Source of the DNA: Dactylosporangium sp. AC04546
GTDB taxonomy: Bacteria; Actinomycetota; Actinomycetes; Mycobacteriales; Micromonosporaceae
Assembly: GCF_022095675.1 (NCBI RefSeq)
Contig: NZ_JAHYSG010000001.1
Coordinates: 1-64,000, forward strand
Length of the DNA stretch: 64,000 nucleotides
Direction: 5' to 3'
The translations under genes and the position numbers were made by a program. Every line of letters begins with the position of its first letter. Positions within the stretch are counted from its first letter, which is position 1. Below the pieces are notes generated by a model. It was not told where the DNA came from and did no database searches. It saw only the letters and a list, made by a program, of their open reading frames with translations. Positions 1 to 64,000 of this stretch are shown here, in pieces.

Positions 1-111
1 CATCGGGCGCATGAGGCGATCGCTGAGGCGATCATTGCGGGGGATGCCGCGTTGGCGCAGCATCGTACGATGCGCCACCTCAACGCCCTCGCCGCCGCCC
101 TCGACGCGTAG
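1..111 (+). CDS. GntR-family regulator, C-terminal tail (partial)
   Basis: Only the last 36 codons lie in the window; the frame is open from base 1 to a TAG stop. The peptide has the helix signature that ends FCD ligand-binding domains of FadR-type GntR repressors: H-x-x-I-x-x-A-I-x-x-G-D-x-x-x-A, then a final helix with M-x-x-H-L. The GTATAC-containing boxes upstream of two nearby genes (1328-1348 and 2987-3012) are the kind of site such repressors bind, so this protein may control them; that link is inferred. The family call rests on a short tail and could be wrong. Confidence 0.55.
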   Translation, partial: HRAHEAIAEAIIAGDAALAQHRTMRHLNALAAALDA

Positions 112-124
112 TCGGGCCAGGCCC

Positions 125-163
125 CCTGGTGGTTGTGCACGGCAGCCGTGCACAACCACCAGG
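125..163. terminator. Bidirectional terminator-like perfect hairpin
   Basis: A 19-bp perfect inverted repeat (arms 125-143 and 145-163) has a single central base, so a real RNA loop would open a few pairs. It lies between the stop codons of convergent genes ending at 111 and 175. There is no T-tract, which is common for actinomycete terminators. Confidence 0.6.
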
Positions 164-174
164 ATCGTCTCAGT

Positions 175-1305
175 TCAGGACCGTGCCCGGATCTCATAGA
201 GAGAACCATCCGGCTCGTGGTATTCACCGGTCGAGAAGCTGCGCCGCAGGCATGAGATGTACATGCGGTCGCGATCGAAACGCAACTCGTTCCAGCCGCC
301 CTGCAGCCCGTCCGCGAAGACGTGCGTCTCACCGTCGGGATCGATGCGCAGGATCTTCGAGTCGTATGGCAGTGGCCCCGGCTCAGCCTTGGATACGTGC
401 ATGAAGTTGGTCGCGCCGAAGTCGAAGACGAACGTGTGCCCGCCGTACGGCCCGAACTCCGGCGGTGCGACCTCGGCCATCGCCCAGCCGATGTCGCGCT
501 TGGCGACCGGTTCGGTGTTGATGTGGTCCCCGTCGATGACGTAGTACTCGAGGACGTTGTGCCCCGGGTCGTCCACCTCGAAGCTTGAGTCAGGCATGCC
601 ACCGAGCAGGAGCTTGCCGTCCAGCTCCGGTCCCCAGACCGGGGAAGCGTAGAAGAGGAAGTACGGCATGACGGGCTTGCCGAAGATGTCCTCGAGGATG
701 AACAGCGGGCGGCACTCACGGTCCGGAGTGATCTGGTAGACGACGCAGTTCATCATCGTCTGGCAGAGGTAGCTGCCCTCATGCGGGGTGCCCTTGCGGC
801 CGAAGCCGCCGACCATCATCGCGCCGGGTGTCCCGCCGCCCGTCGTGCCGGCGTGCGGGATCTCGACGAAGGTCTCAGGGGCCGACTCGCCCTCGATCAG
901 GCGATAGAGCCGGTGCCCGCTCAGCGCGCCCTCGCGGCCGCCCTTGGCCTGGCCGGGGAAGAAGATGTCGCCGCCGAACTCACCGAACTCGGCCGGCGCG
1001 CGACGGATGAGGTAGGGCATCCCGGGAACCGCGCCCGGTTCGAAGAGGCGGGAGTGCTCGCCGTCGCGCGTCAGCCGGTGAATCGTCCCGTGCCCGGCGT
1101 AGGGCACCCAGACCGCAGGATCCTTCTGCGGCCCGTGGTCGCTGAAGTACAGGGTGCCGTCGTCCTCGACCCAGCCCAGGATCGGATCGTAGAGGAACTT
1201 GCCGGCATCGATGACGATCCTGTCCTCGAAGCCGTCATCAAGGACACGCATCTTGTATGCGCACTCGGTCATCAACTGCTCGTTGGGCACGGTCACCATG
1301 GTCAT
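175..1305 (-). CDS. Cytosolic beta-propeller protein, SMP-30/lactonase-like, function unknown
   Basis: This 376-residue protein has no signal peptide or membrane helix. It is rich in short beta-strand repeats with G-x-L-Y-x-I and D-P-D-G-E patterns, for example near the C-terminus a turn of the type ILRIDPDGETHVFADGL. This resembles SMP-30/gluconolactonase-type propellers, many of which hydrolyse lactones or act in sugar or aromatic catabolism. I cannot place metal-ligand residues with confidence, so the enzyme class is open. The gene is divergent from the DoxX gene and shares an upstream box with the hydrolase at 2006-2926, which suggests a common catabolic regulon under a GntR-type repressor. 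Confidence 0.7.
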   Translation of the reverse strand: MTMVTVPNEQLMTECAYKMRVLDDGFEDRIVIDAGKFLYDPILGWVEDDGTLYFSDHGPQKDPAVWVPYAGHGTIHRLTRDGEHSRLFEPGAVPGMPYLIRRAPAEFGEFGGDIFFPGQAKGGREGALSGHRLYRLIEGESAPETFVEIPHAGTTGGGTPGAMMVGGFGRKGTPHEGSYLCQTMMNCVVYQITPDRECRPLFILEDIFGKPVMPYFLFYASPVWGPELDGKLLLGGMPDSSFEVDDPGHNVLEYYVIDGDHINTEPVAKRDIGWAMAEVAPPEFGPYGGHTFVFDFGATNFMHVSKAEPGPLPYDSKILRIDPDGETHVFADGLQGGWNELRFDRDRMYISCLRRSFSTGEYHEPDGSLYEIRARS

Positions 1306-1327
1306 CCCATCCTCGCTACGGCTCCGG

Positions 1328-1348
1328 TGAATTGAGTATACTCTGTAG
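1328..1348 (-). promoter_or_regulatory. Candidate GntR-type operator, copy 1
   Basis: Read on the minus strand, the box is CTACAGA followed by GTATACTCAATTCA. It contains the perfect 10-bp palindrome GAGTATACTC (1334-1343), 20-40 bp before the start at 1305. A related box lies upstream of the gene starting at 2926 (2987-3012), where 11 of the last 14 bases match and CTACAGA is conserved. Confidence 0.45.
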
Positions 1349-1476
1349 CGGGCGAAGAAGCATCGGCCGTCGACGGATGTGCGTCTGCGGCTTCACTGAT
1401 GCGACGGTCGCCGGCCGGGTCAAGTGGTGCCAGGGCTGCAAGCGAGCCGGGCAAAGGGCGTGAAAGGGGATCGGGC

Positions 1477-1980
1477 GTGACGGCTGTCGACGTCGGTCTG
1501 TTGCTCGTGCGGCTGTCGCTGGGGGGCACCATGCTCATGCATGGCTGGAACCATTGGCGCGGTGGTGGGAAGATCGCGGGCACTGCCCGCTGGTTCGAGA
1601 GCATCGGTCTGCGCAACGGGCGGATGCAGGCCTGGGCCAGCGTCGCCACCGAACTTGCCGCCGGAATCGGTTTCGTACTGGGCCTGTTCACTCCGCTGGC
1701 ATGCGCGAGTGCGGTCGGCACCATGACGGTGGCGGCCCTCATCGTGCACCGCAAGAACGGGTTCTTCATCTTCCGCGAAGGTGAAGGTTACGAGTATGTC
1801 CTGATGATCATTGTCATGTCGATCGCGCTGGCGTTGTTGGGACCTGGCAGCATTTCGCTGGACCATGCCCTGGACATCACCGTCGGTGGAGGCCTGGGTG
1901 GCATCATCGCCGCGGTCGCCGGCGTCGGCGGCGCCTTGCTGCTGCTGACGGCGACCTATCGGCCGGCGAAGCAGACATGA
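1477..1980 (+). CDS. DoxX-family membrane protein
   Basis: A 167-residue integral membrane protein with four predicted hydrophobic helices. The N-terminal stretch with LLLVRLSLGGTMLMHGWNH and the later LAAGIGFVLGLFTPLA segment are typical of the DoxX/SURF4-like family. DoxX proteins are small inner-membrane proteins linked in some actinobacteria to redox or thiol homeostasis, but biochemical roles are poorly defined. GTG at 1477 is chosen because a strong AAAGGGGA ribosome site sits at 1463-1470; the longer frame from 1399 adds a low-complexity, unlikely leader. The gene is transcribed away from the propeller gene and shares its 171-bp upstream region. Confidence 0.85.
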   Translation: MTAVDVGLLLVRLSLGGTMLMHGWNHWRGGGKIAGTARWFESIGLRNGRMQAWASVATELAAGIGFVLGLFTPLACASAVGTMTVAALIVHRKNGFFIFREGEGYEYVLMIIVMSIALALLGPGSISLDHALDITVGGGLGGIIAAVAGVGGALLLLTATYRPAKQT

Positions 1981-2005
1981 CCTCCAGGGGCTTCCCGTAC
2001 GTCGT

Positions 2006-2926
2006 TCAGTCGCCGTTCAGTTGAGCGAGCATCCTCAGACGGGGCCGGACCCGACGATCCAGGAAGTCGCCGAGCACCGTGTCGAAGATGGCGTTGTCGT
2101 CGCCGGCCACCATATGGTGTGCGCCGGCGACGTCGCTGAACTCGGCGTGCGGCACCAGTTCGAGGAACTGCCCGCAGTCCTCAGCGCTCAGCACGTCGGA
2201 CTCACCGCCACGTACCAGCAGGGTGGGGATACGCAGTGCCATCGCGGCGGCGCCGAGGCGGGCGGGATCGACGAGCGAGTTTCGCTGCGTTGCCTGGTTG
2301 GTTGGTGTGTGGAGGAACCTCGGGTCCCAGTGCCAGTAAAACCGGCCGCCTTCTTCCCGGAGGTTCTTGCGCAGACCGTCGACGTTTCGTGGGCGGGGGC
2401 GATGGGGCAGGTACGCGGCGATGGCGTCCGCCGCCTCCTCCGGCGAGGCGAAGCCCTCCGGCTTGGCGGTCATGAACTCCTTGATGCGGCCCGCGCCCTT
2501 CGGCTGCAGGAACGGCGACACGTCGACGAGCACGAGCGCGAGCGCGAGGTTCGGATGGCGTCCGAGGGCGGCGAGCGACGAGCTGCCGCCCAGCGAAGCG
2601 CCCACCAGTACCGGAGGCCTGCCGAGGAAGTCGACGATGCGGACCACGTCGCTGGCGAACCGGTCGAGCCCGTATCGGCCGTCCGGCGACCAACCGCTCT
2701 CTCCATGGCCGCGCAGGTCCACAGACAGCGTGTACCACCCGGCCGCGGCCAACTCGCGTGCTGTCGCCCGCCAGGAGTGACGGGTCTGGCCCCCGCCGTG
2801 CAGCAGGACGACCGGGGTGTCGTTCAGCTCGCCGTAGGCGTCGGCCGCCAGCGTCACGTCGTCACTCGGAATCCTGACGGACCTCGCCGCCGCCCGGTTC
2901 GCTGATTGCGCCTGCTGTGCCCTCAC
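2006..2926 (-). CDS. Alpha/beta-fold hydrolase
   Basis: A 306-residue cytosolic alpha/beta hydrolase. The oxyanion strand VVLLHGGGQ lies near residue 40, the nucleophile elbow G-A-S-L-G-G puts Ser at about 111, and the catalytic His is in the GAHHM motif near 272. The length and cap region fit esterases, epoxide hydrolases or C-C hydrolases of the HGG subgroup; the substrate cannot be read from sequence. GTG at 2926 is preceded by GGAGGT at ideal spacing. An upstream box related to that of the propeller gene at 175-1305 suggests co-regulation, so the two may act in one degradative pathway (inference). Confidence 0.85.
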   Translation of the reverse strand: MRAQQAQSANRAAARSVRIPSDDVTLAADAYGELNDTPVVLLHGGGQTRHSWRATARELAAAGWYTLSVDLRGHGESGWSPDGRYGLDRFASDVVRIVDFLGRPPVLVGASLGGSSSLAALGRHPNLALALVLVDVSPFLQPKGAGRIKEFMTAKPEGFASPEEAADAIAAYLPHRPRPRNVDGLRKNLREEGGRFYWHWDPRFLHTPTNQATQRNSLVDPARLGAAAMALRIPTLLVRGGESDVLSAEDCGQFLELVPHAEFSDVAGAHHMVAGDDNAIFDTVLGDFLDRRVRPRLRMLAQLNGD

Positions 2927-2986
2927 GTGCTACCTCCGCTGCATGTCGTCCGCTCGCTCCTTCTGGTCGAAGGAGATCTCGACGGC

Positions 2987-3012
2987 TGATTAGAGAATAC
3001 TGAATTCTGTAG
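2987..3012 (-). promoter_or_regulatory. Candidate GntR-type operator, copy 2
   Basis: On the minus strand this reads CTACAGA, a 5-bp insertion, then GTATTCTCTAATCA, matching copy 1 at 1328-1348 apart from the insertion. It sits about 60-85 bp upstream of the hydrolase start at 2926, in the intergenic region shared with the metallophosphoesterase gene at 3164. Confidence 0.4.
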
Positions 3013-3163
3013 TGGCGCGGCTGCTGGTGGCGCCCGACGTGACGTACTCGCCCGTCGGCGGTCGCTACACCGAGCGTGACCCGGACGCGTGCGGAGCATG
3101 GAACCGGGCATGGAACGGCGGGGAACGCTGACTGGGCTGTCGCTTCGCACGAGTGGAGGAACA

Positions 3164-6094
3164 GTGTCAGTTTCGCGTCGTGGTTTGCTTGCTGTCGGTG
3201 GGATCGGGGCCGTTGTCGCCGCCCTCGATCCGCTTGGGTTGCTGCGCGGGGGTGGAGCGCCTGCCGCTGCGTCCACCGGGCCCGTCTACACCACCCTTGA
3301 GCGGACCGTTCGCTACCTCAACGGGGTCTACTACTCGGCGCTCATCGACGGGAGCGGCGAGCCGCACATCGAGCGCAGGGACCTGGTGTCGCGTGGGCCG
3401 TCGACCGCGCAGCGGCCGGTGATCGCCTTCGCGCAGATGAGTGACCTGCACATCATCGACGACCAGTCGCCGCTGCGGGTCGAGTTCCTCGACCAGTATG
3501 CCGACGGTGGGGCTCCGCACTGGGCGTCGTACCCGACGGCGTCGGCCTACCGGCCGCAGGAGATGCTGTCCGCGCACATGAGTGACGCCGCGATCAGGGC
3601 GGTCGCCAAGGTCGGTCGAGGGCCTGCCACGGGACTGCCGCTGGCGTTCACGCTCGTCACCGGGGACTCGATCGACAACTGCCAGTTCAACGAGACCCGG
3701 TGGTACATCGACCTGCTCGACGGGAACCGGGTGCGGGCCGACTCCGGGTCGTTCAGCAAGGAGGAGAGTGTCTCCGGGGACGGGTTCGGGGCTATCTTCG
3801 AGTACTGGCATCCCACCATGCGGGCGTGGGAGGAGCAGCACGGGCAGCTCGACAAGTACTCGATCGGTGCGCCGCAGGGGTACTACCGGCAGTTTCCGGC
3901 GATCCAGAACCTGCTGTTCAACGCCCGGCGGGAGTTCCAGGCGCACGGGATCGGCATGCCGTGGTACGCGGCCTACGGCAACCATGATGCCCTCGTGCAG
4001 GGTAACGCGCCCATCACCTGGCCGATCGTGGGCAGCACGCTCAACGACATCGCCGTCGGTGACGAGAAGCGAACCTCGCTGGTCGAGGCGCTGCCCGACC
4101 GGCTCGACGACGCCAGTGTCTGGGACTTCACCGTCGTGCTCAGCGGGTTCGCCGGGCTGCGGGTCACGCCGGACCCGGACCGGCGGCTGCTGTCGCGGGG
4201 GCAGTTCATCGACGAGCACTTCAACACCACCGGGCTGCCCGCGGGACACGGGTTCACCGCCGGCAGCGACCTCGCCTACTACACGGTGCCCGGGCTGGCC
4301 GACGACGCCGTGCGCTTCGTCTGCGTCGACTCGACCCGCACGATGACGGCGAACTCCGAAGGGGCGGTCGACGAGGACCAGTGGGCCTGGCTGGTCGCGC
4401 AGCTCAAGGCGTGCAGCTCGCGCAACATCGTCAAGGAGGTGTCGTTTCTGCCGATGGACGATCCGCGGCAGACCTTCCGGATCGAGACGCGGCCGGAGGT
4501 CGAGGACAAGTTCGTGGTCGTGTACTGCCATCACACGCTCGACACCATGACGAACGACGTCGAGGTGCCCGGAGGGACCGCCTTCTACAACGGCAGCCAG
4601 CTGCGTGATCTGCTGCTGTGCTTCCCGAACGTGATCCTGATGGTCGACGGGCACACGCACCGCAACCGGATCCTGCCGCACGCCCGGCGCAGCGCCATGG
4701 GGGTGGAGGGCGGCTTCTGGGAGGTGACGACGGCGTCGCACATCGACTGGCCGATCCAGAGCCGGATCATCGAGATCACCGAGGGCGCCGGGATGCTGTC
4801 GATCTTCACGACGATGCTCGACATCGACGCGCCGCTGAGCAACAACGGTGACCTCAGCACGCCCACGGCGCTGGCCGCGCTCGGCCGGGAGCTGGCCGCC
4901 AACGACCCCCAGGGCAACGTCGGGCGCGAGGGCATGGACTTCGACCGCAACGCGCAGCTGCTGGTGCCGACCCCGTTCACGAGGCCGCCGACCTACGGGT
5001 CCCCGCTGGCCGCGGCCGCCAACAGCCGGGGCAACCTGGAACTCGTCGCGATCAACCGGGCGGACCAGATCGTGCACGCCACGCAGAGTGGCACCGGGTG
5101 GTCGCCGTGGATGCGCTTCGACGGCGAGCTGCGGTCGGTCTCCGCCGTGCGCGCCACGTCCCTGCGACCCCAGCTGTTCGGGATCAACCGGGTCGGCCAG
5201 CTGTTCACCCGCGCGCAGAAGAACGACGGCACGTGGACCAGCTGGGCGAGCATCGCCAGTACCACCATCACCTCAGTCGCCGCCGGCTGCAACGCCGACG
5301 GACGGCTCGAGCTCATCGCCACCGACCCCGCCGGGCAGATCTGGCAGAGCACCCACCGCAGCCCGACCGACACCACGTGGACGCCGTGGGTCAGGTTCGA
5401 CGGCGAGCTGTGCCAGGTCGCCATCACCCACACCGCGTCCAGCCCCAGCCGGCGGCTCGCGCTGTTCGGCATCAACGCCGAGGGCAAGGTCTGGCACCGG
5501 ATCCAGCTGGCCTCCGGCGGCTGGAGCGGCTGGATCGACCTGAGCCTCGGCACCCCCGTGACGTCCATCGCGGCCGCCACGAACAGCGACGGACGGCTGG
5601 AGATCTTCGGCACCGACCGGGACGGTGCGATCCTGCACCGCTACCAGAGTGCTCCCGATGGGACCTGGACGCCTTGGCAGTACTTCGGAGGCTCCATCGA
5701 CCCCATGAGCCACCTGGCGGCGGGAACCGGCGCGGGCGGGCTCGTCGAGGTGTTCGCGACCGAGCGTCGGCGGCTCGGCGGCACCGACCAGCTGGGGACG
5801 GTGTGGCGCCGCGCCCAGCTGGCGGCCGGCGGCTGGTCGGCGTGGGAGGCGCTGCCGTCGCTGATCGCGCAGCCCGTCACCGTGCCGTTCCTCTACGAGG
5901 AGACGCTCACCGACGCCGTCGCCGCGCTGGCGGAGGCGGGGCTCGTCAAGGGTGCCGTCGGGCACCGACGGGTCTCCGAGTCCGTCCTGAACGGCCGCGT
6001 CGTCGCGCAGAGCCCGGCCGGCGGCCGGCAGGTCCCGGCCGGATCGGCGGTCAGCCTCACCATCGGCGAGTACGTCGCCGGTGGCGGCGCCTGA
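3164..6094 (+). CDS. Tat-exported metallophosphoesterase fused to PLL-like propeller and PASTA domain
   Basis: This 976-residue exported protein starts at GTG 3164, chosen for the GGAGGA site at 3155-3160 and because it places a Tat-like [11 protein letters not shown] signal at the N-terminus. Metallophosphoesterase motifs follow in order: SDLH (about residue 92), TGDS, GNHD (about 271), the CHH triplet and GHTH (about 496). This matches the large actinobacterial TIGR03767-type phosphoesterases. From about residue 610 there are repeated blades of the N-x-x-G-x-L-E-L type ending in W-x-x-W, as in PLL/tectonin-like lectin propellers. The last 70 residues form a PASTA domain, which usually binds peptidoglycan or beta-lactam-like ligands. 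Inference: a wall-associated phosphatase or phosphodiesterase targeted to glycans. Similar blades recur in the genes at 13560-16890. Confidence 0.85.
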
Positions 6095-6117
6095 GGCCGG
6101 TGGAACGCCCAGTCGGT

Positions 6118-6282
6118 ATGAACATCAAGCGGAAACGTGCAGTCGCGGCGGGCCTCGCCCTCGCCGCGCTGCTGGGCGCCGGCGTGGCCGGGCACCAGGT
6201 GCGCGAGCGGTCCGAGACGTCGGCATTGCGGGACTGCCCGGACTGGGCGTGCGGCCAGAACCACAACCAGGTGCTGCTGTGA
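6118..6282 (+). CDS. Small secreted peptide, 54 aa, unknown function
   Basis: A 54-codon ORF starts at ATG 6118, 23 bp after the phosphoesterase stop. It has a positive N-terminus (NIKRKR), a short hydrophobic helix rich in Ala/Leu, and a mature part with two Cys residues (C-P-D-W-A-C) and an Asn/Gln/His-rich end. It looks like a signal peptide or anchor plus a tiny exported tail. Position and spacing suggest co-transcription with the phosphoesterase. I recognise no family; the coding call rests on the coherent signal-like sequence and on the overlapping next gene. Confidence 0.5.
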   Translation: MNIKRKRAVAAGLALAALLGAGVAGHQVRERSETSALRDCPDWACGQNHNQVLL

Positions 6283-6428
6283 ACCGCCGGCGGCTGTACC
6301 AGGTCGTCGTCGGCACCGTCGTCGCCGCGGCGCTGAGCCTCGCCACCACGCCCGCCGAGCCGCGGGTCGAAGCCGCGGGCGGCCTCTACATCGGTCCCCA
6401 TCCGGCCGGCCCGCCTGGCCAGGCATGA
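6279..6428 (+). CDS. Small secreted peptide, 49 aa, translationally coupled
   Basis: The GTG start overlaps the previous stop (GTGA at 6279-6282), implying translational coupling. The peptide has an Arg-rich N-terminus (NRRRLYQ), a hydrophobic core of about 18 residues, an Ala-rich cleavage-like region, and a short Gly/Pro tail. It is likely exported or membrane-anchored. It resembles the preceding 54-residue peptide in layout but not in sequence. No family is recognised. Confidence 0.45.
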   Translation: MNRRRLYQVVVGTVVAAALSLATTPAEPRVEAAGGLYIGPHPAGPPGQA

Positions 6429-6446
6429 CCGGGAGGGAGGCGTCAA

Positions 6447-6482
6447 CGGCGGCCGCCGGTCGGATGCGACCGGCGGCCGCCG
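6447..6482. terminator. Bidirectional terminator, 16-bp perfect stem
   Basis: Arms 6447-6462 and 6467-6482 are perfectly complementary around a GATG tetraloop and are extremely GC-rich. The hairpin lies between the plus-strand unit ending at 6428 and the minus-strand regulator ending at 6588. Confidence 0.75.
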
Positions 6483-6551
6483 CGCAGCTGCTGGAGCGCT
6501 GCCGTGCGCTCGGCCGCGGCGGCGACTATGAGCAGGCCGCCGCCACCGCGC

Positions 6552-6573
6552 CTGCCGCACCAAACTGCGGCAG
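6552..6573 (-). terminator. Secondary hairpin downstream of SARP regulator
   Basis: An 8-bp perfect stem (6552-6559 with 6566-6573) and a 6-nt CCAAAC loop lie 15 bp beyond the stop of the minus-strand gene ending at 6588. This is a plausible terminator for that operon, backed up by the stronger hairpin further on. Confidence 0.45.
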
Positions 6574-6587
6574 CTGGCGGGCCGTCG

Positions 6588-8360
6588 TTAGCGCGCCGCG
6601 CGTGCGTGCAGCTCGGCCCGCTGCGCCGGGTCGATCGCCTCGTAGACCGCGGCACCGACCAGCGGATGGGCGAACGCGTACGTGCCGGAGGCGGCGTGCT
6701 CGACGACGTAGGCGCTCTCCGTGAGGATGCCGAGGCCCTGCAGTACCTCCTCGGCCGGCGCCGGCGACACCCGGACCAGCGCGTGCACGCCGGCCTCGCC
6801 GCCCAGGACGGCCAGCGCCTGGGCGGCGACGGTGGCGGGCGGCGGGAAGTACGCCAACTGGGTACTCACCATCAGGGCGACGGTCGGCACCGTCTCGTCC
6901 AGCGCGGTCTGCGGATCGCCGCCGGTCGTCAGCGCCCGCTTGATGCGCCGGCCCAGCTGGTGCAGCAGGAACGGGTTGCCGCCGCTCAGCCGCCGGCACC
7001 CGGCCATCACCGGGTGGTCGCGGGGCAGGCCGGTGGCGGCGGCGAGCAGGGTGGTGGCGGCGTCGTCGGTGAGCGGCGACAGCCGGTGGGTGGCCGGTGC
7101 GAGGGCGGCGATGATCTCGTCGACCTGGGTCGAGTCACGGCGCACGGCGGCGGCGACGACGACCGGCAACCGGTCCACCCGCGGTGCCAGGTAGGCGAGG
7201 AAACGGGCGGAGGGCTCGTCCATCCACTGCACGTCGTCGACGACGAGGACCAGCGGGCCGCGTTCGGCGCGGTCGATGATGCGCCAGTACAGCGAGTACG
7301 CCTGCAGCGGCAGGTCGGCGTCGTCGAAGAGGTTACGGACGCACGCCCAGGGCACGTCGCGCTCGGCCGGCCAACCGCCGGTGGTCGCCACCGTGCAGCC
7401 GCGCGCCGCCGCGGTCGTCTCGGCGTACGACAGCAGGGCCGTCTTGCCGACGCCCGGTCCGCCCTCGAACACCACGACGGTGCCGGACCGCTGCTCGACG
7501 GCCCGCCGGACGGCGGCGTCGATCAGGTCGCGTTCCCGGTCCCGCTCCACGAGCGCTTCGGGCTGGACCGGCCCGGCGACCCCCACCGTCGTCGGCAGCT
7601 GGAGTTGCGGGCTGCGACGGAGGATCGCCGCCTCGAGCTCGCGCGACGCCTGGTCCGCAGCGCGGCCCAGGCGGTGCTGCAGCTGCTGGAAGACGGTCAG
7701 TGCCTCGTCCCGCCGGCCGCTGCGGTACAGCGCGAGCATCAGCTGGCGGTGCAGCGCCTCGTCGTGCGAATGCCGCTCCGCCGCCTGACCCAGCTCGGTG
7801 ACCAGCTGGTAGTGGTCGCCGGCGGCCAGCCTCGCCTCCGTCAGCGAGTGCCGCGCGGATCGCCGCAGCGCCTCCAGTCGCACCCCGTGCTCCCGGAACC
7901 AGGGCACCTCGTCCAGGTCGATGAGCGACCGGCCCCGCCACAGCGCCAGGGCGGTCCGGAGCAGCTCGGCGGCCCGAACGGGGTCCGGCTCCTGTGCGGC
8001 CTGGCGGATCCCCTGCTCGGCGAGCTGCGCATCGGTCACCTCGTCGCCGAGGTCGAGCAGGTAGCCGGGACCGCGTGCGCGGATGGCGTCACGCAGGCCG
8101 AACTCGCGGCGGAGGTACGTCAGATGGCTCTGCAAGGTGTTCGGGCGCGTCGCCGGCGCGTCGTCGGCCCACGCGACCTCGATCAGGCGGCGGGTGCCCA
8201 CGACGACGCCGGGCGGCAGGGCCAGCGCGGCCACGATCGCGCGCCGCCGCAGGCCGTTGACCGGCCGGGCCTGCCCGTCGACCAGGACCTCGACCGGGCC
8301 GAGCAGCCGCACCCGGGGCGAGGCGGGCCCGGCCGGGCTGTCCGTCACCGCAATCGGCAC
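6588..8360 (-). CDS. SARP/BTAD-type regulator with AAA ATPase domain (short form)
   Basis: A 590-residue regulator. Residues 15-100 form an OmpR-like winged helix starting VRLLGPVEV, 105-250 a BTAD helical domain, and from about 270 a STAND/AAA ATPase with Walker A GGPGVGKT (300-307) and a Walker B-like VLVVDDVQW. It ends just after the winged-helix part of the ATPase, without the TPR array that full AfsR-like proteins carry. The start is GTG 8360; a GTG four codons later is also possible. It follows the paralogue at 8384-10414 by 23 bp on the same strand. SARP proteins usually activate secondary-metabolite or developmental genes; the target is unknown, though the adjacent propeller genes are candidates. 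Confidence 0.85.
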   Translation of the reverse strand: MPIAVTDSPAGPASPRVRLLGPVEVLVDGQARPVNGLRRRAIVAALALPPGVVVGTRRLIEVAWADDAPATRPNTLQSHLTYLRREFGLRDAIRARGPGYLLDLGDEVTDAQLAEQGIRQAAQEPDPVRAAELLRTALALWRGRSLIDLDEVPWFREHGVRLEALRRSARHSLTEARLAAGDHYQLVTELGQAAERHSHDEALHRQLMLALYRSGRRDEALTVFQQLQHRLGRAADQASRELEAAILRRSPQLQLPTTVGVAGPVQPEALVERDRERDLIDAAVRRAVEQRSGTVVVFEGGPGVGKTALLSYAETTAAARGCTVATTGGWPAERDVPWACVRNLFDDADLPLQAYSLYWRIIDRAERGPLVLVVDDVQWMDEPSARFLAYLAPRVDRLPVVVAAAVRRDSTQVDEIIAALAPATHRLSPLTDDAATTLLAAATGLPRDHPVMAGCRRLSGGNPFLLHQLGRRIKRALTTGGDPQTALDETVPTVALMVSTQLAYFPPPATVAAQALAVLGGEAGVHALVRVSPAPAEEVLQGLGILTESAYVVEHAASGTYAFAHPLVGAAVYEAIDPAQRAELHARAAR

Positions 8361-8383
8361 GATCGATGGTAGCCCGGCGGGCG

Positions 8384-10414
8384 TCAGTGCTCGGCTGCGG
8401 CCAGCCGGTTCAGGATTCGCTGACGGTCGCTGCCCAGGTCCTCCTCCAGCAACCGGCGCAGGAACACCACCGCGTCGTCCACCGAACCCCGGTCCAGGCA
8501 CACCTGGGCCGCCTGGTCCAGCACCGACACCGCATCGACGTCACCCCAGCGCGCCGGCACCCGCACCACATGCGAGGCCGCCGCCACCACGTCGTTCGTG
8601 CGCAGCGCGACCAACGCCGCCCGCACGTGCAGCGCCGCCCGCTCCGCCGGGCCGATCCACTCGTACACCGCCTCGCCGGTCAGCGGATGCGCGAACGAGC
8701 ACCGCTGGGCCCCCTCCACCAGGTGGTTGACCTGCAATACCGCCAACTGGTCCAACGCCTCGTCGACGCCGATGCCGGCCGTCACCGCGATCGCCTCCAC
8801 CGGGGCCGGCCCGCCCAGCACCGCCATCGCCTGCACCACCGGCAGCGTCGCGGGCAGCTGGCGGATCTGCGCCTGCAGCAACCGGCGCAGCCCGCGCAGG
8901 CCGCGCTCGAACGCGTCGTCGGCCGGGACGTCCGCGGCGACGTGCCGGCCCAGCTCCCGCAGCCACAACGGGTTTCCGCGCGCCACCGCGTGACAGCGGC
9001 TCGCGAACGTTTCGTCGACGCCGTGCAGCAGCGCCGCGCTGCCGCGCTCCGACAACGGCGACAGCACCCACGTGGCCTGCGCGAACCCGGCGACGATCCG
9101 GTCGATCTCGGCCACCCCCGGCCGCAGCGCCGCCATCACCACCACCGGCGACCGTTCGGCCCGGGCCGCCAGGTAAGCCAGCAGCCGCGCCGACGGCGGG
9201 TCGGCCCACTGCAGGTCGTCCAGCGTCACCAGCAGCGGCCCGCGCGCGGCCAGGTCGACGACCAGCTGGTGCAGGGAGTCGATGAACTGGTATTCGCCGT
9301 CGGGCCCCACCTCGGCCAACAGGTGGCGTGCGGTGGCCCGCTCCGCGCCGGCCAGCGGGATGCTCGTGTCCTGCGGGCTGCGCAGCAGGCACTCGAACAT
9401 CTGGCGCACGCAACCCCACGCGTGGCCCGTCTCCAGCAGGCGCCCCGTGCCGGCCGCCAGGTTGAACCCGGCCTCCTCCGCCCGTGTCCGGGCGTAGCTC
9501 AGCAGGCTCGACTTGCCGATCCCCGCGGCTCCCTCGAAGAAGCCCACCGAACCCGAGCCCGACGTGGCCGCCCGGGTCAACGCCGCCTCGATCACCCGCA
9601 GCTCGGCCGACCGCTCCACCAGCACCCGTCCGCCGCCATCGACCGCCGGCACCGGGCCGCCGGCCGGCGGCTCCAGCGTGGCGTCGTGGCGCAGGATCGA
9701 CGCCTCCAGCTCCCGCAACACCGGCCCGGGGTCGACGCCCAGCTGTTCCGCCAGCCGCCGGCGCAGGCGCCCGAACGCCGAGAGGGCGTCGCTCGGCCGG
9801 CCGCAGCGGTACAGCGCCAACATCAGCTGGCGGTGCAGCTCCTCGTCGAGGGGATGCTGGTCGGCCAGGTGCTCCAGCTCGGCCACCAGCGCCCGGTGCT
9901 CGCCCAGCGCCAGCCGCGCGTCCGTCAGCGCCCAGGCCGCGCCGCGCCGGACCGCTTCGAGCCGGGCCGCCTGCTCGCCGAACCAGCTCAGGTCGTGCAG
10001 GCCGGCCAGCGCCGGGCCGCGCCACCAGCGCAAGGCCAGCCGCAGCAGGCCGGTCCGGCGACCCGGATCGGTCTCGGCCCGGGCCTGACGGACCAGGCCG
10101 TCGACCACCTCGACGTCGGTGCCGCCGACCCCGAGATCGAGCACGTACCCCGGCGCCCGGCCCACGATCACGTCCCGCAGTGCCAGCTCGCGCCGCAGGA
10201 ACGACACGTGACTCTGCAGCGAGTTGTTCGCCTTCGCGGGCTCGTCCCCGTCCCAGACCAGGTCGACGAGCGCCTCGGCCGACACGACCTCGCGGGCCTG
10301 CAACGCCAGCGCGGCCAGCAGCGCCTGCCGGCGCAGCCCGGCGACCGGCCGCCACGCGCCGTCCACCAGCGCCTCGACCGGACCCAGCAGCCGCACCCGG
10401 ACGTCGACGATCAT
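8384..10414 (-). CDS. SARP/BTAD-type regulator with AAA ATPase domain, paralogue
   Basis: This 676-residue protein has the same order as its downstream neighbour: winged helix (VRLLGPVEALV, residues 7-95), BTAD (100-240), then an ATPase with Walker A GAAGIGKS (295-302) and a TLDDLQWAD Walker B region near 390. It runs slightly further at the C-terminus, with two or three helical hairpins, but still lacks a full TPR array. ATG 10414 overlaps the stop of the trigger-factor-like gene (ATGA, 10411-10414), so translation is coupled. The tandem paralogues probably arose by local duplication and may form mixed oligomers (inference). Confidence 0.85.
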   Translation of the reverse strand: MIVDVRVRLLGPVEALVDGAWRPVAGLRRQALLAALALQAREVVSAEALVDLVWDGDEPAKANNSLQSHVSFLRRELALRDVIVGRAPGYVLDLGVGGTDVEVVDGLVRQARAETDPGRRTGLLRLALRWWRGPALAGLHDLSWFGEQAARLEAVRRGAAWALTDARLALGEHRALVAELEHLADQHPLDEELHRQLMLALYRCGRPSDALSAFGRLRRRLAEQLGVDPGPVLRELEASILRHDATLEPPAGGPVPAVDGGGRVLVERSAELRVIEAALTRAATSGSGSVGFFEGAAGIGKSSLLSYARTRAEEAGFNLAAGTGRLLETGHAWGCVRQMFECLLRSPQDTSIPLAGAERATARHLLAEVGPDGEYQFIDSLHQLVVDLAARGPLLVTLDDLQWADPPSARLLAYLAARAERSPVVVMAALRPGVAEIDRIVAGFAQATWVLSPLSERGSAALLHGVDETFASRCHAVARGNPLWLRELGRHVAADVPADDAFERGLRGLRRLLQAQIRQLPATLPVVQAMAVLGGPAPVEAIAVTAGIGVDEALDQLAVLQVNHLVEGAQRCSFAHPLTGEAVYEWIGPAERAALHVRAALVALRTNDVVAAASHVVRVPARWGDVDAVSVLDQAAQVCLDRGSVDDAVVFLRRLLEEDLGSDRQRILNRLAAAEH

Positions 10415-11475
10415 CCGCGCTCCGTCCTGACGCGGCTCATGAGCAGCGCGAGCGCCTTGCCCCGCAGGACGTTGGCGCGGGGCGACGCCGGATCGTATCC
10501 GCCGGTCCGCCGGCCCGGCCCGGGCCGGTGCGCCTCCTCGGCGACCTCGGCGTCGGTCGCATCGAGGGCGTACCGGTGGGCGAGCAGGTCGAGGGTCAGC
10601 TCGGCCCGGAGCTGGTCGGCGATGACCGCGTACAGCTCGGCGTCGGCCTCGTCCTCGGTCGCGCCCTCGGCCGTCAGGCACTCGGCCATCGACACGCCGA
10701 AGCGCCCGAGCGCGGTCGTCAGCCGGCTCTTGTGCCGGCTCAGCTCCCAGCGGACCAGCGACTCGGGTGCGGCGCCCGCGGCGTCCGCGACCTGCGACAC
10801 CGCGCTACGGCAGGCCACGACGTGATCGCGATCCGCCGACCGCGCGACCAGCCGGGCCCGCATCGCGGCCCGCAGCTCGGCGAGGCCGGCGAACTCGCCG
10901 ATCCGCGCGGCGAACTCATCGTCCAGCGCCGGCGTGACGCGCCGCAGGACGGCCCGGACCGTGAGCGACACGGTCGCCGTCCGGCCCCGCTGCCGCCCGC
11001 CGACGAGCACCGTCTCGATCGTCGTGACGTCGCCCGGGCGGAGTCCCGTCACCGCTTCGTCGAGGCCCGGCAGGGGATGGTCGCGACCGACCTCGTGCAG
11101 CACGTCGTGGGCCTGCCCGTGTTCGACCGCGACCTCCGAGACGGCCGCGGCCAGGTCCAGCCGCATCCAGTCGCCGCGGGTGGCCGGACGGTTGAGCGGT
11201 TCGAACGTCGCCGCCTGCTGCCGTAGGTACTCGAGGTAGTCGTCGACCTCATGCTCGTCGAGGCCGGCGGCTGCGCCGACCGTGATCGTGTCGAAGTCGG
11301 GAAGCACCCCGTCCGGCAGGACGTCGACGTGCGCGGTCATCGTGTCCGGGAGGAACTCTGGCGGCGCCGAGGCGATCAGCCCGTTTCGGCGCAACGTCGC
11401 GTCGAGCGCATCCCGGGTCGGCGCGGCGCACACGACCTCGACCCGGCGTGGACCCAACCAGCGCATGCTGTCCAT
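10411..11475 (-). CDS. Divergent trigger-factor-like protein
   Basis: This 354-residue protein has the order of trigger factor. An N-terminal part is followed by an FKBP/PPIase-like segment (GDWMRLDLAAAV..., a PLPGLDEAVTGLRPGD stretch) and a C-terminal chaperone arm beginning PALDDEFAARIGEFAGLAEL. Housekeeping trigger factors are around 430-480 residues with a strongly conserved ribosome-binding loop; that loop is not evident here. It is therefore probably a specialised paralogue, not the cell's Tig. ATG 11475 is chosen over the upstream in-frame start because of the GAGGAAA site just before it. It overlaps the SARP gene by 4 bp, which is an unusual partnership. Confidence 0.7.
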   Translation of the reverse strand: MDSMRWLGPRRVEVVCAAPTRDALDATLRRNGLIASAPPEFLPDTMTAHVDVLPDGVLPDFDTITVGAAAGLDEHEVDDYLEYLRQQAATFEPLNRPATRGDWMRLDLAAAVSEVAVEHGQAHDVLHEVGRDHPLPGLDEAVTGLRPGDVTTIETVLVGGRQRGRTATVSLTVRAVLRRVTPALDDEFAARIGEFAGLAELRAAMRARLVARSADRDHVVACRSAVSQVADAAGAAPESLVRWELSRHKSRLTTALGRFGVSMAECLTAEGATEDEADAELYAVIADQLRAELTLDLLAHRYALDATDAEVAEEAHRPGPGRRTGGYDPASPRANVLRGKALALLMSRVRTERG

Positions 11476-11565
11476 GGTTTCCTCAGCTCCTTCAGACGGC
11501 GGCCAACTCACGCGGCGTTCCGTCGTGTTCCGCGTCCGGCGGCGCGCATCTCGGGCGGTTGCAAG

Positions 11566-13503
11566 TTATCTCGGCTGGTAGCAGCAGCGCATGCCCGTCC
11601 GCACGCTGCAACGCAGGTGCTTGCCGATCACCGGATCGGCCGCCTCGACCTGCGCGATCGCCCGCCTGATCGCCTTACCGACCGAGATGCGGGCCCGCTC
11701 GGCGCCGTCGGCGAAGCTGCGCGTCCGTCCGACGAGGCCGGTCGCCGCGGCGAGCTCCTCGATGAGCCAGCTCCGCTCGGCGCGCGCCTGTTCGGCCTTG
11801 CCGAGGTCGTTCAGCGCTTCGAACTCGTCGATCGCGGACTCGAGCTCCGTGAGCCGGACGCGGTAGGCCCGCTTGGCTTCGTCGTCGAGGACGGGCTGGG
11901 CCGACGCGAGCCGGTCGACGCCGGCGGCCTGCGCGGCGGTGCCCGGGCCCGCGGCCAGCTCGGCCGACGGGATCTCGAACCCCGGGTTGGCGGTGAGGCT
12001 CGCCAGATAGGCCATGCCCTTGCCGCCCTCGACCAGGACGGTCCGGTCGCCGAGGCGCAGCTCCCAGTGCAGTCCCCGCCGGGTGCAGCGAACCGTCGCC
12101 ACCGCGCCGTGCACGGCCGCGCGCTCGCCGACCGCCACGGCCGGCAGCGGCAGCCCCAACCCCGCGGCCTCGGTGCGGGCCTCAGCGAGCTGCCGCTGCG
12201 CCGCCGCGTGGTCCCCGCCCCCGTTGCGGTACCACAGCGCCTCGGCCAGCCGAACGCGCGACAACATCGCAGCCGGCCAGTGTTGCAGCGATTGATTCGC
12301 GTGTACCGCGGCCTCGAAGTGCGCGACCGCCCGGTCGACCTCGCCGACGGTCAGGCTGGCCACGCCCAGCGCGTGCTCCGTCGAGCCGAAGCACGTGACG
12401 CCGATGCTGGCCATGATCGGCAACCGGTGGAACGGGCGCAGCAGGTCGTGCACGGCGGCCGCGACCCGCCGGTCACCGAGCCGGTGCGCGGCCTCCACGA
12501 CCCCGTACATCGTGGCCAGCCAGCTGCTCGTCATCGGCAGCGCCGACCAGGACGGCCCCTCCAGCCGGGCCAGGCAGCCGCGGGCCAGGCGCTGGTCGCC
12601 CGCGGCGGCCGCGGCGACGGCGAGGGCGGCCAGGTGCGAGTTGTCGACCGTGCTGAGGGTCGGGGAGTTGACCAGCTCCTGCAGTACCGGGATCAGCTCC
12701 GGGAGCGTGCCGCGGTACCAGTGCAGGGCGATCGTGTGGGCGCCCTGCCAGCCGATGACGTCGACGTCGCCGGCATCCTTGCCCGCTTCGGCGCAGGCCG
12801 CCGCCCGCCGCTCGGCCAGCTCGAGGTCGCCGGCGCGGATCGTCAGCATCACCTCCATCGCCTGCACGACGTATCCGATGGCCTCGTGCGGCTTGCGGTG
12901 CAGCAGGGTCCGCAGCTCCTGCAGCGACCGCTCCGCGTGCCGGTTGCCGACCAGGAACCGGTCGACGGTGCGCCACAGCAGGCCGATGAGGGTGTCGCCG
13001 CGCCGGGTGCTGCGCAGTCCTGCCTCGATGAGCTCCCGCACGACGGGCTCGCGCAGCTGGGCCTGGTGCGGCCCGAGCACGCAGTGGTGCGCCAGGCTCA
13101 GCGCCTCGGCCAGCGCGACCGCGTCGCCGCTGCGCCGGGCCTGCTCGACGGCGGCGAAGACACGCTCGTGGCCGCCTTCGCGGTAGTCCAGCTCGGCCGC
13201 CAGCCGGGCCTGCACCCGCACGCCGAGCGGGGACGCCGGCTCGACCAGGTCCAGGGCGCGCCGCAGCCGCGACTCGATGAGCACCGCGGTGTCGGCGCCG
13301 CGGTGCTCGTGCACCCAGAGGCCGCCGTACCCCACCGCGGCGACGGCCTGCGCCTCGTCGTCGAAGTCGCGCTCCGCTCGCCGGTACGCCTGGTCGAACC
13401 ACTCGCGGCTGGACTTCAGGTTGCCGTCGACGTGCAGGGTCCGCGCCCCGTTGGCGAGCAGGGAGCGGGCGTTCTGGGGTGGGACCGGGACGGGCGGGGA
13501 CAT
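11566..13503 (-). CDS. TPR-repeat protein resembling C-terminal half of ATPase-type regulators
   Basis: A 645-residue, largely helical protein. Residues 10-470 form repeated helix pairs of TPR type (for example LAEALSLAHH, ERRAAACAEAGKDAG, AVAHFEAAVHANQS). The C-terminal region has the LVEGGKGMAYLASL motif, a PVLDDEAKRAYRVRL segment and a final basic domain with ARISVGKAIRRAI. This order is known to me from the C-terminal halves of large actinobacterial ATPase regulators, but no P-loop ATPase precedes it here. The start is ATG 13503. It lies upstream of, and colinear with, the BTAD-ATPase genes that lack exactly this half, so the proteins could work as a split regulator (inference). Confidence 0.65.
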   Translation of the reverse strand: MSPPVPVPPQNARSLLANGARTLHVDGNLKSSREWFDQAYRRAERDFDDEAQAVAAVGYGGLWVHEHRGADTAVLIESRLRRALDLVEPASPLGVRVQARLAAELDYREGGHERVFAAVEQARRSGDAVALAEALSLAHHCVLGPHQAQLREPVVRELIEAGLRSTRRGDTLIGLLWRTVDRFLVGNRHAERSLQELRTLLHRKPHEAIGYVVQAMEVMLTIRAGDLELAERRAAACAEAGKDAGDVDVIGWQGAHTIALHWYRGTLPELIPVLQELVNSPTLSTVDNSHLAALAVAAAAAGDQRLARGCLARLEGPSWSALPMTSSWLATMYGVVEAAHRLGDRRVAAAVHDLLRPFHRLPIMASIGVTCFGSTEHALGVASLTVGEVDRAVAHFEAAVHANQSLQHWPAAMLSRVRLAEALWYRNGGGDHAAAQRQLAEARTEAAGLGLPLPAVAVGERAAVHGAVATVRCTRRGLHWELRLGDRTVLVEGGKGMAYLASLTANPGFEIPSAELAAGPGTAAQAAGVDRLASAQPVLDDEAKRAYRVRLTELESAIDEFEALNDLGKAEQARAERSWLIEELAAATGLVGRTRSFADGAERARISVGKAIRRAIAQVEAADPVIGKHLRCSVRTGMRCCYQPR

Positions 13504-13559
13504 AGACGCACCCTCACCCGTCCCGCTGAAGCGCCGCTGATGTGGTGCTGATGTGCGGA

Positions 13560-15260
13560 TCAGGTCGCCGGGTCCGCGCGGTAGAACACCAGCGCCACGT
13601 CGTCCTCGTTGAGCAGGTCGTTGTCCAGCACCAGGACGGCCACGTCCGATCCGGTTGTGGCATCCCACTCGTAGCGGCCGAGGGTCAGCCCCTCGATCTC
13701 GTCATCGTCGTCCGGGTTCAGCTCCACGACCCGGCTGCCGCCGTATGCGCCGTCGGCCAGGTTGTATGCGCTGATGTCGAAGGTCGCGTTCGAGGTCAGG
13801 TACAGCTGGCCGTCCGCGGCGATGTGACCGCCCTGCACCTGCTGGATCGGGCGGGACAGCTGAACGGAACGCACCCAGCGGTACCCGTCGTCCGGGTTGT
13901 AGACGTGCACGACGTCGACCGACGTGACGGGCTGGTCCTCCCGGCCGAACGCCGAGCTGTAGAGCAGCCCGTCGACCGGGTTGACGGCGACCCACGGGAT
14001 CGAGGTGCCCTGCGGCTTGCGGCCGTCGCCGCCGAGCGGGCCGAGGAACTCCGTCTGCATCGCCGCCGGCTCGACCACCCACACGTTCGACGGCTCCACG
14101 GCGACCACGATCCGGCGCCGCACCGGGTCCCACACCGGCGGGCCGAGATGGTCGCCGGCGTTCGACGGCAGGGCCAGGACGCCGAGCACCCGTGCGTCGC
14201 CGCGCGGGAAGCCCGGGCCGAACTTGTAGAGGCGCCTTCCGTCCTCGCTGTTGCTGCCCACGTACCAGTTCGTACCGTCGGTCGTCACGCCTTGGGCCTC
14301 TTCGGTCCAGGGCGTGTTGCTGTACGACACCCTCTGCACAACCTGCCAGGTCGACGGGCTGGCGAGCGACGGGGGTTTCAGGCCGCCCGCCAGCTCGGCC
14401 CAGGCCGACCAGCCGCCGGCCTGTTGCCAGCGGTGCCAGACCTGACCCTCGGCGTTGACGCCGAACAGTTCGATACGGCCGTCGGCGTTGGTCTCGGCGG
14501 CGACCGTCCCGAGGGTGCCGTCGAGCGGCGCCCAGGCCGACCAGCCGCCGGTTTGCTGCCAGCGGTGCCAGATCTGGCCGTCGGGGTTGACGCCGAACAG
14601 CTCCAGGCGGCCGTCGCCGTTGCGGGCCACCGCCACGGTCGACAATGTACCGTCGAACGCGGCCCAGGGTGACCAGCCGCCCGGTTGTTGCCAGCGGTGC
14701 CACACCTGGCCCTCCGCGTTGACGCCGAACAGTTCGATGCGGCCGTCGGCGTTGGTCTCCGCGGCGACCGATCGCAGGGTGCCGTCGAGCGGGGCCCAGC
14801 TCGACCAGCCCCCGGGTTGCTGCCAGCGGTGCCAGATCTGGCCGTCGGGGTTGACGCCGAACAGCTCCAGGCGGCCGTCGCCGTTGCGGGCGGCGGCGAG
14901 TGCCGACATCGTTCCGTCGAGCGGGGCCCAGGTGGACCAGCCGCCGGTTTGCTGCCAGCGGTGCCACACCTGGCCCTCCGCGTTGACGCCGAAGAGTTCC
15001 ATGCGGCCGTCGGCGTTGGTCTCCGCCGCCACCGATTGCAGGGTGCCGTCGAGCGGGGCCCAGGCCGACCAGCCGCCCGGTTGTTGCCAACGATGCCGGA
15101 CCTGGCCGTTGACGGCGAACAGCTCCAGGCGGCCGTCACCGTTCGCGGCCACGGCCAACCCGGCACCTGCGACGGCGGGCCCGGCACCGGCCGGTGCGGC
15201 CGGCGCCACGAGGATCGTCACGGCGGTGAGCGCGGCCATGGCGAAGCGCGTCAGTGTCAT
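13560..15260 (-). CDS. Exported PLL-like beta-propeller protein with C-terminal second beta domain
   Basis: This 566-residue protein has a signal peptide (residues 1-26). Six near-identical 44-residue blades follow, each with the pattern N-x-D-G-R-x-E-L-F-G-V-N-x-x-G-Q-x-W-H-R-W and ending G-G-W-S-x-W-A. This is the PLL/tectonin-like lectin propeller type, some members of which bind fucose or methylated sugars. From about residue 305 a different beta-rich domain reads like another propeller (GTNWYVGSNSEDGRRLYKFG, later DPVRRRIVVAVEPSN). ATG 15260 lies one base after the stop of the upstream propeller gene, so they are co-transcribed. Likely role: secreted glycan recognition; the ligand is unknown. 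Confidence 0.8.
   Translation of the reverse strand: MTLTRFAMAALTAVTILVAPAAPAGAGPAVAGAGLAVAANGDGRLELFAVNGQVRHRWQQPGGWSAWAPLDGTLQSVAAETNADGRMELFGVNAEGQVWHRWQQTGGWSTWAPLDGTMSALAAARNGDGRLELFGVNPDGQIWHRWQQPGGWSSWAPLDGTLRSVAAETNADGRIELFGVNAEGQVWHRWQQPGGWSPWAAFDGTLSTVAVARNGDGRLELFGVNPDGQIWHRWQQTGGWSAWAPLDGTLGTVAAETNADGRIELFGVNAEGQVWHRWQQAGGWSAWAELAGGLKPPSLASPSTWQVVQRVSYSNTPWTEEAQGVTTDGTNWYVGSNSEDGRRLYKFGPGFPRGDARVLGVLALPSNAGDHLGPPVWDPVRRRIVVAVEPSNVWVVEPAAMQTEFLGPLGGDGRKPQGTSIPWVAVNPVDGLLYSSAFGREDQPVTSVDVVHVYNPDDGYRWVRSVQLSRPIQQVQGGHIAADGQLYLTSNATFDISAYNLADGAYGGSRVVELNPDDDDEIEGLTLGRYEWDATTGSDVAVLVLDNDLLNEDDVALVFYRADPAT
14390..15130 (-). repeat. In-gene tandem repeats, 132-bp unit with 264-bp higher-order period
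   Basis: The propeller blades are highly conserved at DNA level, for example the TGCCAGCGGTGCCA block recurring every 132 bp. Blades alternate between an ETNADGR type and an ARNGDGR type, giving a 264-bp super-period. Such similarity indicates recent amplification or gene conversion. Confidence 0.8.
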
Positions 15261-15261
15261 G

Positions 15262-16890
15262 TCAGGGCCGCAGCCGCAGTCCGCTGTCGTACGCCGTCCA
15301 GCCGGCGGCCGGCTGTTCCCAGCGGAACAGCTTGCCGGCCGCGTCCACGGCGAACAGCTCCACGTGCCCGTCGGCGCCGCCGTCCGCGGCCACCCCGGAG
15401 TACGTCCCGTCGATCCGGCTCCACGAGGACCAGCCGCCCGTGGCCAGCTGCCACCGGTGCCACACCATGCCGTCCCGGTTGGTCCCGAACAGCTCGAGGC
15501 GCTGGTCGCTGTTGCGGGCGAGCGCCACCGTCCGCAGCGTGCCGTCGAACGGGCTCCACCCGGACCAGCCGCCGGCCGCCAGCTGCCACCGGTGCGACAG
15601 GCCGCCGGCGGCGTCGATCGCGAAGACCTCGACGCGGCCGTCACCGTTGGCCTCGGCCGCGACGTACCGCGCTGCGCCGCCGAGTGTGGACCAGCCCGAC
15701 CAGTCGGTCGTGGTGTTCTTCACGTTCTGCCACCGATGCTGTACCGCTCCGTCGAGGTACGTCGCGAACAGCTCCAGCCGACCCTGACCGTTGCGGGCGA
15801 CGGCGACCGACGTGAACGGCCCGCCGAGCGACGCCCAGCCGGACCAGCCGCCCGCCCCCGTCTGCCAACGGTGCCAGAGGGTGCCCTCGCGGTTGACCCC
15901 GAACAGCTCCAGCCGGCCGTCGTCGTTGCGCTCCACCGCCACCGAGTGCAGCTCGCCGTCCAGCTGCGACCACGCCGCCGAGCCGGACCGGCAGAAGATG
16001 CCGTCGGACGCCGACGTCCCGCAGACCCGCAGCGCCCCGTCGAGGCCGGCGCCCGCCGCGATGGACGATCCGCTCGCCGGCCCGGGCCCGAGCAGCGTCG
16101 CCAGGGCCTCCTCCGCGATCGGCGCGCTGGACAGTTCGAGCGAACGGTCCCTGGCCTGGGAGAAGTCGAACGACGGCAGCGGACCGCCGCGAGTGATCAT
16201 CGCCCAGGTCACGTCGTAGCCGACCCTGCCGTTGAACGCCGTGCACGCCAGCTGGACCTCGACCGGCTGCCCCGGCAGCGCGTCCCCCCACAGCGGGCTC
16301 GCCAGGCAGCTGGGCTCGAGCCGCTCGACGGCCCGCCGGTTCGCCGCGACCAGATCGTCCCGCAGCAGCGTCGTGCCGAACCCGACGTTCGCCCGCGCGA
16401 ACAGCGCGACGGGCCCGAGCGCGTTGAGGGCATAGCTCATCACGTCGACGGCCGCCCGGTTGTCGACCACGTTGATGTACGCGCGGGCCCTCGCGACGCA
16501 CTCGGTGGCGTCCGTCGCGAACTGCTGCGCGTTGTCCGCGCTGAGCGACTCGATGTCGGCAAACGTGACGAGCGCCGTTCTGGCACAGGTCTCGACATCC
16601 GCCGCGGCGATCTCGCCGACCTCGTCGAGCACGCCGTTGATCTGTTCGCTGACCCGGGCGATCGCCGCCTGCAGCTCGTCGACGGCCCGCTGCAGGGTCA
16701 TCTCGTTGCCGAACAGCTTCTGGTAGATGTCGTACGCGGTCTTGACGTGCCCCGCGTACTTTCCGTACTCCTCCAGCTTGTCGACAGGGCTGGGGGACGC
16801 CGGCTGGGCGCCGGTCAGGGCCACCGCCAGGGCGGCAAGCCCGGCCGTCAGGGCCCGCCCTGCTCTTCTTCGCAGTGTTGACGAGTTCAC
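15262..16890 (-). CDS. Exported helical-domain protein with PLL-like propeller
   Basis: A 542-residue protein. The signal peptide (1-34) is followed by a mostly helical domain (35-275) with several Cys residues and long amphipathic helices around EMTLQRAVDELQAAIARVS. Residues 285-540 form five to six PLL-like blades (DGRLELFGVNREGTLWHRW type) that are more divergent than those of the downstream gene. The helical domain might be an oligomerisation or toxin-like pore region, but I do not recognise it. The gene starts the two-gene propeller operon and is divergent from the Hsp70-WD40 gene across a 92-bp region that must hold both promoters. Confidence 0.75.
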   Translation of the reverse strand: MNSSTLRRRAGRALTAGLAALAVALTGAQPASPSPVDKLEEYGKYAGHVKTAYDIYQKLFGNEMTLQRAVDELQAAIARVSEQINGVLDEVGEIAAADVETCARTALVTFADIESLSADNAQQFATDATECVARARAYINVVDNRAAVDVMSYALNALGPVALFARANVGFGTTLLRDDLVAANRRAVERLEPSCLASPLWGDALPGQPVEVQLACTAFNGRVGYDVTWAMITRGGPLPSFDFSQARDRSLELSSAPIAEEALATLLGPGPASGSSIAAGAGLDGALRVCGTSASDGIFCRSGSAAWSQLDGELHSVAVERNDDGRLELFGVNREGTLWHRWQTGAGGWSGWASLGGPFTSVAVARNGQGRLELFATYLDGAVQHRWQNVKNTTTDWSGWSTLGGAARYVAAEANGDGRVEVFAIDAAGGLSHRWQLAAGGWSGWSPFDGTLRTVALARNSDQRLELFGTNRDGMVWHRWQLATGGWSSWSRIDGTYSGVAADGGADGHVELFAVDAAGKLFRWEQPAAGWTAYDSGLRLRP

Positions 16891-16982
16891 GTCCGCCTAA
16901 CGTTCCACCCCGTTCCGCCGCCAAGGCCCCCGCGTGACGCGACGCACACCGCGTCTTGAGGGAGCTGTGATATGACGTTGCC

Positions 16983-19319
16983 GTGGTGATGCTGGGCATC
17001 GACTTCGGGACCTCGTCCACCGTGGCGGTCGTCGGGTTGGACGCCGGACGGTCGGTGCCGCTGCTGTTCGGTGAGACGCCGCTGCTGCCCTCCGCGGTCT
17101 GCGTCGCACCAGGCGGTGAGCTGATCGTCGGCCGCGATGCGGTGCGGGCGTCGCGCAGCCGCCCGGAGGCGTTCGAGGCGCACCCGAAGTCGCGCATCGA
17201 CGACGGTGAGGTCCTGCTCGGGGAACGGGCGGTGCCGGTGACGGAGCTCATCGGCGCGGTGCTGCGCCGGGTGCACGACGAGGCGGTCCGGGTCGCCGGC
17301 GCCGCGGTCGACCGGCTGGTCCTGACCCATCCGGCGGGCTGGGGCGCGCACCGGCGGCAGACGCTGACGGAGGCCGCGGCCGTTGCGGGCCTTCCGGCGG
17401 CGGTCTTCGTCGCCGAGCCGGTCGCGGCCGCGGCCTACTACGTCCACGTCCTCGGTCACTCGATCCCGTCCGGCAAATGCGTCGTGGTGTACGACTTCGG
17501 GGCGGGCACGTTCGACGCGTCCGTGGTCCGGCGCACCGGCGACGGGTTCGAGGTGCTGGCCGAGCAGGGCCTGCCCGACACCGGCGGGCTGGACGTCGAC
17601 GCGGCGATCGTCGCGCATCTCGGCGCGGTCTACGGCGTGCGCGACCCGGAGGCCTGGCGCCGGCTCACCGCCCCGGCCACCGCCGCCGACCGGCGGACCT
17701 CGCGCACCTTCTGGGACGACGTGCGGACCGGCAAGGAGGAACTCTCCCGGGCCGCCATGACGACCATCTTCGTGCCGATCCTCGACCTGGACGCGGTCCT
17801 CGGCCGGGAGCAGCTGGACCACCTCGCCCGGCCACTGCTCGACCGGACGGTCACGGCGACCCGCCTCGCCACGCGAACTGCGGGGATCCGGACCGAGGAC
17901 GTCGCGGCGGTCTTCCTCGTCGGCGGCTCCAGTCGCATGTCGTTGTCCGCGACGCTGCTGCACCGGTCGCTGGGCGTGGCGCCGGCGGTGATCGAGCAGC
18001 CGGAGCTGATCGTGGCGGGCGGCACCCTGCACGTGCCCGCCGGACATTGGCCGGATGGGGACGAAGCGTCAACGCCGATACCCGAGGGGTTGGGCCGGCC
18101 AAGGGCCACGACCGAAACGATCGCCGCCCCGCACGCCGTCGAAGGGCAGCCGGGAACGCCCACCGAGATCGTGACACCGACCGCTCCGGCCCGCAGGCGG
18201 CGCCTGCTGCTCGCCGCCATCGCCACCGCCGCGGTCCTGCTCGCCGTGGTGCTGATCGTCATGCAGTCCGCGCCTCCGGGCTCCGGTCCGGCGGCGGCCC
18301 AGTCCTCCGGTAAGGCCCCGACCAGCCAGGCGCGGTCCACCGCCGCGTCGACCGTGCTGACGCCCACGGCCGCCGCGACCCCGATCGCGACCCTTGGAGA
18401 CCACAAGGGCGAGGTGACGGCGGTGGCGTTCAGCCCGGACCGCAAGACCATGGCCACCGGCGGCCTGGACGACGAGGTCATGGTGTGGGACGTGACCAAC
18501 CCGGCCGCGCTCACCCACATCGCCACCCTCGCCGGCCAACAGGACTGGGTGTCCGAGGTGACATTCAGCCCGGACGGCAAGACCATGGCCACCGCCGCCA
18601 TGGACGACACGGTCATGGTGTGGGACATGGCCAACCCGGCCGCGCCCAGCCGCATCGCCACCCTCACCGACCACAAGCACTGGGTGTATGCGGCAGAATT
18701 CAGCCCGGTCGGCAAGACCATGGCCACCGCCGGCGGCGACCACACGGTGATGCTCTGGAGCATGGCCAACCCGGCCGCCCCCAAGCGCATCGCCACCCTC
18801 ACCGACGACAACTACGAGGACACCACGGCCGTGGCGTTCAGCCCGGACGGCCGGACCTTGGCCACCGCCGGCGCCGAAAATACGGTCGTGCTCTGGAGCA
18901 TGGCCAACCCGGCCGGCCTCAAGCGCATCGCCACCCTCACCGACTACAAGCACAAGGTGACCGCGGTGGCATTCAGCCCGGACGGCAAGACCATGACCAC
19001 CGCCGGCGACGACTACACGGTCGTCGTCTGGAACGTGGCCGACCCGGCCGCCCCGAAACGCGAGGCCACCCTTCCCGACCAGACCGGCACGGTGATGACC
19101 GTGGCGTTCAGCCCGGACGGCAAGACCATGGCCACCGGCGGCGCCGACCGCAGGGTGACGGTGTGGAGTATGGCTGACCCGGCCACGCCGACCCGTATCG
19201 CGGGCCTCACCGGCCACAGCGGCACGGTGAATTCGGTGGCGTTCAGCCCGGACGGCCGGACGTTGGCCGCCGCCAACGCCGACCACACGGCCATCCTCTG
19301 GCGGCTTCCTGCCGCGTAA
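16983..19319 (+). CDS. Hsp70-type ATPase fused through one TM helix to seven WD40 repeats
   Basis: This 778-residue protein opens with an actin-fold Hsp70 nucleotide-binding domain: GIDFGTSSTVA (about 5-15), VAEPVAAAAYY, YDFGAGTFDAS and FLVGGSSRMS. There is no peptide-binding domain. Instead a linker, one TM helix (about 406-424) and a Ser/Thr/Pro spacer lead to seven WD40 repeats with AFSPDGKTMAT and VWSMANPA motifs. The predicted topology puts the ATPase inside and the propeller outside. It may convert an external binding event into an ATPase conformational change (inference). Three start codons lie in a row (GTG, GTG, ATG at 16983-16991). The Hsp70-propeller design recurs, without the membrane helix, at 38270 and 48748. 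Confidence 0.85.
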   Translation: MVMLGIDFGTSSTVAVVGLDAGRSVPLLFGETPLLPSAVCVAPGGELIVGRDAVRASRSRPEAFEAHPKSRIDDGEVLLGERAVPVTELIGAVLRRVHDEAVRVAGAAVDRLVLTHPAGWGAHRRQTLTEAAAVAGLPAAVFVAEPVAAAAYYVHVLGHSIPSGKCVVVYDFGAGTFDASVVRRTGDGFEVLAEQGLPDTGGLDVDAAIVAHLGAVYGVRDPEAWRRLTAPATAADRRTSRTFWDDVRTGKEELSRAAMTTIFVPILDLDAVLGREQLDHLARPLLDRTVTATRLATRTAGIRTEDVAAVFLVGGSSRMSLSATLLHRSLGVAPAVIEQPELIVAGGTLHVPAGHWPDGDEASTPIPEGLGRPRATTETIAAPHAVEGQPGTPTEIVTPTAPARRRRLLLAAIATAAVLLAVVLIVMQSAPPGSGPAAAQSSGKAPTSQARSTAASTVLTPTAAATPIATLGDHKGEVTAVAFSPDRKTMATGGLDDEVMVWDVTNPAALTHIATLAGQQDWVSEVTFSPDGKTMATAAMDDTVMVWDMANPAAPSRIATLTDHKHWVYAAEFSPVGKTMATAGGDHTVMLWSMANPAAPKRIATLTDDNYEDTTAVAFSPDGRTLATAGAENTVVLWSMANPAGLKRIATLTDYKHKVTAVAFSPDGKTMTTAGDDYTVVVWNVADPAAPKREATLPDQTGTVMTVAFSPDGKTMATGGADRRVTVWSMADPATPTRIAGLTGHSGTVNSVAFSPDGRTLAAANADHTAILWRLPAA

Positions 19320-19379
19320 TTCCCGGCCATATTCCCGGCCATCCTGCCAGATGCGTGCGCAGTGCCGGAGCGTGTCGAG

Positions 19380-19407
19380 TGCTCCTCGCCGAATTCGGCG
19401 AGGAGCA
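19380..19407. terminator. Bidirectional terminator, 28-bp perfect palindrome
   Basis: The 14-bp arms are fully palindromic around an AATT centre, between convergent genes ending at 19319 and 19447. In RNA it would form a strong stem of about 12 bp with a tetraloop. Confidence 0.75.
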
Positions 19408-19446
19408 GCTGAGGATTGCGTGAGGCGGGGCATCAATGCCACGGCG

Positions 19447-20745
19447 TCAACGAGCCCGTCGGCGGCGTAGCACCAACAGTGCGACGCCGCCCGCCAGGAC
19501 GAGCAGGCCGATGGTCAGCATCCGCAGCCACCACGGCCACGGGCCGCGATCGACGCCGGTATCGCGTACCTGAAGGTCGCCGGTGCGGGCGGTCGCCAAC
19601 TGCACCGTGTCGATCCAGTGGTCGTTGCCGGGCTGGAGCCGGGCGAGGACCCGGGCCGACCCGGTCTGCGGTACCGAGACAATCGTGTCGCTGTTGCTTG
19701 CCAACAGCTCGGCGCCCTGCCAGCCGAGGATCGTGGTCGCGTTGGTGTCGAGCGGCGTGGACGCTCCGGTGGGCAGGTCGAGGACCGCCAACCCGCTCGG
19801 CGACCAGTATCCGGCCGCCCAGGACGGGCTGCCCGCGGCCACCCGGAAGAGCGCGAGCCGGCTGCCGTCGGGTGACCAGGCGGCCGGCCCGCCGAGCCGG
19901 TGCCCGCCCGGCAGCGGGACGAGCGTGCTCCCACCACCGGCGGTGAGCAGGCGCAGCTCGGTGCCGACCTGGACGGCCAGCGTTCTGCCGTCGGGGGAGA
20001 ACGCCGCGTCGAGCACCCCGCGCTGCCCGGCGACCGTGGACGTGCCGCCGGTGGCCAGGTCGAGCACGGTCAGTTCGCCGTCGGCGGCGAGCGCCACGCG
20101 GGGGTCGCCATGGCTGTCCGGCCGATACGGCGCGGCGGCGTACGCGAGCCGCGTCGAGTCCGGCGCCCAGGCGAGGAGCTGCACCGCCGAGCCGGCCGGC
20201 ACCGGGTAGCTGCGGGTACGGCCGGTGGTCAGGTCCACGATCGCCACATCGTGGACCGGCCCGCGCGCGTCGGCGACGGCGACCCTGCTGCCGTCGGGAG
20301 ACAGCAGGACGGGTGCCGCCGGTGACTTGAGCAGCGGGGCGTCGACCGGCCGGCCGCGCTCACTGGCGACGTCGATCTCGCGGTAGGTGCGCCCGTCTAC
20401 CCCGACGGCGATGAGCTGCGGGGTCTGGAAGGGCAGGTCGCCTTGCCCGTACCCGTAGACGGCGATCGCGGGCCCGGCAGGCGCGGCGGAGACGGTGGCG
20501 GTGAGGTAGGAGTGGTCGGCGAAGACGCGCGGTAGCGTGGCGGGACCGGCGGCAGGTGCGTTCGGCGTCGCCGGCAGGCGCACCAGCCCCACCGCGAGCA
20601 GCAGTCCCACGACGGCGGCGGCCACGAGCACGGGCCGCCACGATCGGCGAGCGGGCCGCGGCACGACGGGCGGCGCCACCGCGGGCACAGGGATCGCCGC
20701 GACGAGTTCGTGGACGGCGGCGCGCAGGCGTTGGTCAGTGGTCAT
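19447..20745 (-). CDS. Membrane-anchored TolB/WD40-like propeller, putative anti-sigma partner
   Basis: This 432-residue protein has a short cytoplasmic N-terminus (residues 1-33), a TM helix (about 35-56), and a large extracellular domain of TolB-like repeats with L-S-P-D-G-S-R-V-A and A-W-S-P-D-G-S-R-L motifs. A second TM helix near 408-426 ends in an Arg-rich tail. It overlaps the stop of the SigE-family sigma gene by 11 bp, the usual arrangement for a sigma factor and its membrane regulator. No zinc-binding anti-sigma HxxxCxxC motif is visible in the N-terminus, so sigma inhibition is inferred from context only. Confidence 0.7.
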   Translation of the reverse strand: MTTDQRLRAAVHELVAAIPVPAVAPPVVPRPARRSWRPVLVAAAVVGLLLAVGLVRLPATPNAPAAGPATLPRVFADHSYLTATVSAAPAGPAIAVYGYGQGDLPFQTPQLIAVGVDGRTYREIDVASERGRPVDAPLLKSPAAPVLLSPDGSRVAVADARGPVHDVAIVDLTTGRTRSYPVPAGSAVQLLAWAPDSTRLAYAAAPYRPDSHGDPRVALAADGELTVLDLATGGTSTVAGQRGVLDAAFSPDGRTLAVQVGTELRLLTAGGGSTLVPLPGGHRLGGPAAWSPDGSRLALFRVAAGSPSWAAGYWSPSGLAVLDLPTGASTPLDTNATTILGWQGAELLASNSDTIVSVPQTGSARVLARLQPGNDHWIDTVQLATARTGDLQVRDTGVDRGPWPWWLRMLTIGLLVLAGGVALLVLRRRRAR

Positions 20746-21208
20746 CGAGGTGCTCCCGCAGTGCGGAGTGGGCCCGGTGGAGCAGGGACTTGACGGTGCC
20801 CGGCCGGCAGTTCAGCGCGTGGGCGATGTCGGCCTCGGACAGGTCGAGGTAGTAGCGCAGAAAGATGGCCGCCCGGTGCCGCGGACGCAGCCGGGCAAGG
20901 CCGGCGCGGACGGCGATCGCGTCGGGCCCCAGCGACACGCGCGGTTCAGGCTCGGGCTGGTCGGCGTGGCGGCGTTCCAGCCGACGACGACGCACCCAGG
21001 AGGTGCACCTGGACACGACGGCGCGGCGCAGCCATGCGGTCGGTTCGAGGACGTCCGGACGGTGCAGCAACGCCAGGAACACCTCCTGCACGACGTCCTC
21101 CGCCGCCGGTACGCTGCCGGTCGTCACGCACGCCAGCCGCACCATGGGGGCGAACTGCGCCGCGTAGAGCGCGTCGAAGTCGCCCCGAACGGCCGGTTCG
21201 GAAAGCAC
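20735..21208 (-). CDS. SigE-family ECF RNA polymerase sigma factor
   Basis: A 157-residue sigma-70 family protein with region 2 (FDALYAAQFAPMVRLA through the AAEDVVQEVFLALL helix) and region 4 (LRPRHRAAIFLRYYLDLSE, with helix-turn-helix ADIAHALNCRPGTVKS). This is the compact SigE-type of actinobacteria. GTG 21208 is chosen because AGGAGGT precedes it at ideal spacing; the longer frame upstream crosses a hairpin and a pseudogene. It is co-transcribed with the overlapping membrane propeller gene. Confidence 0.85.
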   Translation of the reverse strand: MLSEPAVRGDFDALYAAQFAPMVRLACVTTGSVPAAEDVVQEVFLALLHRPDVLEPTAWLRRAVVSRCTSWVRRRRLERRHADQPEPEPRVSLGPDAIAVRAGLARLRPRHRAAIFLRYYLDLSEADIAHALNCRPGTVKSLLHRAHSALREHLDDH

Positions 21209-21246
21209 GGTCACCTCCTGCAGGCGCACAGCAGCCGCGATTGGTT

Positions 21247-21275
21247 CCACCCGGCGACGCAACGATTCCGGGTGG
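21247..21275. other. Inverted repeat upstream of sigma gene
   Basis: An 8-bp perfect stem (CCACCCGG at 21247-21254 with CCGGGTGG at 21268-21275) has a 13-nt loop. It sits between the LysR remnant and the sigma start and could be an operator, a leader hairpin or a leftover terminator. Confidence 0.3.
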
Positions 21276-21281
21276 GCGCTG

Positions 21282-21591
21282 CTACCGAGCCAGAAGTGTG
21301 CGTGCCGAGTCGAGGAAGGCAGCGACCAACGGGTTGGCGTCTCCCAGGCGCGTGGCAACGACGACCTGGCAGGGCGCTATCCCCTCGACCGGGACGGTGG
21401 TCAGGTCGTCCCGGAGGGTGACACGCCGGTCGTCCGCCGGGACCAGTGCGATCGCCCGGCCGTCGGCTGCCCTGCGTGGTGCGCTCCAGCAGCCGTACAC
21501 CCAGGGCGTCCTCCAGGCGTTGGATCTGACGGCTCAGGGAGGGCTGGGCGACGCGCAGCTCCTCGGCCGCCCTGGCGAAGTTCAGCGCCAA
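21282..21591 (-). pseudogene. LysR-family regulator remnant
   Basis: The 5' part (from about 21591 down to 21469) encodes a clear LysR winged-helix segment: NFARAAEELRVAQPSLSRQI, then RLEDALGVRLLERT. The frame then shifts. The end of a LysR effector domain is readable in another frame (21500 to 21282), with LVPADDRRVTLRDDL and a final LVAAFLDSARTLL helix. About 150-200 codons of the middle are missing, and the normal N-terminal start is absent. It is a decayed gene and cannot make a functional regulator. Confidence 0.75.
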
Positions 21592-21750
21592 TCAGGCCGA
21601 CGCCATCCTGTAGCTGGTCCGCGCACCGACGACGACCCAGGCCGTGACTTGGGCGTATGCGAGGGTTCAGGGCTTATCCGGAAGCCTCGTCAGAGGTGGC
21701 GACGTCTCAGCGGCAGAAGCCCGATGATGACGCCGCGTCGGCGTGCCTCA

Positions 21751-21776
21751 AATTTGTTCTGTGGCAAAAGTAATTA
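21751..21776 (+). promoter_or_regulatory. ROK operator candidate, copy 1
   Basis: A 26-bp AT-rich element of the form AATT-N17-AATT lies 19 bp before the first ROK gene. It matches the element at 22997-23022 at 18 of 26 positions with identical spacing. Such AT-rich half-sites are typical of NagC/XylR-type ROK repressors. Confidence 0.55.
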
Positions 21777-21795
21777 GCGGTGACATACTTCTGCA

Positions 21796-22983
21796 GTGAA
21801 TTCCTCAAGAGGTGCCCGGCCGTCCCGTCCGGAGCCGGCGCCCGCCTGGTCGCCTCCCGCCGACCGTTCGCTCGCCGTGATGCTCGAGGTGCTGATCCAC
21901 GGGCCCCTCTCGCGAACCGAGATCGCGCGCCGGCTGGACCTGTCGCAGCCCTCCCTCTCGCGCCTGAGTGCGCCGCTGCTCGAGGGCGGTCTGCTCGTGG
22001 AGGGCGAGGAGCGCAGTGACGGGCGGACCGGTCGACCCTCGCGCCCGCTCGACGTCGTCGCGGACTCGCGCCACTTCATCGGGGTGAAGCTGACCGGCGA
22101 CGAGGCGCTGGGCGTCGTCACCGACCTGCGGGCCAACGTGGTGGCTTCGGCCGCCCGGAGCCTGCCCGGCCGCGATCCCGAGCAGGTGGCCGACGTCCTG
22201 GCCGCCCTGGTGCTCGAGCTGTCCGCGGGCGTGCCGGCCGTCGCTGCCGTGGGGGTCGGGCTGGGCGGCCTGGTCAACGGACAGAACGAGGTCGTCCGCG
22301 CGCCCTTTCTGGGGTGGGCGCGGGTCCCGCTGGGCCGCATGCTGAGGGACCGGACCGATCTGCCGGCGGTCGTCGAGAACGACCTGGTGGCGCTCACCGA
22401 AGCGGAGCACTGGTTCGGCGCCGGGCGGGGGCTGGAGCGCTTCGCCGTGCTCACGGTCGGGGCCGCCGTGGGCTACGGCCTCGTCATCCACGACCGGATC
22501 GTGGTCGGCGAGGACTCCGGCGTGGGGCTGGTCGGCCACTGGCCCCTGCAGCCGTTCGGCCCGATGTGTCCCGAAGGGCACCAGGGCTGCGCGCAGGCCC
22601 TGCTCGCGATGCCGTCCATCGTGAAGTCGGTGTCCATGGTGCTCGACCGGCCGCTCACCTACGATGCGTGCCTCGACCTGGCCGAGGCCGGCGACCCGGC
22701 GGCCCGCCGCATCGTCGACGACGCCGGGCGTGGCCTCGGGCGGCTCATCGCGGCCATCGGCAATCTCACCGTGCCCCAGGCGATTCTGCTCGGCGGTGAG
22801 GGTGTCCGGCTCGCGCGGGTTGCCGCCACCGCGATCTCCCAGGGCATCCAGCAGGACCGGGATCCCCGCGCCAACGCCCTCGACGTCCAGGTCCTCGACG
22901 GTGACGCGACCGAGTGGTGCCGGGGAGCCGCCGTCATGGCGATCCAGCGGTACGTGCTCGGCGACCAGTCGCGGCGGCGGTAG
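21796..22983 (+). CDS. ROK-family transcriptional regulator (first of pair)
   Basis: This 395-residue protein has an N-terminal winged helix (residues 25-80; GPLSRTEIARRLDLSQPSLS) and a ROK sugar-kinase-like domain (GVGLGGLVNG, VVENDLVALTEAEHWFG). The usual ROK zinc site C-x-C-G-x-x-G-C is altered here to CPEGHQGC, though the preceding GHWPL His is kept. Metal binding or sugar response may therefore differ from the second ROK protein. The start is GTG 21796. It is the first gene of the isomalto-oligosaccharide locus and probably represses it in the absence of sugar (inference from position). Confidence 0.85.
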   Translation: MNSSRGARPSRPEPAPAWSPPADRSLAVMLEVLIHGPLSRTEIARRLDLSQPSLSRLSAPLLEGGLLVEGEERSDGRTGRPSRPLDVVADSRHFIGVKLTGDEALGVVTDLRANVVASAARSLPGRDPEQVADVLAALVLELSAGVPAVAAVGVGLGGLVNGQNEVVRAPFLGWARVPLGRMLRDRTDLPAVVENDLVALTEAEHWFGAGRGLERFAVLTVGAAVGYGLVIHDRIVVGEDSGVGLVGHWPLQPFGPMCPEGHQGCAQALLAMPSIVKSVSMVLDRPLTYDACLDLAEAGDPAARRIVDDAGRGLGRLIAAIGNLTVPQAILLGGEGVRLARVAATAISQGIQQDRDPRANALDVQVLDGDATEWCRGAAVMAIQRYVLGDQSRRR

Positions 22984-22996
22984 CGCGGCGGACCCT

Positions 22997-23022
22997 AATT
23001 TCTTTCTTGACGAATGCAATTA
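22997..23022 (+). promoter_or_regulatory. ROK operator candidate, copy 2
   Basis: This is the second AATT-N17-AATT element, in the 60-bp gap between the two ROK genes, 21 bp before the second start. It aligns without gaps to 21751-21776. It could let either repressor control transcription into the second ROK gene and the transporter operon. Confidence 0.55.
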
Positions 23023-23043
23023 ACATGCGCTTAACTACTCGCC

Positions 23044-24213
23044 ATGATGCTGCTGGCCACGCCCACGGCGGTCGCGGACGCGACCGCGGCGAGCATCTTT
23101 GTGACGGTCCTCGCCCGGGGGCCGATCGCACGGTCGGAGATCGCGGCTGCCCTCGGCCTGTCGGCCGGCACGATCTCCAGGGCGGTCCGGCCGCTGCTGG
23201 ACTCGGGCTACCTGGCTGAGGACGGTGCCGGCGGGCCGCCGCGCCTGGGCCGCCCGGTCGTCCCGTTGCGGGTCGTCGCGGACCGGGAGTTCATGGTCGG
23301 CGTCAAGCTGACCGCGGACCACGTCTGCGGTGTCGTGGTGGACCTGCTCGCCCAGGTCCGGGCCAGCCGGGAGGCCGCCGTGACCGACACCTCGGTGCCC
23401 GCGGTGGTGGCGACGGTGACGGATCTCGTGGAACAGCTGCGCGCCGACGCGCCCGGTCCGGTGACCCGTATCGGTATCGGCGTCGGTGGCCACGTGGATT
23501 CGGCGGCGCAGCTGATCCGCTATGCGCCCTTCCTGAACTGGCGGGACGTTGCGCTGCCGGAGCTGGTGTCGGCGACGACCGGCCTGCCGGTGGTGGTCGA
23601 GAACGACGTCAACTCCCTCACGGCGGCGGAGCAGTGGTTCGGTGCGGGCGTCGACGTGCCGTCGTTCGCGGTCGTCACCATCGGCGCCGGCATCGGCTGC
23701 GGTCTGGTCATCGACGGCAGACTGGTCCACGGCGCGGTCGGCCTGGCCGGCGAGCTCGGCCACATCCCGCTCTCCGCGGACGGCCCGCGGTGCCGGTGCG
23801 GCAACACCGGCTGCGTCGAAACGGTCGCGTCCGAGGAGGCGATCCTGCGTCGCGTGCGGGCCGCGAGCGGGCGCGACGATCTGGACATGGCCACGGCCGT
23901 CGCGCTCGGCCGGGCCGGTGATCGGGATGCCGTCGATGCCTTCACCGCCGCCGGCGACGCACTCGGCCGCGCCCTCGCCGTGGTGGCGAACCTGATCAAT
24001 CCGCACCGCATCGTGCTGTCCGGTGAAGGCCTGGCAGCCAGTGACCTCTTCGAAAGCGCGGCGCGTGCATCGTTCGCCACCCACGCGTTCGGTCAGGCCG
24101 TCGAATGTGACCTCATCACCCGTCCGCTGCCCGACCACACCTGGGCACGGGGAGCGGCGGCAGTCGCCATCCAGCACCTGTTCCTCGGCCCCACGCCCAC
24201 CGCCGGCCGCTGA
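23044..24213 (+). CDS. ROK-family transcriptional regulator (second of pair)
   Basis: A 389-residue ROK protein. The winged helix covers residues 15-70 (GPIARSEIAAALGLSAGTIS). The kinase-like domain has VVENDVNSLTAAEQWFG and the complete ROK signature GELGHIPL followed by the zinc motif CRCGNTGC. Compared with the first ROK gene, the metal site is intact, so this one is more likely to sense sugar in the usual way. The transporter operon starts 90 bp downstream, close enough for read-through. The two proteins share the same layout and probably arose by duplication. Confidence 0.88.
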   Translation: MMLLATPTAVADATAASIFVTVLARGPIARSEIAAALGLSAGTISRAVRPLLDSGYLAEDGAGGPPRLGRPVVPLRVVADREFMVGVKLTADHVCGVVVDLLAQVRASREAAVTDTSVPAVVATVTDLVEQLRADAPGPVTRIGIGVGGHVDSAAQLIRYAPFLNWRDVALPELVSATTGLPVVVENDVNSLTAAEQWFGAGVDVPSFAVVTIGAGIGCGLVIDGRLVHGAVGLAGELGHIPLSADGPRCRCGNTGCVETVASEEAILRRVRAASGRDDLDMATAVALGRAGDRDAVDAFTAAGDALGRALAVVANLINPHRIVLSGEGLAASDLFESAARASFATHAFGQAVECDLITRPLPDHTWARGAAAVAIQHLFLGPTPTAGR

Positions 24214-24303
24214 CCGACCCTGGGCCCGCCCGCGGTGACCGTCCACACCCCGGTCACTCCGGTCACCCCGCTCCAACCCCCACCCCGAAGGAGTCCGAGC
24301 ACC

Positions 24304-25587
24304 GTGCACACTGTATTCACTCGCCGGCGCATGCTGGCAACCGCCTTACTCGCCACGGCAGCCGTCCCGCTCTCGGCATGCGGCGGAGAGGACGAGCCCT
24401 CCTCGCCCTCTTCAGGCGACGCGCTGTCCGGCACCATCAACTTCTGGCACGGCTACAGCAGCGACGCCAAGGAGATCAAGGCACTCCGCGACGTCATCAT
24501 CCCCGGCTTCCAGGCCAAACACCCGGGCACCACGGTCAAGGACGTCGCGGTCAAGGACAGCGACCTGCGGCAGAAGGTGCTGACCGCGGCGACGGGCGGC
24601 CAGGGACCGGACGTGCTGCGCGCCGACATCGCCTGGGTCAGCGAGATGGCCAAGCTGGGACTGCTCGAGCGGCTCGACAAGGCGATGCCCGACTTCAAGA
24701 CCTACGCCGACAAGGTGTTCCCGGGCGCGCTGGCCACCAACCGGTACCGCGACGGCTACTACGGCCTTCCGCTGGACACCAACACGCGCGTGCTGATGTA
24801 CAACGCGGACACGCTGGCCAAGGCCGGTGTCACCAAGCCGCCCGCGACCTTCGAGGAGATGACCGCGCTCGGCGACAAGCTCGCCGGCGCGAACGTGCAG
24901 GCGTTCTACGAGGGCGGGCTCGGCGGCTGGCAGATCCTGCCCTGGATCTGGTCCGCCGGCGGCGACATCACCGACGCCGACTACACCAAGGCGACCGGCC
25001 ACCTCAACAGCCCCCAGTCCCTGGCGGGGGTGCAGCTGCTGTTCGACCTGTACGGGAAGAAGCAGGTCGCGAACAACATCACCGGGGCCACCGGCGGTGT
25101 GGACGGATCCGCGGGCCTGCCGACCGGGAAGTACGCGACGATCCTCGACGGCCCCTGGATGTACCCGATCTTCGCCAGCCAGTACCCGGACTTCAAGGTG
25201 CAGGTGGCGCAGGTTCCGGCCGGTCCCGGCGGGAGCATCAGTGTCGTCGGCGGCGAGGACGTCGTCGTGTTCAAGGGCTCCAAGAACAAGGCTCTCGCCA
25301 TGGAGTTCAGCCGCTATCTGCTCTCCGACGAGGCGCAGACCGCGTTCGCCAAGGCCGGCCAGATGTCGGTGCTCAAGGACCTCGACCAGGCCACGATCAA
25401 CCCGACGTTCGGGCCGTTCGCGCAGCAGTTGAAGACCGCGCGTCCGCGCCCCCCGGTGCCCTCCTGGAGCAAGATCAACGATTTGCTGGAGAAGAAGCTG
25501 CAGGCGGCGTTCAAGGGCGACACGAGTGTGCAGCAGGCATTGGACGCCGCTGCCGCTGAGATCGACACCCTGCTCGCCAAGGACTGA
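24304..25587 (+). CDS. ABC sugar transporter, lipoprotein substrate-binding protein
   Basis: A 427-residue extracellular solute-binding protein of the maltose/oligosaccharide (family 1) type. GTG 24304 follows AAGGAG at 24288-24293. The N-terminus has TRRRML, a hydrophobic stretch and a lipobox LSAC. The mature domain shows NFWHGYSSDAKEIKAL, a TNTRVLMYNADTLAKAG hinge and GGEDVVVFKGSKNK near the C-terminal lobe. It is followed by two permeases and two glucan-degrading enzymes, so the ligand is probably isomalto-oligosaccharides or a related alpha-1,6-glucan fragment. Confidence 0.88.
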   Translation: MHTVFTRRRMLATALLATAAVPLSACGGEDEPSSPSSGDALSGTINFWHGYSSDAKEIKALRDVIIPGFQAKHPGTTVKDVAVKDSDLRQKVLTAATGGQGPDVLRADIAWVSEMAKLGLLERLDKAMPDFKTYADKVFPGALATNRYRDGYYGLPLDTNTRVLMYNADTLAKAGVTKPPATFEEMTALGDKLAGANVQAFYEGGLGGWQILPWIWSAGGDITDADYTKATGHLNSPQSLAGVQLLFDLYGKKQVANNITGATGGVDGSAGLPTGKYATILDGPWMYPIFASQYPDFKVQVAQVPAGPGGSISVVGGEDVVVFKGSKNKALAMEFSRYLLSDEAQTAFAKAGQMSVLKDLDQATINPTFGPFAQQLKTARPRPPVPSWSKINDLLEKKLQAAFKGDTSVQQALDAAAAEIDTLLAKD

Positions 25588-25589
25588 GC

Positions 25590-26561
25590 ATGTCGGCCTC
25601 CGTGACCACCGTTGCCCGGCGCCCGCGCGCCGGGCAACGGCCCCCGAACCCCGCGCCGCGGCGACGCCGAAGCCGCGCGCAACTCTTCGGCCGCCTCGTC
25701 CCGTACCTGCTGCTCGCGCCCGCGGTCGCGTTCTTCGTCACGGTCATGCTGGTGCCGATGGGCAAGGCGGTCCAGGTCAGCCTGTACGAGTGGAGCCCGA
25801 TCCCGGGCGCCGAGAACACCTTCCTGGGTGGGGGGAACTACACCCGGGCGTTCGGCGACGCGGAGTTCGGCCGCAGCGTCGTCAACGCGGTTGTCTACAT
25901 GCTCGTCACCGTGCCCGGCCAGATTGTGCTCGGGCTCGTCCTGGCGCTGCTGCTCAACAACCGGCTGCCGGGTCGCACGCTCTTCCGCGTGCTGTTCTAC
26001 CTGCCCGTCGTCACCAGCTGGGTCGTGGTCTCGCTGTTGTTCCGGTACCTCTTCGCCAACGACGGCGCGCTGAACTGGCTGCTCGTGGAGGCGCTCGGCG
26101 TCTCTCAGGAGCCGGTGGGCTGGCTCGACTCACGCTGGACCGCCATGGTCACGCTCTGCGCGCTGGGCATCTGGAAGGGCGTGGGATGGACGGCGGTGAT
26201 CCTGCTGGCCGGACTGCAGGGAGTCCCGGCCGAACAGCAGGAGGCGGCCGCCGTGGACGGCGCCGGCTACCTGCGCCGGCTGTGGCACGTCACCCTGCCC
26301 GCGCTGCGCCGCACCCTGCTCTTCGTGACCATCCTGCTCGGCATCGGCGGCCTCCAGGCGTTCATCCAGGTCCTGCTCCTCACCGACGGCGGGCCGGCCG
26401 GCCAGACCGAGATGCCCCTGACGTACGTCTACAAGCAGGCGTTCGACTTTCTCGACTTCGGCTACGGCTCGGCGCTGGCCGTGTTGATGACCGCCGCCGT
26501 CCTGATCGTCTCGATCACCCAGACCGCCATCTTCAATCGCCTCGACAGGGGGGTGCAGTGA
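25590..26561 (+). CDS. ABC sugar transporter permease, MalF type
   Basis: A 323-residue inner-membrane protein with six predicted TM helices and the EAA loop EQQEAAAVDGAGYLRRLWHV that contacts the ATPase. The start is 2 bp after the binding-protein stop. It pairs with the overlapping MalG-type permease. No ATPase gene is present in the cluster; in actinomycetes such importers usually share a multi-use MsiK-type ATPase encoded elsewhere. Confidence 0.9.
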   Translation: MSASVTTVARRPRAGQRPPNPAPRRRRSRAQLFGRLVPYLLLAPAVAFFVTVMLVPMGKAVQVSLYEWSPIPGAENTFLGGGNYTRAFGDAEFGRSVVNAVVYMLVTVPGQIVLGLVLALLLNNRLPGRTLFRVLFYLPVVTSWVVVSLLFRYLFANDGALNWLLVEALGVSQEPVGWLDSRWTAMVTLCALGIWKGVGWTAVILLAGLQGVPAEQQEAAAVDGAGYLRRLWHVTLPALRRTLLFVTILLGIGGLQAFIQVLLLTDGGPAGQTEMPLTYVYKQAFDFLDFGYGSALAVLMTAAVLIVSITQTAIFNRLDRGVQ

Positions 26562-27400
26562 TCGCCACGCCGGTGTCCCGCCGAATCGTGAGGTGGGCAC
26601 GTCTGCTGACCCTCGGCGCGGGTGCCGTCGTCATGGTGCTGCCCCTCGTGTACATGGTCAGCGTCTCGTTCACCCCGAACGTGCTCGCCTTCGCCTGGCC
26701 GCCCAGGTTGCTGCCGCAGAACCCCACGGTCGGCAACTACGTCGAGGCGTGGAACACCAACGACTTCGGCCGGTACTTCGCCAACTCGGCGCTGGTCGCC
26801 TGCGCCACGACGCTGCTCACCACGCTGCTGTCGGCGCTGGCCGCCTACGCCTTCGCCCGGTTCACCTTTCCCGGTCGCTCGCTGCTGTTCTGGACGCTGA
26901 TGCTCGGCCTGATGGTGCCCAGCATGGTCATCCTCCTTCCGCAGTTCCTGGTCGCCACCACGCTCGGCCTCACCAACTCGCTCACCGGCCTGGTCGTCTT
27001 CTACGTCGGCGCCGGCATCGCCTTCAACACGTTCCTGTTGCGTGGCTTCTTCGAGCGGGTGCCGATCGAACTCGACGAGTCCATGACGGTGGACGGAGCC
27101 GGCCCGCTGCGCCGATTCGTCGCGTTGTACCTGCCCATCGCGCGGCCCGCCCTGGCCACCTCCGCGGTCTTCGCCTTCCTGGCCGCCTGGGACGAGTACT
27201 CCTGGGCGCTGACGAGCATCACCGACCCCGAGAAAAGCACTCTGCCGCTGGCGATCGCCCAGTTCCAGGGCGCGCATCTCACGAGCTGGGGCCTCGTGTT
27301 CGCCGCGTCGCTCATCGGGGTGGGCCCGGTGGTGCTGATCTACCTGCTGGGCCAGAAGCACTTCGTCACCGGCCTCACCTCAGGCGCGCTGAAATCCTGA
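26558..27400 (+). CDS. ABC sugar transporter permease, MalG type
   Basis: A 280-residue permease with about six TM helices and the EAA motif ELDESMTVDGAGPLRRF. The GTG start at 26558 overlaps the upstream stop (GTGA), so it is translationally coupled to the MalF-type subunit. The C-terminal QKHFVTGLTSGALK tail is typical of MalG-type carbohydrate permeases. Confidence 0.92.
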   Translation: MIATPVSRRIVRWARLLTLGAGAVVMVLPLVYMVSVSFTPNVLAFAWPPRLLPQNPTVGNYVEAWNTNDFGRYFANSALVACATTLLTTLLSALAAYAFARFTFPGRSLLFWTLMLGLMVPSMVILLPQFLVATTLGLTNSLTGLVVFYVGAGIAFNTFLLRGFFERVPIELDESMTVDGAGPLRRFVALYLPIARPALATSAVFAFLAAWDEYSWALTSITDPEKSTLPLAIAQFQGAHLTSWGLVFAASLIGVGPVVLIYLLGQKHFVTGLTSGALKS

Positions 27401-27411
27401 AGGAGAACAAG

Positions 27412-28995
27412 ATGCTGCTCCCGAGCAAGGCCTCCTACCTACCCGGCGAAAGCGTCCACGTCGACGTGTCGCCGGCCGGCCACCACCGCCGGTTGCGCGT
27501 GTCACACCTCGGCGTGGAGGTCGCCACGACGGACGTGGTGCCCGGCGCGGATCGAGTCGTCCTGCCCGTCCTCCCCGAGGGCGGCTACGCCGTCGCGCTG
27601 CTCGACGACCGGCACGACACGCAGTGGACCGCGGTCGAGATCCTCACCGACCCGGTGTCCCGGCTGCGGTACGGATTCGTGGCAAGCTTCTCGCCCGGCC
27701 GGGACGTCGACGCGGTCCTGTCGCACTTCCGCCGCCTGCACCTCAGCGGCGCGCAGTTCTACGACTGGGCCTACCGGCACGCCGACCTGGTCGGCCCGGC
27801 CGAGTACCAGGACCCCCTCGGCCAGCCCGTCGCCATCGAGACCGTCCAGCGGCTCGCCGGCGGGCTCCGTGACGGCGGCACGCTGCCCATCGGCTACGCC
27901 GCCGTATACGGCGTCGGCAAGGACGAATGGCCCGCGTGGGAACACATCGCCCTGGTCAAGCCCGACGGTACACCGTATGCACTCGGTGACTTCCTGCAAC
28001 TGGTCGATCCCAGCGACCCGCAGTGGCTGTCACACTTCACCGCCGACCTGCGCGCGGCCGTGCACGCCGGCGGGTTCGCCGGATTCCACCTCGACCAGTA
28101 CGGTTGGCCCCGCCACGCGATGCGCCCGGACGGGCGGACCGTCGACATGGCACGGGCCTTCGACACCCTCATCCAGGCCGTCCGGACGGCGCTGCCGGAG
28201 GCGACCCTCGTCTTCAACAACGTCAACGACTTCCCGGCATGGGTCACCGCCGCCAGCCCACAGGACGTCACCTACACCGAGGTCTGGGATCCGCACCTCA
28301 CGCTCGCCGACCTGGCGGCGGTGGCGACCCGGTCGCGCACGCTCGCCCCGACCCGGCCCGCGGTCCTCGCCGCCTACCAGACGGTCTACGCGAACCACTC
28401 GCCCGAGGTCGCCGACCTCACGACCCGGTTCACCATGGCGACCGCGTTCTCGCACGGCGCCACCCAGCTGCTCGCCGGCGAGTCCGGCAACGTGCTGGTC
28501 GATCCGTACTACGTGCGCAACCACCGGGTCCTCCCGTCCACATCGGACATGCTCCAGCGCTGGTACGACCTGTTGGTGGCCGCCGGCGACGTGCTGCTGG
28601 CCCCCGGGATCCACGACATCACCCGGTCCGTGGCCGGTGCCTACAACGACGAGATCGACGTGATCGGGCCCGACGGCGTCGCCATCTCGCACGAGGCCCG
28701 GCCCGGCACGGTCTGGCGCCGGGTCGTCGACACGCCGCACGGCATCGTCATTCACCTGATCAACCTCACCGGCCAGGAGGAGACCGGCTGGGACACTCCC
28801 AAGGCCGCACCACCGCCGGTGACGGGTCTGCGGCTGCGGATGCGCCGGTGGGCACCGGAGCTGCCGGCGATCCGCGTCGCGGACCCGGATCGGGGCCCTG
28901 CCTTCGCCGCCGTGCCCGCCGTCGCGGACGGCGAACACGTCGAGGCGGAGCTCTCGCCGCTGGACGTCTGGGCGATCGTCTTCATCCCCCGATGA
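27412..28995 (+). CDS. GH66 family glucanase (dextranase / cycloisomaltooligosaccharide-type), cytosolic
   Basis: This 527-residue enzyme has an N-terminal Ig-like strand domain (about 1-80) and a catalytic barrel. The GH66 nucleophile Asp is in GFHLDQYG (Asp228) and the acid/base Glu in YTEVW (Glu290), both matching the family. A beta domain follows. Known GH66 enzymes cleave dextran or make or cleave cyclic isomalto-oligosaccharides and are normally secreted. This one has no signal peptide, so it should act on imported saccharides. ATG 27412 follows AAGGAG closely and sits 11 bp after the permease stop. Confidence 0.85.
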   Translation: MLLPSKASYLPGESVHVDVSPAGHHRRLRVSHLGVEVATTDVVPGADRVVLPVLPEGGYAVALLDDRHDTQWTAVEILTDPVSRLRYGFVASFSPGRDVDAVLSHFRRLHLSGAQFYDWAYRHADLVGPAEYQDPLGQPVAIETVQRLAGGLRDGGTLPIGYAAVYGVGKDEWPAWEHIALVKPDGTPYALGDFLQLVDPSDPQWLSHFTADLRAAVHAGGFAGFHLDQYGWPRHAMRPDGRTVDMARAFDTLIQAVRTALPEATLVFNNVNDFPAWVTAASPQDVTYTEVWDPHLTLADLAAVATRSRTLAPTRPAVLAAYQTVYANHSPEVADLTTRFTMATAFSHGATQLLAGESGNVLVDPYYVRNHRVLPSTSDMLQRWYDLLVAAGDVLLAPGIHDITRSVAGAYNDEIDVIGPDGVAISHEARPGTVWRRVVDTPHGIVIHLINLTGQEETGWDTPKAAPPPVTGLRLRMRRWAPELPAIRVADPDRGPAFAAVPAVADGEHVEAELSPLDVWAIVFIPR

Positions 28996-29026
28996 CCGCT
29001 CATCCACCATCAACCAGGAGAAGCTC

Positions 29027-30676
29027 ATGACAACGACTGATCGGGCCTGGTGGCGCGACGCGGTGGTCTATCAGGTCTACGTCCGCTCGTTCGCCGATTC
29101 CGACGGAGACGGTATCGGCGACCTCGCCGGGCTGTCCGAGCGGTTGGATCACCTGACGCGCCTGGGTGTGGACGGGCTCTGGCTCAACCCGTGCTACCCG
29201 TCTCCCGGCGCCGACCACGGCTACGACGTCGCGGACTACATGGACATCGACGCCCGTTACGGCGGGCTGCCGGCCTACGACGCGCTGCTGGCCGAGGCGC
29301 ACCGGCGCGGCCTGCGTGTGCTGATGGACCTCGTGCCCAACCACTGCTCCGTGGAGCACGCGTGGTTCGTCGCTGCGCTCGAGGCACAGCCGGGATCGCC
29401 GGAACGCGAGCGGTTCATCTTCCGCACCGGCCGCGAGGACGGCGCCGCCCCGCCCAACAACTGGCGATCCGTCTTCGGCGGACCGGCGTGGACCCGCGTC
29501 GAGGGCACCGACCAGTGGTACCTGCACAGCTTCGATCCCTGCCAGCCCGACTTCAACTGGCGCAATCCCGAGGTCGCCGAGTACTTCGACAAGGTACTGC
29601 GGTTCTGGTTCGACCGTGGCGTCGACGGCATCCGCATCGACGTGGCGCACATGCTGGTCAAGCACGCCGACCTGCCCGACTGGATGTTCCCGCCGGACGG
29701 CGAGTCCGACTACAACGGGCACGCGCAGAACCAGCCGGAGGTGCACGAGGTGTTCCGGCGGTGGCGGGCACTGGCCGACGCGTACGGCCGGGATCTGACC
29801 CTCGTCGGCGAGATCTGGGTGCCCACGGTGACGGATCTGGCCGCCTACCTCCGGCCGGACGAGCTGCCGCAAGCCTTCTACTTCGACCTGCTCATGTGTC
29901 CGTGGGACGCGGGAGCGTTCCAGGCATCGGTGTCCCGCGGTATCGCGGAGATCGCCACCACCGGAGCCACCGTTACGTGGACCCTGGCCAACCACGACGT
30001 CCACCGCGCGGTCACCCGGTTCGGCCTGCGTGCCGCCGAGCCGCCCCACTCCGCCGATCCGGTCGGCAACATCGCCCGGGCCCGCGGCGACGTGGACGTC
30101 GCCCGCGGACTGCGCCGGGCCCGCGCGGCACTGTTGCTGCTGCTCGCCCTGCCGGGATCGGCCTACCTGTACCAAGGCGAGGAGCTCGGCCTGCCCGAGG
30201 TACTCGACCTCCCCGACGACGCGCGGCAAGACCCGATCTGGTTCCGCTCCGGCGGTACCGAACACGGTCGCGACGGCTGCCGCGTGCCCCTGCCGTGGCG
30301 AGCCGGCGGCCCGTCCTTCGGCTTCGGTCCGGGGCCACGGAGCTGGCTGCCGCAGCCGGCCTGGTACGCCGAACACGCCGTGGAGGACCAGTGGCGAACA
30401 GAGCACTCGACGCTGCGCCTCTACGCCGACGCGCTCGCCAGTCGCAAAGCGCTCGCCGACGACCTGGCGGATCGCGACCTGCGCTGGCTGGACGTGCCGG
30501 GACGACCTGATGTGCTCGCCTACCAGCGTGGCGAACTCATCTGCGTCACCATCTTCGGCGAGCAGCCGTTCTCCCCACCGACGACCTGGGGCCGGATCCT
30601 GCTGGCGTCGGCGCCGCCCCACGCTGGACAGCTGGCCGGCGAGTCGGCTGCTTGGCTGAAGCCGGCGGGTTCGTAG
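29027..30676 (+). CDS. GH13 alpha-glucosidase, oligo-1,6-glucosidase type
   Basis: A 549-residue cytosolic amylase-superfamily enzyme. Motifs in order: DLVPNH (101-106), QPDFNW (173-178), GIRIDVAH with nucleophile Asp205, LVGEIWV with acid/base Glu262, and LANHDVHR with Asp324. Val after the nucleophile is the residue associated with alpha-1,6 preference in this subfamily, which fits the neighbouring GH66 and transporter. The likely role is final cleavage of isomalto-oligosaccharides to glucose. The gene is 31 bp after the GH66 stop, with AGGAGAAG before ATG 29027, and ends the operon. Confidence 0.88.
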   Translation: MTTTDRAWWRDAVVYQVYVRSFADSDGDGIGDLAGLSERLDHLTRLGVDGLWLNPCYPSPGADHGYDVADYMDIDARYGGLPAYDALLAEAHRRGLRVLMDLVPNHCSVEHAWFVAALEAQPGSPERERFIFRTGREDGAAPPNNWRSVFGGPAWTRVEGTDQWYLHSFDPCQPDFNWRNPEVAEYFDKVLRFWFDRGVDGIRIDVAHMLVKHADLPDWMFPPDGESDYNGHAQNQPEVHEVFRRWRALADAYGRDLTLVGEIWVPTVTDLAAYLRPDELPQAFYFDLLMCPWDAGAFQASVSRGIAEIATTGATVTWTLANHDVHRAVTRFGLRAAEPPHSADPVGNIARARGDVDVARGLRRARAALLLLLALPGSAYLYQGEELGLPEVLDLPDDARQDPIWFRSGGTEHGRDGCRVPLPWRAGGPSFGFGPGPRSWLPQPAWYAEHAVEDQWRTEHSTLRLYADALASRKALADDLADRDLRWLDVPGRPDVLAYQRGELICVTIFGEQPFSPPTTWGRILLASAPPHAGQLAGESAAWLKPAGS

Positions 30677-30824
30677 ATCGGTTCGTGACGTCACCCGACA
30701 TGCTGACGATGTCGCCGACTCGCAAGACGGCACCCTATAACAGAATCGTTGCGTTACTAGGGTCAAGGGGTCGTGGGTTCAACGGGAAAGCGTTGCGCAA
30801 GGAGTAATCCAGGTCAACCCGTGA

Positions 30825-30861
30825 GGTTCTGATGGGCAGCACGAAGTCGCCCATCAGAACC
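30825..30861. terminator. Terminator-like hairpin in 30677-30935 spacer
   Basis: A 13-bp perfect inverted repeat (30825-30837 with 30849-30861) and an 11-nt loop lie between convergent genes. The rest of the 259-bp spacer holds a TGACGTCA palindrome (30686-30693) and a tRNA T-arm-like stretch (30761-30782), but no credible gene. Confidence 0.55.
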
Positions 30862-30935
30862 TGCTCGACTTCGCCGGGTTGGAAGGCCGCGCCGGCGCCG
30901 GCGACTACGTCGCCGGTCGTCTGAAGCACTCGTAG

Positions 30936-31808
30936 CTACTGGAACTCCTCATGGTGCGTGTCGTGTCCCAGATCGTCACCGTGGTCGTCGTAATCCAAGT
31001 GATCGTTGACGTCGACGTCGTGAATATCGGCGTGGTCGGAGTCGTCGTGGCCGGCGTCCGATAGGTCCCACGAGGTCGCCGGCAAGCTCAGGCCGGCCGC
31101 AGCGCCCAGCACGGCGCCGCCGAGGGCCACGGCGGCGCTGGTGCCCCAGCCAGGGCCGGTACCATCGCGCCCAGGGATGTCGGGTTCGTCGATGGTGGGC
31201 AGCATGACGGCCGGATCCACCGTGGGTGGGTCAACGATCCGTAGCCAGCCGGTGGCCTTGAACGCCTTTCGGCGATTGGACACGTCGACCCGACGGAACA
31301 ACGCTGGGGCCAGGCCCGGATGCCCCTGCGAAACGACATCTCGATACAAATCGTCGGTCACGATGACCGCGAGGTCGCTTGAGTGTCGCTTGGCCAGCGC
31401 GGACCGCAGCTCGGACGAGTCCAGCAACCGGGCCGCGGTGACGACCGCCGGGCCGACGTAACCGGTGGCGGCGACCTGAATTGCACCCTGGCTGATGGCC
31501 GCGCGCAGTCGCATCCGCCCCCACCGGACGGTGTTGTTCACCTCGAACAGCGCGTCCCGGAGGCCGTCGAGCAAGGCCGCTACCACGTGCGGTTCATTGA
31601 GGCCGGTAGGCAGGAGGAGCAGTTGGCCATCGCCCTGGTCCTGGCGCGCACCCGGCTCGATGTCCACACCGGCCTGCCCGCAGGCGTACTCCGTGACCTG
31701 GCGAAGCCGTCGCTGAGCGTCGACCTGGGTGACTGCGGCGTGGCGGCTGTAGCCCTCGATGTCCACCATCACACAGAGCCTGCGCACGGCCGGCGCACCG
31801 GGCCTCAC
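30936..31808 (-). CDS. Nucleotide-cyclase-like protein with TM helix and Asp/His-rich tail
   Basis: A 290-residue protein. The N-terminal 200 residues resemble class III cyclase-homology domains seen beside actinobacterial signalling genes: VDIEGYSRH at the first metal position, QGDGQLLLLP on the central hairpin, then RLRAAISQGAI and GPAVVTAARLLDS. The second metal Asp is in the QGDGQ turn, but base-recognition residues cannot be checked by eye, so activity is uncertain. A hydrophobic GGAVLGAAAGLSL segment near 230-242 may insert in the membrane. It is followed by a 45-residue tail of Asp and His, a possible metal-binding element. GTG 31808 overlaps the Crp/Fnr stop (GTGA), indicating a functional pair. 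Confidence 0.65.
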   Translation of the reverse strand: MRPGAPAVRRLCVMVDIEGYSRHAAVTQVDAQRRLRQVTEYACGQAGVDIEPGARQDQGDGQLLLLPTGLNEPHVVAALLDGLRDALFEVNNTVRWGRMRLRAAISQGAIQVAATGYVGPAVVTAARLLDSSELRSALAKRHSSDLAVIVTDDLYRDVVSQGHPGLAPALFRRVDVSNRRKAFKATGWLRIVDPPTVDPAVMLPTIDEPDIPGRDGTGPGWGTSAAVALGGAVLGAAAGLSLPATSWDLSDAGHDDSDHADIHDVDVNDHLDYDDHGDDLGHDTHHEEFQ

Positions 31809-32545
31809 CGGGCCCCGTCCGGGTATCGCGGTCTGGCCGGCGTCTGGTCGATCGCGAGCAGCTTCAGCTTGTCGACGTTGCAGATCACGATCTGGCGGTA
31901 CCTCGTCTGGACCACGCCGGCCTGCCGGAGGTCGGCCAACGCCCGGTGCACGCTCGGCTCCGACGCCGCGATGAGCGCCGCGAAATCCGACTGACTCAAC
32001 GGCACGTCGACGAGGAGCCCATCGGTGTGCGCCCGCCCATAGCCGAGGCAGAGTTGGTAGAGCACGCGGGCGAGCCGGACCAGCACCGATGCACCGCCGA
32101 GATCCACCCGCAGCCGGGTCGCATGCCGCAATTTTGTGGTGATGCTCCGCTGCAGCACGCGGCTGACACCGGTCTGCGCGGCCAGGAACGATTCCAGCGT
32201 TGCCGCGTCGATGACCCGGGTGACCGTGTCGATCATCGCGATCACCGAGGCCGAACGCGGCTGACCGTCGAGTGCGGCGAGTTCGCCGACGAGATCGCCG
32301 GCGGCTCGGATCGCCAAAATGGTGGTGTGGCCGTTGCCCGTGTCACCGAGCACCTTGACGCAGCCGCGGAGGATCAAGTGTGTGTCCGTGTCGTTGGATC
32401 CTTCGTGAATGAGGGTGGTGCCGCGCGGGTGCTGCCGCACCGTTCCCAGGGCGAGGATGGCCGCTCGTTCCTCGTCGCGCAGCATGCCGAGCGCGCTGCC
32501 GCGGGGCCACTGCGGAGGTTCGGCCGGTCGCGGACGTCGAATCAT
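31805..32545 (-). CDS. Crp/Fnr-family transcriptional regulator
   Basis: This 246-residue regulator has a cNMP-binding-like beta roll (residues 20-130; HPRGTTLIHEGSNDTDTHLI, then GDLVGELAALDGQPRSASV with the phosphate-cassette pattern GELA...RSA). A dimer helix follows, then a C-terminal winged helix with LSQSDFAALIAASEPSVHRAL. There are no Fnr-type cysteines. The intact phosphate-binding cassette, together with the coupled cyclase-like gene downstream, suggests a cyclic-nucleotide input. The target is unknown; the divergent sigma gene and the GTPase island are candidates. Confidence 0.88.
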   Translation of the reverse strand: MIRRPRPAEPPQWPRGSALGMLRDEERAAILALGTVRQHPRGTTLIHEGSNDTDTHLILRGCVKVLGDTGNGHTTILAIRAAGDLVGELAALDGQPRSASVIAMIDTVTRVIDAATLESFLAAQTGVSRVLQRSITTKLRHATRLRVDLGGASVLVRLARVLYQLCLGYGRAHTDGLLVDVPLSQSDFAALIAASEPSVHRALADLRQAGVVQTRYRQIVICNVDKLKLLAIDQTPARPRYPDGAR

Positions 32546-32892
32546 CGGCTACACCACCGTCGCTTGGATCCGTGCCCGAGACCGGACCTGGTACGGACCG
32601 CCCTGTACGGCGCAGGGTACCGGCCCAGGCACGCCGCGTCGACACGACCGTTCGGGCGACGGCGTCGTCCGCCGGTGCCGGCCGGCCCCGGACGGCGCGC
32701 ATGCCGGCGTCCGCGCCGCGGGCGGGCACATCCGCCGGTCGAGCGGCGTCGAACTGTCAAGGAGCCCGTAGGCCAACGACTGTTGACCTCGTGGAGACCA
32801 CGCGGCCGATCACGCCCGACTCCCTCATGTGACGGGGTATTCGAGCGGCTGCCGCCCGACGCTGTGTGCACGCAGCGGCGAAGGAGGCGGCG
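32546..32892. other. Intergenic region between Crp/Fnr and truncated sigma gene
   Basis: This 347-bp divergent region must hold promoters for both genes. I see a GTGG-AGA-CCAC dyad (around 32791-32801) preceded by TTGACC, and a GCTG...CAGC dyad near 32860-32875, but no clear Crp palindrome and no gene. Confidence 0.4.
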
Positions 32893-33228
32893 ATGACCAC
32901 GGTGACATTGGTACGACCGGCATCGAGGGAGGGGTGGGACGATGACGCAGTGCTCATGCGGCGCTGTGCCGAGGGGGATCACGCGGCGTTCGACCTCCTG
33001 ATGCAATGGTACGGGGCCGATCTTTGGGGATACTGCCAGCGATTCGCCCACGACCCGCACGAAGCCGAGGACCTGTGCCAGGAGGTGCTGATCAAGGCGT
33101 GGCGGCACTGCCGCGGATTCAACGGCCGGTCGAGCGTGCGGACGTGGCTCTACCGCATCGTGGCCACCCTCTCCCGCGGTCGAAGGATTCTCCGTGAGCT
33201 ACTGGCCGGTGACCTTCCAGCGGAGTGA
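32893..33228 (+). CDS. ECF sigma factor lacking region 4 (truncated)
   Basis: A 111-residue protein starting at ATG 32893 with AAGGAGG at good spacing. Region 2 of an ECF sigma factor is clear: DDAVLMRRCAEGDHAAFDLL, then HEAEDLCQEVLIKAWRHC and SVRTWLYRI. It stops about 25 residues after region 2.4, with no region 4 helix-turn-helix, so it could not recognise a -35 element alone. The stop lies only 10 bp from that of the convergent GTPase gene, which suggests truncation during assembly of the island, or a stand-alone region-2 protein that sequesters core polymerase. The frame itself looks intact. Confidence 0.7.
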   Translation: MTTVTLVRPASREGWDDDAVLMRRCAEGDHAAFDLLMQWYGADLWGYCQRFAHDPHEAEDLCQEVLIKAWRHCRGFNGRSSVRTWLYRIVATLSRGRRILRELLAGDLPAE

Positions 33229-33238
33229 TCGACTGTGG

Positions 33239-35812
33239 TCATCGTGGGTGCTCGGCCGACACCGTGGCGATGCTCCAGCTGATGGCCTCGACAAGCTCTT
33301 CGATGTGCCGTACGGGCTGTGGTCCGGCTATCGAGGTGAGCAGCCATGCGGACCGGCGCAGTACAGCGCGGGCGGCAAGAAGGCCCGCTTCGGCCTGGAG
33401 CCGGGCCAACTGCTGGGACTGAAACTCGGGCAGTCGGGACTCGGCCAGCATTTCGTCCGCGATGCTGGCCAGTTCTTCCGACGATCGGGCGAATCTCTGC
33501 CAGCCCGCCGGTGCGTACGTGCGGGCCAATTCCTCGCCTGCGGGTGCCGGGTCTTGGCCGCTCGCCAAGGCACGCCGGTAGTTCTGCGCCAGCACCGCGT
33601 ACCGCGCGGACACGGGGATCACCCGCTGGTCCTGATCGGCCGGTGCGATGTCGTAGAGGTAGCCGACCCGGCCGCGTACCTCGGCCAGCTCGGCCTGACT
33701 GTTGCGTTGGTCGGCCCGGTTGAGCAGGACCCAGAGTGCGTCGCGGCCCAGGACTTCCAGTGCCGGATCGACGAGTTCGGAGACGGCGAAGGCGGCCTCA
33801 CTGCCGACCTTGGTGTAGTCGGCGACGACGAAGATGATGTGTGCCCTTCGGGTCTGCGATGCGACTATGGCGCTGAACGCGTCGGTGGAACCGATCTCGT
33901 CCGGGCCCGGCGTGTCGATGAAGACTGCGGTCGTCGGGCCGGGCCACGCCGCCGGCAGGATCACCTCAAGCGGTGATCGCAGGGCCTCGGTGACCTCCAG
34001 ACCGAGCAGCAGAGCCAGACGGAGCAGGTCGTTGACCGCGACCAGCCGCTCGCGCACCGCCGCGGCGCCGACCGCGGCCGCGGACCACAGCGGACCGTTG
34101 TGCAGCGCCGCGACGGCGCTGTCGAGCTGCGGTTGCGCCTGGACCACCGCCATGCCTTCCCGCGTCTTGAGCAGATGGCGGACGGCCCGCTCGATCCGAC
34201 GGAGGGCGGCCAGCTGCGTGTCGGCGGCGCGCAACGCCACGGCGTCGACGCCGCCGAGAACGACCCTGGTGGCCAGCCCGGTCATCGCGGTACTTCGGCT
34301 CGGCAGGATGTCCGCGCCGACCATGGCGTTGATGAGCGTGGACTTCCCGGCCTTCATGGGCGCCAGCACTGCGATACACAACTCGGCTTCGCCCGCGGCG
34401 ACGCGGTCGAGGTCGCTGAGCAGGTCCCCGTGTTCCTGGGTCTCGTATCCACGCAAGAAGGTGGCGGCGTCCGCTGCGGCCACCCGCAGGAGGCCGGCTA
34501 CTTCGCCCGGCCGGGATCTCGACCAGCTGGCCAGCATGCCGGTCACGACGTTGAGTTGGGCACGGCACGTCTCGAGCTGTTGACGCCGTTCGCGCAATTG
34601 CGTCAGCTGTTCGGACCAGAGCCGGATCTCCTCGCGCAGTGTCTGGCGCCACTGCGCGAGGTAGCTGTCGCGGAGGGCGAAGAACGGCCGCAAGCTGTTG
34701 CCGCGGTGGTGATCAAGTCCCCGCCGGGCGTCTCTGACCAGAGCTTCGTAAGTCGATCGCCACGCCGATTCTGCCTGGGCCGTGACGAGCACCCGGTCGA
34801 CCACATACGCTGACGACCGCCAGGCACGCGCGGCGTCCGGACGCAGCTGGTGCGCGGTCAGGAGTCGGCGGAAACGTCCCGGGACCAAGTGTGGCGGGCG
34901 TAGGCCCGCGGGCAGAACCACGCTGGTCGCCGCCGCGGCCACCGCGGCGGCGACTCCTTTGGTGCGGACGCGTATGTCGCTCGGGTTGGGCAGTGAGGGC
35001 GGTGCCGGCGGGCGCTGGTAGTACAGCGCGGGGCGGAAGGCTTCCACCGCCATGGTGTTGGCGTGGTCGGCGTGCATCTGTTCGACGCTGTGTCGCAGGT
35101 ACGACTGGAGTTCGGCGACGGCGTCGCGGGCGTGGTGCTGGGCGGTGCCGGCCACGCCGGAGACGAAGCGCGTCGCGTACGTCGCCGCCCGCGGCAGATC
35201 TCGGAAGACTCGCCAGCGGTCGCGGTGCAACCGGGCGCTCCACCGTTCGGCGGGGCCGTTGTCGCCGCCCGACGCCGTGAAGACACGACTGTCGAGTTGG
35301 GACAATGCGTCGCCACCGCGCACCTGCAGGGTGAGTGACACGGTGCGGAAGGCGTCGGCGAGCTTGGCGACCACCTCACCTTCCGGCAGCGCGGCCTGGG
35401 TGATCTCGGTCAGGCGCACGGTCGTCACGTTGAGCCGCTCGACAGTCGCCTCCGCCGTGCTGATCCGGTCCGTGAGGTAGTCATCGACCGTGCGGAGCCC
35501 GAGCACCAGCGCGGCCGGCTCGGGCAGGCCCGTCCGCAGATCGCGCCGGAAGGCCAGTTGGCTCCTACGCAGCCACGGCGCCCGCTGATGCGTAGGCACG
35601 CGGCCCGGCGCGGTCGCAAGCAGCGCATCGGCCTTGTCGACCCAGGCCAGAGCCCTGGTGGTGCTGCGCTGCCGCGCCGAAGAGAGGCCCGCGATCCCGT
35701 GCGAACCGTCGACGGCCCAGGTGAGCAACTCGCGGGCGTACCACACGAGGCTGGATGCAAGGTCCTCCACGGGCGGGCTGTGCGGTGATCGGTCCTGCCC
35801 GGGACCGGTCAC
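33239..35812 (-). CDS. Large dynamin-like GTPase with long N-terminal helical extension
   Basis: An 857-residue protein. Unusually, the GTPase domain begins only at about residue 475: G1 APMKAGKS (484-491), G3 DTPGPDE (633-639), G4 LNRAD (697-701). The first 470 residues are helical with heptad-like stretches and a hydrophobic segment GVAAAVAAAATSVVLPAGL (286-304) that may act as a membrane-inserting paddle. The G1 and G3 sequences closely match those of the upstream partner at 35809. GTG 35812 overlaps its stop (GTGA), so the two are co-translated, as for paired bacterial dynamins that form hetero-oligomers. Probable role: membrane remodelling or tethering. Confidence 0.8.
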   Translation of the reverse strand: MTGPGQDRSPHSPPVEDLASSLVWYARELLTWAVDGSHGIAGLSSARQRSTTRALAWVDKADALLATAPGRVPTHQRAPWLRRSQLAFRRDLRTGLPEPAALVLGLRTVDDYLTDRISTAEATVERLNVTTVRLTEITQAALPEGEVVAKLADAFRTVSLTLQVRGGDALSQLDSRVFTASGGDNGPAERWSARLHRDRWRVFRDLPRAATYATRFVSGVAGTAQHHARDAVAELQSYLRHSVEQMHADHANTMAVEAFRPALYYQRPPAPPSLPNPSDIRVRTKGVAAAVAAAATSVVLPAGLRPPHLVPGRFRRLLTAHQLRPDAARAWRSSAYVVDRVLVTAQAESAWRSTYEALVRDARRGLDHHRGNSLRPFFALRDSYLAQWRQTLREEIRLWSEQLTQLRERRQQLETCRAQLNVVTGMLASWSRSRPGEVAGLLRVAAADAATFLRGYETQEHGDLLSDLDRVAAGEAELCIAVLAPMKAGKSTLINAMVGADILPSRSTAMTGLATRVVLGGVDAVALRAADTQLAALRRIERAVRHLLKTREGMAVVQAQPQLDSAVAALHNGPLWSAAAVGAAAVRERLVAVNDLLRLALLLGLEVTEALRSPLEVILPAAWPGPTTAVFIDTPGPDEIGSTDAFSAIVASQTRRAHIIFVVADYTKVGSEAAFAVSELVDPALEVLGRDALWVLLNRADQRNSQAELAEVRGRVGYLYDIAPADQDQRVIPVSARYAVLAQNYRRALASGQDPAPAGEELARTYAPAGWQRFARSSEELASIADEMLAESRLPEFQSQQLARLQAEAGLLAARAVLRRSAWLLTSIAGPQPVRHIEELVEAISWSIATVSAEHPR

Positions 35813-38196
35813 CGCCGCGCCTCCGACTGCAGCCGGTTGGACAGCTCGGCCAAGGTGGTCCGGTGGCCGTCCATCGTGTGGACCAGGCTGGTGAGCCGTC
35901 CGGTGATCCGTTCGCGCTCCTGGTCACCGGCGCGCCAGTCCAGCTGGCTCTGCTCCAGGCTGCGCTGGTACTGCGACAGGAAGTTGTCCATGCGCTGGTA
36001 GTAGTCGTCGATCTGCGCGGTGACCTCGATGCTGACGTACTGGTGCATCTCCTCCTTGAGATACCCCAGGGCCTCACGAAAGGAATCGCTGACGGCTGCG
36101 CGCACGGTGGGGATCGACACCAGGTAGGTCCGCTCCGTGGTCGAGTAGGAGACCTCCTTCTTCTTGATGCCCTTCTTGAACCACAGGTACCGAGCGAGCC
36201 GAACTTCGCGCTCGTCGATCCGCGTCCGCCACACCAGCTGATCCTCAAAATCGGCGTCAACCGTCGCGCGGACCGCTTTGGCCTCGAACTCCGGTGCCGG
36301 TAGCCGCAGATCCAGGTCGAAGGTGGCGGACAGCCGCTTGGTTGCCGCTTCGAGGATGCCCCGGACGGCCTTCTCCTGGACGGCCATCTGCTGATGGGTC
36401 CATTCGGCGGAGGCGTTCACGATGCCGTTGCGGGCGGTGTCCAGCAGGCTCCGCAGCTCCTCGGTGGTCGCTCCGGTGATCTTGTCGATGGCGTCCTGAG
36501 CCTCGTCGGCGTCGGCGTATTCGTAGACCTCGCCGTCGCGCTTGAGCCGGCCTCTCAGCATCCGTTCTATCCTGGCCCGCAGCCCCTCGCCGCGGCCCGC
36601 GTCACCGTCGAGGTTGTCGCCGATCCCCTCGATCAGCTTGTCCGCCTCGGCCTCACACGCCCTCACCTTGCCCGCCAGATGACGGTCGAGGTCCTTGAGC
36701 AGCTGGTCCGGCTTCTTGACGCTCGCTCGTTGCAGGCCGAGCTTCTGCAGCTCACGCTTCAGGCCGCTGAGCTCTTTCTCCACCTTCGTCCGGTCTGCCG
36801 CGCCGGCCCGGATCCGAAGCCTGGCGGAGTCGGTCAGGCCGGTGACAACAGCGTCCAGTTTGGTCCTGACCGAGCTCAGCACGGTGGGCGCGGCGTGTGC
36901 GCGCAGGTCGCCGACCGCCTGATCGAGCAGCCTCGGCAGACCGGACTTCGACCAGAGCTCCTCGGCCTCCTCTCGCCAGTCGCTGATCGTCCCTGCGAAC
37001 AGCATGCGGCGGTACCGATCCGAGGCCTTCAGCTGGTCGGCGAAGAAGACGAACGCAGGATGCTCCGGGACCTGCTCTTCGGTGACCCCGGCATCGATGG
37101 CGGCGAGCACCTGCGAGGCGGCGAGCCCGCGGGCCGCACTGGTCTCGAAGACCCGCTCCGATGCGCGCTCCATCGGAATGCCGAGCAGATGCGCGGCGAA
37201 CTGGACGACCTGGCTCGTATCCATGGTGTCGTTACCGGTGCGGGCGTCGATCTTGTTGACCACGACATACAACTTGTCCGTGCCCAGCGTGCCGAGAATG
37301 GGCTTTGCCAGCTCGCGCATTTTCGCGTCGGCTTCGGTGCCCATGTGCGTGAAGTCCAGGACCATGAGGACGACGTGGCTGCGAGCCAGTTCTGCGGTGA
37401 CGGTCTGAGTCAGCCGCGCGGCCAGGCCGTATTCGTCCGGACCCGGAGTGTCGATAATGGTCAGTACCCCACGGTCGCTCGAACCGCTGACGGCGCCTGG
37501 ACCGAGCAGGGGGGTGGTCAGCACGGGCGGCGACGGCAACTCGCCGGCGACGTCGTCGGCCAGGCCGACCACACTCGCGATCCGGACGAGGTCGTTGAGC
37601 TCGGTCAACGCCTGCTGGGCCGGTTTGTGGCCGTCGACTCTGGCGGCAATGTCAATGCCCCCGTCGACAAGGCGCTGCATCAGCTCGGCCAGCTGCGGGT
37701 ACTGCGATTGCAGCGCGCTGAGATCCGCGCCGCTGAGCTTCTTGAAGAGCTGGGTCTTCAGCCGGGCGAAGTAGTCGTAGGTTTCGTACGGTAGCGTCAG
37801 CCTGAAGCCGTTTTCCTTGAGCGGCACGATCTGGGTCGGCAGCGAGGTCATCGCGAGCGCCCGTGCGGGCATGATGTCGGTGCCGACAATCGCGCTGATG
37901 AGGGTGGATTTGCCCGCCTTCATCGGCGCGATGATCGGCATCCGCAGCTCCAGCCGTTCGGCCGCCACGCGTTCGTCCCTGAGTAGCTTCAGGTACGACC
38001 GACCGTCTGTTTCGATCACGGAGTTGTCGCTGATCGCCGACTCGAGTTGGTCGATCACCCTGTCCAGCAGCGTGAGCATGTCTTCGTGCAGAGCTGCGAA
38101 CGTGTCCGCGGTTTCTACGTCCATCACCAGTCCCGGGATGTCAGGCGCCATCTCAACTACCTGTTGGACGAACGCGGACGCGGCTATGTTTCTCAT
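35809..38196 (-). CDS. Dynamin-like GTPase (partner of the downstream GTPase)
   Basis: A 795-residue dynamin-family GTPase: G1 APMKAGKS (90-97), G2-region Thr in ARALAMTSLPT, G3 DTPGPDE (249-255), G4 NKID (314-317). The C-terminal 400 residues are long amphipathic helices with coiled-coil character, fitting a dynamin stalk. The MKAGKSTLI...G-x-D-I-x-P signature resembles the CrfC/LeoA-type bacterial dynamins. ATG 38196 is preferred to the longer frame, which would run through the promoter region shared with the divergent Hsp70 gene. It forms an operon with the large GTPase downstream. Confidence 0.85.
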   Translation of the reverse strand: MRNIAASAFVQQVVEMAPDIPGLVMDVETADTFAALHEDMLTLLDRVIDQLESAISDNSVIETDGRSYLKLLRDERVAAERLELRMPIIAPMKAGKSTLISAIVGTDIMPARALAMTSLPTQIVPLKENGFRLTLPYETYDYFARLKTQLFKKLSGADLSALQSQYPQLAELMQRLVDGGIDIAARVDGHKPAQQALTELNDLVRIASVVGLADDVAGELPSPPVLTTPLLGPGAVSGSSDRGVLTIIDTPGPDEYGLAARLTQTVTAELARSHVVLMVLDFTHMGTEADAKMRELAKPILGTLGTDKLYVVVNKIDARTGNDTMDTSQVVQFAAHLLGIPMERASERVFETSAARGLAASQVLAAIDAGVTEEQVPEHPAFVFFADQLKASDRYRRMLFAGTISDWREEAEELWSKSGLPRLLDQAVGDLRAHAAPTVLSSVRTKLDAVVTGLTDSARLRIRAGAADRTKVEKELSGLKRELQKLGLQRASVKKPDQLLKDLDRHLAGKVRACEAEADKLIEGIGDNLDGDAGRGEGLRARIERMLRGRLKRDGEVYEYADADEAQDAIDKITGATTEELRSLLDTARNGIVNASAEWTHQQMAVQEKAVRGILEAATKRLSATFDLDLRLPAPEFEAKAVRATVDADFEDQLVWRTRIDEREVRLARYLWFKKGIKKKEVSYSTTERTYLVSIPTVRAAVSDSFREALGYLKEEMHQYVSIEVTAQIDDYYQRMDNFLSQYQRSLEQSQLDWRAGDQERERITGRLTSLVHTMDGHRTTLAELSNRLQSEARR

Positions 38197-38269
38197 CCGG
38201 TCGTCCTGGAACAAGGACCGTGGTTGCGATCGTCCAACCGTCGAGGTGCCCACGCCCGGAAGGACGAAC
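38197..38269. promoter_or_regulatory. Divergent promoter region of the dynamin pair and Hsp70-IniC-IniA unit
   Basis: A 73-bp region separates the two divergent starts and must hold both promoters, implying coordinated control of the GTPase pair and the left Hsp70/Ini module. No strong dyad is visible. Confidence 0.45.
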
Positions 38270-40342
38270 ATGACGCAGTGGACGCTGGCGATCGACTTCG
38301 GCACGTCCTCGACTTCGGCCGCGTTTGACGACGGCGAGCACATCGACATCCTTGAGGTGGATAACAGCCGCTACCTGCCGTCGGTGGTGTTCCTGACCGA
38401 GGGCGGGGAAATGGCGACCGGCCGTAGCGCCATGTCGTCGGCCGGGGCGAACCCCGAGCGGGCGGTGCTGCTGCCGAAGCGGGCGCTCGCCACACAGGAG
38501 TACATCCGCCTGGCGGGCGAGTCCGTCGCCACGGTCGACCTGGCCTCCGCGGTCCTGCGCCGGATGGCCGACGAGGCGCAGGGTCGTTTCGGCAAGGTCG
38601 CTCCGGCCCGGCTGTTGCTCACCCACCCGGCCCGCTGGGGCGCGACCGAGCAGGGTGCGCTCGCCGACGCGGCGGCCGCGGCGGGGCTGCCCGACCCGGA
38701 GCTTGTGCCGGAGCCGGTGGCCGCCGCGTCGTACTACGCGACGCGCAACGTGCCGGTCGGCGCCTGCGTGGCCGTTTACGACCTGGGTGGTGGCACCTAC
38801 GACACGGCCGTCCTTCGCCGAACCGAGTCCGGGTTCGAGCTGCTCGCCATCGGCGGTAGCGACGAGATCGGCGGGGAGGACTTCGACGACGAGCTGGAGC
38901 GCATCGTCGGCCTGTCCGCCGCGCAGGTTGACGCCGACGTGTGGCACGCCATGCAGGACCGCAGCAACCGGGCGGCGACCCGGGCGGCGTGGCGGTTCCA
39001 CAACGACGTCCGGTTCGCCAAGGAGGAGCTCTCGCGCTTCGCTCAGCAGACGATCGTCGTCTTCGACCGGCTGGAGGTCAACGTTACCCGGGCGGAGCTG
39101 GAGAAGGCCGTCGGCGAGGACGTCGACGAGACTGTGACCGAGTTCCTCGCCACGGTGGAGCGGTCGGGTGTCGCGCTGGCCGACCTTAAGGGTGTGTACC
39201 TGGTCGGCGGCGCGAGCCGGATGCCGCTCGTCAGTGACCTGCTCACCCAGGCGCTCGGCCGGGTGCCGGACCTGGAAGCCGACCCGAAGTGCGTGGTGGT
39301 GGAGGGATCGCTGCTCTGGGCGCGACGGGTACCGCAGGCGCCGCCCCGGCCGCGGCCATGGCGCTACACCGATGCCGGTGGGGCGACCCAGCGCGCACCG
39401 TTGGCGACCGCGGCGGGAGTTGTGGTCGTCAGCGAAGAAGGCACCCTGTCGCTGCTGGACACCGCCTCCGGAGCGATCCGGTGGCAGAAGGTCCTGGAAG
39501 ACGGGGAGCTGGACGGCGGCGGGATGCTCCACCCGGTCGGCTACCGTGACCTCGTCGTGATCGGTTCCCAGGATGGTGGCGTCCGCGCGTACCGGATCGG
39601 CGACGGGACACCCGTCTGGCACGTCCGCTCCGACGTCCTCTCCGCACCACCCGCGGTCAGCGGTGACCTCGTGGTGGTCAGCGGCATGACGGGGACCATG
39701 GCGTTGGACGCCCGCAACGGAGGTATCCGGTGGCGGTACCTCTCGCAGTCTCCCGCGTTCGCCGCGCCGACCGTCTACGGCGATCTGGTGGTCGTGTGCC
39801 ACGAGGACGGCCGGGTCGTCGCCCTCGAACGTGACAAGGGAAAGGCCCGGTGGACCTGCTCGTTTGAGGCCGAGGTGTGGGCCCCCGGCGTCGGGTTCGA
39901 AGACCTGCTGATCTTCGGCGACGCCGCGGGTGACGTGCACGCCCTCGACGTCCAGCGCGGCGTGCCCCGCTGGGTCCACCGGATGCCGAGTGACATGTGG
40001 TCCACCCCGATCGTCCACGGCGGCGGACTGTATGTCTGCGACAGCACGGGAACCGTTCGACTGCTGGAGGCCGCCTCGGGCGTGGTCCGGCAGTCCTGGT
40101 CGGTCGCAGCCGGACTGCGGGACGCATCGGCGCTGCTGATCGGCGAGCAACTGTGCCTGCCGGACACGATGGGCAGCCTGACGATCCTGGATACGACGAA
40201 CGGCCGCAGCAGGTCGCTGGAGCTGACCTCGGTCGAGCTGAGCTCCTGTGTCACCGACCGGGGCGTGATCTTCGTCGCCGGTGGATCGAGCGTGTTCGCC
40301 GTCGACCCGCGTCCCCGAGCGCCGAAGGCGGTCGCGCTGTGA
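38270..40342 (+). CDS. Hsp70 nucleotide-binding domain fused to PQQ-like beta-propeller
   Basis: This 690-residue soluble protein has a canonical Hsp70-type actin ATPase: IDFGTSSTSA (8-17), the PKRAL lysine at 70, PEPVAAASYY, DLGGGTYDTA (171-180), VGGASRMP. After about residue 355 it lacks the peptide-binding domain. It carries a PQQ-like eight-strand-repeat propeller instead, with repeats such as GTLSLLDTASGAIRWQ and GRVVALERDKGKARW. There is no signal peptide or TM helix. It begins a three-gene unit with IniC-like and IniA-like GTPases (GTGA overlap with the next gene). Inference: an ATP-dependent switch that binds or disassembles the GTPases, perhaps recharged by the GrpE-like protein at 43778. 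Confidence 0.88.
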   Translation: MTQWTLAIDFGTSSTSAAFDDGEHIDILEVDNSRYLPSVVFLTEGGEMATGRSAMSSAGANPERAVLLPKRALATQEYIRLAGESVATVDLASAVLRRMADEAQGRFGKVAPARLLLTHPARWGATEQGALADAAAAAGLPDPELVPEPVAAASYYATRNVPVGACVAVYDLGGGTYDTAVLRRTESGFELLAIGGSDEIGGEDFDDELERIVGLSAAQVDADVWHAMQDRSNRAATRAAWRFHNDVRFAKEELSRFAQQTIVVFDRLEVNVTRAELEKAVGEDVDETVTEFLATVERSGVALADLKGVYLVGGASRMPLVSDLLTQALGRVPDLEADPKCVVVEGSLLWARRVPQAPPRPRPWRYTDAGGATQRAPLATAAGVVVVSEEGTLSLLDTASGAIRWQKVLEDGELDGGGMLHPVGYRDLVVIGSQDGGVRAYRIGDGTPVWHVRSDVLSAPPAVSGDLVVVSGMTGTMALDARNGGIRWRYLSQSPAFAAPTVYGDLVVVCHEDGRVVALERDKGKARWTCSFEAEVWAPGVGFEDLLIFGDAAGDVHALDVQRGVPRWVHRMPSDMWSTPIVHGGGLYVCDSTGTVRLLEAASGVVRQSWSVAAGLRDASALLIGEQLCLPDTMGSLTILDTTNGRSRSLELTSVELSSCVTDRGVIFVAGGSSVFAVDPRPRAPKAVAL

Positions 40343-41799
40343 CCGATCAGATCGTGGCGACGCCGCTGAGCGATCGCCTGCGCGACATCCTGGTCGACGT
40401 CGAGCCCCGCCTGCCAGAAGGCCAGGCGCGTCAGGCGGTGCGGGCCGGCCTCGCACGCCTGGCCGACCCGAAGCTGCGCATCGCCGTCGGTGGCCGGCTC
40501 AACGCGGGGAAGTCGACACTGGTCAACGCGCTGCTGGGCAGCCAGCTCGCGCCGACGGACGCCACCGAGTGCACCCTGCTCGCGGCCTGGTTCCGCTATC
40601 ACCACCGCAATCAGGTCGAGGTGCATTTCCGCGACGGCACGTCGACGGTCATTCCGGCCGCGCCCGGCGGTGGCGTGCCGGCTCGTGTGCCGTTCGACCA
40701 GCACACCGTGACGCATCTGACGGTCTGGGCGCCCGTCGAAGGCGTGGACCACGACTTCATCCTGATCGACACCCCCGGTCGGGACGCCGTGTCAGGGCTG
40801 GACGACTACTCGATGGAGGCGATCCGTCAGGCCGACGGACTGATCTTCGTGATGCACGACCCCGGCGAGGTCGAGCTGCGTGCGTTGGAGGAGTTTCGCG
40901 GCGCTGTCGCGAGCGCCCGGCTGTCCGCGGACAATGTCATAGGGGTGCTGAGCCGGATCGACACGATCAGCGATCATCTGGCGCCCGCAGAACAACGCGC
41001 GGAGGCGTCGAAGATCGCGGCGCGGGCAGCGGCCCGGCTGCGCGGGTTGATCGGCACGATCCTCCCGGTGGCCAACCGTGTCGCGCAGGCGGCCGGCTGT
41101 GGCCATCTCACTGAGAGCCATGCCGCGACGATCGCCGCGTTGGCGCGGCTGGACGAGCCGCAGCGGCGTCGCCTCCTGTTCGACAACACCCGCTTCCTCA
41201 CCAGCCCGGCCGGCACGGTCAGCGAGGCCGCGCGCGCCGATCTGCTGGCCATGCTCGGCCGCTACGGCGTGACCGAGGCGATCGCCGCCGTCGACAACGG
41301 TGCCCGTGGCGCCACCGCGATCCGAACGGCGCTGCTGTCCGCCAGTGGCCTGATCGACCTGCAGGAGCTGATCCGGCAACGGTTCCTGCTCCGGGCAGAC
41401 GCGTTGCGGGTCGACTCGGTCCTGGCCGGGCTGCGTCGAGTGACCGGCGACGCTCCCATCGACAGCACGCTGCGGGGCCTCGCCGACGCGATCAACGTGC
41501 TCCGCCGCGACCCGGCCCTGCGCGTGGCCGAACTGGCCGAGGTGGCCCGCGCCTACGCCGCGGGCCACCTCGAACTCACCGACCGCCTCGCCGCCGACCT
41601 GCATGACCTGCTCACCGGCGCCACACCGGCGCAGCGCCTCGGCCGGGACGCGGCCGCCACCGACGACGAGCTGCGGGCGGAGGCGGACCGGCGGATCGGC
41701 CGGTGGCAGACCTTCGAGTTCGACCTGCCCCGGCGTTCACGACGACTGGCGCGCATCGTCATCGAACTACTCAACGAGGTGTGGTTCCGGCTCGACTGA
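40339..41799 (+). CDS. iniC: IniC-like dynamin-superfamily GTPase
   Basis: A 486-residue GTPase: G1 GGRLNAGKS (51-59), the APTDATECT switch region, G3 DTPGRD (144-149), G4 SRID (205-208). Length and motifs match mycobacterial IniC (about 490 residues), including the P-T-D-A-T-E and WFR elements after G1 and the conserved L-x-x-L-I-x-x-R-F segment in the helical half. There is no TM helix. In mycobacteria iniC lies in the isoniazid-induced iniBAC operon with the membrane dynamin IniA; here the order is Hsp70-iniC-iniA. The symbol reflects family recognition, not proven orthology. Confidence 0.82.
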   Translation: MTDQIVATPLSDRLRDILVDVEPRLPEGQARQAVRAGLARLADPKLRIAVGGRLNAGKSTLVNALLGSQLAPTDATECTLLAAWFRYHHRNQVEVHFRDGTSTVIPAAPGGGVPARVPFDQHTVTHLTVWAPVEGVDHDFILIDTPGRDAVSGLDDYSMEAIRQADGLIFVMHDPGEVELRALEEFRGAVASARLSADNVIGVLSRIDTISDHLAPAEQRAEASKIAARAAARLRGLIGTILPVANRVAQAAGCGHLTESHAATIAALARLDEPQRRRLLFDNTRFLTSPAGTVSEAARADLLAMLGRYGVTEAIAAVDNGARGATAIRTALLSASGLIDLQELIRQRFLLRADALRVDSVLAGLRRVTGDAPIDSTLRGLADAINVLRRDPALRVAELAEVARAYAAGHLELTDRLAADLHDLLTGATPAQRLGRDAAATDDELRAEADRRIGRWQTFEFDLPRRSRRLARIVIELLNEVWFRLD

Positions 41800-41845
41800 G
41801 CCGGAACCCGCCGTCACCGATGCTGCAGAGGGAGAGGAGACAACG

Positions 41846-43759
41846 GTGACCAGAAAGTCGAGGCATCCGCTGGCCACGGCCGTGGCGGACCTGGCCGGCC
41901 GCATCGCCGACATATCGGACCGCGTTGGGGAGGAGCAGACCGGGCTCCTGCTGCGGCACCGGGCACAACTGGCCGGCTTCCCCGGCTCCACACTCGTGGT
42001 GGTCGGCGAGAAGAACCGGGGCAAGAGCTCCTTGATCAACGCGTTGATCGAGCGAGAGGACCTGCTGCCGGTCAACGCGGACATCGCCACGCACACGTAC
42101 GTCGTCGTGCGGCACGGTGTTCCCGAAGAGGCACGCGCGTTCACGCCGAACGACATCGACGGCGTCGACATCGGAATCGACCGGATCGCCGAGTTCGCGG
42201 GCCTGGCCGACCAGGGCGAGGACCGTGAGCCGCTGCACCCGGATGTGGTACGGGTCGAGGTCACGGTGGACTCACCGCTGCTCCGCGACGGTCTGGTGCT
42301 GGTCGACACCCCCGGCGTGGGCGGGCTGGTCGCCGGGCACACCGCAGTCACCCTCGCCACCCTGGATCGGGCGGACGCGCTGGTCTTCGTGGTCAACGGC
42401 GCCGGCGAACTGCACAAGTCGGAGCTCGACTTCCTGAAGAAGGCTGCGGACCGCACCTCGACCGTGCTGTTCGTCCTCACCCGTATCGACACGTATCCGC
42501 AGTATCAGCAGGTACTGGCGAAGAACCTGGAACTGCTCCGGACGCATGCGCCGTCGTTGGCGAAGTCGCCCTGGTTCCCCGTCAGCAGCCGGCAACGGTT
42601 CGAGGCAGGGCGTGCCGAGGCCAGCGGTGACCCCGACTTCGCCCGGGAACTGCGGGAGAACAGCGGGTTCGACGCGCTCACCCAAGAGCTCACGGGGCGG
42701 GTGCTGCTGCGGGTGGAACAGGACCTGCTGCTCGGGGTCGTGGCGGTCGGCGCGAACGCCGTGGAGCAGATGGACGCTGTCGCAGCGACGGGGATCACGC
42801 TGCTGACGCCCGACGAGGCGACCATCCAGTCCATCAACGCACAACGCGAGGTCACCAACGCACTGTCCGACCCGAACGCACCCTGGCACGCCGAACTCAG
42901 CCAACGGTTGACGGCGGTTCGTGACGAGCTCCGCCAGCACGCCGCGGCCGGCGTCCGCGGCCTGCGCGCCACGGCGGACGCCGCGATTGACGAGGGCGGT
43001 CGGGACATGCTCGTGTCGGTGCCGCGCGACTTCGCCGACGGTTCCCGCGGGCTGGCCATGGAGCTGGAGAGCCGCCTTCGATCGGAAGTTGTCGACGTGA
43101 CGACGTGGCTGGCCGGCGAGCTACGGCTGGCCGGCGTGGATTCGACCGCAACACCGCTGGGCCACCGGCCCGGTGCGGACGCAGCGCCGACGGCGGATGC
43201 TCCGGCCGGCGGACTGGTCGACTGGCCTACACCCACGATGCCCGGCACCGACGCTCTGAGCGCGGTCGGCGGGGCCGACCAGTACGGGAAGATGCTGCGT
43301 GAGCCGGCCGGAAACGCGCTGCGCAAGTTCGGCGAGATCTGGCGCGCAATCGAACCGAAGCGGCAGCGGAACATCGTCATCGCCGCGGTGGCGGTCACCA
43401 TCGCAGCCACCGTGGGTATTGTCGGCTGGGTCGTGAGCCGTCGTCGGTCGGCCAGCCGGAAGGCCCTCATCGAGGAGATCGATCGGGGCACGACGGACCT
43501 CTACACCACGCTCGACGCTCAGCTCGTGGCCGAGGTGGACCGCCTCCGTGCCGAGATCACCAGCAACGCCACTCGGCAGCTCGCCCACCGCTTCAGCAGT
43601 CTCGCGAACGCTTACACGGAGGCCCAGGCCAACCTCACCGCTGCCGAGGCTGACCTGGCACCCCGCCGGAAACTGCTCGAAGAGCGCCGCGGTGAGCTTG
43701 CCACCCTCAGGGGTGAGGTCACTGAGCTGCGTGAGCGGCTCGCCCGCCTTGAGCCGTAG
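41846..43759 (+). CDS. iniA: IniA-like membrane dynamin GTPase
   Basis: A 637-residue GTPase: G1 GEKNRGKS (54-61), G3 DTPGVGG (154-160), G4 LTRID (211-215). After a helical stalk comes one hydrophobic segment (509-530, VIAAVAVTIAATVGIVGWVV), flanked by basic residues, then a C-terminal coiled coil. Mycobacterial IniA has about the same length, the DTPGVGG-L...H switch and a membrane segment at this place, and can promote membrane fission; that activity is assumed here by homology. The start is GTG 41846 with GAGGAGA upstream, 46 bp after the IniC stop. Its stop is 18 bp from that of the convergent GrpE-like gene. Confidence 0.83.
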   Translation: MTRKSRHPLATAVADLAGRIADISDRVGEEQTGLLLRHRAQLAGFPGSTLVVVGEKNRGKSSLINALIEREDLLPVNADIATHTYVVVRHGVPEEARAFTPNDIDGVDIGIDRIAEFAGLADQGEDREPLHPDVVRVEVTVDSPLLRDGLVLVDTPGVGGLVAGHTAVTLATLDRADALVFVVNGAGELHKSELDFLKKAADRTSTVLFVLTRIDTYPQYQQVLAKNLELLRTHAPSLAKSPWFPVSSRQRFEAGRAEASGDPDFARELRENSGFDALTQELTGRVLLRVEQDLLLGVVAVGANAVEQMDAVAATGITLLTPDEATIQSINAQREVTNALSDPNAPWHAELSQRLTAVRDELRQHAAAGVRGLRATADAAIDEGGRDMLVSVPRDFADGSRGLAMELESRLRSEVVDVTTWLAGELRLAGVDSTATPLGHRPGADAAPTADAPAGGLVDWPTPTMPGTDALSAVGGADQYGKMLREPAGNALRKFGEIWRAIEPKRQRNIVIAAVAVTIAATVGIVGWVVSRRRSASRKALIEEIDRGTTDLYTTLDAQLVAEVDRLRAEITSNATRQLAHRFSSLANAYTEAQANLTAAEADLAPRRKLLEERRGELATLRGEVTELRERLARLEP

Positions 43760-43777
43760 CGAGCCGCTCGGTCGCCG

Positions 43778-44296
43778 TCAGCCTGCCGTGCCGGCCTGGT
43801 CCAGGTCGGCACGGTAGACGACGACCTTAGGACGGCGGAGGTACCGCCCGTTGCGCCGGTAGCCCACCAGCTCCGTCGTGGCGACGGTCATGTGCCGGCT
43901 TGCGTCCGTCGTGGCTTCCCGGCCGGTCGCGTCATGTCGGTCGCTGTTGAAGGGCTCGCCGTCGGCCATGATGACCTCGACGTCCACCAGTGCGAGGCGG
44001 CTGTTGAACTGCCGCCACAGCACCTCGTTCTGGTCGCGGAGCCGGTCGGCCTGGTCGATGCAGATGTTCAGCAGCTGCGTCAGCGCCGCGCTGTCCGCGG
44101 TGGCGCCGCGGTCGGCGGGGGCCGGCACCGGTTCGCTGGCTGTCGGGGCCGGGGTTTGGGTCGGCGAGGGGTACCTCGGAGGCGCGACCGGGGCTGCGGT
44201 TGACGCGGGTGTTGTCGCCGGTTTGAGGTGATAACCGACGGCCACCCCCACGGCGACCCCGGCCGCGAATCCCCCCATTACGCCTACGATCGCCAT
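43778..44296 (-). CDS. Membrane-anchored GrpE-like nucleotide exchange factor
   Basis: This 172-residue protein has one N-terminal TM helix (3-22), a Pro/Thr/Ala-rich linker (25-62) and a C-terminal domain that reads as the head of GrpE. A helix (LLNICIDQADRLRDQNEVL) is followed by D-G-E-P-F-N-S-D-R-H-D-A, T-V-A-T-T-E-L-V-G-Y-R-R-N-G-R-Y-L-R-R-P and V-V-V-Y. This matches the GrpE beta domain pattern (G-x-x-F-D-P-x-x-H-x-A ... GY-x-x-x-x-R-x-L-R-x-A). The long GrpE coiled coil is much shortened. Housekeeping GrpE is soluble; membrane anchoring beside Hsp70-like ATPases suggests it recycles them at the membrane (inference). Confidence 0.75.
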   Translation of the reverse strand: MAIVGVMGGFAAGVAVGVAVGYHLKPATTPASTAAPVAPPRYPSPTQTPAPTASEPVPAPADRGATADSAALTQLLNICIDQADRLRDQNEVLWRQFNSRLALVDVEVIMADGEPFNSDRHDATGREATTDASRHMTVATTELVGYRRNGRYLRRPKVVVYRADLDQAGTAG

Positions 44297-44362
44297 GGCA
44301 TTCCCTTCGGAATTCTCTATTGTGCGCTATTGTTGACGCTGGCTGCCCTTCTGGGCGTCCAT

Positions 44363-44390
44363 ATTCCTGATTTCTGATTTCTGAATTCTG
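44363..44390. repeat. Four tandem 7-bp AT-rich repeats upstream of GrpE-like gene
   Basis: Minus-strand units CAGAATT, CAGAAAT, CAGAAAT, CAGGAAT run without gaps, about 67-94 bp before the GrpE-like start. The 125-bp gap (44297-44421) is strikingly AT-rich for this genome and also contains a small GCCC-TTCT-GGGC hairpin (44345-44356). Possible regulator-binding iterons. Confidence 0.6.
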
Positions 44391-44421
44391 GTGGAGCGGG
44401 ACGGCTCGCGCCGTGCCTGGG

Positions 44422-44568
44422 TCAGGTGTCCAGGTCGTAGCCGTCGACGCCGTGGACGTAGTCGTCGACCGACTCATATCCGGTGTGGTCGGCGGATTCG
44501 ATCACGTCGTCCGAGGTCAGTCGCCCGTCGTCCCAGGTCTTGTCGTCGTCGTCATCGTCGTAGGACAT
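44422..44568 (-). CDS. 48-residue Asp-rich acidic peptide
   Basis: A 48-codon ORF begins 1 bp after the stop of the IniA-like gene with a strong AGGAGGGGA site. It encodes 16 Asp and 2 Glu out of 48 residues against one Lys and one Arg, starting MSYDDDDDDK and containing several Asp-Asp pairs. There is no signal peptide. Coupling to the GTPase gene and the good ribosome site support real translation. It may be a charge-mimic inhibitor, a metal-binding or DNA-mimic peptide, or a tether for the basic GTPase surface; none of these is shown. The Asp/His-rich tail of the cyclase-like protein at 30936 is compositionally similar. Confidence 0.6.
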   Translation of the reverse strand: MSYDDDDDDKTWDDGRLTSDDVIESADHTGYESVDDYVHGVDGYDLDT

Positions 44569-44569
44569 C

Positions 44570-46462
44570 TCATTCCCCTCCTGCCGTTGTTGATCCTGCC
44601 GGTACCGAGGCTGCCGTTGCCGAGCCCAACTCGTCGCCGAGCCGGGCGGCCCGCCGGGCCAGCTCCGAGAGCCGCTCCACCCGCTCCTGGGCAACGGCCC
44701 GCTCGGCCGCTAACGCCTCCTCGGCCGCCTGTGCGGCCCGTTCGCTCTGGGCGATCGCCGACTCGAGCTCTGCTCGGCGCGCGGTGAGCTGCTCGGTGAA
44801 CAGCTGCTCCAGGCGTTCGCTCACCTCCCGGAGGGTGGCCTTGAGCGCCGGGGCGAACTCCGTCTTCATCTCGGCCACGATGACCTGCAGGTGCTGTTTG
44901 GCGGAGGCGCGGTCACGGGCCAACTGCTCGCGCAGCTTGCGCCGTTTGTGCAGGAAGTAGCCGGCGCCCAGTCCTGCCGCGAGCCCGGTCAGCGGCGCGA
45001 TCCAACCGATGAGGCCGAAGACCATGAGGCCCGCGCCTGTCCCAGCTATCCCGTGCTCGATGCTGGCCAGGTTTCTGCCGGGCGGTGGGGTCGACGCCAG
45101 CTCAGGCAATGACCGTAGCCGCTCCGGGACCGACAGGCCCGCGTCGAGCGACTCGTCAGCCGGCAGCTTGCTCGCCGCCTCACGGACGATGTCGGAGAGC
45201 CGGCGGCGTAGTTCCGCGTCCAGGTCCGCCCAGAGTGCCTGGACTGAGTCGACGAGCTGTGAAGGGAGCTCGTTGATCATCGTCGGCCCGCCGTCGAGGA
45301 TGCGCTGCGCCGTCCGCGCGGACAGGTCGTTGAGCCCGCGGTGGAACCGTAGCGTCAGATCCTCCTCCAGGCTCCGAAAGCTGCGCTTGAGGCTGGTGCG
45401 CCACGTTGCGCCCTGGTCGAGCAGGCTCTTGAGCCGGCGGCGCTCGATATCGGCTGCGGCCACCAGCGCCGGGTCCCGGCGCAGCGAACGCAGGGACAGT
45501 TCCTCGGCACCGAGCATCTCCTGCGCGGCCCGCTCGCACACCTGAACAGCGTTGGCCAGGTGCAGGAGCTGTGCCCGTCTGGCCACCCGGTGCCGCAGCG
45601 CCGTCTCCAACCCGTCGAATCCGCTCGTGGCCAGCCACTCGGCCGCCTTGTCGGGATTCCCCTCGGCGGCGCACCGGCCGGCCTCTTCGCGGAGCAGGCT
45701 GCTCACCGCGAACCAGGGGGCCGACGAGTGCCCAGGGGCGTGAGCGGCGATGAGCTCCCGGTTGCGATCGAGGGTCTGGCGCCAGTGCGGGTACTTGTCG
45801 ATCTGGGTGAGCACGAAGAGCACCGTCGCGATCCGCCCGGTCACGCTGGCCAGGAAGGCGCATTCGGAGCTGGTCAGCTCGCTCGCCCCGCTGACCACGA
45901 AGATCAATGCGTCGGCCCGGTCGATCGCGGCCATCGTAACGGCCGCGTGCCCGGAGACAAGGCCACCGACGCCCGGTGTGTCCACAAGCGACAGACCTTC
46001 GAGCAGTGGGTGCGGTAGCCCGACGCCCACGTGGGACACGTCGGGGTGACGGACCTCCTGAGTGACCGGGTCCAGTCCGGCGAACTCACCGACCTCGGCC
46101 AGCTCGATCGGACGGCCGCCCGGGCTGGCAAGGTCGACGACGTGAGCCTCGGCCTGGGGCGCGTAGAACACGGTGAGGTGCACGCAGCTCGCCACGTCGG
46201 CGTCGACCGGTAGCAGGCCGGGCCGCTCGACAAGTGCATTGATGAGTGAGCTCTTTCCGCGTTTCTTCTCGCCGACGACAACCACGGTCGCCGGCCCCGA
46301 CCGCTCGGCGCCTGACACGCCGCTCAGCAACTGCTCCGCATCTTCGTCGTCGCGCTCGGCGGCCAACTCGGCGAGCTCGGTGATCAGGCTCGCGACCTCG
46401 CCGGTCAGCGGATGCCGGCCGCCATCATGCCGTGTCGTCGGACTCTTTCTGGTGCCACCCAT
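44570..46462 (-). CDS. iniA: IniA-like membrane dynamin GTPase, second copy
   Basis: A 630-residue paralogue of the IniA-like protein at 41846: G1 GEKKRGKS (64-71), G3 DTPGVGG (161-167), G4 LTQID (218-222). A double hydrophobic hairpin lies at 472-504 (AGLMVFGLIGWIAPLTGLAAG), unlike the single segment of the other copy, and is closer to the mycobacterial IniA membrane paddle. A long Glu/Ala-rich coiled coil ends the protein. It follows the second IniC-like gene by 119 bp and is coupled to the acidic peptide. The two copies clearly share ancestry, but sequence drift suggests an old duplication. Confidence 0.83.
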   Translation of the reverse strand: MGGTRKSPTTRHDGGRHPLTGEVASLITELAELAAERDDEDAEQLLSGVSGAERSGPATVVVVGEKKRGKSSLINALVERPGLLPVDADVASCVHLTVFYAPQAEAHVVDLASPGGRPIELAEVGEFAGLDPVTQEVRHPDVSHVGVGLPHPLLEGLSLVDTPGVGGLVSGHAAVTMAAIDRADALIFVVSGASELTSSECAFLASVTGRIATVLFVLTQIDKYPHWRQTLDRNRELIAAHAPGHSSAPWFAVSSLLREEAGRCAAEGNPDKAAEWLATSGFDGLETALRHRVARRAQLLHLANAVQVCERAAQEMLGAEELSLRSLRRDPALVAAADIERRRLKSLLDQGATWRTSLKRSFRSLEEDLTLRFHRGLNDLSARTAQRILDGGPTMINELPSQLVDSVQALWADLDAELRRRLSDIVREAASKLPADESLDAGLSVPERLRSLPELASTPPPGRNLASIEHGIAGTGAGLMVFGLIGWIAPLTGLAAGLGAGYFLHKRRKLREQLARDRASAKQHLQVIVAEMKTEFAPALKATLREVSERLEQLFTEQLTARRAELESAIAQSERAAQAAEEALAAERAVAQERVERLSELARRAARLGDELGSATAASVPAGSTTAGGE

Positions 46463-46581
46463 TGCCCAACCTCACCTTCGCCGGCGCCCTTCGACACCGG
46501 GCCGTCCTCGACGTTGGACGACCGCGACCGGGTGGATGTTCCCGCCCGCGGCACCGATCCCGATCCTCCGGCGGGCGAGCC

Positions 46582-48060
46582 TTACCAGGTCGACCGGTGT
46601 GACGCCGAGTAGTAGATCGACTCGAACGCCTCGCGGACCAGTCGCACGCACCCGCGGACGGCTCGCAGATGCGGCACGTCGAGCGCGCGCCAGCGGCGGA
46701 TTCGCTCGTCGGCCGCGGCCGCGATCTCGAACGCCAGCCCGGCCGCGTCCAGCGGCAGACCCACCCGTTCCGCGTCGGTGCGGCCCCGGACCAGGTCCAG
46801 CGCGTCGCGCTGCGTGGTCTCGTCGAACGGCGCCTCGGCCAGGTTCAGATCGGCGAGCGCCATACCGACCGCCACCAGCCGCACGGCCGGATGCGTCTGC
46901 AGCTCGGCCAACGTAGCGCGGAGCGCGGCGGCGGCCTGGCGCTGCTGCGACGGGCCGTCCGACCAGGCGATCAGGTCCAGTGCCGCGAGGGCCGACGCAG
47001 CGCGCAGGACATCAACGGCCGGCACGAAACGCTCCTCGATGACCGCACGCAGCGCGCCCAGCCCGGACCGTTCGGCCAGCTCGGTAAGCAGCGCATGTGC
47101 GCCGATCACCCCCGTGTCGACGAGGCTGAGCGCCTCGCGGATGCCGTGCAGACCGAGCAGCGCGACGAGGCGTTGCCGTGCCACGGCGCCGACCGGCGAG
47201 TCGGTGTCGGCGACGAACAGGTCCGCGGAGAGCAGCATCCCGCGTCGTTCGCCGGGCAGTGTTGCCGAGGCGATGGTGCGGATCGCAGCCGCGTCGGCCT
47301 CCGTGAAGTCGTCACCGCACGCGGTCTGGGCCAGGAGGCCCACGACGGGCAGCACGTCTACGACGCTCATGCGCAGTTGGGCCGCGTACCGCTCGGCAAC
47401 TCGCCGCGCGGTGGGCCACGGGTCGGAGCGGCCGTCGCCGAGCTGGTCGACCCGGCTGAGCACGCCGACGGCGTTCGCCACTGACAGCCCAACCGTCGAC
47501 GCCGTCGCCCGCAGCGTCTCCAGCGCCTCCCGCTCCCGCGAACCCGGATGCGGCATCACGAACACGAGGGCGTCACATGCCCGTAGCGCAGCCATCGACA
47601 TCTCGTCGAGTCCGGAGAGCGCGTCGAGGCCCGGCGTGTCGACCAGCGTGTAGCGGGCGAGCCGCGCGTTGGGCACTGCGACCGTGACCGACTCGATCCG
47701 GCCGGCCGGGCGGCCCAGGTCGGCGGGGACCGTGCCGCCCGGGGCGAGCGGCAGCTCATATGGTGGTCCCTCGCGCGGATCGATGCGCACGACGGCGCGA
47801 TGGTGGTTGCGGAACCACGTCACCAGCTTCGTGCATTCGGTCGCGTCCGTGGCGGCGAGGCGTTGCCCGATCAGCGCGTTGACCAAGGTGGACTTTCCGG
47901 CGTTGAGCCGACCCCCGATCGCGACGCGCAACGTCGGCTCGTCCAGACGAGTGACCACCGCTGCGACCGTCTTGCCAACCGGACTGTCCGGACTGATCTC
48001 TGCCAGCGCTGTTGCGCACGCGGTCCGGATCTGGTCGCTGAGCGGGGTGGGCGATGTCAT
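46582..48060 (-). CDS. iniC: IniC-like dynamin-superfamily GTPase, second copy
   Basis: A 492-residue GTPase: G1 GGRLNAGKS (49-57), the ATDATECT switch with TWFRNHH, G3 DTPGLD (141-146), G4 SRVD (202-205). The helical half contains ERSGLGALRAVIEERF, a segment shared with mycobacterial IniC. ATG 48060 overlaps the ECF sigma stop (ATGA), so GTPase synthesis is coupled to sigma synthesis. It parallels the first IniC-like gene at 40339, but its transcription unit is headed by a sigma factor rather than by the Hsp70 fusion. Confidence 0.82.
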   Translation of the reverse strand: MTSPTPLSDQIRTACATALAEISPDSPVGKTVAAVVTRLDEPTLRVAIGGRLNAGKSTLVNALIGQRLAATDATECTKLVTWFRNHHRAVVRIDPREGPPYELPLAPGGTVPADLGRPAGRIESVTVAVPNARLARYTLVDTPGLDALSGLDEMSMAALRACDALVFVMPHPGSREREALETLRATASTVGLSVANAVGVLSRVDQLGDGRSDPWPTARRVAERYAAQLRMSVVDVLPVVGLLAQTACGDDFTEADAAAIRTIASATLPGERRGMLLSADLFVADTDSPVGAVARQRLVALLGLHGIREALSLVDTGVIGAHALLTELAERSGLGALRAVIEERFVPAVDVLRAASALAALDLIAWSDGPSQQRQAAAALRATLAELQTHPAVRLVAVGMALADLNLAEAPFDETTQRDALDLVRGRTDAERVGLPLDAAGLAFEIAAAADERIRRWRALDVPHLRAVRGCVRLVREAFESIYYSASHRSTW

Positions 48061-48635
48061 GCCGCGTTGCTGGCGCTGAGCAGTGCGACGAGACCCTGGC
48101 GTCCGCGCGAGATCTGCGACTTGACGGTGTCGATCGGTACATCCAGGATCTCAGCGATCTCGCGGTACGAGAACCCCCAGAACTCACGGAGGGCCACCGC
48201 GTTGCGGAACTGGACCGGCAGCTGTGACATGGCCCGGATGACGGCGAGCCGGTCGGTCACGGCGTCCTCCACCGCCGCCATGGGCGCCGGCACGGCGGGA
48301 AGGTCGTCAACAAGATCGGGCCGCCGCCGCCGACGCCGCACCTCGTCAATGGCGGCGTTCGTGGCCACCCGGTAGAACCACGTGCCGATCTGGGACCGCC
48401 CGTCGAAGGTTGAAATCCGTTGCCACGCTGTGGTCAAGGCGTTCTGCAGTGCGTCGAGGGCGTCGTGCTCGTTGGCGGTGACGCGCCGGCAGATCGCATG
48501 CATTCGGGCCTGGTGGCGGCGAGCGAGCGCGTCGAACGCCCGCCGGTCCCCGGCGGCCGCACGGCTGACGAGTTCGTCGTCCGGCTGATCAGCCGTCGAC
48601 GATGCTGAACGTGGATTACTGTCACCGTCCCACAC
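48057..48635 (-). CDS. ECF RNA polymerase sigma factor heading the right module
   Basis: This 192-residue sigma factor has region 2 (DRRAFDALARRHQARMHAI, DALDALQNALTTAWQ, IGTWFYRVATNAAIDEVRRR) and a full region 4 (LPVQFRNAVALREFWGFSY, then EIAEILDVPIDTVKSQISRG). GTG 48635 starts it. As first gene of the sigma-IniC-IniA-peptide(-GrpE) unit it probably activates its own operon under envelope stress, as many ECF factors do. No dedicated anti-sigma gene is adjacent, so the control route is unclear; the Hsp70-like proteins are one possibility (speculative). Confidence 0.87.
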   Translation of the reverse strand: MWDGDSNPRSASSTADQPDDELVSRAAAGDRRAFDALARRHQARMHAICRRVTANEHDALDALQNALTTAWQRISTFDGRSQIGTWFYRVATNAAIDEVRRRRRRPDLVDDLPAVPAPMAAVEDAVTDRLAVIRAMSQLPVQFRNAVALREFWGFSYREIAEILDVPIDTVKSQISRGRQGLVALLSASNAA

Positions 48636-48747
48636 AGCCGGAAGTGTAGAAAGTCGAAGATCCGGAGCGAGTCTTCGTGATCGTCAAATAATGGTGAACG
48701 TTCGGCCGATACGTTCCGGCAAACTGTGATTATGGCCGCCCGGGCGT

Positions 48748-51039
48748 TCAGGACACATCGCCGGTACGGGAGTTTATGGCGTGCAAGACGGCACCGGCCG
48801 AGCCGAATGTATCGCCCTGAACCGCCAGAAACATGATGTCTCCGACGATCATCGGACCGGTCAACGGTGAACCTGACAACTCGGTCCGCCACAGGGTCGC
48901 ACCGGTGGTCAAATCAACCGCCGACGCGGCGGATCGGCCGGTTCCGATGGCTCCGAACGAGACCGACGGTGTCCAGAGAAGATGCGCCTGCCCGTTGGCG
49001 ATAACCGGTTCGGCGGCGAACGCCCCGCTGGCAACCGCCCAGCGGGGTCGGCCCGAGACGGCGTCGAAGGCCACGACAGCGTCGGCGAGCCGTCCGCACA
49101 CCGATCCTTCCCCGACCGAGGGCAGGGCAGCGAACGCCTTGTCCTCGGCGGTGCGCCACAGCAGCGCGCCGTCGTCCGCCGCGAATGCGGCGATCCCTTT
49201 TCGCACCAGGTACAGCAGATCCCCGTGTGCCAGGACTGTGCCGGACCCGACGTGTTCGTTGACCCGCCAGATGTTCGCTCCGGACTCGGCGTCGAGTGCG
49301 TGCAGGCTGTCGGCGCCGCACACGTACACGACCCCGGCCAACACAGTCACTCCGCCGCCGGCACCGGGCGCACCCCGTCCGACCGCGACCCGCCACAACT
49401 GCGCGCCCGTCTCGGCATCAACGCAACGCACACCCCCGTCAGCGGTGCACAGATACATCCGGCCGTCACCGGGGGAAGAAACCGCCGTGATGTCGGCGTC
49501 GGACATGACGCGCCAGCGGTCCTTACCGGCTTGGTCGAGCCGGCGCACTTCCCGCTGCATCGACACAGCAACACCGGCCGGGTCGACAATTGCCCGGCCC
49601 GGGGCCTGGTACGCCCAGCGCGGCTTCCCGGTCGTGGCGTCGAGCGCCAACACACGGATGCCATCGTGACCGTACACGAGCCCACCCGCGACCTCGAGCT
49701 GGCGCAGCGGCGGCACCGGAGGCGACGTCCACCGTACGGTGCCATCGAAACGGTCCGCCGCAGCCACGGCGGCGCCGGCGACGAACACGGTCTCGCCGGC
49801 GTACGCCAGCGCCGTTGCCGCGCCGGGCACACGAACCCGCCATGGCCGCCACCCGGCCGGCCGGGTGCCGACGCTCGGCACGGTCGGCAACGGCCCGGCA
49901 TCCGGTTCACGGCCGGCCCGGTAACTGCTCAGCCAGGTCACGGCGACCGGAGGGGGAGGATACTCCTCGCCGAGACGAATCCGGGTGCGGCACAACGCGC
50001 CGAGCGTCACGATGCTCTTCGGGTCCCTGGCCAACACGGGCGTACGGCCCAACGCATCGGTGAGGAGGGCTGCCACCAGCGGTATTCGGCACGAACCGCC
50101 GGCCAGAAAGACCGCGGCGAGATCCGCCACGCGCAACCCCGCCCGGCCGACGGTGGCTCGCAACTCGTCGGTGGCGCTGCGAATCAGCGGGTCGAGCTGT
50201 GCCTCGAACTCCGGCCGAGTCACCCGGATCCCGGCCGAGAAGCCCGCTGGAAGGATCATGTGGGCGGTGTGTTCGGAGAGTGCGTGCTTGAGGTCGGTCA
50301 CGCCGTGCTGCAGTTCAGCCCGGTCGGCGGCTGCGCGCGGGTCGGCGTTGCCGGTGAGTCCGGCCCACGCCGCCGCATCGGCGGCGATCGCGTGCTTGGC
50401 CACGATGTCGAAGAGCAGCCCGTCGAGTTCGTCGCCGTCCAGGGTCTTGTCACCGCCCGGCGGTCCGATCACGGTGAACCCTGATCTGGTGCGCCGCAAC
50501 ACCGCCGTCTGCAAGCCTGAGCCACCTAGGTCGAACACCGCGACGTACGAATCGAGCGGGAGCCCAGCACCGTAATACGCGGCGGCGGCCACCGGCTCGG
50601 CTACAAAGCTCGGCTCCGGCAGGCCGACCTGGCTCGCGGCCGCTGCGAGCTGCGCCAGTTCGCGCTCGCCCCACCGGATTGGATGGGTCATCCGCAGCTG
50701 TGTGGGCGGGCTGCCGAAGGTCTTCCTCGCCTCCGTGACGACGCGGTCAAGTACGGCGGCGACCATGTCGCGCGCCTCTATGTCACGGCCGCCGAGCCGG
50801 ACCGACGGGCGTGCCGCCGACAGTGCCCGCTTGGGCTGCCACTCGGCCAGCGACGGAGTAACCCCAGCCTGTTGAACGGCGGCCTTCCCGGTGAGCAGCC
50901 GACCGTCTGGCCCGACGCAGACGGCCGATCGCAGCGCCGGCCCGGCCTCCAGCTCGAGCAGTGTGGTGGTGCCACCGGAGTGCGCGGCCGCAGTGGTGAC
51001 GTGCATGCCGAAGTCGACCGAAAGTGTCCAGCCCGTCAT
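48748..51039 (-). CDS. Hsp70-like NBD/PQQ-propeller fusion with degenerate phosphate loops
   Basis: A 763-residue homologue of the protein at 38270, with the same layout: actin-fold domain (1-355), linker, PQQ-like propeller. Phosphate-contact loops are altered: VDFGMHVTTAA replaces the DFGTSST motif, and FDLGGSGLQTA (169-179) replaces DLGGGTYDTA, losing the Thr and second Asp. The lysine in QPKRAL (70) and EPVAAAAYY are kept. ATP binding may survive with weak hydrolysis, making it a possible sensor or regulatory subunit. It is transcribed on its own, 112 bp upstream of the sigma gene on the same strand, and divergent from the small ORF at 51615. Confidence 0.85.
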   Translation of the reverse strand: MTGWTLSVDFGMHVTTAAAHSGGTTTLLELEAGPALRSAVCVGPDGRLLTGKAAVQQAGVTPSLAEWQPKRALSAARPSVRLGGRDIEARDMVAAVLDRVVTEARKTFGSPPTQLRMTHPIRWGERELAQLAAAASQVGLPEPSFVAEPVAAAAYYGAGLPLDSYVAVFDLGGSGLQTAVLRRTRSGFTVIGPPGGDKTLDGDELDGLLFDIVAKHAIAADAAAWAGLTGNADPRAAADRAELQHGVTDLKHALSEHTAHMILPAGFSAGIRVTRPEFEAQLDPLIRSATDELRATVGRAGLRVADLAAVFLAGGSCRIPLVAALLTDALGRTPVLARDPKSIVTLGALCRTRIRLGEEYPPPPVAVTWLSSYRAGREPDAGPLPTVPSVGTRPAGWRPWRVRVPGAATALAYAGETVFVAGAAVAAADRFDGTVRWTSPPVPPLRQLEVAGGLVYGHDGIRVLALDATTGKPRWAYQAPGRAIVDPAGVAVSMQREVRRLDQAGKDRWRVMSDADITAVSSPGDGRMYLCTADGGVRCVDAETGAQLWRVAVGRGAPGAGGGVTVLAGVVYVCGADSLHALDAESGANIWRVNEHVGSGTVLAHGDLLYLVRKGIAAFAADDGALLWRTAEDKAFAALPSVGEGSVCGRLADAVVAFDAVSGRPRWAVASGAFAAEPVIANGQAHLLWTPSVSFGAIGTGRSAASAVDLTTGATLWRTELSGSPLTGPMIVGDIMFLAVQGDTFGSAGAVLHAINSRTGDVS

Positions 51040-51614
51040 GCGCCCCTCCTCGCCTCGATCGCAGAGGGTTGGACGGCCGCGGGAGACCGAATGTTCCGGC
51101 GCTCACTCAAGCGATCTGACCGCGGACCCGATACGAGCCGACCGCGTCCGCCGATCTCGGAACGCAACGGCCCCATCACCCCATAACCGTCAGCGCACGC
51201 CCGGGAGCGGACCGATAGTGGCCGTCGCCGGGTCCGCTGGAGGCGGAACAGGACCGTCGTTCGGCGGATGGCAGCAACCAACCAGCTCTACGAACAATGG
51301 CAACGTGGCTCTGCATGCCGCAGCTGGTAGTTCGGCCGAGTTGCATAGCCGTGAGTTCAGCTCCCGTCTGCGACAGGTGCCGGGGACACGAAAGGCGCCG
51401 CAGTGCCGATGTCGGGGTGGGACGCGAAAGGTCGTTCGTGTGAGTGCAGTGGCACCCTCGCTTGCTCCTGCTTCGGGGCTCGGGCCCAATTTTTCTTGGT
51501 CCTCACTCGCATCGTCCACGTCAAGGTAACTGTTCAAGACAGCTACGAGTTCACCAGTCGCGAACGTGCGAGTTGACATACCGTACCCGGCGGAGCGGAC
51601 AAGGAGCATCCATC
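51040..51614. other. 575-bp divergent intergenic region
   Basis: This region separates the degenerate Hsp70 gene from the plus-strand unit at 51615. It is less GC-biased in its right half, with an AATTTTTCTTGG stretch near 51490 and a TTGACA hexamer at 51573-51578 that lies too close to the ribosome site to be a -35 box for that gene. A minus-strand ORF here lacks convincing coding features. I see no RNA gene. Confidence 0.35.
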
Positions 51615-51842
51615 GTGGGTTTTAAGAAGTTCGTTGTGAAGAGACCGTCCGAACTGATCGACGGACAATTCACAACGCGGCCGGAGCTCTACGCGGCCAC
51701 CGGGCGTATGGATTCGGTCGAGACGCGGCAAGCACCACGGTACGGCTGCCCTGAGCGAGGTGCGGTCGTATCCGTGATCGCTTCCGCCCACGTCGCTCGC
51801 GGCCGGGCGTATGCCCAGCAACGAGTTCTCACCCAGCCGTGA
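51615..51842 (+). CDS. Small hypothetical protein, 75 aa, upstream of EcsC-like gene
   Basis: GTG 51615 follows AAGGAG at 51601-51606. The 75-residue product starts GFKKFVVKRPSELIDGQF, is basic, and has no membrane helix or known motif. Its stop overlaps the next start (GTGA at 51839-51842), supporting translation and co-function with the EcsC-like protein. I do not recognise the family. Confidence 0.5.
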   Translation: MGFKKFVVKRPSELIDGQFTTRPELYAATGRMDSVETRQAPRYGCPERGAVVSVIASAHVARGRAYAQQRVLTQP

Positions 51843-52378
51843 GCGGCGAACTGGCCCGTGCGCTCGCCGGCTCCTTCGCACGGGTGCACCGCGGCCTCAA
51901 CCCCTCCAAAATTCAACGGCGAGTCGATCAGGTCGGCATCGACCGGTTCATCGAATCGTGTGGGCGATTCGCTGCGGTCAGTGGGGGAGTCGCTGGCATT
52001 GGCGGGGCCTTCACCTTGATGGTTGGGGTGCCAGCCGACATCGCCAACGTCGTGGCGCAGCAGTTTCGGGTGACCCAGGCCGTGATTTATCACCGGACCG
52101 GACGCTCGGCGGTGCCGTACCCGTACTTCTTGCGGATCGCCGGCCTGTCCGTGGATGTAGAACATAGCGCTACCGGAGTGGAGGCACTCGGGGTTGCCAT
52201 TGGTTCCGCCATGGCGAAGATGCTCGTCGCCCGCGGCGTTGGTCTGATGGTGCCCGTGGCCGGCTCTGTCGTCGGCGGCCTGTTCGGCTACGGCTACATT
52301 CGCTCCCGGGGGACGAAACTCCTGGCACTGAGTGACGAACAGTTCCGTTTCACCCAGCCTGGCGAGATCACGCAGTAG
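51839..52378 (+). CDS. EcsC-like membrane-associated protein
   Basis: A 179-residue protein with two or three Gly/Ala-rich hydrophobic segments (FAAVSGGVAGIGGAFTLMVG and LMVPVAGSVVGGLFGYGYI). Between them is a motif V-P-A-D-I-A-N-V-V-A-Q-Q-F-R-V that resembles the L-x-D-I-P-x-L core of EcsC-family proteins. EcsC is a poorly understood membrane protein named from the Bacillus ecs operon and often sits next to stress or trafficking genes. Proximity to the GTPase island suggests a membrane partner, but it is separately transcribed. Confidence 0.55.
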   Translation: MSGELARALAGSFARVHRGLNPSKIQRRVDQVGIDRFIESCGRFAAVSGGVAGIGGAFTLMVGVPADIANVVAQQFRVTQAVIYHRTGRSAVPYPYFLRIAGLSVDVEHSATGVEALGVAIGSAMAKMLVARGVGLMVPVAGSVVGGLFGYGYIRSRGTKLLALSDEQFRFTQPGEITQ

Positions 52379-52380
52379 TC

Positions 52381-52656
52381 GCCAGGCCGTGCAACCACGC
52401 AGGACGCGGCGCGACGGACTTCTCCGTCACTGGTGTCGCAGCCCGTCACTGGGCCGAAGGCTTCCGCCCACCGCTGACCGCGGCCGACGTTCCCACCCCC
52501 GACATGGGCGCCGAAGCCGTCCAACTGCTCCTCGAACGCATCGCCGCACCCGAAGCGCCACCCCGCCACATCCTGCACGCCCCACCGATCTCCCTGCGTG
52601 CCAGCACCGGACCCGCTCCCGCCAACCGACTGCACCCGCCGACCACCAGCGGCTGA
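52381..52656 (+). pseudogene. LacI-family regulator C-terminal remnant
   Basis: An open frame ending at TGA 52654-52656 encodes a C-terminal LacI/PBP-like tail: FRPPLTAADVPTPDMGAEAV, then LLLERI and, near the end, P-P-I-S-L-R-A-S-T, the classic ending of LacI repressors. There is no helix-turn-helix, effector-domain start or ribosome site. It begins just after the EcsC-like gene, so it is probably a fragment left by deletion or recombination at the right edge of the island. Confidence 0.6.
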
Positions 52657-52770
52657 TCGATCCGGCACGCGACGTCGTGGTCCCGTTCGACCGGCTGAAC
52701 CGAAGGCGACAAGTCGTCCACGGCCTGAACAGCGGGAGGCCGGCCCGAAACAGAACGTCTCCGGAACCGG

Positions 52771-52799
52771 GCAACCTTCTGGCCCATGCCTTCCGTCTC
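52771..52799 (+). promoter_or_regulatory. Candidate ECF-type promoter for the SigE-family operon
   Basis: GCAACC (52771-52776) and CGTCTC (52794-52799) are separated by 17 bp and lie 43 bp before the sigma start. This layout resembles autoregulated actinobacterial ECF promoters. Recognition is by eye only. Confidence 0.35.
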
Positions 52800-52841
52800 G
52801 GTACGTGATCCGGCAGTCCGTCGTCGAGGAGGAGTCCGTGG

Positions 52842-53366
52842 GTGCGGGAGTCTGATGAATGGCAGTTCCACGAGTACGCCGCCGCCCGGCTGGACCCGCT
52901 TCGACGTATCGGTTACCTGATCTGCGGGGACTGGCACCTGGCCGACGACGTGGTGGCCACTGTCATGGTCAAGCTTTATGTCGCCTGGTCAAGGGCTCGC
53001 GAGGCAGACAATCTCGACCAGTACGTGCGGCGCATGCTGGTGCGGGCCATCATCGACGAACGGCGCCGGCCCTGGCGGCGCGAGCATCCCGCCGAGTTTC
53101 CGCTGCTGGATCATGGTGTGAACGGCGACTCCACCGAGGATCGCCTGGTCCTGCGGGCCGCGCTCGCCCGGATTCCGCCGCGGCGCCGGGCCGTGCTGGT
53201 CCTGCGCTATTTCGAGGGGCTCACCATCGAGGAGACCGCGCAGATCATGGGCTGTACTCCAGGCACAGTCAAAAGCCAGACCGCTCGTGCTCTCGCGACC
53301 CTACGCGACCTGCTGCCAGCGGACTACCTCACGCCCGACACCGGCGCCCGCGAGGTGACCTCGTGA
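52842..53366 (+). CDS. SigE-family ECF sigma factor
   Basis: A 174-residue sigma factor of the SigE type: region 2 (FHEYAAARLDPLRRIGYLIC, DDVVATVMVKLYVAW) and region 4 (IPPRRRAVLVLRYFEGLTI, then EETAQIMGCTPGTVKSQ). GTG 52842 has GAGGAGGAG upstream. The stop overlaps the start of the membrane protein that follows (GTGA), the standard layout for a sigma factor and its regulator. Confidence 0.87.
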   Translation: MRESDEWQFHEYAAARLDPLRRIGYLICGDWHLADDVVATVMVKLYVAWSRAREADNLDQYVRRMLVRAIIDERRRPWRREHPAEFPLLDHGVNGDSTEDRLVLRAALARIPPRRRAVLVLRYFEGLTIEETAQIMGCTPGTVKSQTARALATLRDLLPADYLTPDTGAREVTS

Positions 53367-54193
53367 CCGATCGACTCTCGGCCCTGCTGGCCGACCTCGT
53401 GACCGACACGCCACCGTCGGCGCGTTCGTTGACCGACATGATCGACAAGGGACGCCGGATCCGCCGGCGCCGCCGGCGGATGGCCGTCGCAGCCGTCGGG
53501 GTGACCGCCGCGGCCGGGATGGCCGTACTGACCACCGTTGTCGGCATGGGCCTCGGGATCTCGGGCGATCCGCACTCACCCGCGACCGCCGGAGCTTCGA
53601 GCGCCCCCGCCGGCCCGTCACCGACGGTCACCGTCGTGGCCACCGCGCCCAGCGGCGAGGCCGGAGCCACCACGAGGTCACCAGGCCCGCCACCAGGCAG
53701 CGGCGCCGCCAGCATCCCCGCCGGCCCGCGGGAACGCCTCGGCGACCCCGGTTTCGAGGCAACCCCGCCGGGTTGGGCGGTCTTTGGCCCGTCCACAGTG
53801 CTCACTGCGGTGCCTGCCGGGCGCAGCGGCCGGCAGGCACTGAAGATCACCAGCACCGGCCAGCCGCCGGTGATCGCCGGCGCCACGAACAACCCGGTCC
53901 GGGTCATCACCTCGGCGGGAACGGTCTACCAGGCGATCTGCTGGGTACGCTCCGACAGCGTCATCAAGGCGTTCATCCAGGTGCAGGAGTACAGCCAGAC
54001 CTGGCGCCGGGCCGGTGATCCGCAACCGTCGACGCACGTCGAACTCGTCGACCCTGCCCGGTGGTACAAGCTCAGCGTCACCTACACCGCCGCCCATGAC
54101 GGCAATCTCCTCCCGCTGAGCGTGCTGTCCGACGACCTCCACGCCGCAGGCCCGTCCCTTGTGGTCGATGACTGCTCGTTGACCTCACCATGA
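53363..54193 (+). CDS. Membrane protein with C-terminal CBM-like domain, putative anti-sigma partner
   Basis: A 276-residue protein: cytoplasmic N-terminus (1-39) ending in an Arg-rich stretch, one TM helix (about 40-65), a Ser/Pro/Thr-rich spacer, then a beta-sandwich-like extracellular domain (about 125-276). That domain contains L-G-D-P-G-F-E-A-T-P-P-G-W, Y-Q-A-I-C-W-V-R-S and V-V-D-D-C-S-L, the pattern of CBM4/9-type carbohydrate-binding modules. Coupled to a SigE-family sigma gene, it resembles clostridial SigI/RsgI sugar-sensing pairs in concept, though not in sequence. No zinc anti-sigma motif is seen; sigma binding is inferred. Confidence 0.68.
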   Translation: MTDRLSALLADLVTDTPPSARSLTDMIDKGRRIRRRRRRMAVAAVGVTAAAGMAVLTTVVGMGLGISGDPHSPATAGASSAPAGPSPTVTVVATAPSGEAGATTRSPGPPPGSGAASIPAGPRERLGDPGFEATPPGWAVFGPSTVLTAVPAGRSGRQALKITSTGQPPVIAGATNNPVRVITSAGTVYQAICWVRSDSVIKAFIQVQEYSQTWRRAGDPQPSTHVELVDPARWYKLSVTYTAAHDGNLLPLSVLSDDLHAAGPSLVVDDCSLTSP

Positions 54194-54200
54194 GCACGGT

Positions 54201-54228
54201 GCGACGCCGGCGCGGACGTCGGCGTCGC
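54201..54228. terminator. Bidirectional terminator-like hairpin
   Basis: A 9-bp perfect GC-rich stem (54201-54209 with 54220-54228) and a 10-nt loop lie between convergent genes ending at 54193 and 54249. Confidence 0.6.
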
Positions 54229-54248
54229 TGTGCGGTGGGCCGTGCCGG

Positions 54249-55529
54249 CTATGCGGCCGTGGTGACGGTGAGCAGAGGATCACTCAACGCGGCGATGCGG
54301 TCGGCCGTGGCCTGCTGGATGACGGCGTTCGCACCCGCGTAGTTGACGTACGCGTTGAAGCCCCACTTGACCTGTCCCTTGCCGACGCCGCTGCCCGCGA
54401 ACAGCAGCGGCGTCGCGGCCGTGGCCGTGGTGCCGCGCCGGGTGAACCGGTTGCCCAGGAACGCGATCTGGGTGCCGCCCGTGACGTGCGCCCAACCCCG
54501 GTTGGCGGCGGTACCGCCGGTGGCGGAGGCCGGCGCGTTCATCGCACCCTTGAAGGTGGTGTTCTGGAACACGATCCCGTCGCCGCCGGTCACCCGCAGC
54601 GCCGAACCGTGCACCGGGTCGCTGTCCTGCGCGTCGAAGCAGAACCCTGACACAAGGAGGCTGTGTCCTCCCTCGACCGACAGGTGGTAGGCGGTCTTGC
54701 GGGCCGTCACCATGACCTGGCCGATGCGGGACTTGTCCATCCGGCTGCGGATGAACGGCTTGCCGGCCGCCCCCCACGCCGCGCCGGACGAGTCCATGAA
54801 GGAGAAGGCGTCCTCGCCGAACAGCGAGTTCTCCGAACCGGCGAGGAAGAACGGCGTGTCCAGGCACCCCTGGATGTGGGTCGGACCGCTGATGCTGGTG
54901 CCGTCACCCCAGCCCCACCACACCGTGGCGAAGTTCTTGAATCCGCAGCCATGGAAGTTGGACATCCAGAGCACCTTGCCGGAGTACGAGCCCGTGCTGG
55001 GATCGTTCTTGGGGATGCAGTGCGTTGACCCGCCGCCCTGCAGTTGAATCCAGGCCACGGTGATGTCGCGGGGCGAGTTGTCCGACGGGTAGCCCTGGGT
55101 CGGCTGTACGCCGGGGAAGACAAACATCGATGTGTCTGCGCCGCCGGTCCAGCTCAGCACGGTCGCGCGGGAGTATTCGTGGGCCGCGACGCGCTTCCCG
55201 CCGACCAGCGCCATCCCGGAGACCAGCTTGATCGGGTTGGAGAACGAGTACAGCTTGGAGTCGAACAGCACCGCAGGGGTGGATGCCGAGCCGCCCTGCG
55301 CCAGATGCCACGCGTTCATGGCGTCGATCTTCTCGTTCACCGTCGCGCCCTCGAAGAACGTATCGAAGTAGACAAACCCGGCGTCAGCCACGTTGTCCGC
55401 CGTCGCGGTGTCGGCCACCGCGGCCCGGTTGATGGCACCCAACCCGACCACCGCCGTGGTCACTGCCGCGCCGGTCCCGGTGAGGGCGGCCCCCTTCACC
55501 AGCGACCTGCGGCTAAGTCCTTCGCGCAT
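54249..55529 (-). CDS. Tat-exported right-handed beta-helix protein (pectate-lyase-like fold)
   Basis: A 426-residue protein with a clear Tat signal (LSRRSLVKGAAL) at the N-terminus. ATG 55529 is chosen because GGGAGGAAG precedes it. The mature part starts FVYFDTFFEGATVNEKIDAM and continues with parallel beta-helix-like turns (GDGIVFQNTTFKGAMNAP, GGTQIAFLGNRFTRRG). No catalytic residues of a lyase family can be assigned with confidence, so it may be a polysaccharide-active enzyme or a binding protein. It is convergent with the SigE/CBM-like pair, whose carbohydrate sensing it could serve (inference). Confidence 0.68.
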   Translation of the reverse strand: MREGLSRRSLVKGAALTGTGAAVTTAVVGLGAINRAAVADTATADNVADAGFVYFDTFFEGATVNEKIDAMNAWHLAQGGSASTPAVLFDSKLYSFSNPIKLVSGMALVGGKRVAAHEYSRATVLSWTGGADTSMFVFPGVQPTQGYPSDNSPRDITVAWIQLQGGGSTHCIPKNDPSTGSYSGKVLWMSNFHGCGFKNFATVWWGWGDGTSISGPTHIQGCLDTPFFLAGSENSLFGEDAFSFMDSSGAAWGAAGKPFIRSRMDKSRIGQVMVTARKTAYHLSVEGGHSLLVSGFCFDAQDSDPVHGSALRVTGGDGIVFQNTTFKGAMNAPASATGGTAANRGWAHVTGGTQIAFLGNRFTRRGTTATAATPLLFAGSGVGKGQVKWGFNAYVNYAGANAVIQQATADRIAALSDPLLTVTTAA

Positions 55530-55779
55530 CGTGCTTCCTCCCATTGTCGTTCGTGACGCACCCAAGACGGAAGCCGGGCCGACGATGGTTGCCCGCGAGA
55601 TCGGATGTCAACGCCGGGTGGCACCGGGAACCCGGCAGACCCAGCTCGGTCGGCGGGCGCGCCGCGGCGATGCGCGGACCGTTCACCCGGGCTCGCCGGC
55701 ATGTCGCGGTCGCGCTCTCATGCGTTGGCCGGCGCCTATGCTCGCGCCGAAGCGCTCTGCGGCGTTTATTGTGACCGGT

Positions 55780-56412
55780 GTGGCTTTGCGGGTGATGGTG
55801 GTGGATGACCACCCGATGTGGCGCGATGGGGTGGCCCGGGATCTGACCGATGCCGGCTACCTGGTCACTGCCGTGATCGGCGAGGGCGCCCAGGCGCTAC
55901 GGATCGCGCAGGCGGCCTGTCCCGATGTGGTCGTCCTCGACCTGCAGCTGGCCGACCTGTCGGGTGTCGAGGTGATCCGCGGCCTGCTCGATGCCTTGCC
56001 CGCAGTACGTATCCTCATGCTCTCCGCAAGCGGGGAGCAGCGCGATGTTCTCGACGCGCTGAAGGCGGGTGCTACCGGTTACCTGGTGAAGTCGGCCGGG
56101 CGGCAGGAGTTCCTGGACGCGGTGCGGCGTACCGCGGATGGCGAGGCCGTCTTCACCGCCGGGCTGGCCGGCCTGGTGCTCGGCGAGTATCGGAAGCTGG
56201 CGACGTCGCCGAAGGGCGCCCCTCAGCTGACCGCACGCGAGATCGAGGTCCTGCGGTTGGTCGCCAAAGGCCTGTCGTACAAGCAGGTGGCGGAGGACCT
56301 GGTGATCTCGCTTCGCACGGTGCAGAACCATGTGCAGAACACGCTGAGCAAGCTGCAGCTGCACAACCGCAGCGCACTGGTGCGCTACGCACTCGAGAAC
56401 GGTCTCGACTGA
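55780..56412 (+). CDS. NarL/FixJ-family response regulator
   Basis: This 210-residue regulator has a receiver domain (VMVVDDHPMWRDGV; phospho-acceptor Asp in VVVLDLQL; Lys in GYLVKSAG) and a LuxR-type helix-turn-helix (LTAREIEVLRLVAKGLSYKQ, then VAEDLVISLRTVQNHV). GTG 55780 is used; GTG 55771 is also possible, and neither has a strong ribosome site. It lies upstream of the VanY-like gene and the histidine kinase and is probably the partner of that kinase. Confidence 0.88.
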   Translation: MALRVMVVDDHPMWRDGVARDLTDAGYLVTAVIGEGAQALRIAQAACPDVVVLDLQLADLSGVEVIRGLLDALPAVRILMLSASGEQRDVLDALKAGATGYLVKSAGRQEFLDAVRRTADGEAVFTAGLAGLVLGEYRKLATSPKGAPQLTAREIEVLRLVAKGLSYKQVAEDLVISLRTVQNHVQNTLSKLQLHNRSALVRYALENGLD

Positions 56413-56459
56413 GTAGTTCTACTCATGCCCGGCCGCTGCCGTTCCGGGATGTTCTGTGC

Positions 56460-57044
56460 ATGGCCTCATACCAATCGAGGGCGGTTCCAAGCCACGGGAT
56501 CGTCCGGCGCCGCGACGCGGTGTATCGCACCGTCACCCGCCTGCTGGCGGTCCTGCTGGCGCCGATCGCCGCCGTCGTCACTCCGGGTCGGGCCCGCCAC
56601 ACCGCCTGTCAGTGGGCGTTGACGATGCGCTTCCCGGCCGAGAACCTGGCCGGTCTCACTCCTGGGACGCGGGCGGCGTTCGAGGCGGCCCGCACGCGGG
56701 CGTTGTGGCGGTACGGAGAGTTGCTCGGGCTGACCTCCGGCCATCGGGATGCCGCCACGCAGGCCGCGTTGTACGCCGCGGAGGTCGAGCGCACCGGTTC
56801 GGAGGAGTCAGCTCGGCAGTGGACGCTGCCGCCGGATGAGTCGCGGCACGTCGCGGGCCTGGCCCTCGACGTGCGGCCCTCAGAGGGCGCGCGTTGGCTC
56901 GAGGAGTACGGCGCGCCGTACGGCCTGTACCGGACCTATGACAACGAATGGTGGCATTTCGAGTACCACCCGGAGGGTCGGCCGACCCGTCGGGCGCACC
57001 CGGACATCGCGCGCGCGGGAAGTCGGTCAGGATCATCGACATGA
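56460..57044 (+). CDS. VanY-type D-alanyl-D-alanine carboxypeptidase-like protein (M15)
   Basis: A 194-residue protein with an N-terminal hydrophobic helix (about 25-42) for export or anchoring. M15 peptidase motifs follow: SGHRDAATQAALY, SRHVAGLALDV with zinc-ligand His and Asp, and EWWHFEY with the third His. Such enzymes trim D-Ala from peptidoglycan stems and can alter beta-lactam or glycopeptide response. ATG 56460 is the first clear start. The stop overlaps the histidine kinase start (ATGA), so enzyme and sensor are made together. Confidence 0.82.
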   Translation: MASYQSRAVPSHGIVRRRDAVYRTVTRLLAVLLAPIAAVVTPGRARHTACQWALTMRFPAENLAGLTPGTRAAFEAARTRALWRYGELLGLTSGHRDAATQAALYAAEVERTGSEESARQWTLPPDESRHVAGLALDVRPSEGARWLEEYGAPYGLYRTYDNEWWHFEYHPEGRPTRRAHPDIARAGSRSGSST

Positions 57045-59002
57045 ACGAACGGACGCAACGGTGGGGGATCGCCCTGGCCGGCCTGGGCGCCGGTCTGCTG
57101 ATCGCGGTGGTGCAGTCCTCGCACGGGGGAGGATTCTCACCGCGGCTCGGCGTGCAGGGGCCCGACGCGTACTACGGGCCCGACCCGTACACGCCACTGA
57201 TCCCGACCGCGGCGACCGTGCTGGCGCTGTGCCTGCTGCGGTGGTGGCCCTACCTGGTGACGGTGGGCGGGCTGCTGTGCGTGCCAATCGCCTGGCCGGC
57301 GGTGATTCCCACCCCGTCGGCGATGACCTTCTACTACACGTTCAGCGCGGCGTTCCCGCTCCTCGTCGTCGGGGCGCTGGCCGCCGCGCAGAGGCTGCTG
57401 AGCACCGGTGCGCCGGGTCTGGGTGCGGCCGTGGCGAGCCTGGTCATCGGTTTCGGCCTCTTCGGCCGCGCCCTGCCCGGAACCATCTACCAGATGATGG
57501 ACCGGTCGCTGTCCGGCTGGCACGTCATGCTTGTCGTGGCCGGTCTCGCCGCCGTCGCCCCAGCGGCCTGGCGGTGGCGGCGAGGCGATCCTGCCGCCGT
57601 TGGACTGCCGGACGACAAAGCATGGACCTGGAAGCGTCTGCGGCTGATCGTCACCGGCGGGCTGGTATCGCTCGTGGCGCTGCCGTTCGCCATGATCTCG
57701 ACTGAGCGGCTCGCGGCTGTGCTGGAAGTCAGCTGGCGGACCCTGGTCACCTACCCGACCGCCAGGGCCGCCATGCTCGGCGGGATGACGCTGGCCGCGG
57801 CGGTCATCCTGTCCACCCTGGCCGGATTGTGGCCGCTGGCCGGGGCGCTGACCGCAGCGACTGCGCAGATCGCGGTCTCCGCGCCCTTGGCGATCGCGCT
57901 CCTCGCCACCAGCGATGCGGGCCCGACACGCTGGTTCGGCGCACTGCTGGGGGTGGCGATCGGCGCGGCCGCCGCCGCAAACAGATGGCGAATCGCGGCC
58001 GCGGCCACGCTCTCGGTGGGTGCCGCTACGTGCCTGTTCATCGCGTTCTCGGCGACGAGCGGCCAACCGCAGAAACTTGTCGGGCAGCAGAGCACCACGC
58101 CGGCGTTGCTGATGCTGGTGCTCGCGACCGCCGCCGCGACCGCAGTTGTCGGTGCTACAGCGCCGGTGCTCGCTCCCCGCGGTGCGGTCCCGGCGGTCCT
58201 CGGCCCGATCAGCGGTGTACTCGTGATGGCCGGCGTCCAGACGGCCCCGGTGATCTACCTGCGCAGCGGAGCATCGCCACGGTCGATCAGCGCGAACCTC
58301 CCCCTCGACACCGCTGGCGTGCTGCTGCTGGTGTCGGCCGCAGCGATCGGCGGCTTGGGCATCGCGCACTACCTTTCGGAGCGCTGGGCGGAACGCAAAC
58401 GGGCTGAGCTGATCCGGCAGGAGGCAGCCGCCGCGGAACGGGACCGGCTGGCCCGGCCGATCCACGACGGCGTGCTGCAAGTCCTCGCTCTGGTCCAGCG
58501 GGAGGGCTCGGAGCTGGGCGGAGCCGGCGCGCAACTGGCAGCGCTGGCCGGCGAGCAGGAGGTGGCTTTGCGCAACCTGCTCAGCGGCAACACGACAGAA
58601 CCCGGCGCGGCCACAGCCGACCTGCGGGCGAAGCTCAGTGGGCTCTCGTCACCAGCCATTGACGTCTCCGCCCCCGCCGACCCGGTGATCCTTTCGGTCG
58701 GGCCGGCGACCGAGATCTTCGCGGCGGTCCAGGCCGCCTTGGACAACGTCCGGCAGCACGCCGGTCCAGGCGCGCGAGCCTGGATCCTCTTGGAAGACGA
58801 AGGCACTGGGGTACGCGTGACGGTCCGCGACGACGGTGTCGGCTTCGAGCCCCATCGGCTGCAGGACGCGGCCCGTTCCGGCCGGCTCGGGGTGGAGCAG
58901 TCGATGCGTGGCCGGGTTCACGACCTCGGCGGCACCACGACCATCAAAAGTCGCCCAGGTAGGGGCACGGAGGTCGAGTTCTGGATTCCCCGGCAGCGCT
59001 GA
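57041..59002 (+). CDS. Sensor histidine kinase with multi-TM N-terminal half (HisKA_3 type)
   Basis: A 653-residue kinase. The first 450 residues contain about ten to twelve hydrophobic segments with short loops, so sensing is probably within the membrane. The dimerisation box AERDRLARPIHDGVLQVLAL puts the phospho-accepting His near 475. It is followed by an ATP-binding domain with the N-box AALDNVRQHAG, DDGVGFEPH and a final GRGTEVEFWIP. It pairs with the NarL-type regulator upstream and is coupled to a VanY-like peptidase, pointing to cell-wall or antibiotic sensing. Confidence 0.88.
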   Translation: MNERTQRWGIALAGLGAGLLIAVVQSSHGGGFSPRLGVQGPDAYYGPDPYTPLIPTAATVLALCLLRWWPYLVTVGGLLCVPIAWPAVIPTPSAMTFYYTFSAAFPLLVVGALAAAQRLLSTGAPGLGAAVASLVIGFGLFGRALPGTIYQMMDRSLSGWHVMLVVAGLAAVAPAAWRWRRGDPAAVGLPDDKAWTWKRLRLIVTGGLVSLVALPFAMISTERLAAVLEVSWRTLVTYPTARAAMLGGMTLAAAVILSTLAGLWPLAGALTAATAQIAVSAPLAIALLATSDAGPTRWFGALLGVAIGAAAAANRWRIAAAATLSVGAATCLFIAFSATSGQPQKLVGQQSTTPALLMLVLATAAATAVVGATAPVLAPRGAVPAVLGPISGVLVMAGVQTAPVIYLRSGASPRSISANLPLDTAGVLLLVSAAAIGGLGIAHYLSERWAERKRAELIRQEAAAAERDRLARPIHDGVLQVLALVQREGSELGGAGAQLAALAGEQEVALRNLLSGNTTEPGAATADLRAKLSGLSSPAIDVSAPADPVILSVGPATEIFAAVQAALDNVRQHAGPGARAWILLEDEGTGVRVTVRDDGVGFEPHRLQDAARSGRLGVEQSMRGRVHDLGGTTTIKSRPGRGTEVEFWIPRQR

Positions 59003-59107
59003 TCCCGGTCCCACGACCCGCTGCGGACCGGCTGCAGCTCGACGTCTTCAACGCCAACGACCGGCATCGCCGGGCAGGAGGCGCGGCTGGGTGCAGCCGC
59101 CTCTCGC

Positions 59108-60211
59108 ATGGTGAGCGGCGGGACCGCTACAGTGCCCGCCGTGGAGATCGCTGCTGTGCCGGACACCGCTGAGCGGACCGGGGTGTCCCGGGTGCCTGCC
59201 ATCCTGGGCCTGTCGCTGATCGGCGTGGCCGCCGCCGGCATCGCGACGCTGGTGACCGTCAGCGTCGGAAGTGTCCGGGCAGCCGCCACCGCACCCGACG
59301 GCCTGCCGTTCATCGGCCTCGACGCCGTGGAAATGCTCGTGCCGCCCGTGCTGCTGCTGGCCGGGCTGGTCATCGCGGCCAGCCTGGTCCTGACCGGCCG
59401 GCATGCCGGCCGCAGCGCCGTCGTCTGGCTCTCCGTCTTCGGCGCCGTCATCCTGGTCCAGCTGCTAGCCACCCGGTTCGACGTCTTCGCCGACGTCGGC
59501 GTGCGCTGGGTGGGGCCGCCGAAATGGATCGGGCAGTCCGGCATCGTCGCGGCGGCGGTCGCGCTCGCCGGGGCGGCGATCGTGTTCATGCGACCGGCCG
59601 CGCAGCGTTGGGCCACCGCCCGGCTACCCGGTGACGCCAGTGCTGCGCCGTCCGATGCTCCGGCAGTGTTGCGCAGGGCGGCGTGGAACCTCGGCGCCGG
59701 TGGTGCGCTGATGATCGTCGCCGTCGCGGGCCGGTTCCTCGTGCGGCTGCCGGCATTCGATGCCACCGAGACCTCCCTGGCCGTCCTCGTGATCCTCGGT
59801 ATCGCCGGTCTCCTCCTCACGGTGGTGGCCGGTGCGTTCGCCGGTGCAGTCCTGGCCCAGCGTGGCCGCCGCGGCGGCGCTGTCCTCGCCCGGGTCGCCG
59901 GAGCGCTGCTCCTGTACAGCGCGATGTGGGGCGTCTATGCCCTCGTCAGCGACGCGCTGTACTGGTGGTACCTCGAAGCGGACCTGTACTTCGAGCTCCC
60001 GCCACGGTGGTCACCCGTCGCGGTGTCGGCCGGTGGGTTCGCCCTGCTGGCCGCCGCGATCGGCGCTGCGGGGCTCCTCCTGGCCGGGCTCGCCAGACTT
60101 GCCGACCCACGCATCCACCAGTACCTGAACGACGGACGCACGACCGGGCAGCCGACGCCGGGCTACCGCTCCTGGACGGCCATCGGCCCAGCCGATGGCC
60201 GAACAGACTGA
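59108..60211 (+). CDS. Multi-pass membrane protein, unknown function
   Basis: A 367-residue protein with about seven predicted TM helices (for example VPAILGLSLIGVAAAGIATL and LAVLVILGIAGLLLTVVAGA) and a conserved-looking W-W-Y-L-E-A-D-L-Y-F-E-L loop late in the chain. The C-terminus is short and soluble. ATG 59108 has no clear ribosome site; an internal GTG at 59141 is possible. The gene is 105 bp after the kinase gene and may share its transcript. I do not recognise the family. Confidence 0.65.
   Translation: MVSGGTATVPAVEIAAVPDTAERTGVSRVPAILGLSLIGVAAAGIATLVTVSVGSVRAAATAPDGLPFIGLDAVEMLVPPVLLLAGLVIAASLVLTGRHAGRSAVVWLSVFGAVILVQLLATRFDVFADVGVRWVGPPKWIGQSGIVAAAVALAGAAIVFMRPAAQRWATARLPGDASAAPSDAPAVLRRAAWNLGAGGALMIVAVAGRFLVRLPAFDATETSLAVLVILGIAGLLLTVVAGAFAGAVLAQRGRRGGAVLARVAGALLLYSAMWGVYALVSDALYWWYLEADLYFELPPRWSPVAVSAGGFALLAAAIGAAGLLLAGLARLADPRIHQYLNDGRTTGQPTPGYRSWTAIGPADGRTD
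60177..60201. terminator. Terminator-like hairpin overlapping the gene end
   Basis: An 11-bp perfect stem (60177-60187 with 60191-60201) and a CCA loop lie in the last codons of the membrane-protein gene, before the convergent gene ending at 60291. Confidence 0.5.
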
Positions 60212-60290
60212 TCGGCAGGCACAGCCGTTTCGCACACCACCCTCGCGACGACCGTGAACCGGTCCCGCACAGGCCTGCCCGTCGCTCGGC

Positions 60291-61082
60291 TCAGCCGCCG
60301 GTCGGTGCCGGACGGGCGCGGCCGCCGAGCCAGCTGAAGCCGCCCAGGACAGCGAGGAGCAGCCACAGCGGTACGAGCATGAACAGCAGCGGCGGCCACA
60401 CCGTCCAAAACGGCAGCGCCGGCGACTGGCGGACGTTGAGCGCCATGCCGGTCGCCCCGAAGATCATGCCGGGGAGCAGCCCGATCACCGCGAGCGTCAC
60501 GACGAGGGTCAGCATCGGACGGGGCCGGCGGGTGAGCAGCGCGGCGGCAAGCGCTCCGGCCGCTGCGCCGAGGAGCGCCCCGGCGAGGGTGGCGAGGCCG
60601 AGCCCGGCCGGTGCCGCGCGGTGGAACGTGAGCGAGGAGGCGAAGCCGTCGGTGCTGTATGCGACGGCCACATCGCCGCGTTCGGCGGTCCACTCCTCGC
60701 ACGGTCCCGCCGCGGTGCGGTGGAGGTTCCGCCATCCCTGCAGCAGTGCGTTGGCCGCCGCCCGCCGCGACAAGGCGCAATCCGCGTCCACCGCCGTTGC
60801 CTGATTCTGGTCCTGGCCGGTCGGGGCGTAGCTGACCTCGACGAACCCGGGGCCGAAGTCGTCGTCGCCGAGCGCGAACCCGTAGCCGTAGTCGCGCCGC
60901 CGGGTCTCACCGGTGGGGTCGACTCCGGGCAGCAGCTCCGCCGCCAGCTCGACGGCTTGAGCGTCGGTGGGCAGCGGACCGGAGGCGCGCCCGCCGTACC
61001 AGGAACCGGCGGTCGCGCCAGCCGTCGCCATGATCAGCGTGCTGGCGATCAACACCCACGTCCGCAGCGCTCCGCCGGTCAC
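60291..61082 (-). CDS. Membrane protein, unknown function
   Basis: This 263-residue protein has one N-terminal TM helix or signal anchor (about 8-28), an extracellular domain of roughly 130 residues with two Cys (DADCALSRR, GPCEEW), and three C-terminal TM helices (170-250). GTG 61082 has GAGGGGAT upstream. There is no recognised family. It is convergent with the membrane protein at 59108. Confidence 0.65.
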   Translation of the reverse strand: MTGGALRTWVLIASTLIMATAGATAGSWYGGRASGPLPTDAQAVELAAELLPGVDPTGETRRRDYGYGFALGDDDFGPGFVEVSYAPTGQDQNQATAVDADCALSRRAAANALLQGWRNLHRTAAGPCEEWTAERGDVAVAYSTDGFASSLTFHRAAPAGLGLATLAGALLGAAAGALAAALLTRRPRPMLTLVVTLAVIGLLPGMIFGATGMALNVRQSPALPFWTVWPPLLFMLVPLWLLLAVLGGFSWLGGRARPAPTGG

Positions 61083-61334
61083 CGGATCCCCTCACGTCGA
61101 GTGCCGCGAAGCCTATCCCCGGACCGCCCGTCGATGTAGTGCGCGCAGATCGGCACGAGGGCGCAACGGCGGAGCCGGACGGCGAGGAGAGGGTGTAGCC
61201 GTTAGTGACGATCACCGGCGAACCGCAGCGCGCGACCGGCGGCAGAAGCGGTGCTCGCCGTCCTGGGCGCGCCGGACTGACCCGTCCGGACCTGGCGCGG
61301 TGGCGGATGGTGTGCGCGCCGGTACCCTCACCGG

Positions 61335-61805
61335 GTGACCCCCAATGATGATCCGGCCAACGGGCACGCCCGTTTCGACCAGCTCAGCGCCGCCGTGCGG
61401 GAGAGCAGACCCGATGACGACCCGGCGCTGATCGCGACCCTGCTCGCCGAGCCCGACCGGCTCATGGCGGAGTCGGTGCTGACGTCCTTGGTGGACCGGC
61501 GGGCCGAGCGGCTGGGCTCGGCGGCGTCCCTTGCCGCGTGGGCAGAACCGCTGCTGGACGCGGTGGGTGCCGACGGGTTCGTAGCGCGGCGGGTGCGCGA
61601 GTGGGGCCTGTTCAAGGCGCTGCAGTCCGGCGCGTCGGTGGACCGCGAGGCGTTGGCGGCCGCCTCCAACTGGCTCCAGCGCAAGGTGGTCGAGGAGGCC
61701 GACTCAGCCGTCGTACTGACGGTGCTGGGCGAGGTCGCCCGCACGAAGCGGGTCCGCAACCTCGCGAAGACCCGCGCCGGGCGCCTGCGATCCGCGGGCC
61801 GGTGA
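61335..61805 (+). CDS. Hypothetical helical protein, 156 aa
   Basis: A soluble, almost entirely helical protein beginning at GTG 61335. It has repeated helix pairs (FDQLSAAVRESRPDDDPALI, AESVLTSLVDRRAERLGSAA, ASNWLQRKVVEEADSAVVLT) that suggest a HEAT-like or armadillo-like small repeat fold. I recognise no catalytic motif or family. It stands alone between a divergent membrane protein and a 277-bp gap (61806-62082) that holds only a hairpin at its right end. Confidence 0.6.
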   Translation: MTPNDDPANGHARFDQLSAAVRESRPDDDPALIATLLAEPDRLMAESVLTSLVDRRAERLGSAASLAAWAEPLLDAVGADGFVARRVREWGLFKALQSGASVDREALAAASNWLQRKVVEEADSAVVLTVLGEVARTKRVRNLAKTRAGRLRSAGR

Positions 61806-62027
61806 CCGGCAGGCTCTGCCGCACCGACCCTCCCCGGCCCAGCTGACGGCTGAACCTAGCGCCCGGGATTGCGGCTACACATGATCATGGTTTGGTATTG
61901 CGGGTGCATTCTCCTCGCCGGTACGCCCTGGGTTCCACAGATGAGTAGCAGTCCTATCTCGAGCATGGCTCCTGGTCTCGTGAATCGGTGTGGGCGTTCC
62001 CAGGCATTTGACGCCTCGGAACGTGTT

Positions 62028-62059
62028 GCGCCGCCCGGTTCAAGCGGTCCGGGCGGCGC
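62028..62059 (-). terminator. Terminator of the epoxide hydrolase gene
   Basis: An 11-bp perfect stem of GC-rich sequence (62028-62038 with 62049-62059) and a 10-nt loop lie 24 bp past the stop of the minus-strand gene. Confidence 0.65.
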
Positions 62060-62082
62060 GATGTCGTCGTGTCCAGGTGCCG

Positions 62083-63228
62083 TTAGCGGAGCTGGCGGAA
62101 GAATGTCCGGACGTCGTCGATCAGGAGGTCGGGTGCTTCCAGGGCGGCGAAGTGGCCGCCGCGGTTGAATTCGGTCCAGCGCACCACGTTGTGGTCACGT
62201 TCGGCGAAGGGCCGGATGGTGATGTCGTTGGGGAACACCGCCACTCCGGTCGGCACCGATGAGCGTGGCGGTGCCTGGCCCCAGGTGCGAGCGTCTTCGT
62301 GGTAGATGCGGGCGGCGGATCCGGCGGCGCCGGTCAGCCAGTAGATCGAGACATCGGTGAGGATCAGGTCGCGGTCGACGGCGTCTTCGGGCAGGCCGGC
62401 GCTCGGGTCGGTCCATTCCTTGAACTTCTCGACGATCCAGGCGAGCTGGCCGACCGGTGAATCGGTGAGGGCGTAGGCGATGGTCTGCGGCCGGGTTGAC
62501 TGGACGATGGCGTACCCCGACATGTCCCGGCCCCAGGTTGCCATGAGTTCGAGGCGGGCCTGATCGGCTTCGGTGAGGCCGGCCAGCTCGGCCGGATCGC
62601 CGGAGGGGAAGGTGCCCAGGTTGTTGACGTGCACGCCGATCACGTGATCGGGGTCGGCGCGGCCGAGTTGCGGGGAGACGATCGCTCCGGTGTCGCCACC
62701 TTGGGCGCCGTAGCGGTGGTAGCCGAGGCGGCGCATCAGCTCCGCCCAGGCCCGGGCTACCCGGTCGGTGCCCCACCCGGTCCCGGAGAGCGGGCTGGAG
62801 AAGCCGAAGCCGGGCAGCGATGGGGCCACGACGTGGAAGGCGTCGGCGGGGTCGCCACCGTACCGGGCGGGATCGGTCAGCGGCCCGATGATCTTCATGA
62901 ACTCCACCACCGAGCCGGGCCAGCCGTGGGTAAGGATCAGCGGCACTGCCTCCGGCTCAGGCGAACGCACGTGCAGGAAATGCACGCTCTGCCCGTCAAG
63001 GACGGTGGTGAACTGGGGAAATTCGTTGAGCCGCGCCTCATGCGCGCGCCAGTCGTACTTGGTGCGCCAGTAGTCAGCGAGGTCTTTCAGGTAGTCCTCC
63101 GGCACCCCGGCCTCCCAGCCGCTGCCGGGCACCTGGCCTGGCCAGCGCGTCTGGGCGAGCCGCTGGTGCAGGTCGTCGAGGCGGTCCTGGGGGATGTTGA
63201 TCTGGAAGGGGGTGATCTCTTCGCTCAT
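62083..63228 (-). CDS. Epoxide hydrolase (EHN-domain alpha/beta hydrolase)
   Basis: This 381-residue enzyme has the N-terminal EHN domain of microsomal-type epoxide hydrolases (starting ITPFQINIPQDRLDDLHQRL and including RWPGQ) and an alpha/beta hydrolase core. The core has HGWPGS (101-106) as oxyanion motif, nucleophile Asp179 in GGDTG, and catalytic His in GGHFAALE near 357. It would open epoxides to diols in the cytosol, for xenobiotic or lipid-peroxide detoxification or in a biosynthetic side step. It is divergent from a WYL regulator that probably controls it. Confidence 0.88.
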   Translation of the reverse strand: MSEEITPFQINIPQDRLDDLHQRLAQTRWPGQVPGSGWEAGVPEDYLKDLADYWRTKYDWRAHEARLNEFPQFTTVLDGQSVHFLHVRSPEPEAVPLILTHGWPGSVVEFMKIIGPLTDPARYGGDPADAFHVVAPSLPGFGFSSPLSGTGWGTDRVARAWAELMRRLGYHRYGAQGGDTGAIVSPQLGRADPDHVIGVHVNNLGTFPSGDPAELAGLTEADQARLELMATWGRDMSGYAIVQSTRPQTIAYALTDSPVGQLAWIVEKFKEWTDPSAGLPEDAVDRDLILTDVSIYWLTGAAGSAARIYHEDARTWGQAPPRSSVPTGVAVFPNDITIRPFAERDHNVVRWTEFNRGGHFAALEAPDLLIDDVRTFFRQLR

Positions 63229-63248
63229 GGCTACTACGGTAGGAGGTA

Positions 63249-63271
63249 CCTAGGACGGCTTCTGCCCTAGG
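63249..63271. promoter_or_regulatory. Paired CCTAGG palindromes between hydrolase and WYL regulator
   Basis: CCTAGG at 63249-63254 and 63266-63271 are spaced 17 bp start to start in the 62-bp divergent promoter region. This may be an operator of the WYL regulator, controlling both genes. Confidence 0.4.
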
Positions 63272-63290
63272 AAAATGGCAAACTTGCCGC

Positions 63291-64000
63291 ATGTTGGAAA
63301 CCTCCGCCCGACTGCTGCGGCTGCTCGGACTGCTGCAAACCCCCCGCGACTGGGCCGGCGCAGAGCTCGCGCAGCGCCTGGAGGTCGACGTGCGGACCGT
63401 GCGCCGCGACATCCAGAAGCTGCGCGACCTCGGCTACCCCGTGCACGCCGTCCCCGGCGCGGCGGGCTACCGGCTCGGCGCCGGAACGAAGCTCCCGCCG
63501 CTGCTGCTCGACGAGGAGGAAGCCGTCGCCGTCGCCATCGGCCTGCGCACCGCCGCCAGCGGCACGGTCACCGGCATCGAGGAAACCTCCCTGCGCGCAC
63601 TGGCCAAGCTCGAACAGGTACTCCCATCGCGCGTTCGGCACCGGGTCAACCTGCTGCACTCGGTCACCGTCACCGTCCCCGCGACCGGCCCCACCGTCGA
63701 CCCGGACGTGCTGACCGTCCTCGCCGCAGCCTGCCGCCAGCACGAGCGGATCCGCTTCGACTACCACAGCCACGACGGCACCGACTCGGTACGCGACATC
63801 GAACCTCACCGGCTGGTTCACACCGGCCGGCGCTGGTATCTGGTTGGCTGGGACACCGACCGGCGCGACTGGCGCACCTACCGGGTCGACCGGACCCGTC
63901 CCCGCATCCCGACCGGTCCTAGATTCACGCCCCGACAGGCACCAGACGTCGACCTCGCCGGCTACCTCGCCCGCGGCGTGTCCACCGCGCCGTACCGCTA
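63291..64000 (+). CDS. WYL-domain helix-turn-helix transcriptional regulator (partial)
   Basis: 236 codons are present and the frame is open at the window end. An N-terminal DeoR-like winged helix (LLRLLGLLQTPRDWAGAELA, then VDVRTVRRDIQKLRDLG) is followed by a WYL domain with FDYHSHDG, IEPHRLVHTGRRWYLVGWD and YRVDR, the ligand-binding pattern of this family. ATG 63291 is the first start. The gene is divergent from the epoxide hydrolase, which it probably regulates. The C-terminal WCX-type extension is beyond the window. Confidence 0.88.
   Translation, partial: MLETSARLLRLLGLLQTPRDWAGAELAQRLEVDVRTVRRDIQKLRDLGYPVHAVPGAAGYRLGAGTKLPPLLLDEEEAVAVAIGLRTAASGTVTGIEETSLRALAKLEQVLPSRVRHRVNLLHSVTVTVPATGPTVDPDVLTVLAAACRQHERIRFDYHSHDGTDSVRDIEPHRLVHTGRRWYLVGWDTDRRDWRTYRVDRTRPRIPTGPRFTPRQAPDVDLAGYLARGVSTAPYR

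Follow-up and report, generated by a model that had tools for sequence, protein, structure and literature searches.

The region 33239..51039 of contig NZ_JAHYSG010000001.1 from Dactylosporangium sp. AC04546 contains two convergent, ancient paralogous operons in which pairs of dynamin-like GTPases of the IniA and IniC types are encoded together with Hsp70 proteins of a dedicated, dynamin-linked lineage and, in one of the operons, with an acidic micropeptide and a reduced GrpE-like protein (hereinafter GrpE head). We hypothesize that these genes form a conserved membrane remodelling module with a dedicated Hsp70 nucleotide-binding domain (NBD)/GrpE switch acting on IniA/IniC, a reading for which we see belief and doubt as evenly balanced.

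Organization of the locus

In the window (the whole 64,000-nucleotide stretch analysed, positions 1 to 64,000 of the contig), every gene named in the preliminary description of this region was found at the position given there (Table 1). This includes the two Hsp70-type ATPase domains fused to PQQ propellers, with Pfam HSP70 and PQQ_2 detected in both, and the membrane GrpE-like protein, the ECF sigma factor (both by Pfam) and the acidic peptide. The IniC-IniA pairs face each other, as described: the plus and minus arms meet at 43759/43778, and the genes for the GrpE head and the acidic peptide are both located on the minus arm. The gene order is Hsp70–IniC–IniA in the plus operon and Hsp70–ECF–IniC–IniA–acidic peptide–GrpE in the minus operon. 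Given that the proteins of the two arms are just 32-40% identical (IniC 39.6%, IniA 40.2%, Hsp70 32.4%), a recent inverted duplication is ruled out as the origin of the two arms.

Table 1. Genes of the dynamin/Hsp70/GrpE locus and its neighbours, with coordinates in the window
Gene	Coordinates	Strand	Assignment and features
DynX1	33239..35812	-	Dynamin, ~480 aa N-terminal of the GTPase domain; 4-bp overlap with DynX2
DynX2	35809..38202	-	CrfC-like dynamin, neighbour of the module; ORF extends to 38349, start chosen to avoid Hsp70A
Hsp70A	38270..40342	+	NBD and PQQ-type propeller; Pfam HSP70 2e-33, PQQ_2 4.6e-33
IniC_A	40339..41799	+	Dynamin-like GTPase; 4-bp overlap with the Hsp70A stop
IniA_A	41846..43759	+	Dynamin-like GTPase
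GrpE head	43778..44296	-	Pfam GrpE E=8.8e-8; hydrophobic N-terminal segment, predicted membrane anchor
Acidic micropeptide	44422..44568	-	48 aa, 38% D+E
IniA_B	44570..46462	-	Dynamin-like GTPase
IniC_B	46582..48060	-	Dynamin-like GTPase; 4-bp overlap with the ECF stop
ECF sigma factor	48057..48635	-	Pfam Sigma70_r2 2.7e-16, r4_2 7e-14
Hsp70B	48748..51039	-	Pfam HSP70 and PQQ_2; degenerate phosphate motifs

The Dynamin_N domain (Pfam) as well as the P-loop, DTPG and a G4-like motif are present in all six GTPases of the window, in agreement with the number of dynamins originally reported, but only four of these belong to the conserved set. The profile of the two window IniAs and three paralogues from the same genome aligns with Mycobacterium smegmatis IniA (6j72_A) over residues 21-629 of 640 (E=1.2e-53); the latter protein is reported to deform and cut membranes in vitro, a GTP-dependent membrane fission (excerpts of PMC6715688). 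The tandem IniC genes encode GTPase motifs, and the IniC profile matches bacterial dynamins from PDB, along with IniA, within the GTPase domain. The DynX1/DynX2 pair (33-38 kb) represents a separate, CrfC-like lineage (DynX2 matches the NCBIfam CrfC model at 1e-36, which is under the cut-off of that model). Among 118 genomes, with no more than 8 scored candidates in each, a match to DynX2 at E<=1e-30 was found only in the genome that encodes it; DynX1 and DynX2 adjoin the module but do not belong to its conserved gene set.

Hsp70 and GrpE-like proteins linked to dynamins

Hsp70A retains DFGT, K70, E171 and DLGGGTYD, that is, the Hsp70 motif residues (DFGT, K70, E171, DLGGGT) which we take to be catalytic, whereas Hsp70B lacks DFGT and DLGGGT, with DFGMHVT in this protein and DLGGSGLQ compared to DLGGGTYD in Hsp70A; judging by these motifs, Hsp70B looks catalytically dead and probably is a pseudo-ATPase. 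None of the 54 dynamin-linked Hsp70s scoring at least 200 bits matched the substrate-binding domain (SBD) of the Dactylosporangium DnaK in phmmer searches, compared to 4 of 4 controls; this set excludes the unlinked Hsp70 of the window (16983-19319), the cut dnaK of locus L166 and the weak Hsp70-like genes of loci L163 and L166, which are below the 200-bit limit. A transmembrane (TM) segment, i.e., a membrane anchor, is predicted in 27 of the 54 proteins, and Pfam scans of genes from the window and related loci yielded no J-domain match. The preliminary description envisaged the Hsp70s as dedicated disassembly or loading factors for the GTPases, pointing to the remodelling of clathrin by Hsp70 in eukaryotes. 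Because no SBD and no J-domain were recognised and one of the two Hsp70s is a probable pseudo-ATPase, clathrin-style uncoating is not supported in the form proposed, and a direct action of the Hsp70s on the GTPases is conjectural.

In the phylogenetic tree, both Hsp70A and Hsp70B fall inside an 18-row clade composed solely of dynamin-linked Hsp70s. Linkage to dynamins requires 9 changes along the tree, compared to a mean of 31.7 after shuffling, and none of the 500 shuffles was as low (near-copies included). This tree omits the linked L166_12068, L163_4972 and L074_544, the unlinked ownL021_1444 and five short Hsp70 fragments, and the unlinked Hsp70s of the same genome are represented in the trees by 19 rows (two of these are the same DnaK gene) from about 45 genes. 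When a model of the clade was run against 15 genomes at a threshold of at least 365 bits, 14 of the 15 matches were Ini-linked, 11 of these being rows of the model itself.

The GrpE head consists of a helix and a beta-wing, with most of the stalk missing. The beta-wing and head fold follow from a profile match to solved GrpEs, with which the predicted fold agrees, and the structure model matches GrpEs solved with DnaK, its first helix aligning from residue 76 of 1dkg_B. The full N-terminal stalk helix used for dimerisation is absent from the predicted model, in which the first helix starts at residue 61 and confidence before that residue is low; residues 24-60 are rich in Pro, Ala and Thr. Across 101 genomes, GrpE heads are nearly confined to IniA-type loci, with 32 of the 33 heads located no more than 6 kb away from an IniA gene, although several of these heads also went into the search model, which was built from heads in loci retrieved via matches to IniA, Hsp70 or dynamins, nearly all of them next to Ini genes.

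Conservation of the gene set and its limits

The co-occurrence of these genes, on which the preliminary description staked its proposal, exceeds chance by a wide margin when examined from the IniA side and from the GrpE side, and was recovered from the Hsp70 side as well. In a class-wide sample, Hsp70 is encoded near 9 of 16 IniA loci, with 0.36 expected (P ~8e-12, ignoring kinship). Conversely, 16 of 40 Hsp70A-like loci include IniA/IniC (a count with no computed expectation), 14 of these together with the head, which is found in none of the 24 Hsp70A-like loci without IniA/IniC. Among the best 79 of at least 568 IniA loci, ranked by similarity to the window IniA, IniC is present in 78, the head in 54, Hsp70 in 26, and both the head and Hsp70 in 14. 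Within the same 79 loci, 44 come from Pseudonocardiaceae, of which 41 carry the head and 36 show no Hsp70 in the examined stretch; among the 18 from Micromonosporaceae, the head is found in 3 and Hsp70 in 5. Thus, co-occurrence of IniA, Hsp70 and the head is not universal, and one or both of the latter two are missing from many IniA loci: in the class sample, only 1 of the 16 IniA loci carries the head and the IniA-IniC pairs of L165 and L168 have no Hsp70, and in the sample at the level of the taxonomic order, no head lies within 6 kb of 23 of the 56 IniA genes. The genome searches scored only part of the first-look candidates (e.g., up to 20, 17, 8, 50 or 12 per genome), and therefore weaker unlinked relatives can be missed.

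The 50 HSP70 matches in the Dactylosporangium genome, some of which are two pieces of one gene, and the Hsp70s at three of its other dynamin loci (L041, L043, L044), which cluster with unlinked Hsp70s in the tree, would fit a neighbourhood that arose by chance or because duplicated genes generally cluster in a genome of this very large size. However, the association recurs across many families and in genomes that encode 3-9 Hsp70s, and nearly all GrpE heads lie beside IniA; chance is refuted for IniA with the head and for the window-type Hsp70, and as a general explanation appears extremely improbable.

The density of acidic ORFs is 15-fold higher in the vicinity of Ini genes, and the peptide of the window resembles, by eye, the end of an ORF adjoining IniA in Actinacidiphila (L068). 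In all four plasmid records that were opened (two mobilizable, one conjugative), dynamin, GTPase and Hsp70 genes are encoded in a row. Together with several paralogous copies of the module genes in the Dactylosporangium genome, these plasmid copies suggest a self-contained, transferable unit.

The combination, in many actinobacteria, of a dynamin pair with a cut-down Hsp70 and a cut-down GrpE suggests a chaperone-type ATP switch over membrane remodelling. Under this hypothesis, IniA and IniC would assemble as paired GTPases on the plasma membrane, and the dedicated Hsp70, reduced to the NBD and positioned by a membrane anchor, beta-propeller or other C-terminal part in place of the SBD, would be an ATP-driven switch on their assembly. 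The reduced, partly membrane-anchored GrpE head from the same locus would reset the Hsp70 via ADP release, the acidic protein would probably be a common partner or client, and the operon would be switched on by regulators of the ECF or STAND/LuxR type, with envelope stress as the most likely trigger, by homology to iniBAC. Nucleotide exchange, contact with the GTPases and the direction of the effect are inferences. Still more tentatively, and with doubt prevailing, the GrpE-gated, SBD-free NBD, tied to the membrane or the propeller, could be the ATP clock of the dynamin pair, coupling the ATP and GTP cycles, with the mycobacterial drug-stress dynamins as a reduced form of the system. We know of no dedicated regulator of any bacterial dynamin. 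The conserved partner set (SBD-less Hsp70, GrpE head and acidic protein), which spans actinobacterial families and is amenable to testing, would give IniA/IniC a defined control system and would present Hsp70 and GrpE as a bare nucleotide switch, not a client-binding chaperone.

Alternatively, the Hsp70 NBD and the GrpE head might sense envelope or protein stress and signal to the ECF or STAND regulator, controlling expression of the dynamins with no action on the dynamins themselves. Among the best 79 of at least 568 IniA loci, an ECF cluster is present in 13 and a cluster with LuxR and weak AAA matches (one member scanned) in 18; in the L163 and L166 genomes, which belong to the same taxonomic order, a LuxR-type regulator adjoins both the Hsp70-like gene and iniA, and the TM segments predicted in half of the linked Hsp70s would suit a sensor. 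Nevertheless, in 67 of 72 cases the head is flanked by IniC and IniA genes that run in the same direction, and all 72 heads share the strand of the closest IniA; this arrangement is suggestive of a joint function with the GTPases, and none of the 14 Hsp70A-like loci carrying Hsp70, the head and Ini genes has an ECF match, so that we deem such a sensor unlikely. It is more unlikely again that Hsp70 and GrpE are biogenesis helpers that stabilise or load IniC/IniA and have no role in the remodelling cycle: purified IniC is reported to be too poorly stable to be analysed (excerpts of PMC6715688), but the SBD that such a helper would normally need was matched in none of the 54 linked Hsp70s.

Comparison with known systems

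The preliminary description knew of no bacterial system with this set. Parts of the set do have precedents, although none of the titles and abstract openings listed in searches of open-licence PubMed Central pairs Hsp70 and GrpE with IniA/IniC-type dynamins. As in iniBAC, IniA of the window is paired with IniC and matches its M. smegmatis counterpart over nearly the full length. According to excerpts of a 2017 paper, a dnaK-like gene adjoins iniR in M. smegmatis, from which iniB is absent (PMC5760070); L163 and L166 have a similar arrangement, and no GrpE head was found in either. The described operon includes iniB and IniR, whereas the window has the ECF factor, the GrpE head, the acidic peptide and two copies; neither iniB nor an IniR-type STAND/LuxR regulator was detected among the 20 window proteins scanned, with iniB covered by the general Pfam models alone. 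The DnaK-GrpE cycle differs in that the linked Hsp70s have no matched SBD, no J-domain was recognised and the head lacks the N-terminal part of the stalk helix.

Pairing of bacterial dynamins has been noted (excerpts of PMC4159319, where Hsp70 and GrpE do not occur in the main text), and tandem dynamin genes are common to the window and LeoABC. The PADLOC LeoA and LeoBC models match IniA and IniC (LeoA 4e-23 for IniA_A, LeoBC 2.3e-24 for IniA_B; best 84.5 bits), a likeness which is, however, expected for any paired bacterial dynamin. In GAP1-N2 DO-GTPase systems, HSP70 and GrpE are reported in ~14% of the neighbourhoods, the HSP70 is sometimes devoid of the peptide-binding domain, and the theme is mostly found in actinobacteria and firmicutes (Kaur et al., 2020, excerpts of PMC7159879; the words dynamin and IniA are absent from the main text). 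Of the 79 top-ranked IniA loci (from at least 568), 6 combine Hsp70 and Ini genes with a DO-GTPase-like cluster (two L056 members run against Pfam). These parallels, along with the plasmid copies and the paralogues in the same genome, could point to a conflict or phage defence system, the dynamin counterpart of DO-GTPase systems, in which the GTPases would wreck or seal membranes on infection and the chaperone would set the threshold. We hold this to be improbable, slightly more so than the stress sensor and less so than the biogenesis helper, given that phages yielded a single short match (to IniA_B, over 28% of the query) and given the near-constant presence of the head in Pseudonocardiaceae IniA loci, unlike sporadic defence genes. 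The DO-GTPase systems share with the window the joint occurrence of GTPases with HSP70 and GrpE; the GTPases of the window are dynamins, not DO-GTPases, with no DO-GTPase match in Pfam among the 20 window proteins scanned.

Gene content and layout of the island

Pfam and ORF positions confirmed the genes of the preliminary description at their coordinates, with six Dynamin_N proteins, two HSP70 plus PQQ_2 proteins, one GrpE-like protein and one ECF sigma factor in the window. Judged by strand and spacing, the island probably consists of two convergent operons, the arms of which are ancient paralogues (~40% identity for IniC and IniA, 32% for Hsp70). DynX2–DynX1 are transcribed away from Hsp70A. 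The inclusion of all six dynamins in the set is not supported. Elsewhere in the window (16983-19319, plus strand), another Hsp70-type protein, not dynamin-linked, has a TM-like segment and a C-terminus that is WD40-like by eye.

Genes of the dynamin/Hsp70/GrpE island
Feature	Coordinates	Strand	Remarks
DynX1	33239-35812	-	dynamin, CrfC-like lineage
DynX2	35809-38202	-	dynamin, CrfC-like lineage
Hsp70A	38270-40342	+	Pfam HSP70+PQQ_2; first gene, plus arm
IniC_A	40339-41799	+	Pfam Dynamin_N; 4-bp overlap with Hsp70A
IniA_A	41846-43759	+	Pfam Dynamin_N; last gene, plus arm
Hsp70B	51039-48748	-	Pfam HSP70+PQQ_2; first gene, minus arm
ECF sigma factor	48635-48057	-	Pfam; minus arm, after Hsp70B
IniC_B	48060-46582	-	Pfam Dynamin_N; 4-bp overlap with ECF
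IniA_B	46462-44570	-	Pfam Dynamin_N; minus arm, after IniC_B
Acidic peptide ORF	44422-44568	-	48 aa; after IniA_B
GrpE-like protein (head)	44296-43778	-	Pfam; last gene, minus arm

Conservation of the gene set

Among the best 79 of at least 568 IniA loci in named genomes, scored with clean profiles, IniC is present in 78/79, the GrpE head (a reduced GrpE) in 54/79, Hsp70 in 26/79 and head plus Hsp70 in 14/79. By family, this set comprises Pseudonocardiaceae (head 41/44, Hsp70 8/44), Micromonosporaceae (3/18, 5/18), Streptosporangiaceae (4/7, 6/7), Streptomycetaceae (0/3, 3/3), Frankiaceae and Thermomonosporaceae (1/1, 1/1 in each), Acidimicrobiaceae (0/1, 1/1) and four further loci with four heads and one Hsp70. 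Loci lacking Hsp70 (chiefly in Pseudonocardiaceae and Micromonosporaceae) or the head (chiefly in Micromonosporaceae) show that some lineages can do without these partners or encode them elsewhere.

In 60 genomes sampled across the class, IniA (E<=1e-20) is encoded by 16, not counting the own genome, and Hsp70 lies in the retrieved stretch of 9/16 of these loci, compared with 0.36 expected from the Hsp70 number and size of each genome (P about 8e-12, kinship ignored). These nine loci are spread over five families, and all nine are IniA-IniC pairs. No Hsp70 was found in the retrieved stretch of two such pairs (L165, L168) or at five loci without recognised IniC; the L169 and L172 stretches are short. 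The Hsp70-like matches at L163 and L166 are weak (66-80 bits), yet above the Pfam cut-off, and the L166 stretch extends to dnaK itself. The head is present at one of the 16 loci (L157).

Across 101 genomes sampled within the order, IniA lies within 6 kb of 32 of the 33 heads (>=96 bits) and within 500 bp of 27; the contig of the remaining head (G068) carries no IniA match. Five other GrpE matches (50-52 bits), with no IniA match on their contigs, are probably canonical GrpEs. Among the IniA genes of this sample, 33/56 have a head within 6 kb. The conserved co-occurrence predicted in the preliminary description holds. At all annotated loci that contain IniA as well as IniC, the head is located between co-directional IniC and IniA in 67/72 and shares its strand with the nearest IniA in 72/72, whereas the window head follows IniA_B. 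Like the window, Actinomadura (L056, 7668-8485, minus strand) has a two-copy island, with two heads adjoining two IniA genes.

Of 115 loci, 51 have at least one strongly acidic ORF no more than 1.5 kb from an Ini gene, and such ORFs are 15 times denser in that range than beyond 3 kb; DUF6802 (Pfam on one member of a 34-locus cluster) is one acidic family of Pseudonocardiaceae-type loci. An ECF cluster is found in 13/79 and a LuxR/AAA-type regulator in 18/79 of the best 79 of at least 568 IniA loci. In the C88 island of the own genome (L041), an acidic protein between IniC and IniA (7521-8237, minus strand) is C39-peptidase-like by eye; no head match was found there.

IniA_B matched 41 records of a plasmid collection that includes some chromosome-sized records. 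In all four records opened (three Gordonia, one Rhodococcus pyridinivorans), the dynamin match, a GTPase and Hsp70 are adjacent in a row; the R. pyridinivorans plasmid has Hsp70 on the opposite strand, an extra sigma factor and a second Hsp70. This Rhodococcus plasmid (L219), which is conjugative, comes near the window in gene content. The phage search with IniA_B gave a single short match.

A dedicated Hsp70 lineage and its possible role

In a reverse test starting from Hsp70A, its 40 highest-scoring relatives outside the own genome were taken from 121 genomes sampled within the order. IniA/IniC lie in the stretch around 16 of them, and 14 of these stretches also contain a head; no head was found in the 24 loci without IniA/IniC. 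In a tree of 61 nucleotide-binding domains (NBDs), Hsp70A and Hsp70B fall inside an 18-row clade (100/99) in which all rows are Ini-linked, i.e., near IniA/IniC genes. Six families contribute the 16 non-window rows, and the unlinked Hsp70s of the own genome (19 rows) all fall outside the clade. With the 40 reverse-test rows added and four rows dropped (97 rows), the clade was kept (98), and Ini linkage required 9 changes vs a shuffled mean of 31.7, with 0/500 shuffles as low, a result favoured by near-copies. Because most linked rows were found via IniA, unlinked clade members were possibly missed; therefore, 15 genomes were screened with a profile built from 12 members of the clade. Of the 15 matches of at least 365 bits, 14 are Ini-linked (11 being profile rows), and the other lies on a 6.9-kb contig (L213) that carries another Hsp70 as well as an ECF gene and ends before any Ini gene. 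All remaining matches score at most 334 bits, including an Ini-linked Phytohabitans match with a head (323 bits, L217) and three own-genome matches of 315-326 bits (L214-L216) that are not Ini-linked.

The Hsp70s beside the own-genome dynamin loci L041, L043 and L044 cluster with unlinked Hsp70s, which counts against a general rule and implies that their closeness to dynamins may be fortuitous. The own genome (G000, 13 Mb) shows an unusual expansion, with 50 HSP70 matches, or roughly 45 genes (some matches are two pieces of one gene), most of them away from dynamin matches.

The substrate-binding domain of the own DnaK was matched by 0/54 Ini-linked Hsp70s vs 4/4 controls. By hydropathy, these 54 comprise 15 with a tail anchor, 12 with a central TM segment and a further part, seven bare NBDs and 20 with other C-terminal parts, such as PQQ propellers (window) or WD40 repeats (Parafrankia, L059). 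Hence the NBD is the constant element and the positioning domain is variable. Hsc70/auxilin uncoating requires a substrate-binding domain and a J-protein, so the clathrin-type mechanism initially envisaged finds no support; the constant NBD without a matched substrate-binding domain speaks, at the sequence level, for a putative allosteric switch rather than a copy of such uncoating. The combined data support one functional module formed by IniA/IniC and a dedicated Hsp70-NBD/GrpE-head pair; this pair would most likely act on how the GTPases assemble or disassemble.

Relation to known systems

The combination of Hsp70 and GrpE with IniA/IniC-type dynamins was not found described in open-licence literature. 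Kaur et al. (2020; PMC7159879) report HSP70 and GrpE as components of DO-GTPase systems, a subset of which have HSP70 without the peptide-binding domain; the words dynamin and IniA are absent from the main text. A DO-GTPase-like cluster is found in 6 loci among the best 79 of at least 568 IniA loci. Such genes adjoin Hsp70 and Ini genes in L056 (11639-13618, minus strand), L057, L065, L066, L068 and L070, accompanied in L056 and L068 by a protein that is cyclase-like by eye. Loci with all three kinds of genes are a possible bridge between the dynamin and DO-GTPase systems.

The characterised relative is iniBAC of mycobacteria; according to PMC6715688, M. smegmatis IniA cuts membranes in vitro and IniC resisted analysis. 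A LuxR-type regulator, an Hsp70-like gene, iniA and iniC occur together in L163 and L166, an arrangement comparable to that in M. smegmatis, where, as remarked in PMC5760070, a dnaK-like gene adjoins iniR.
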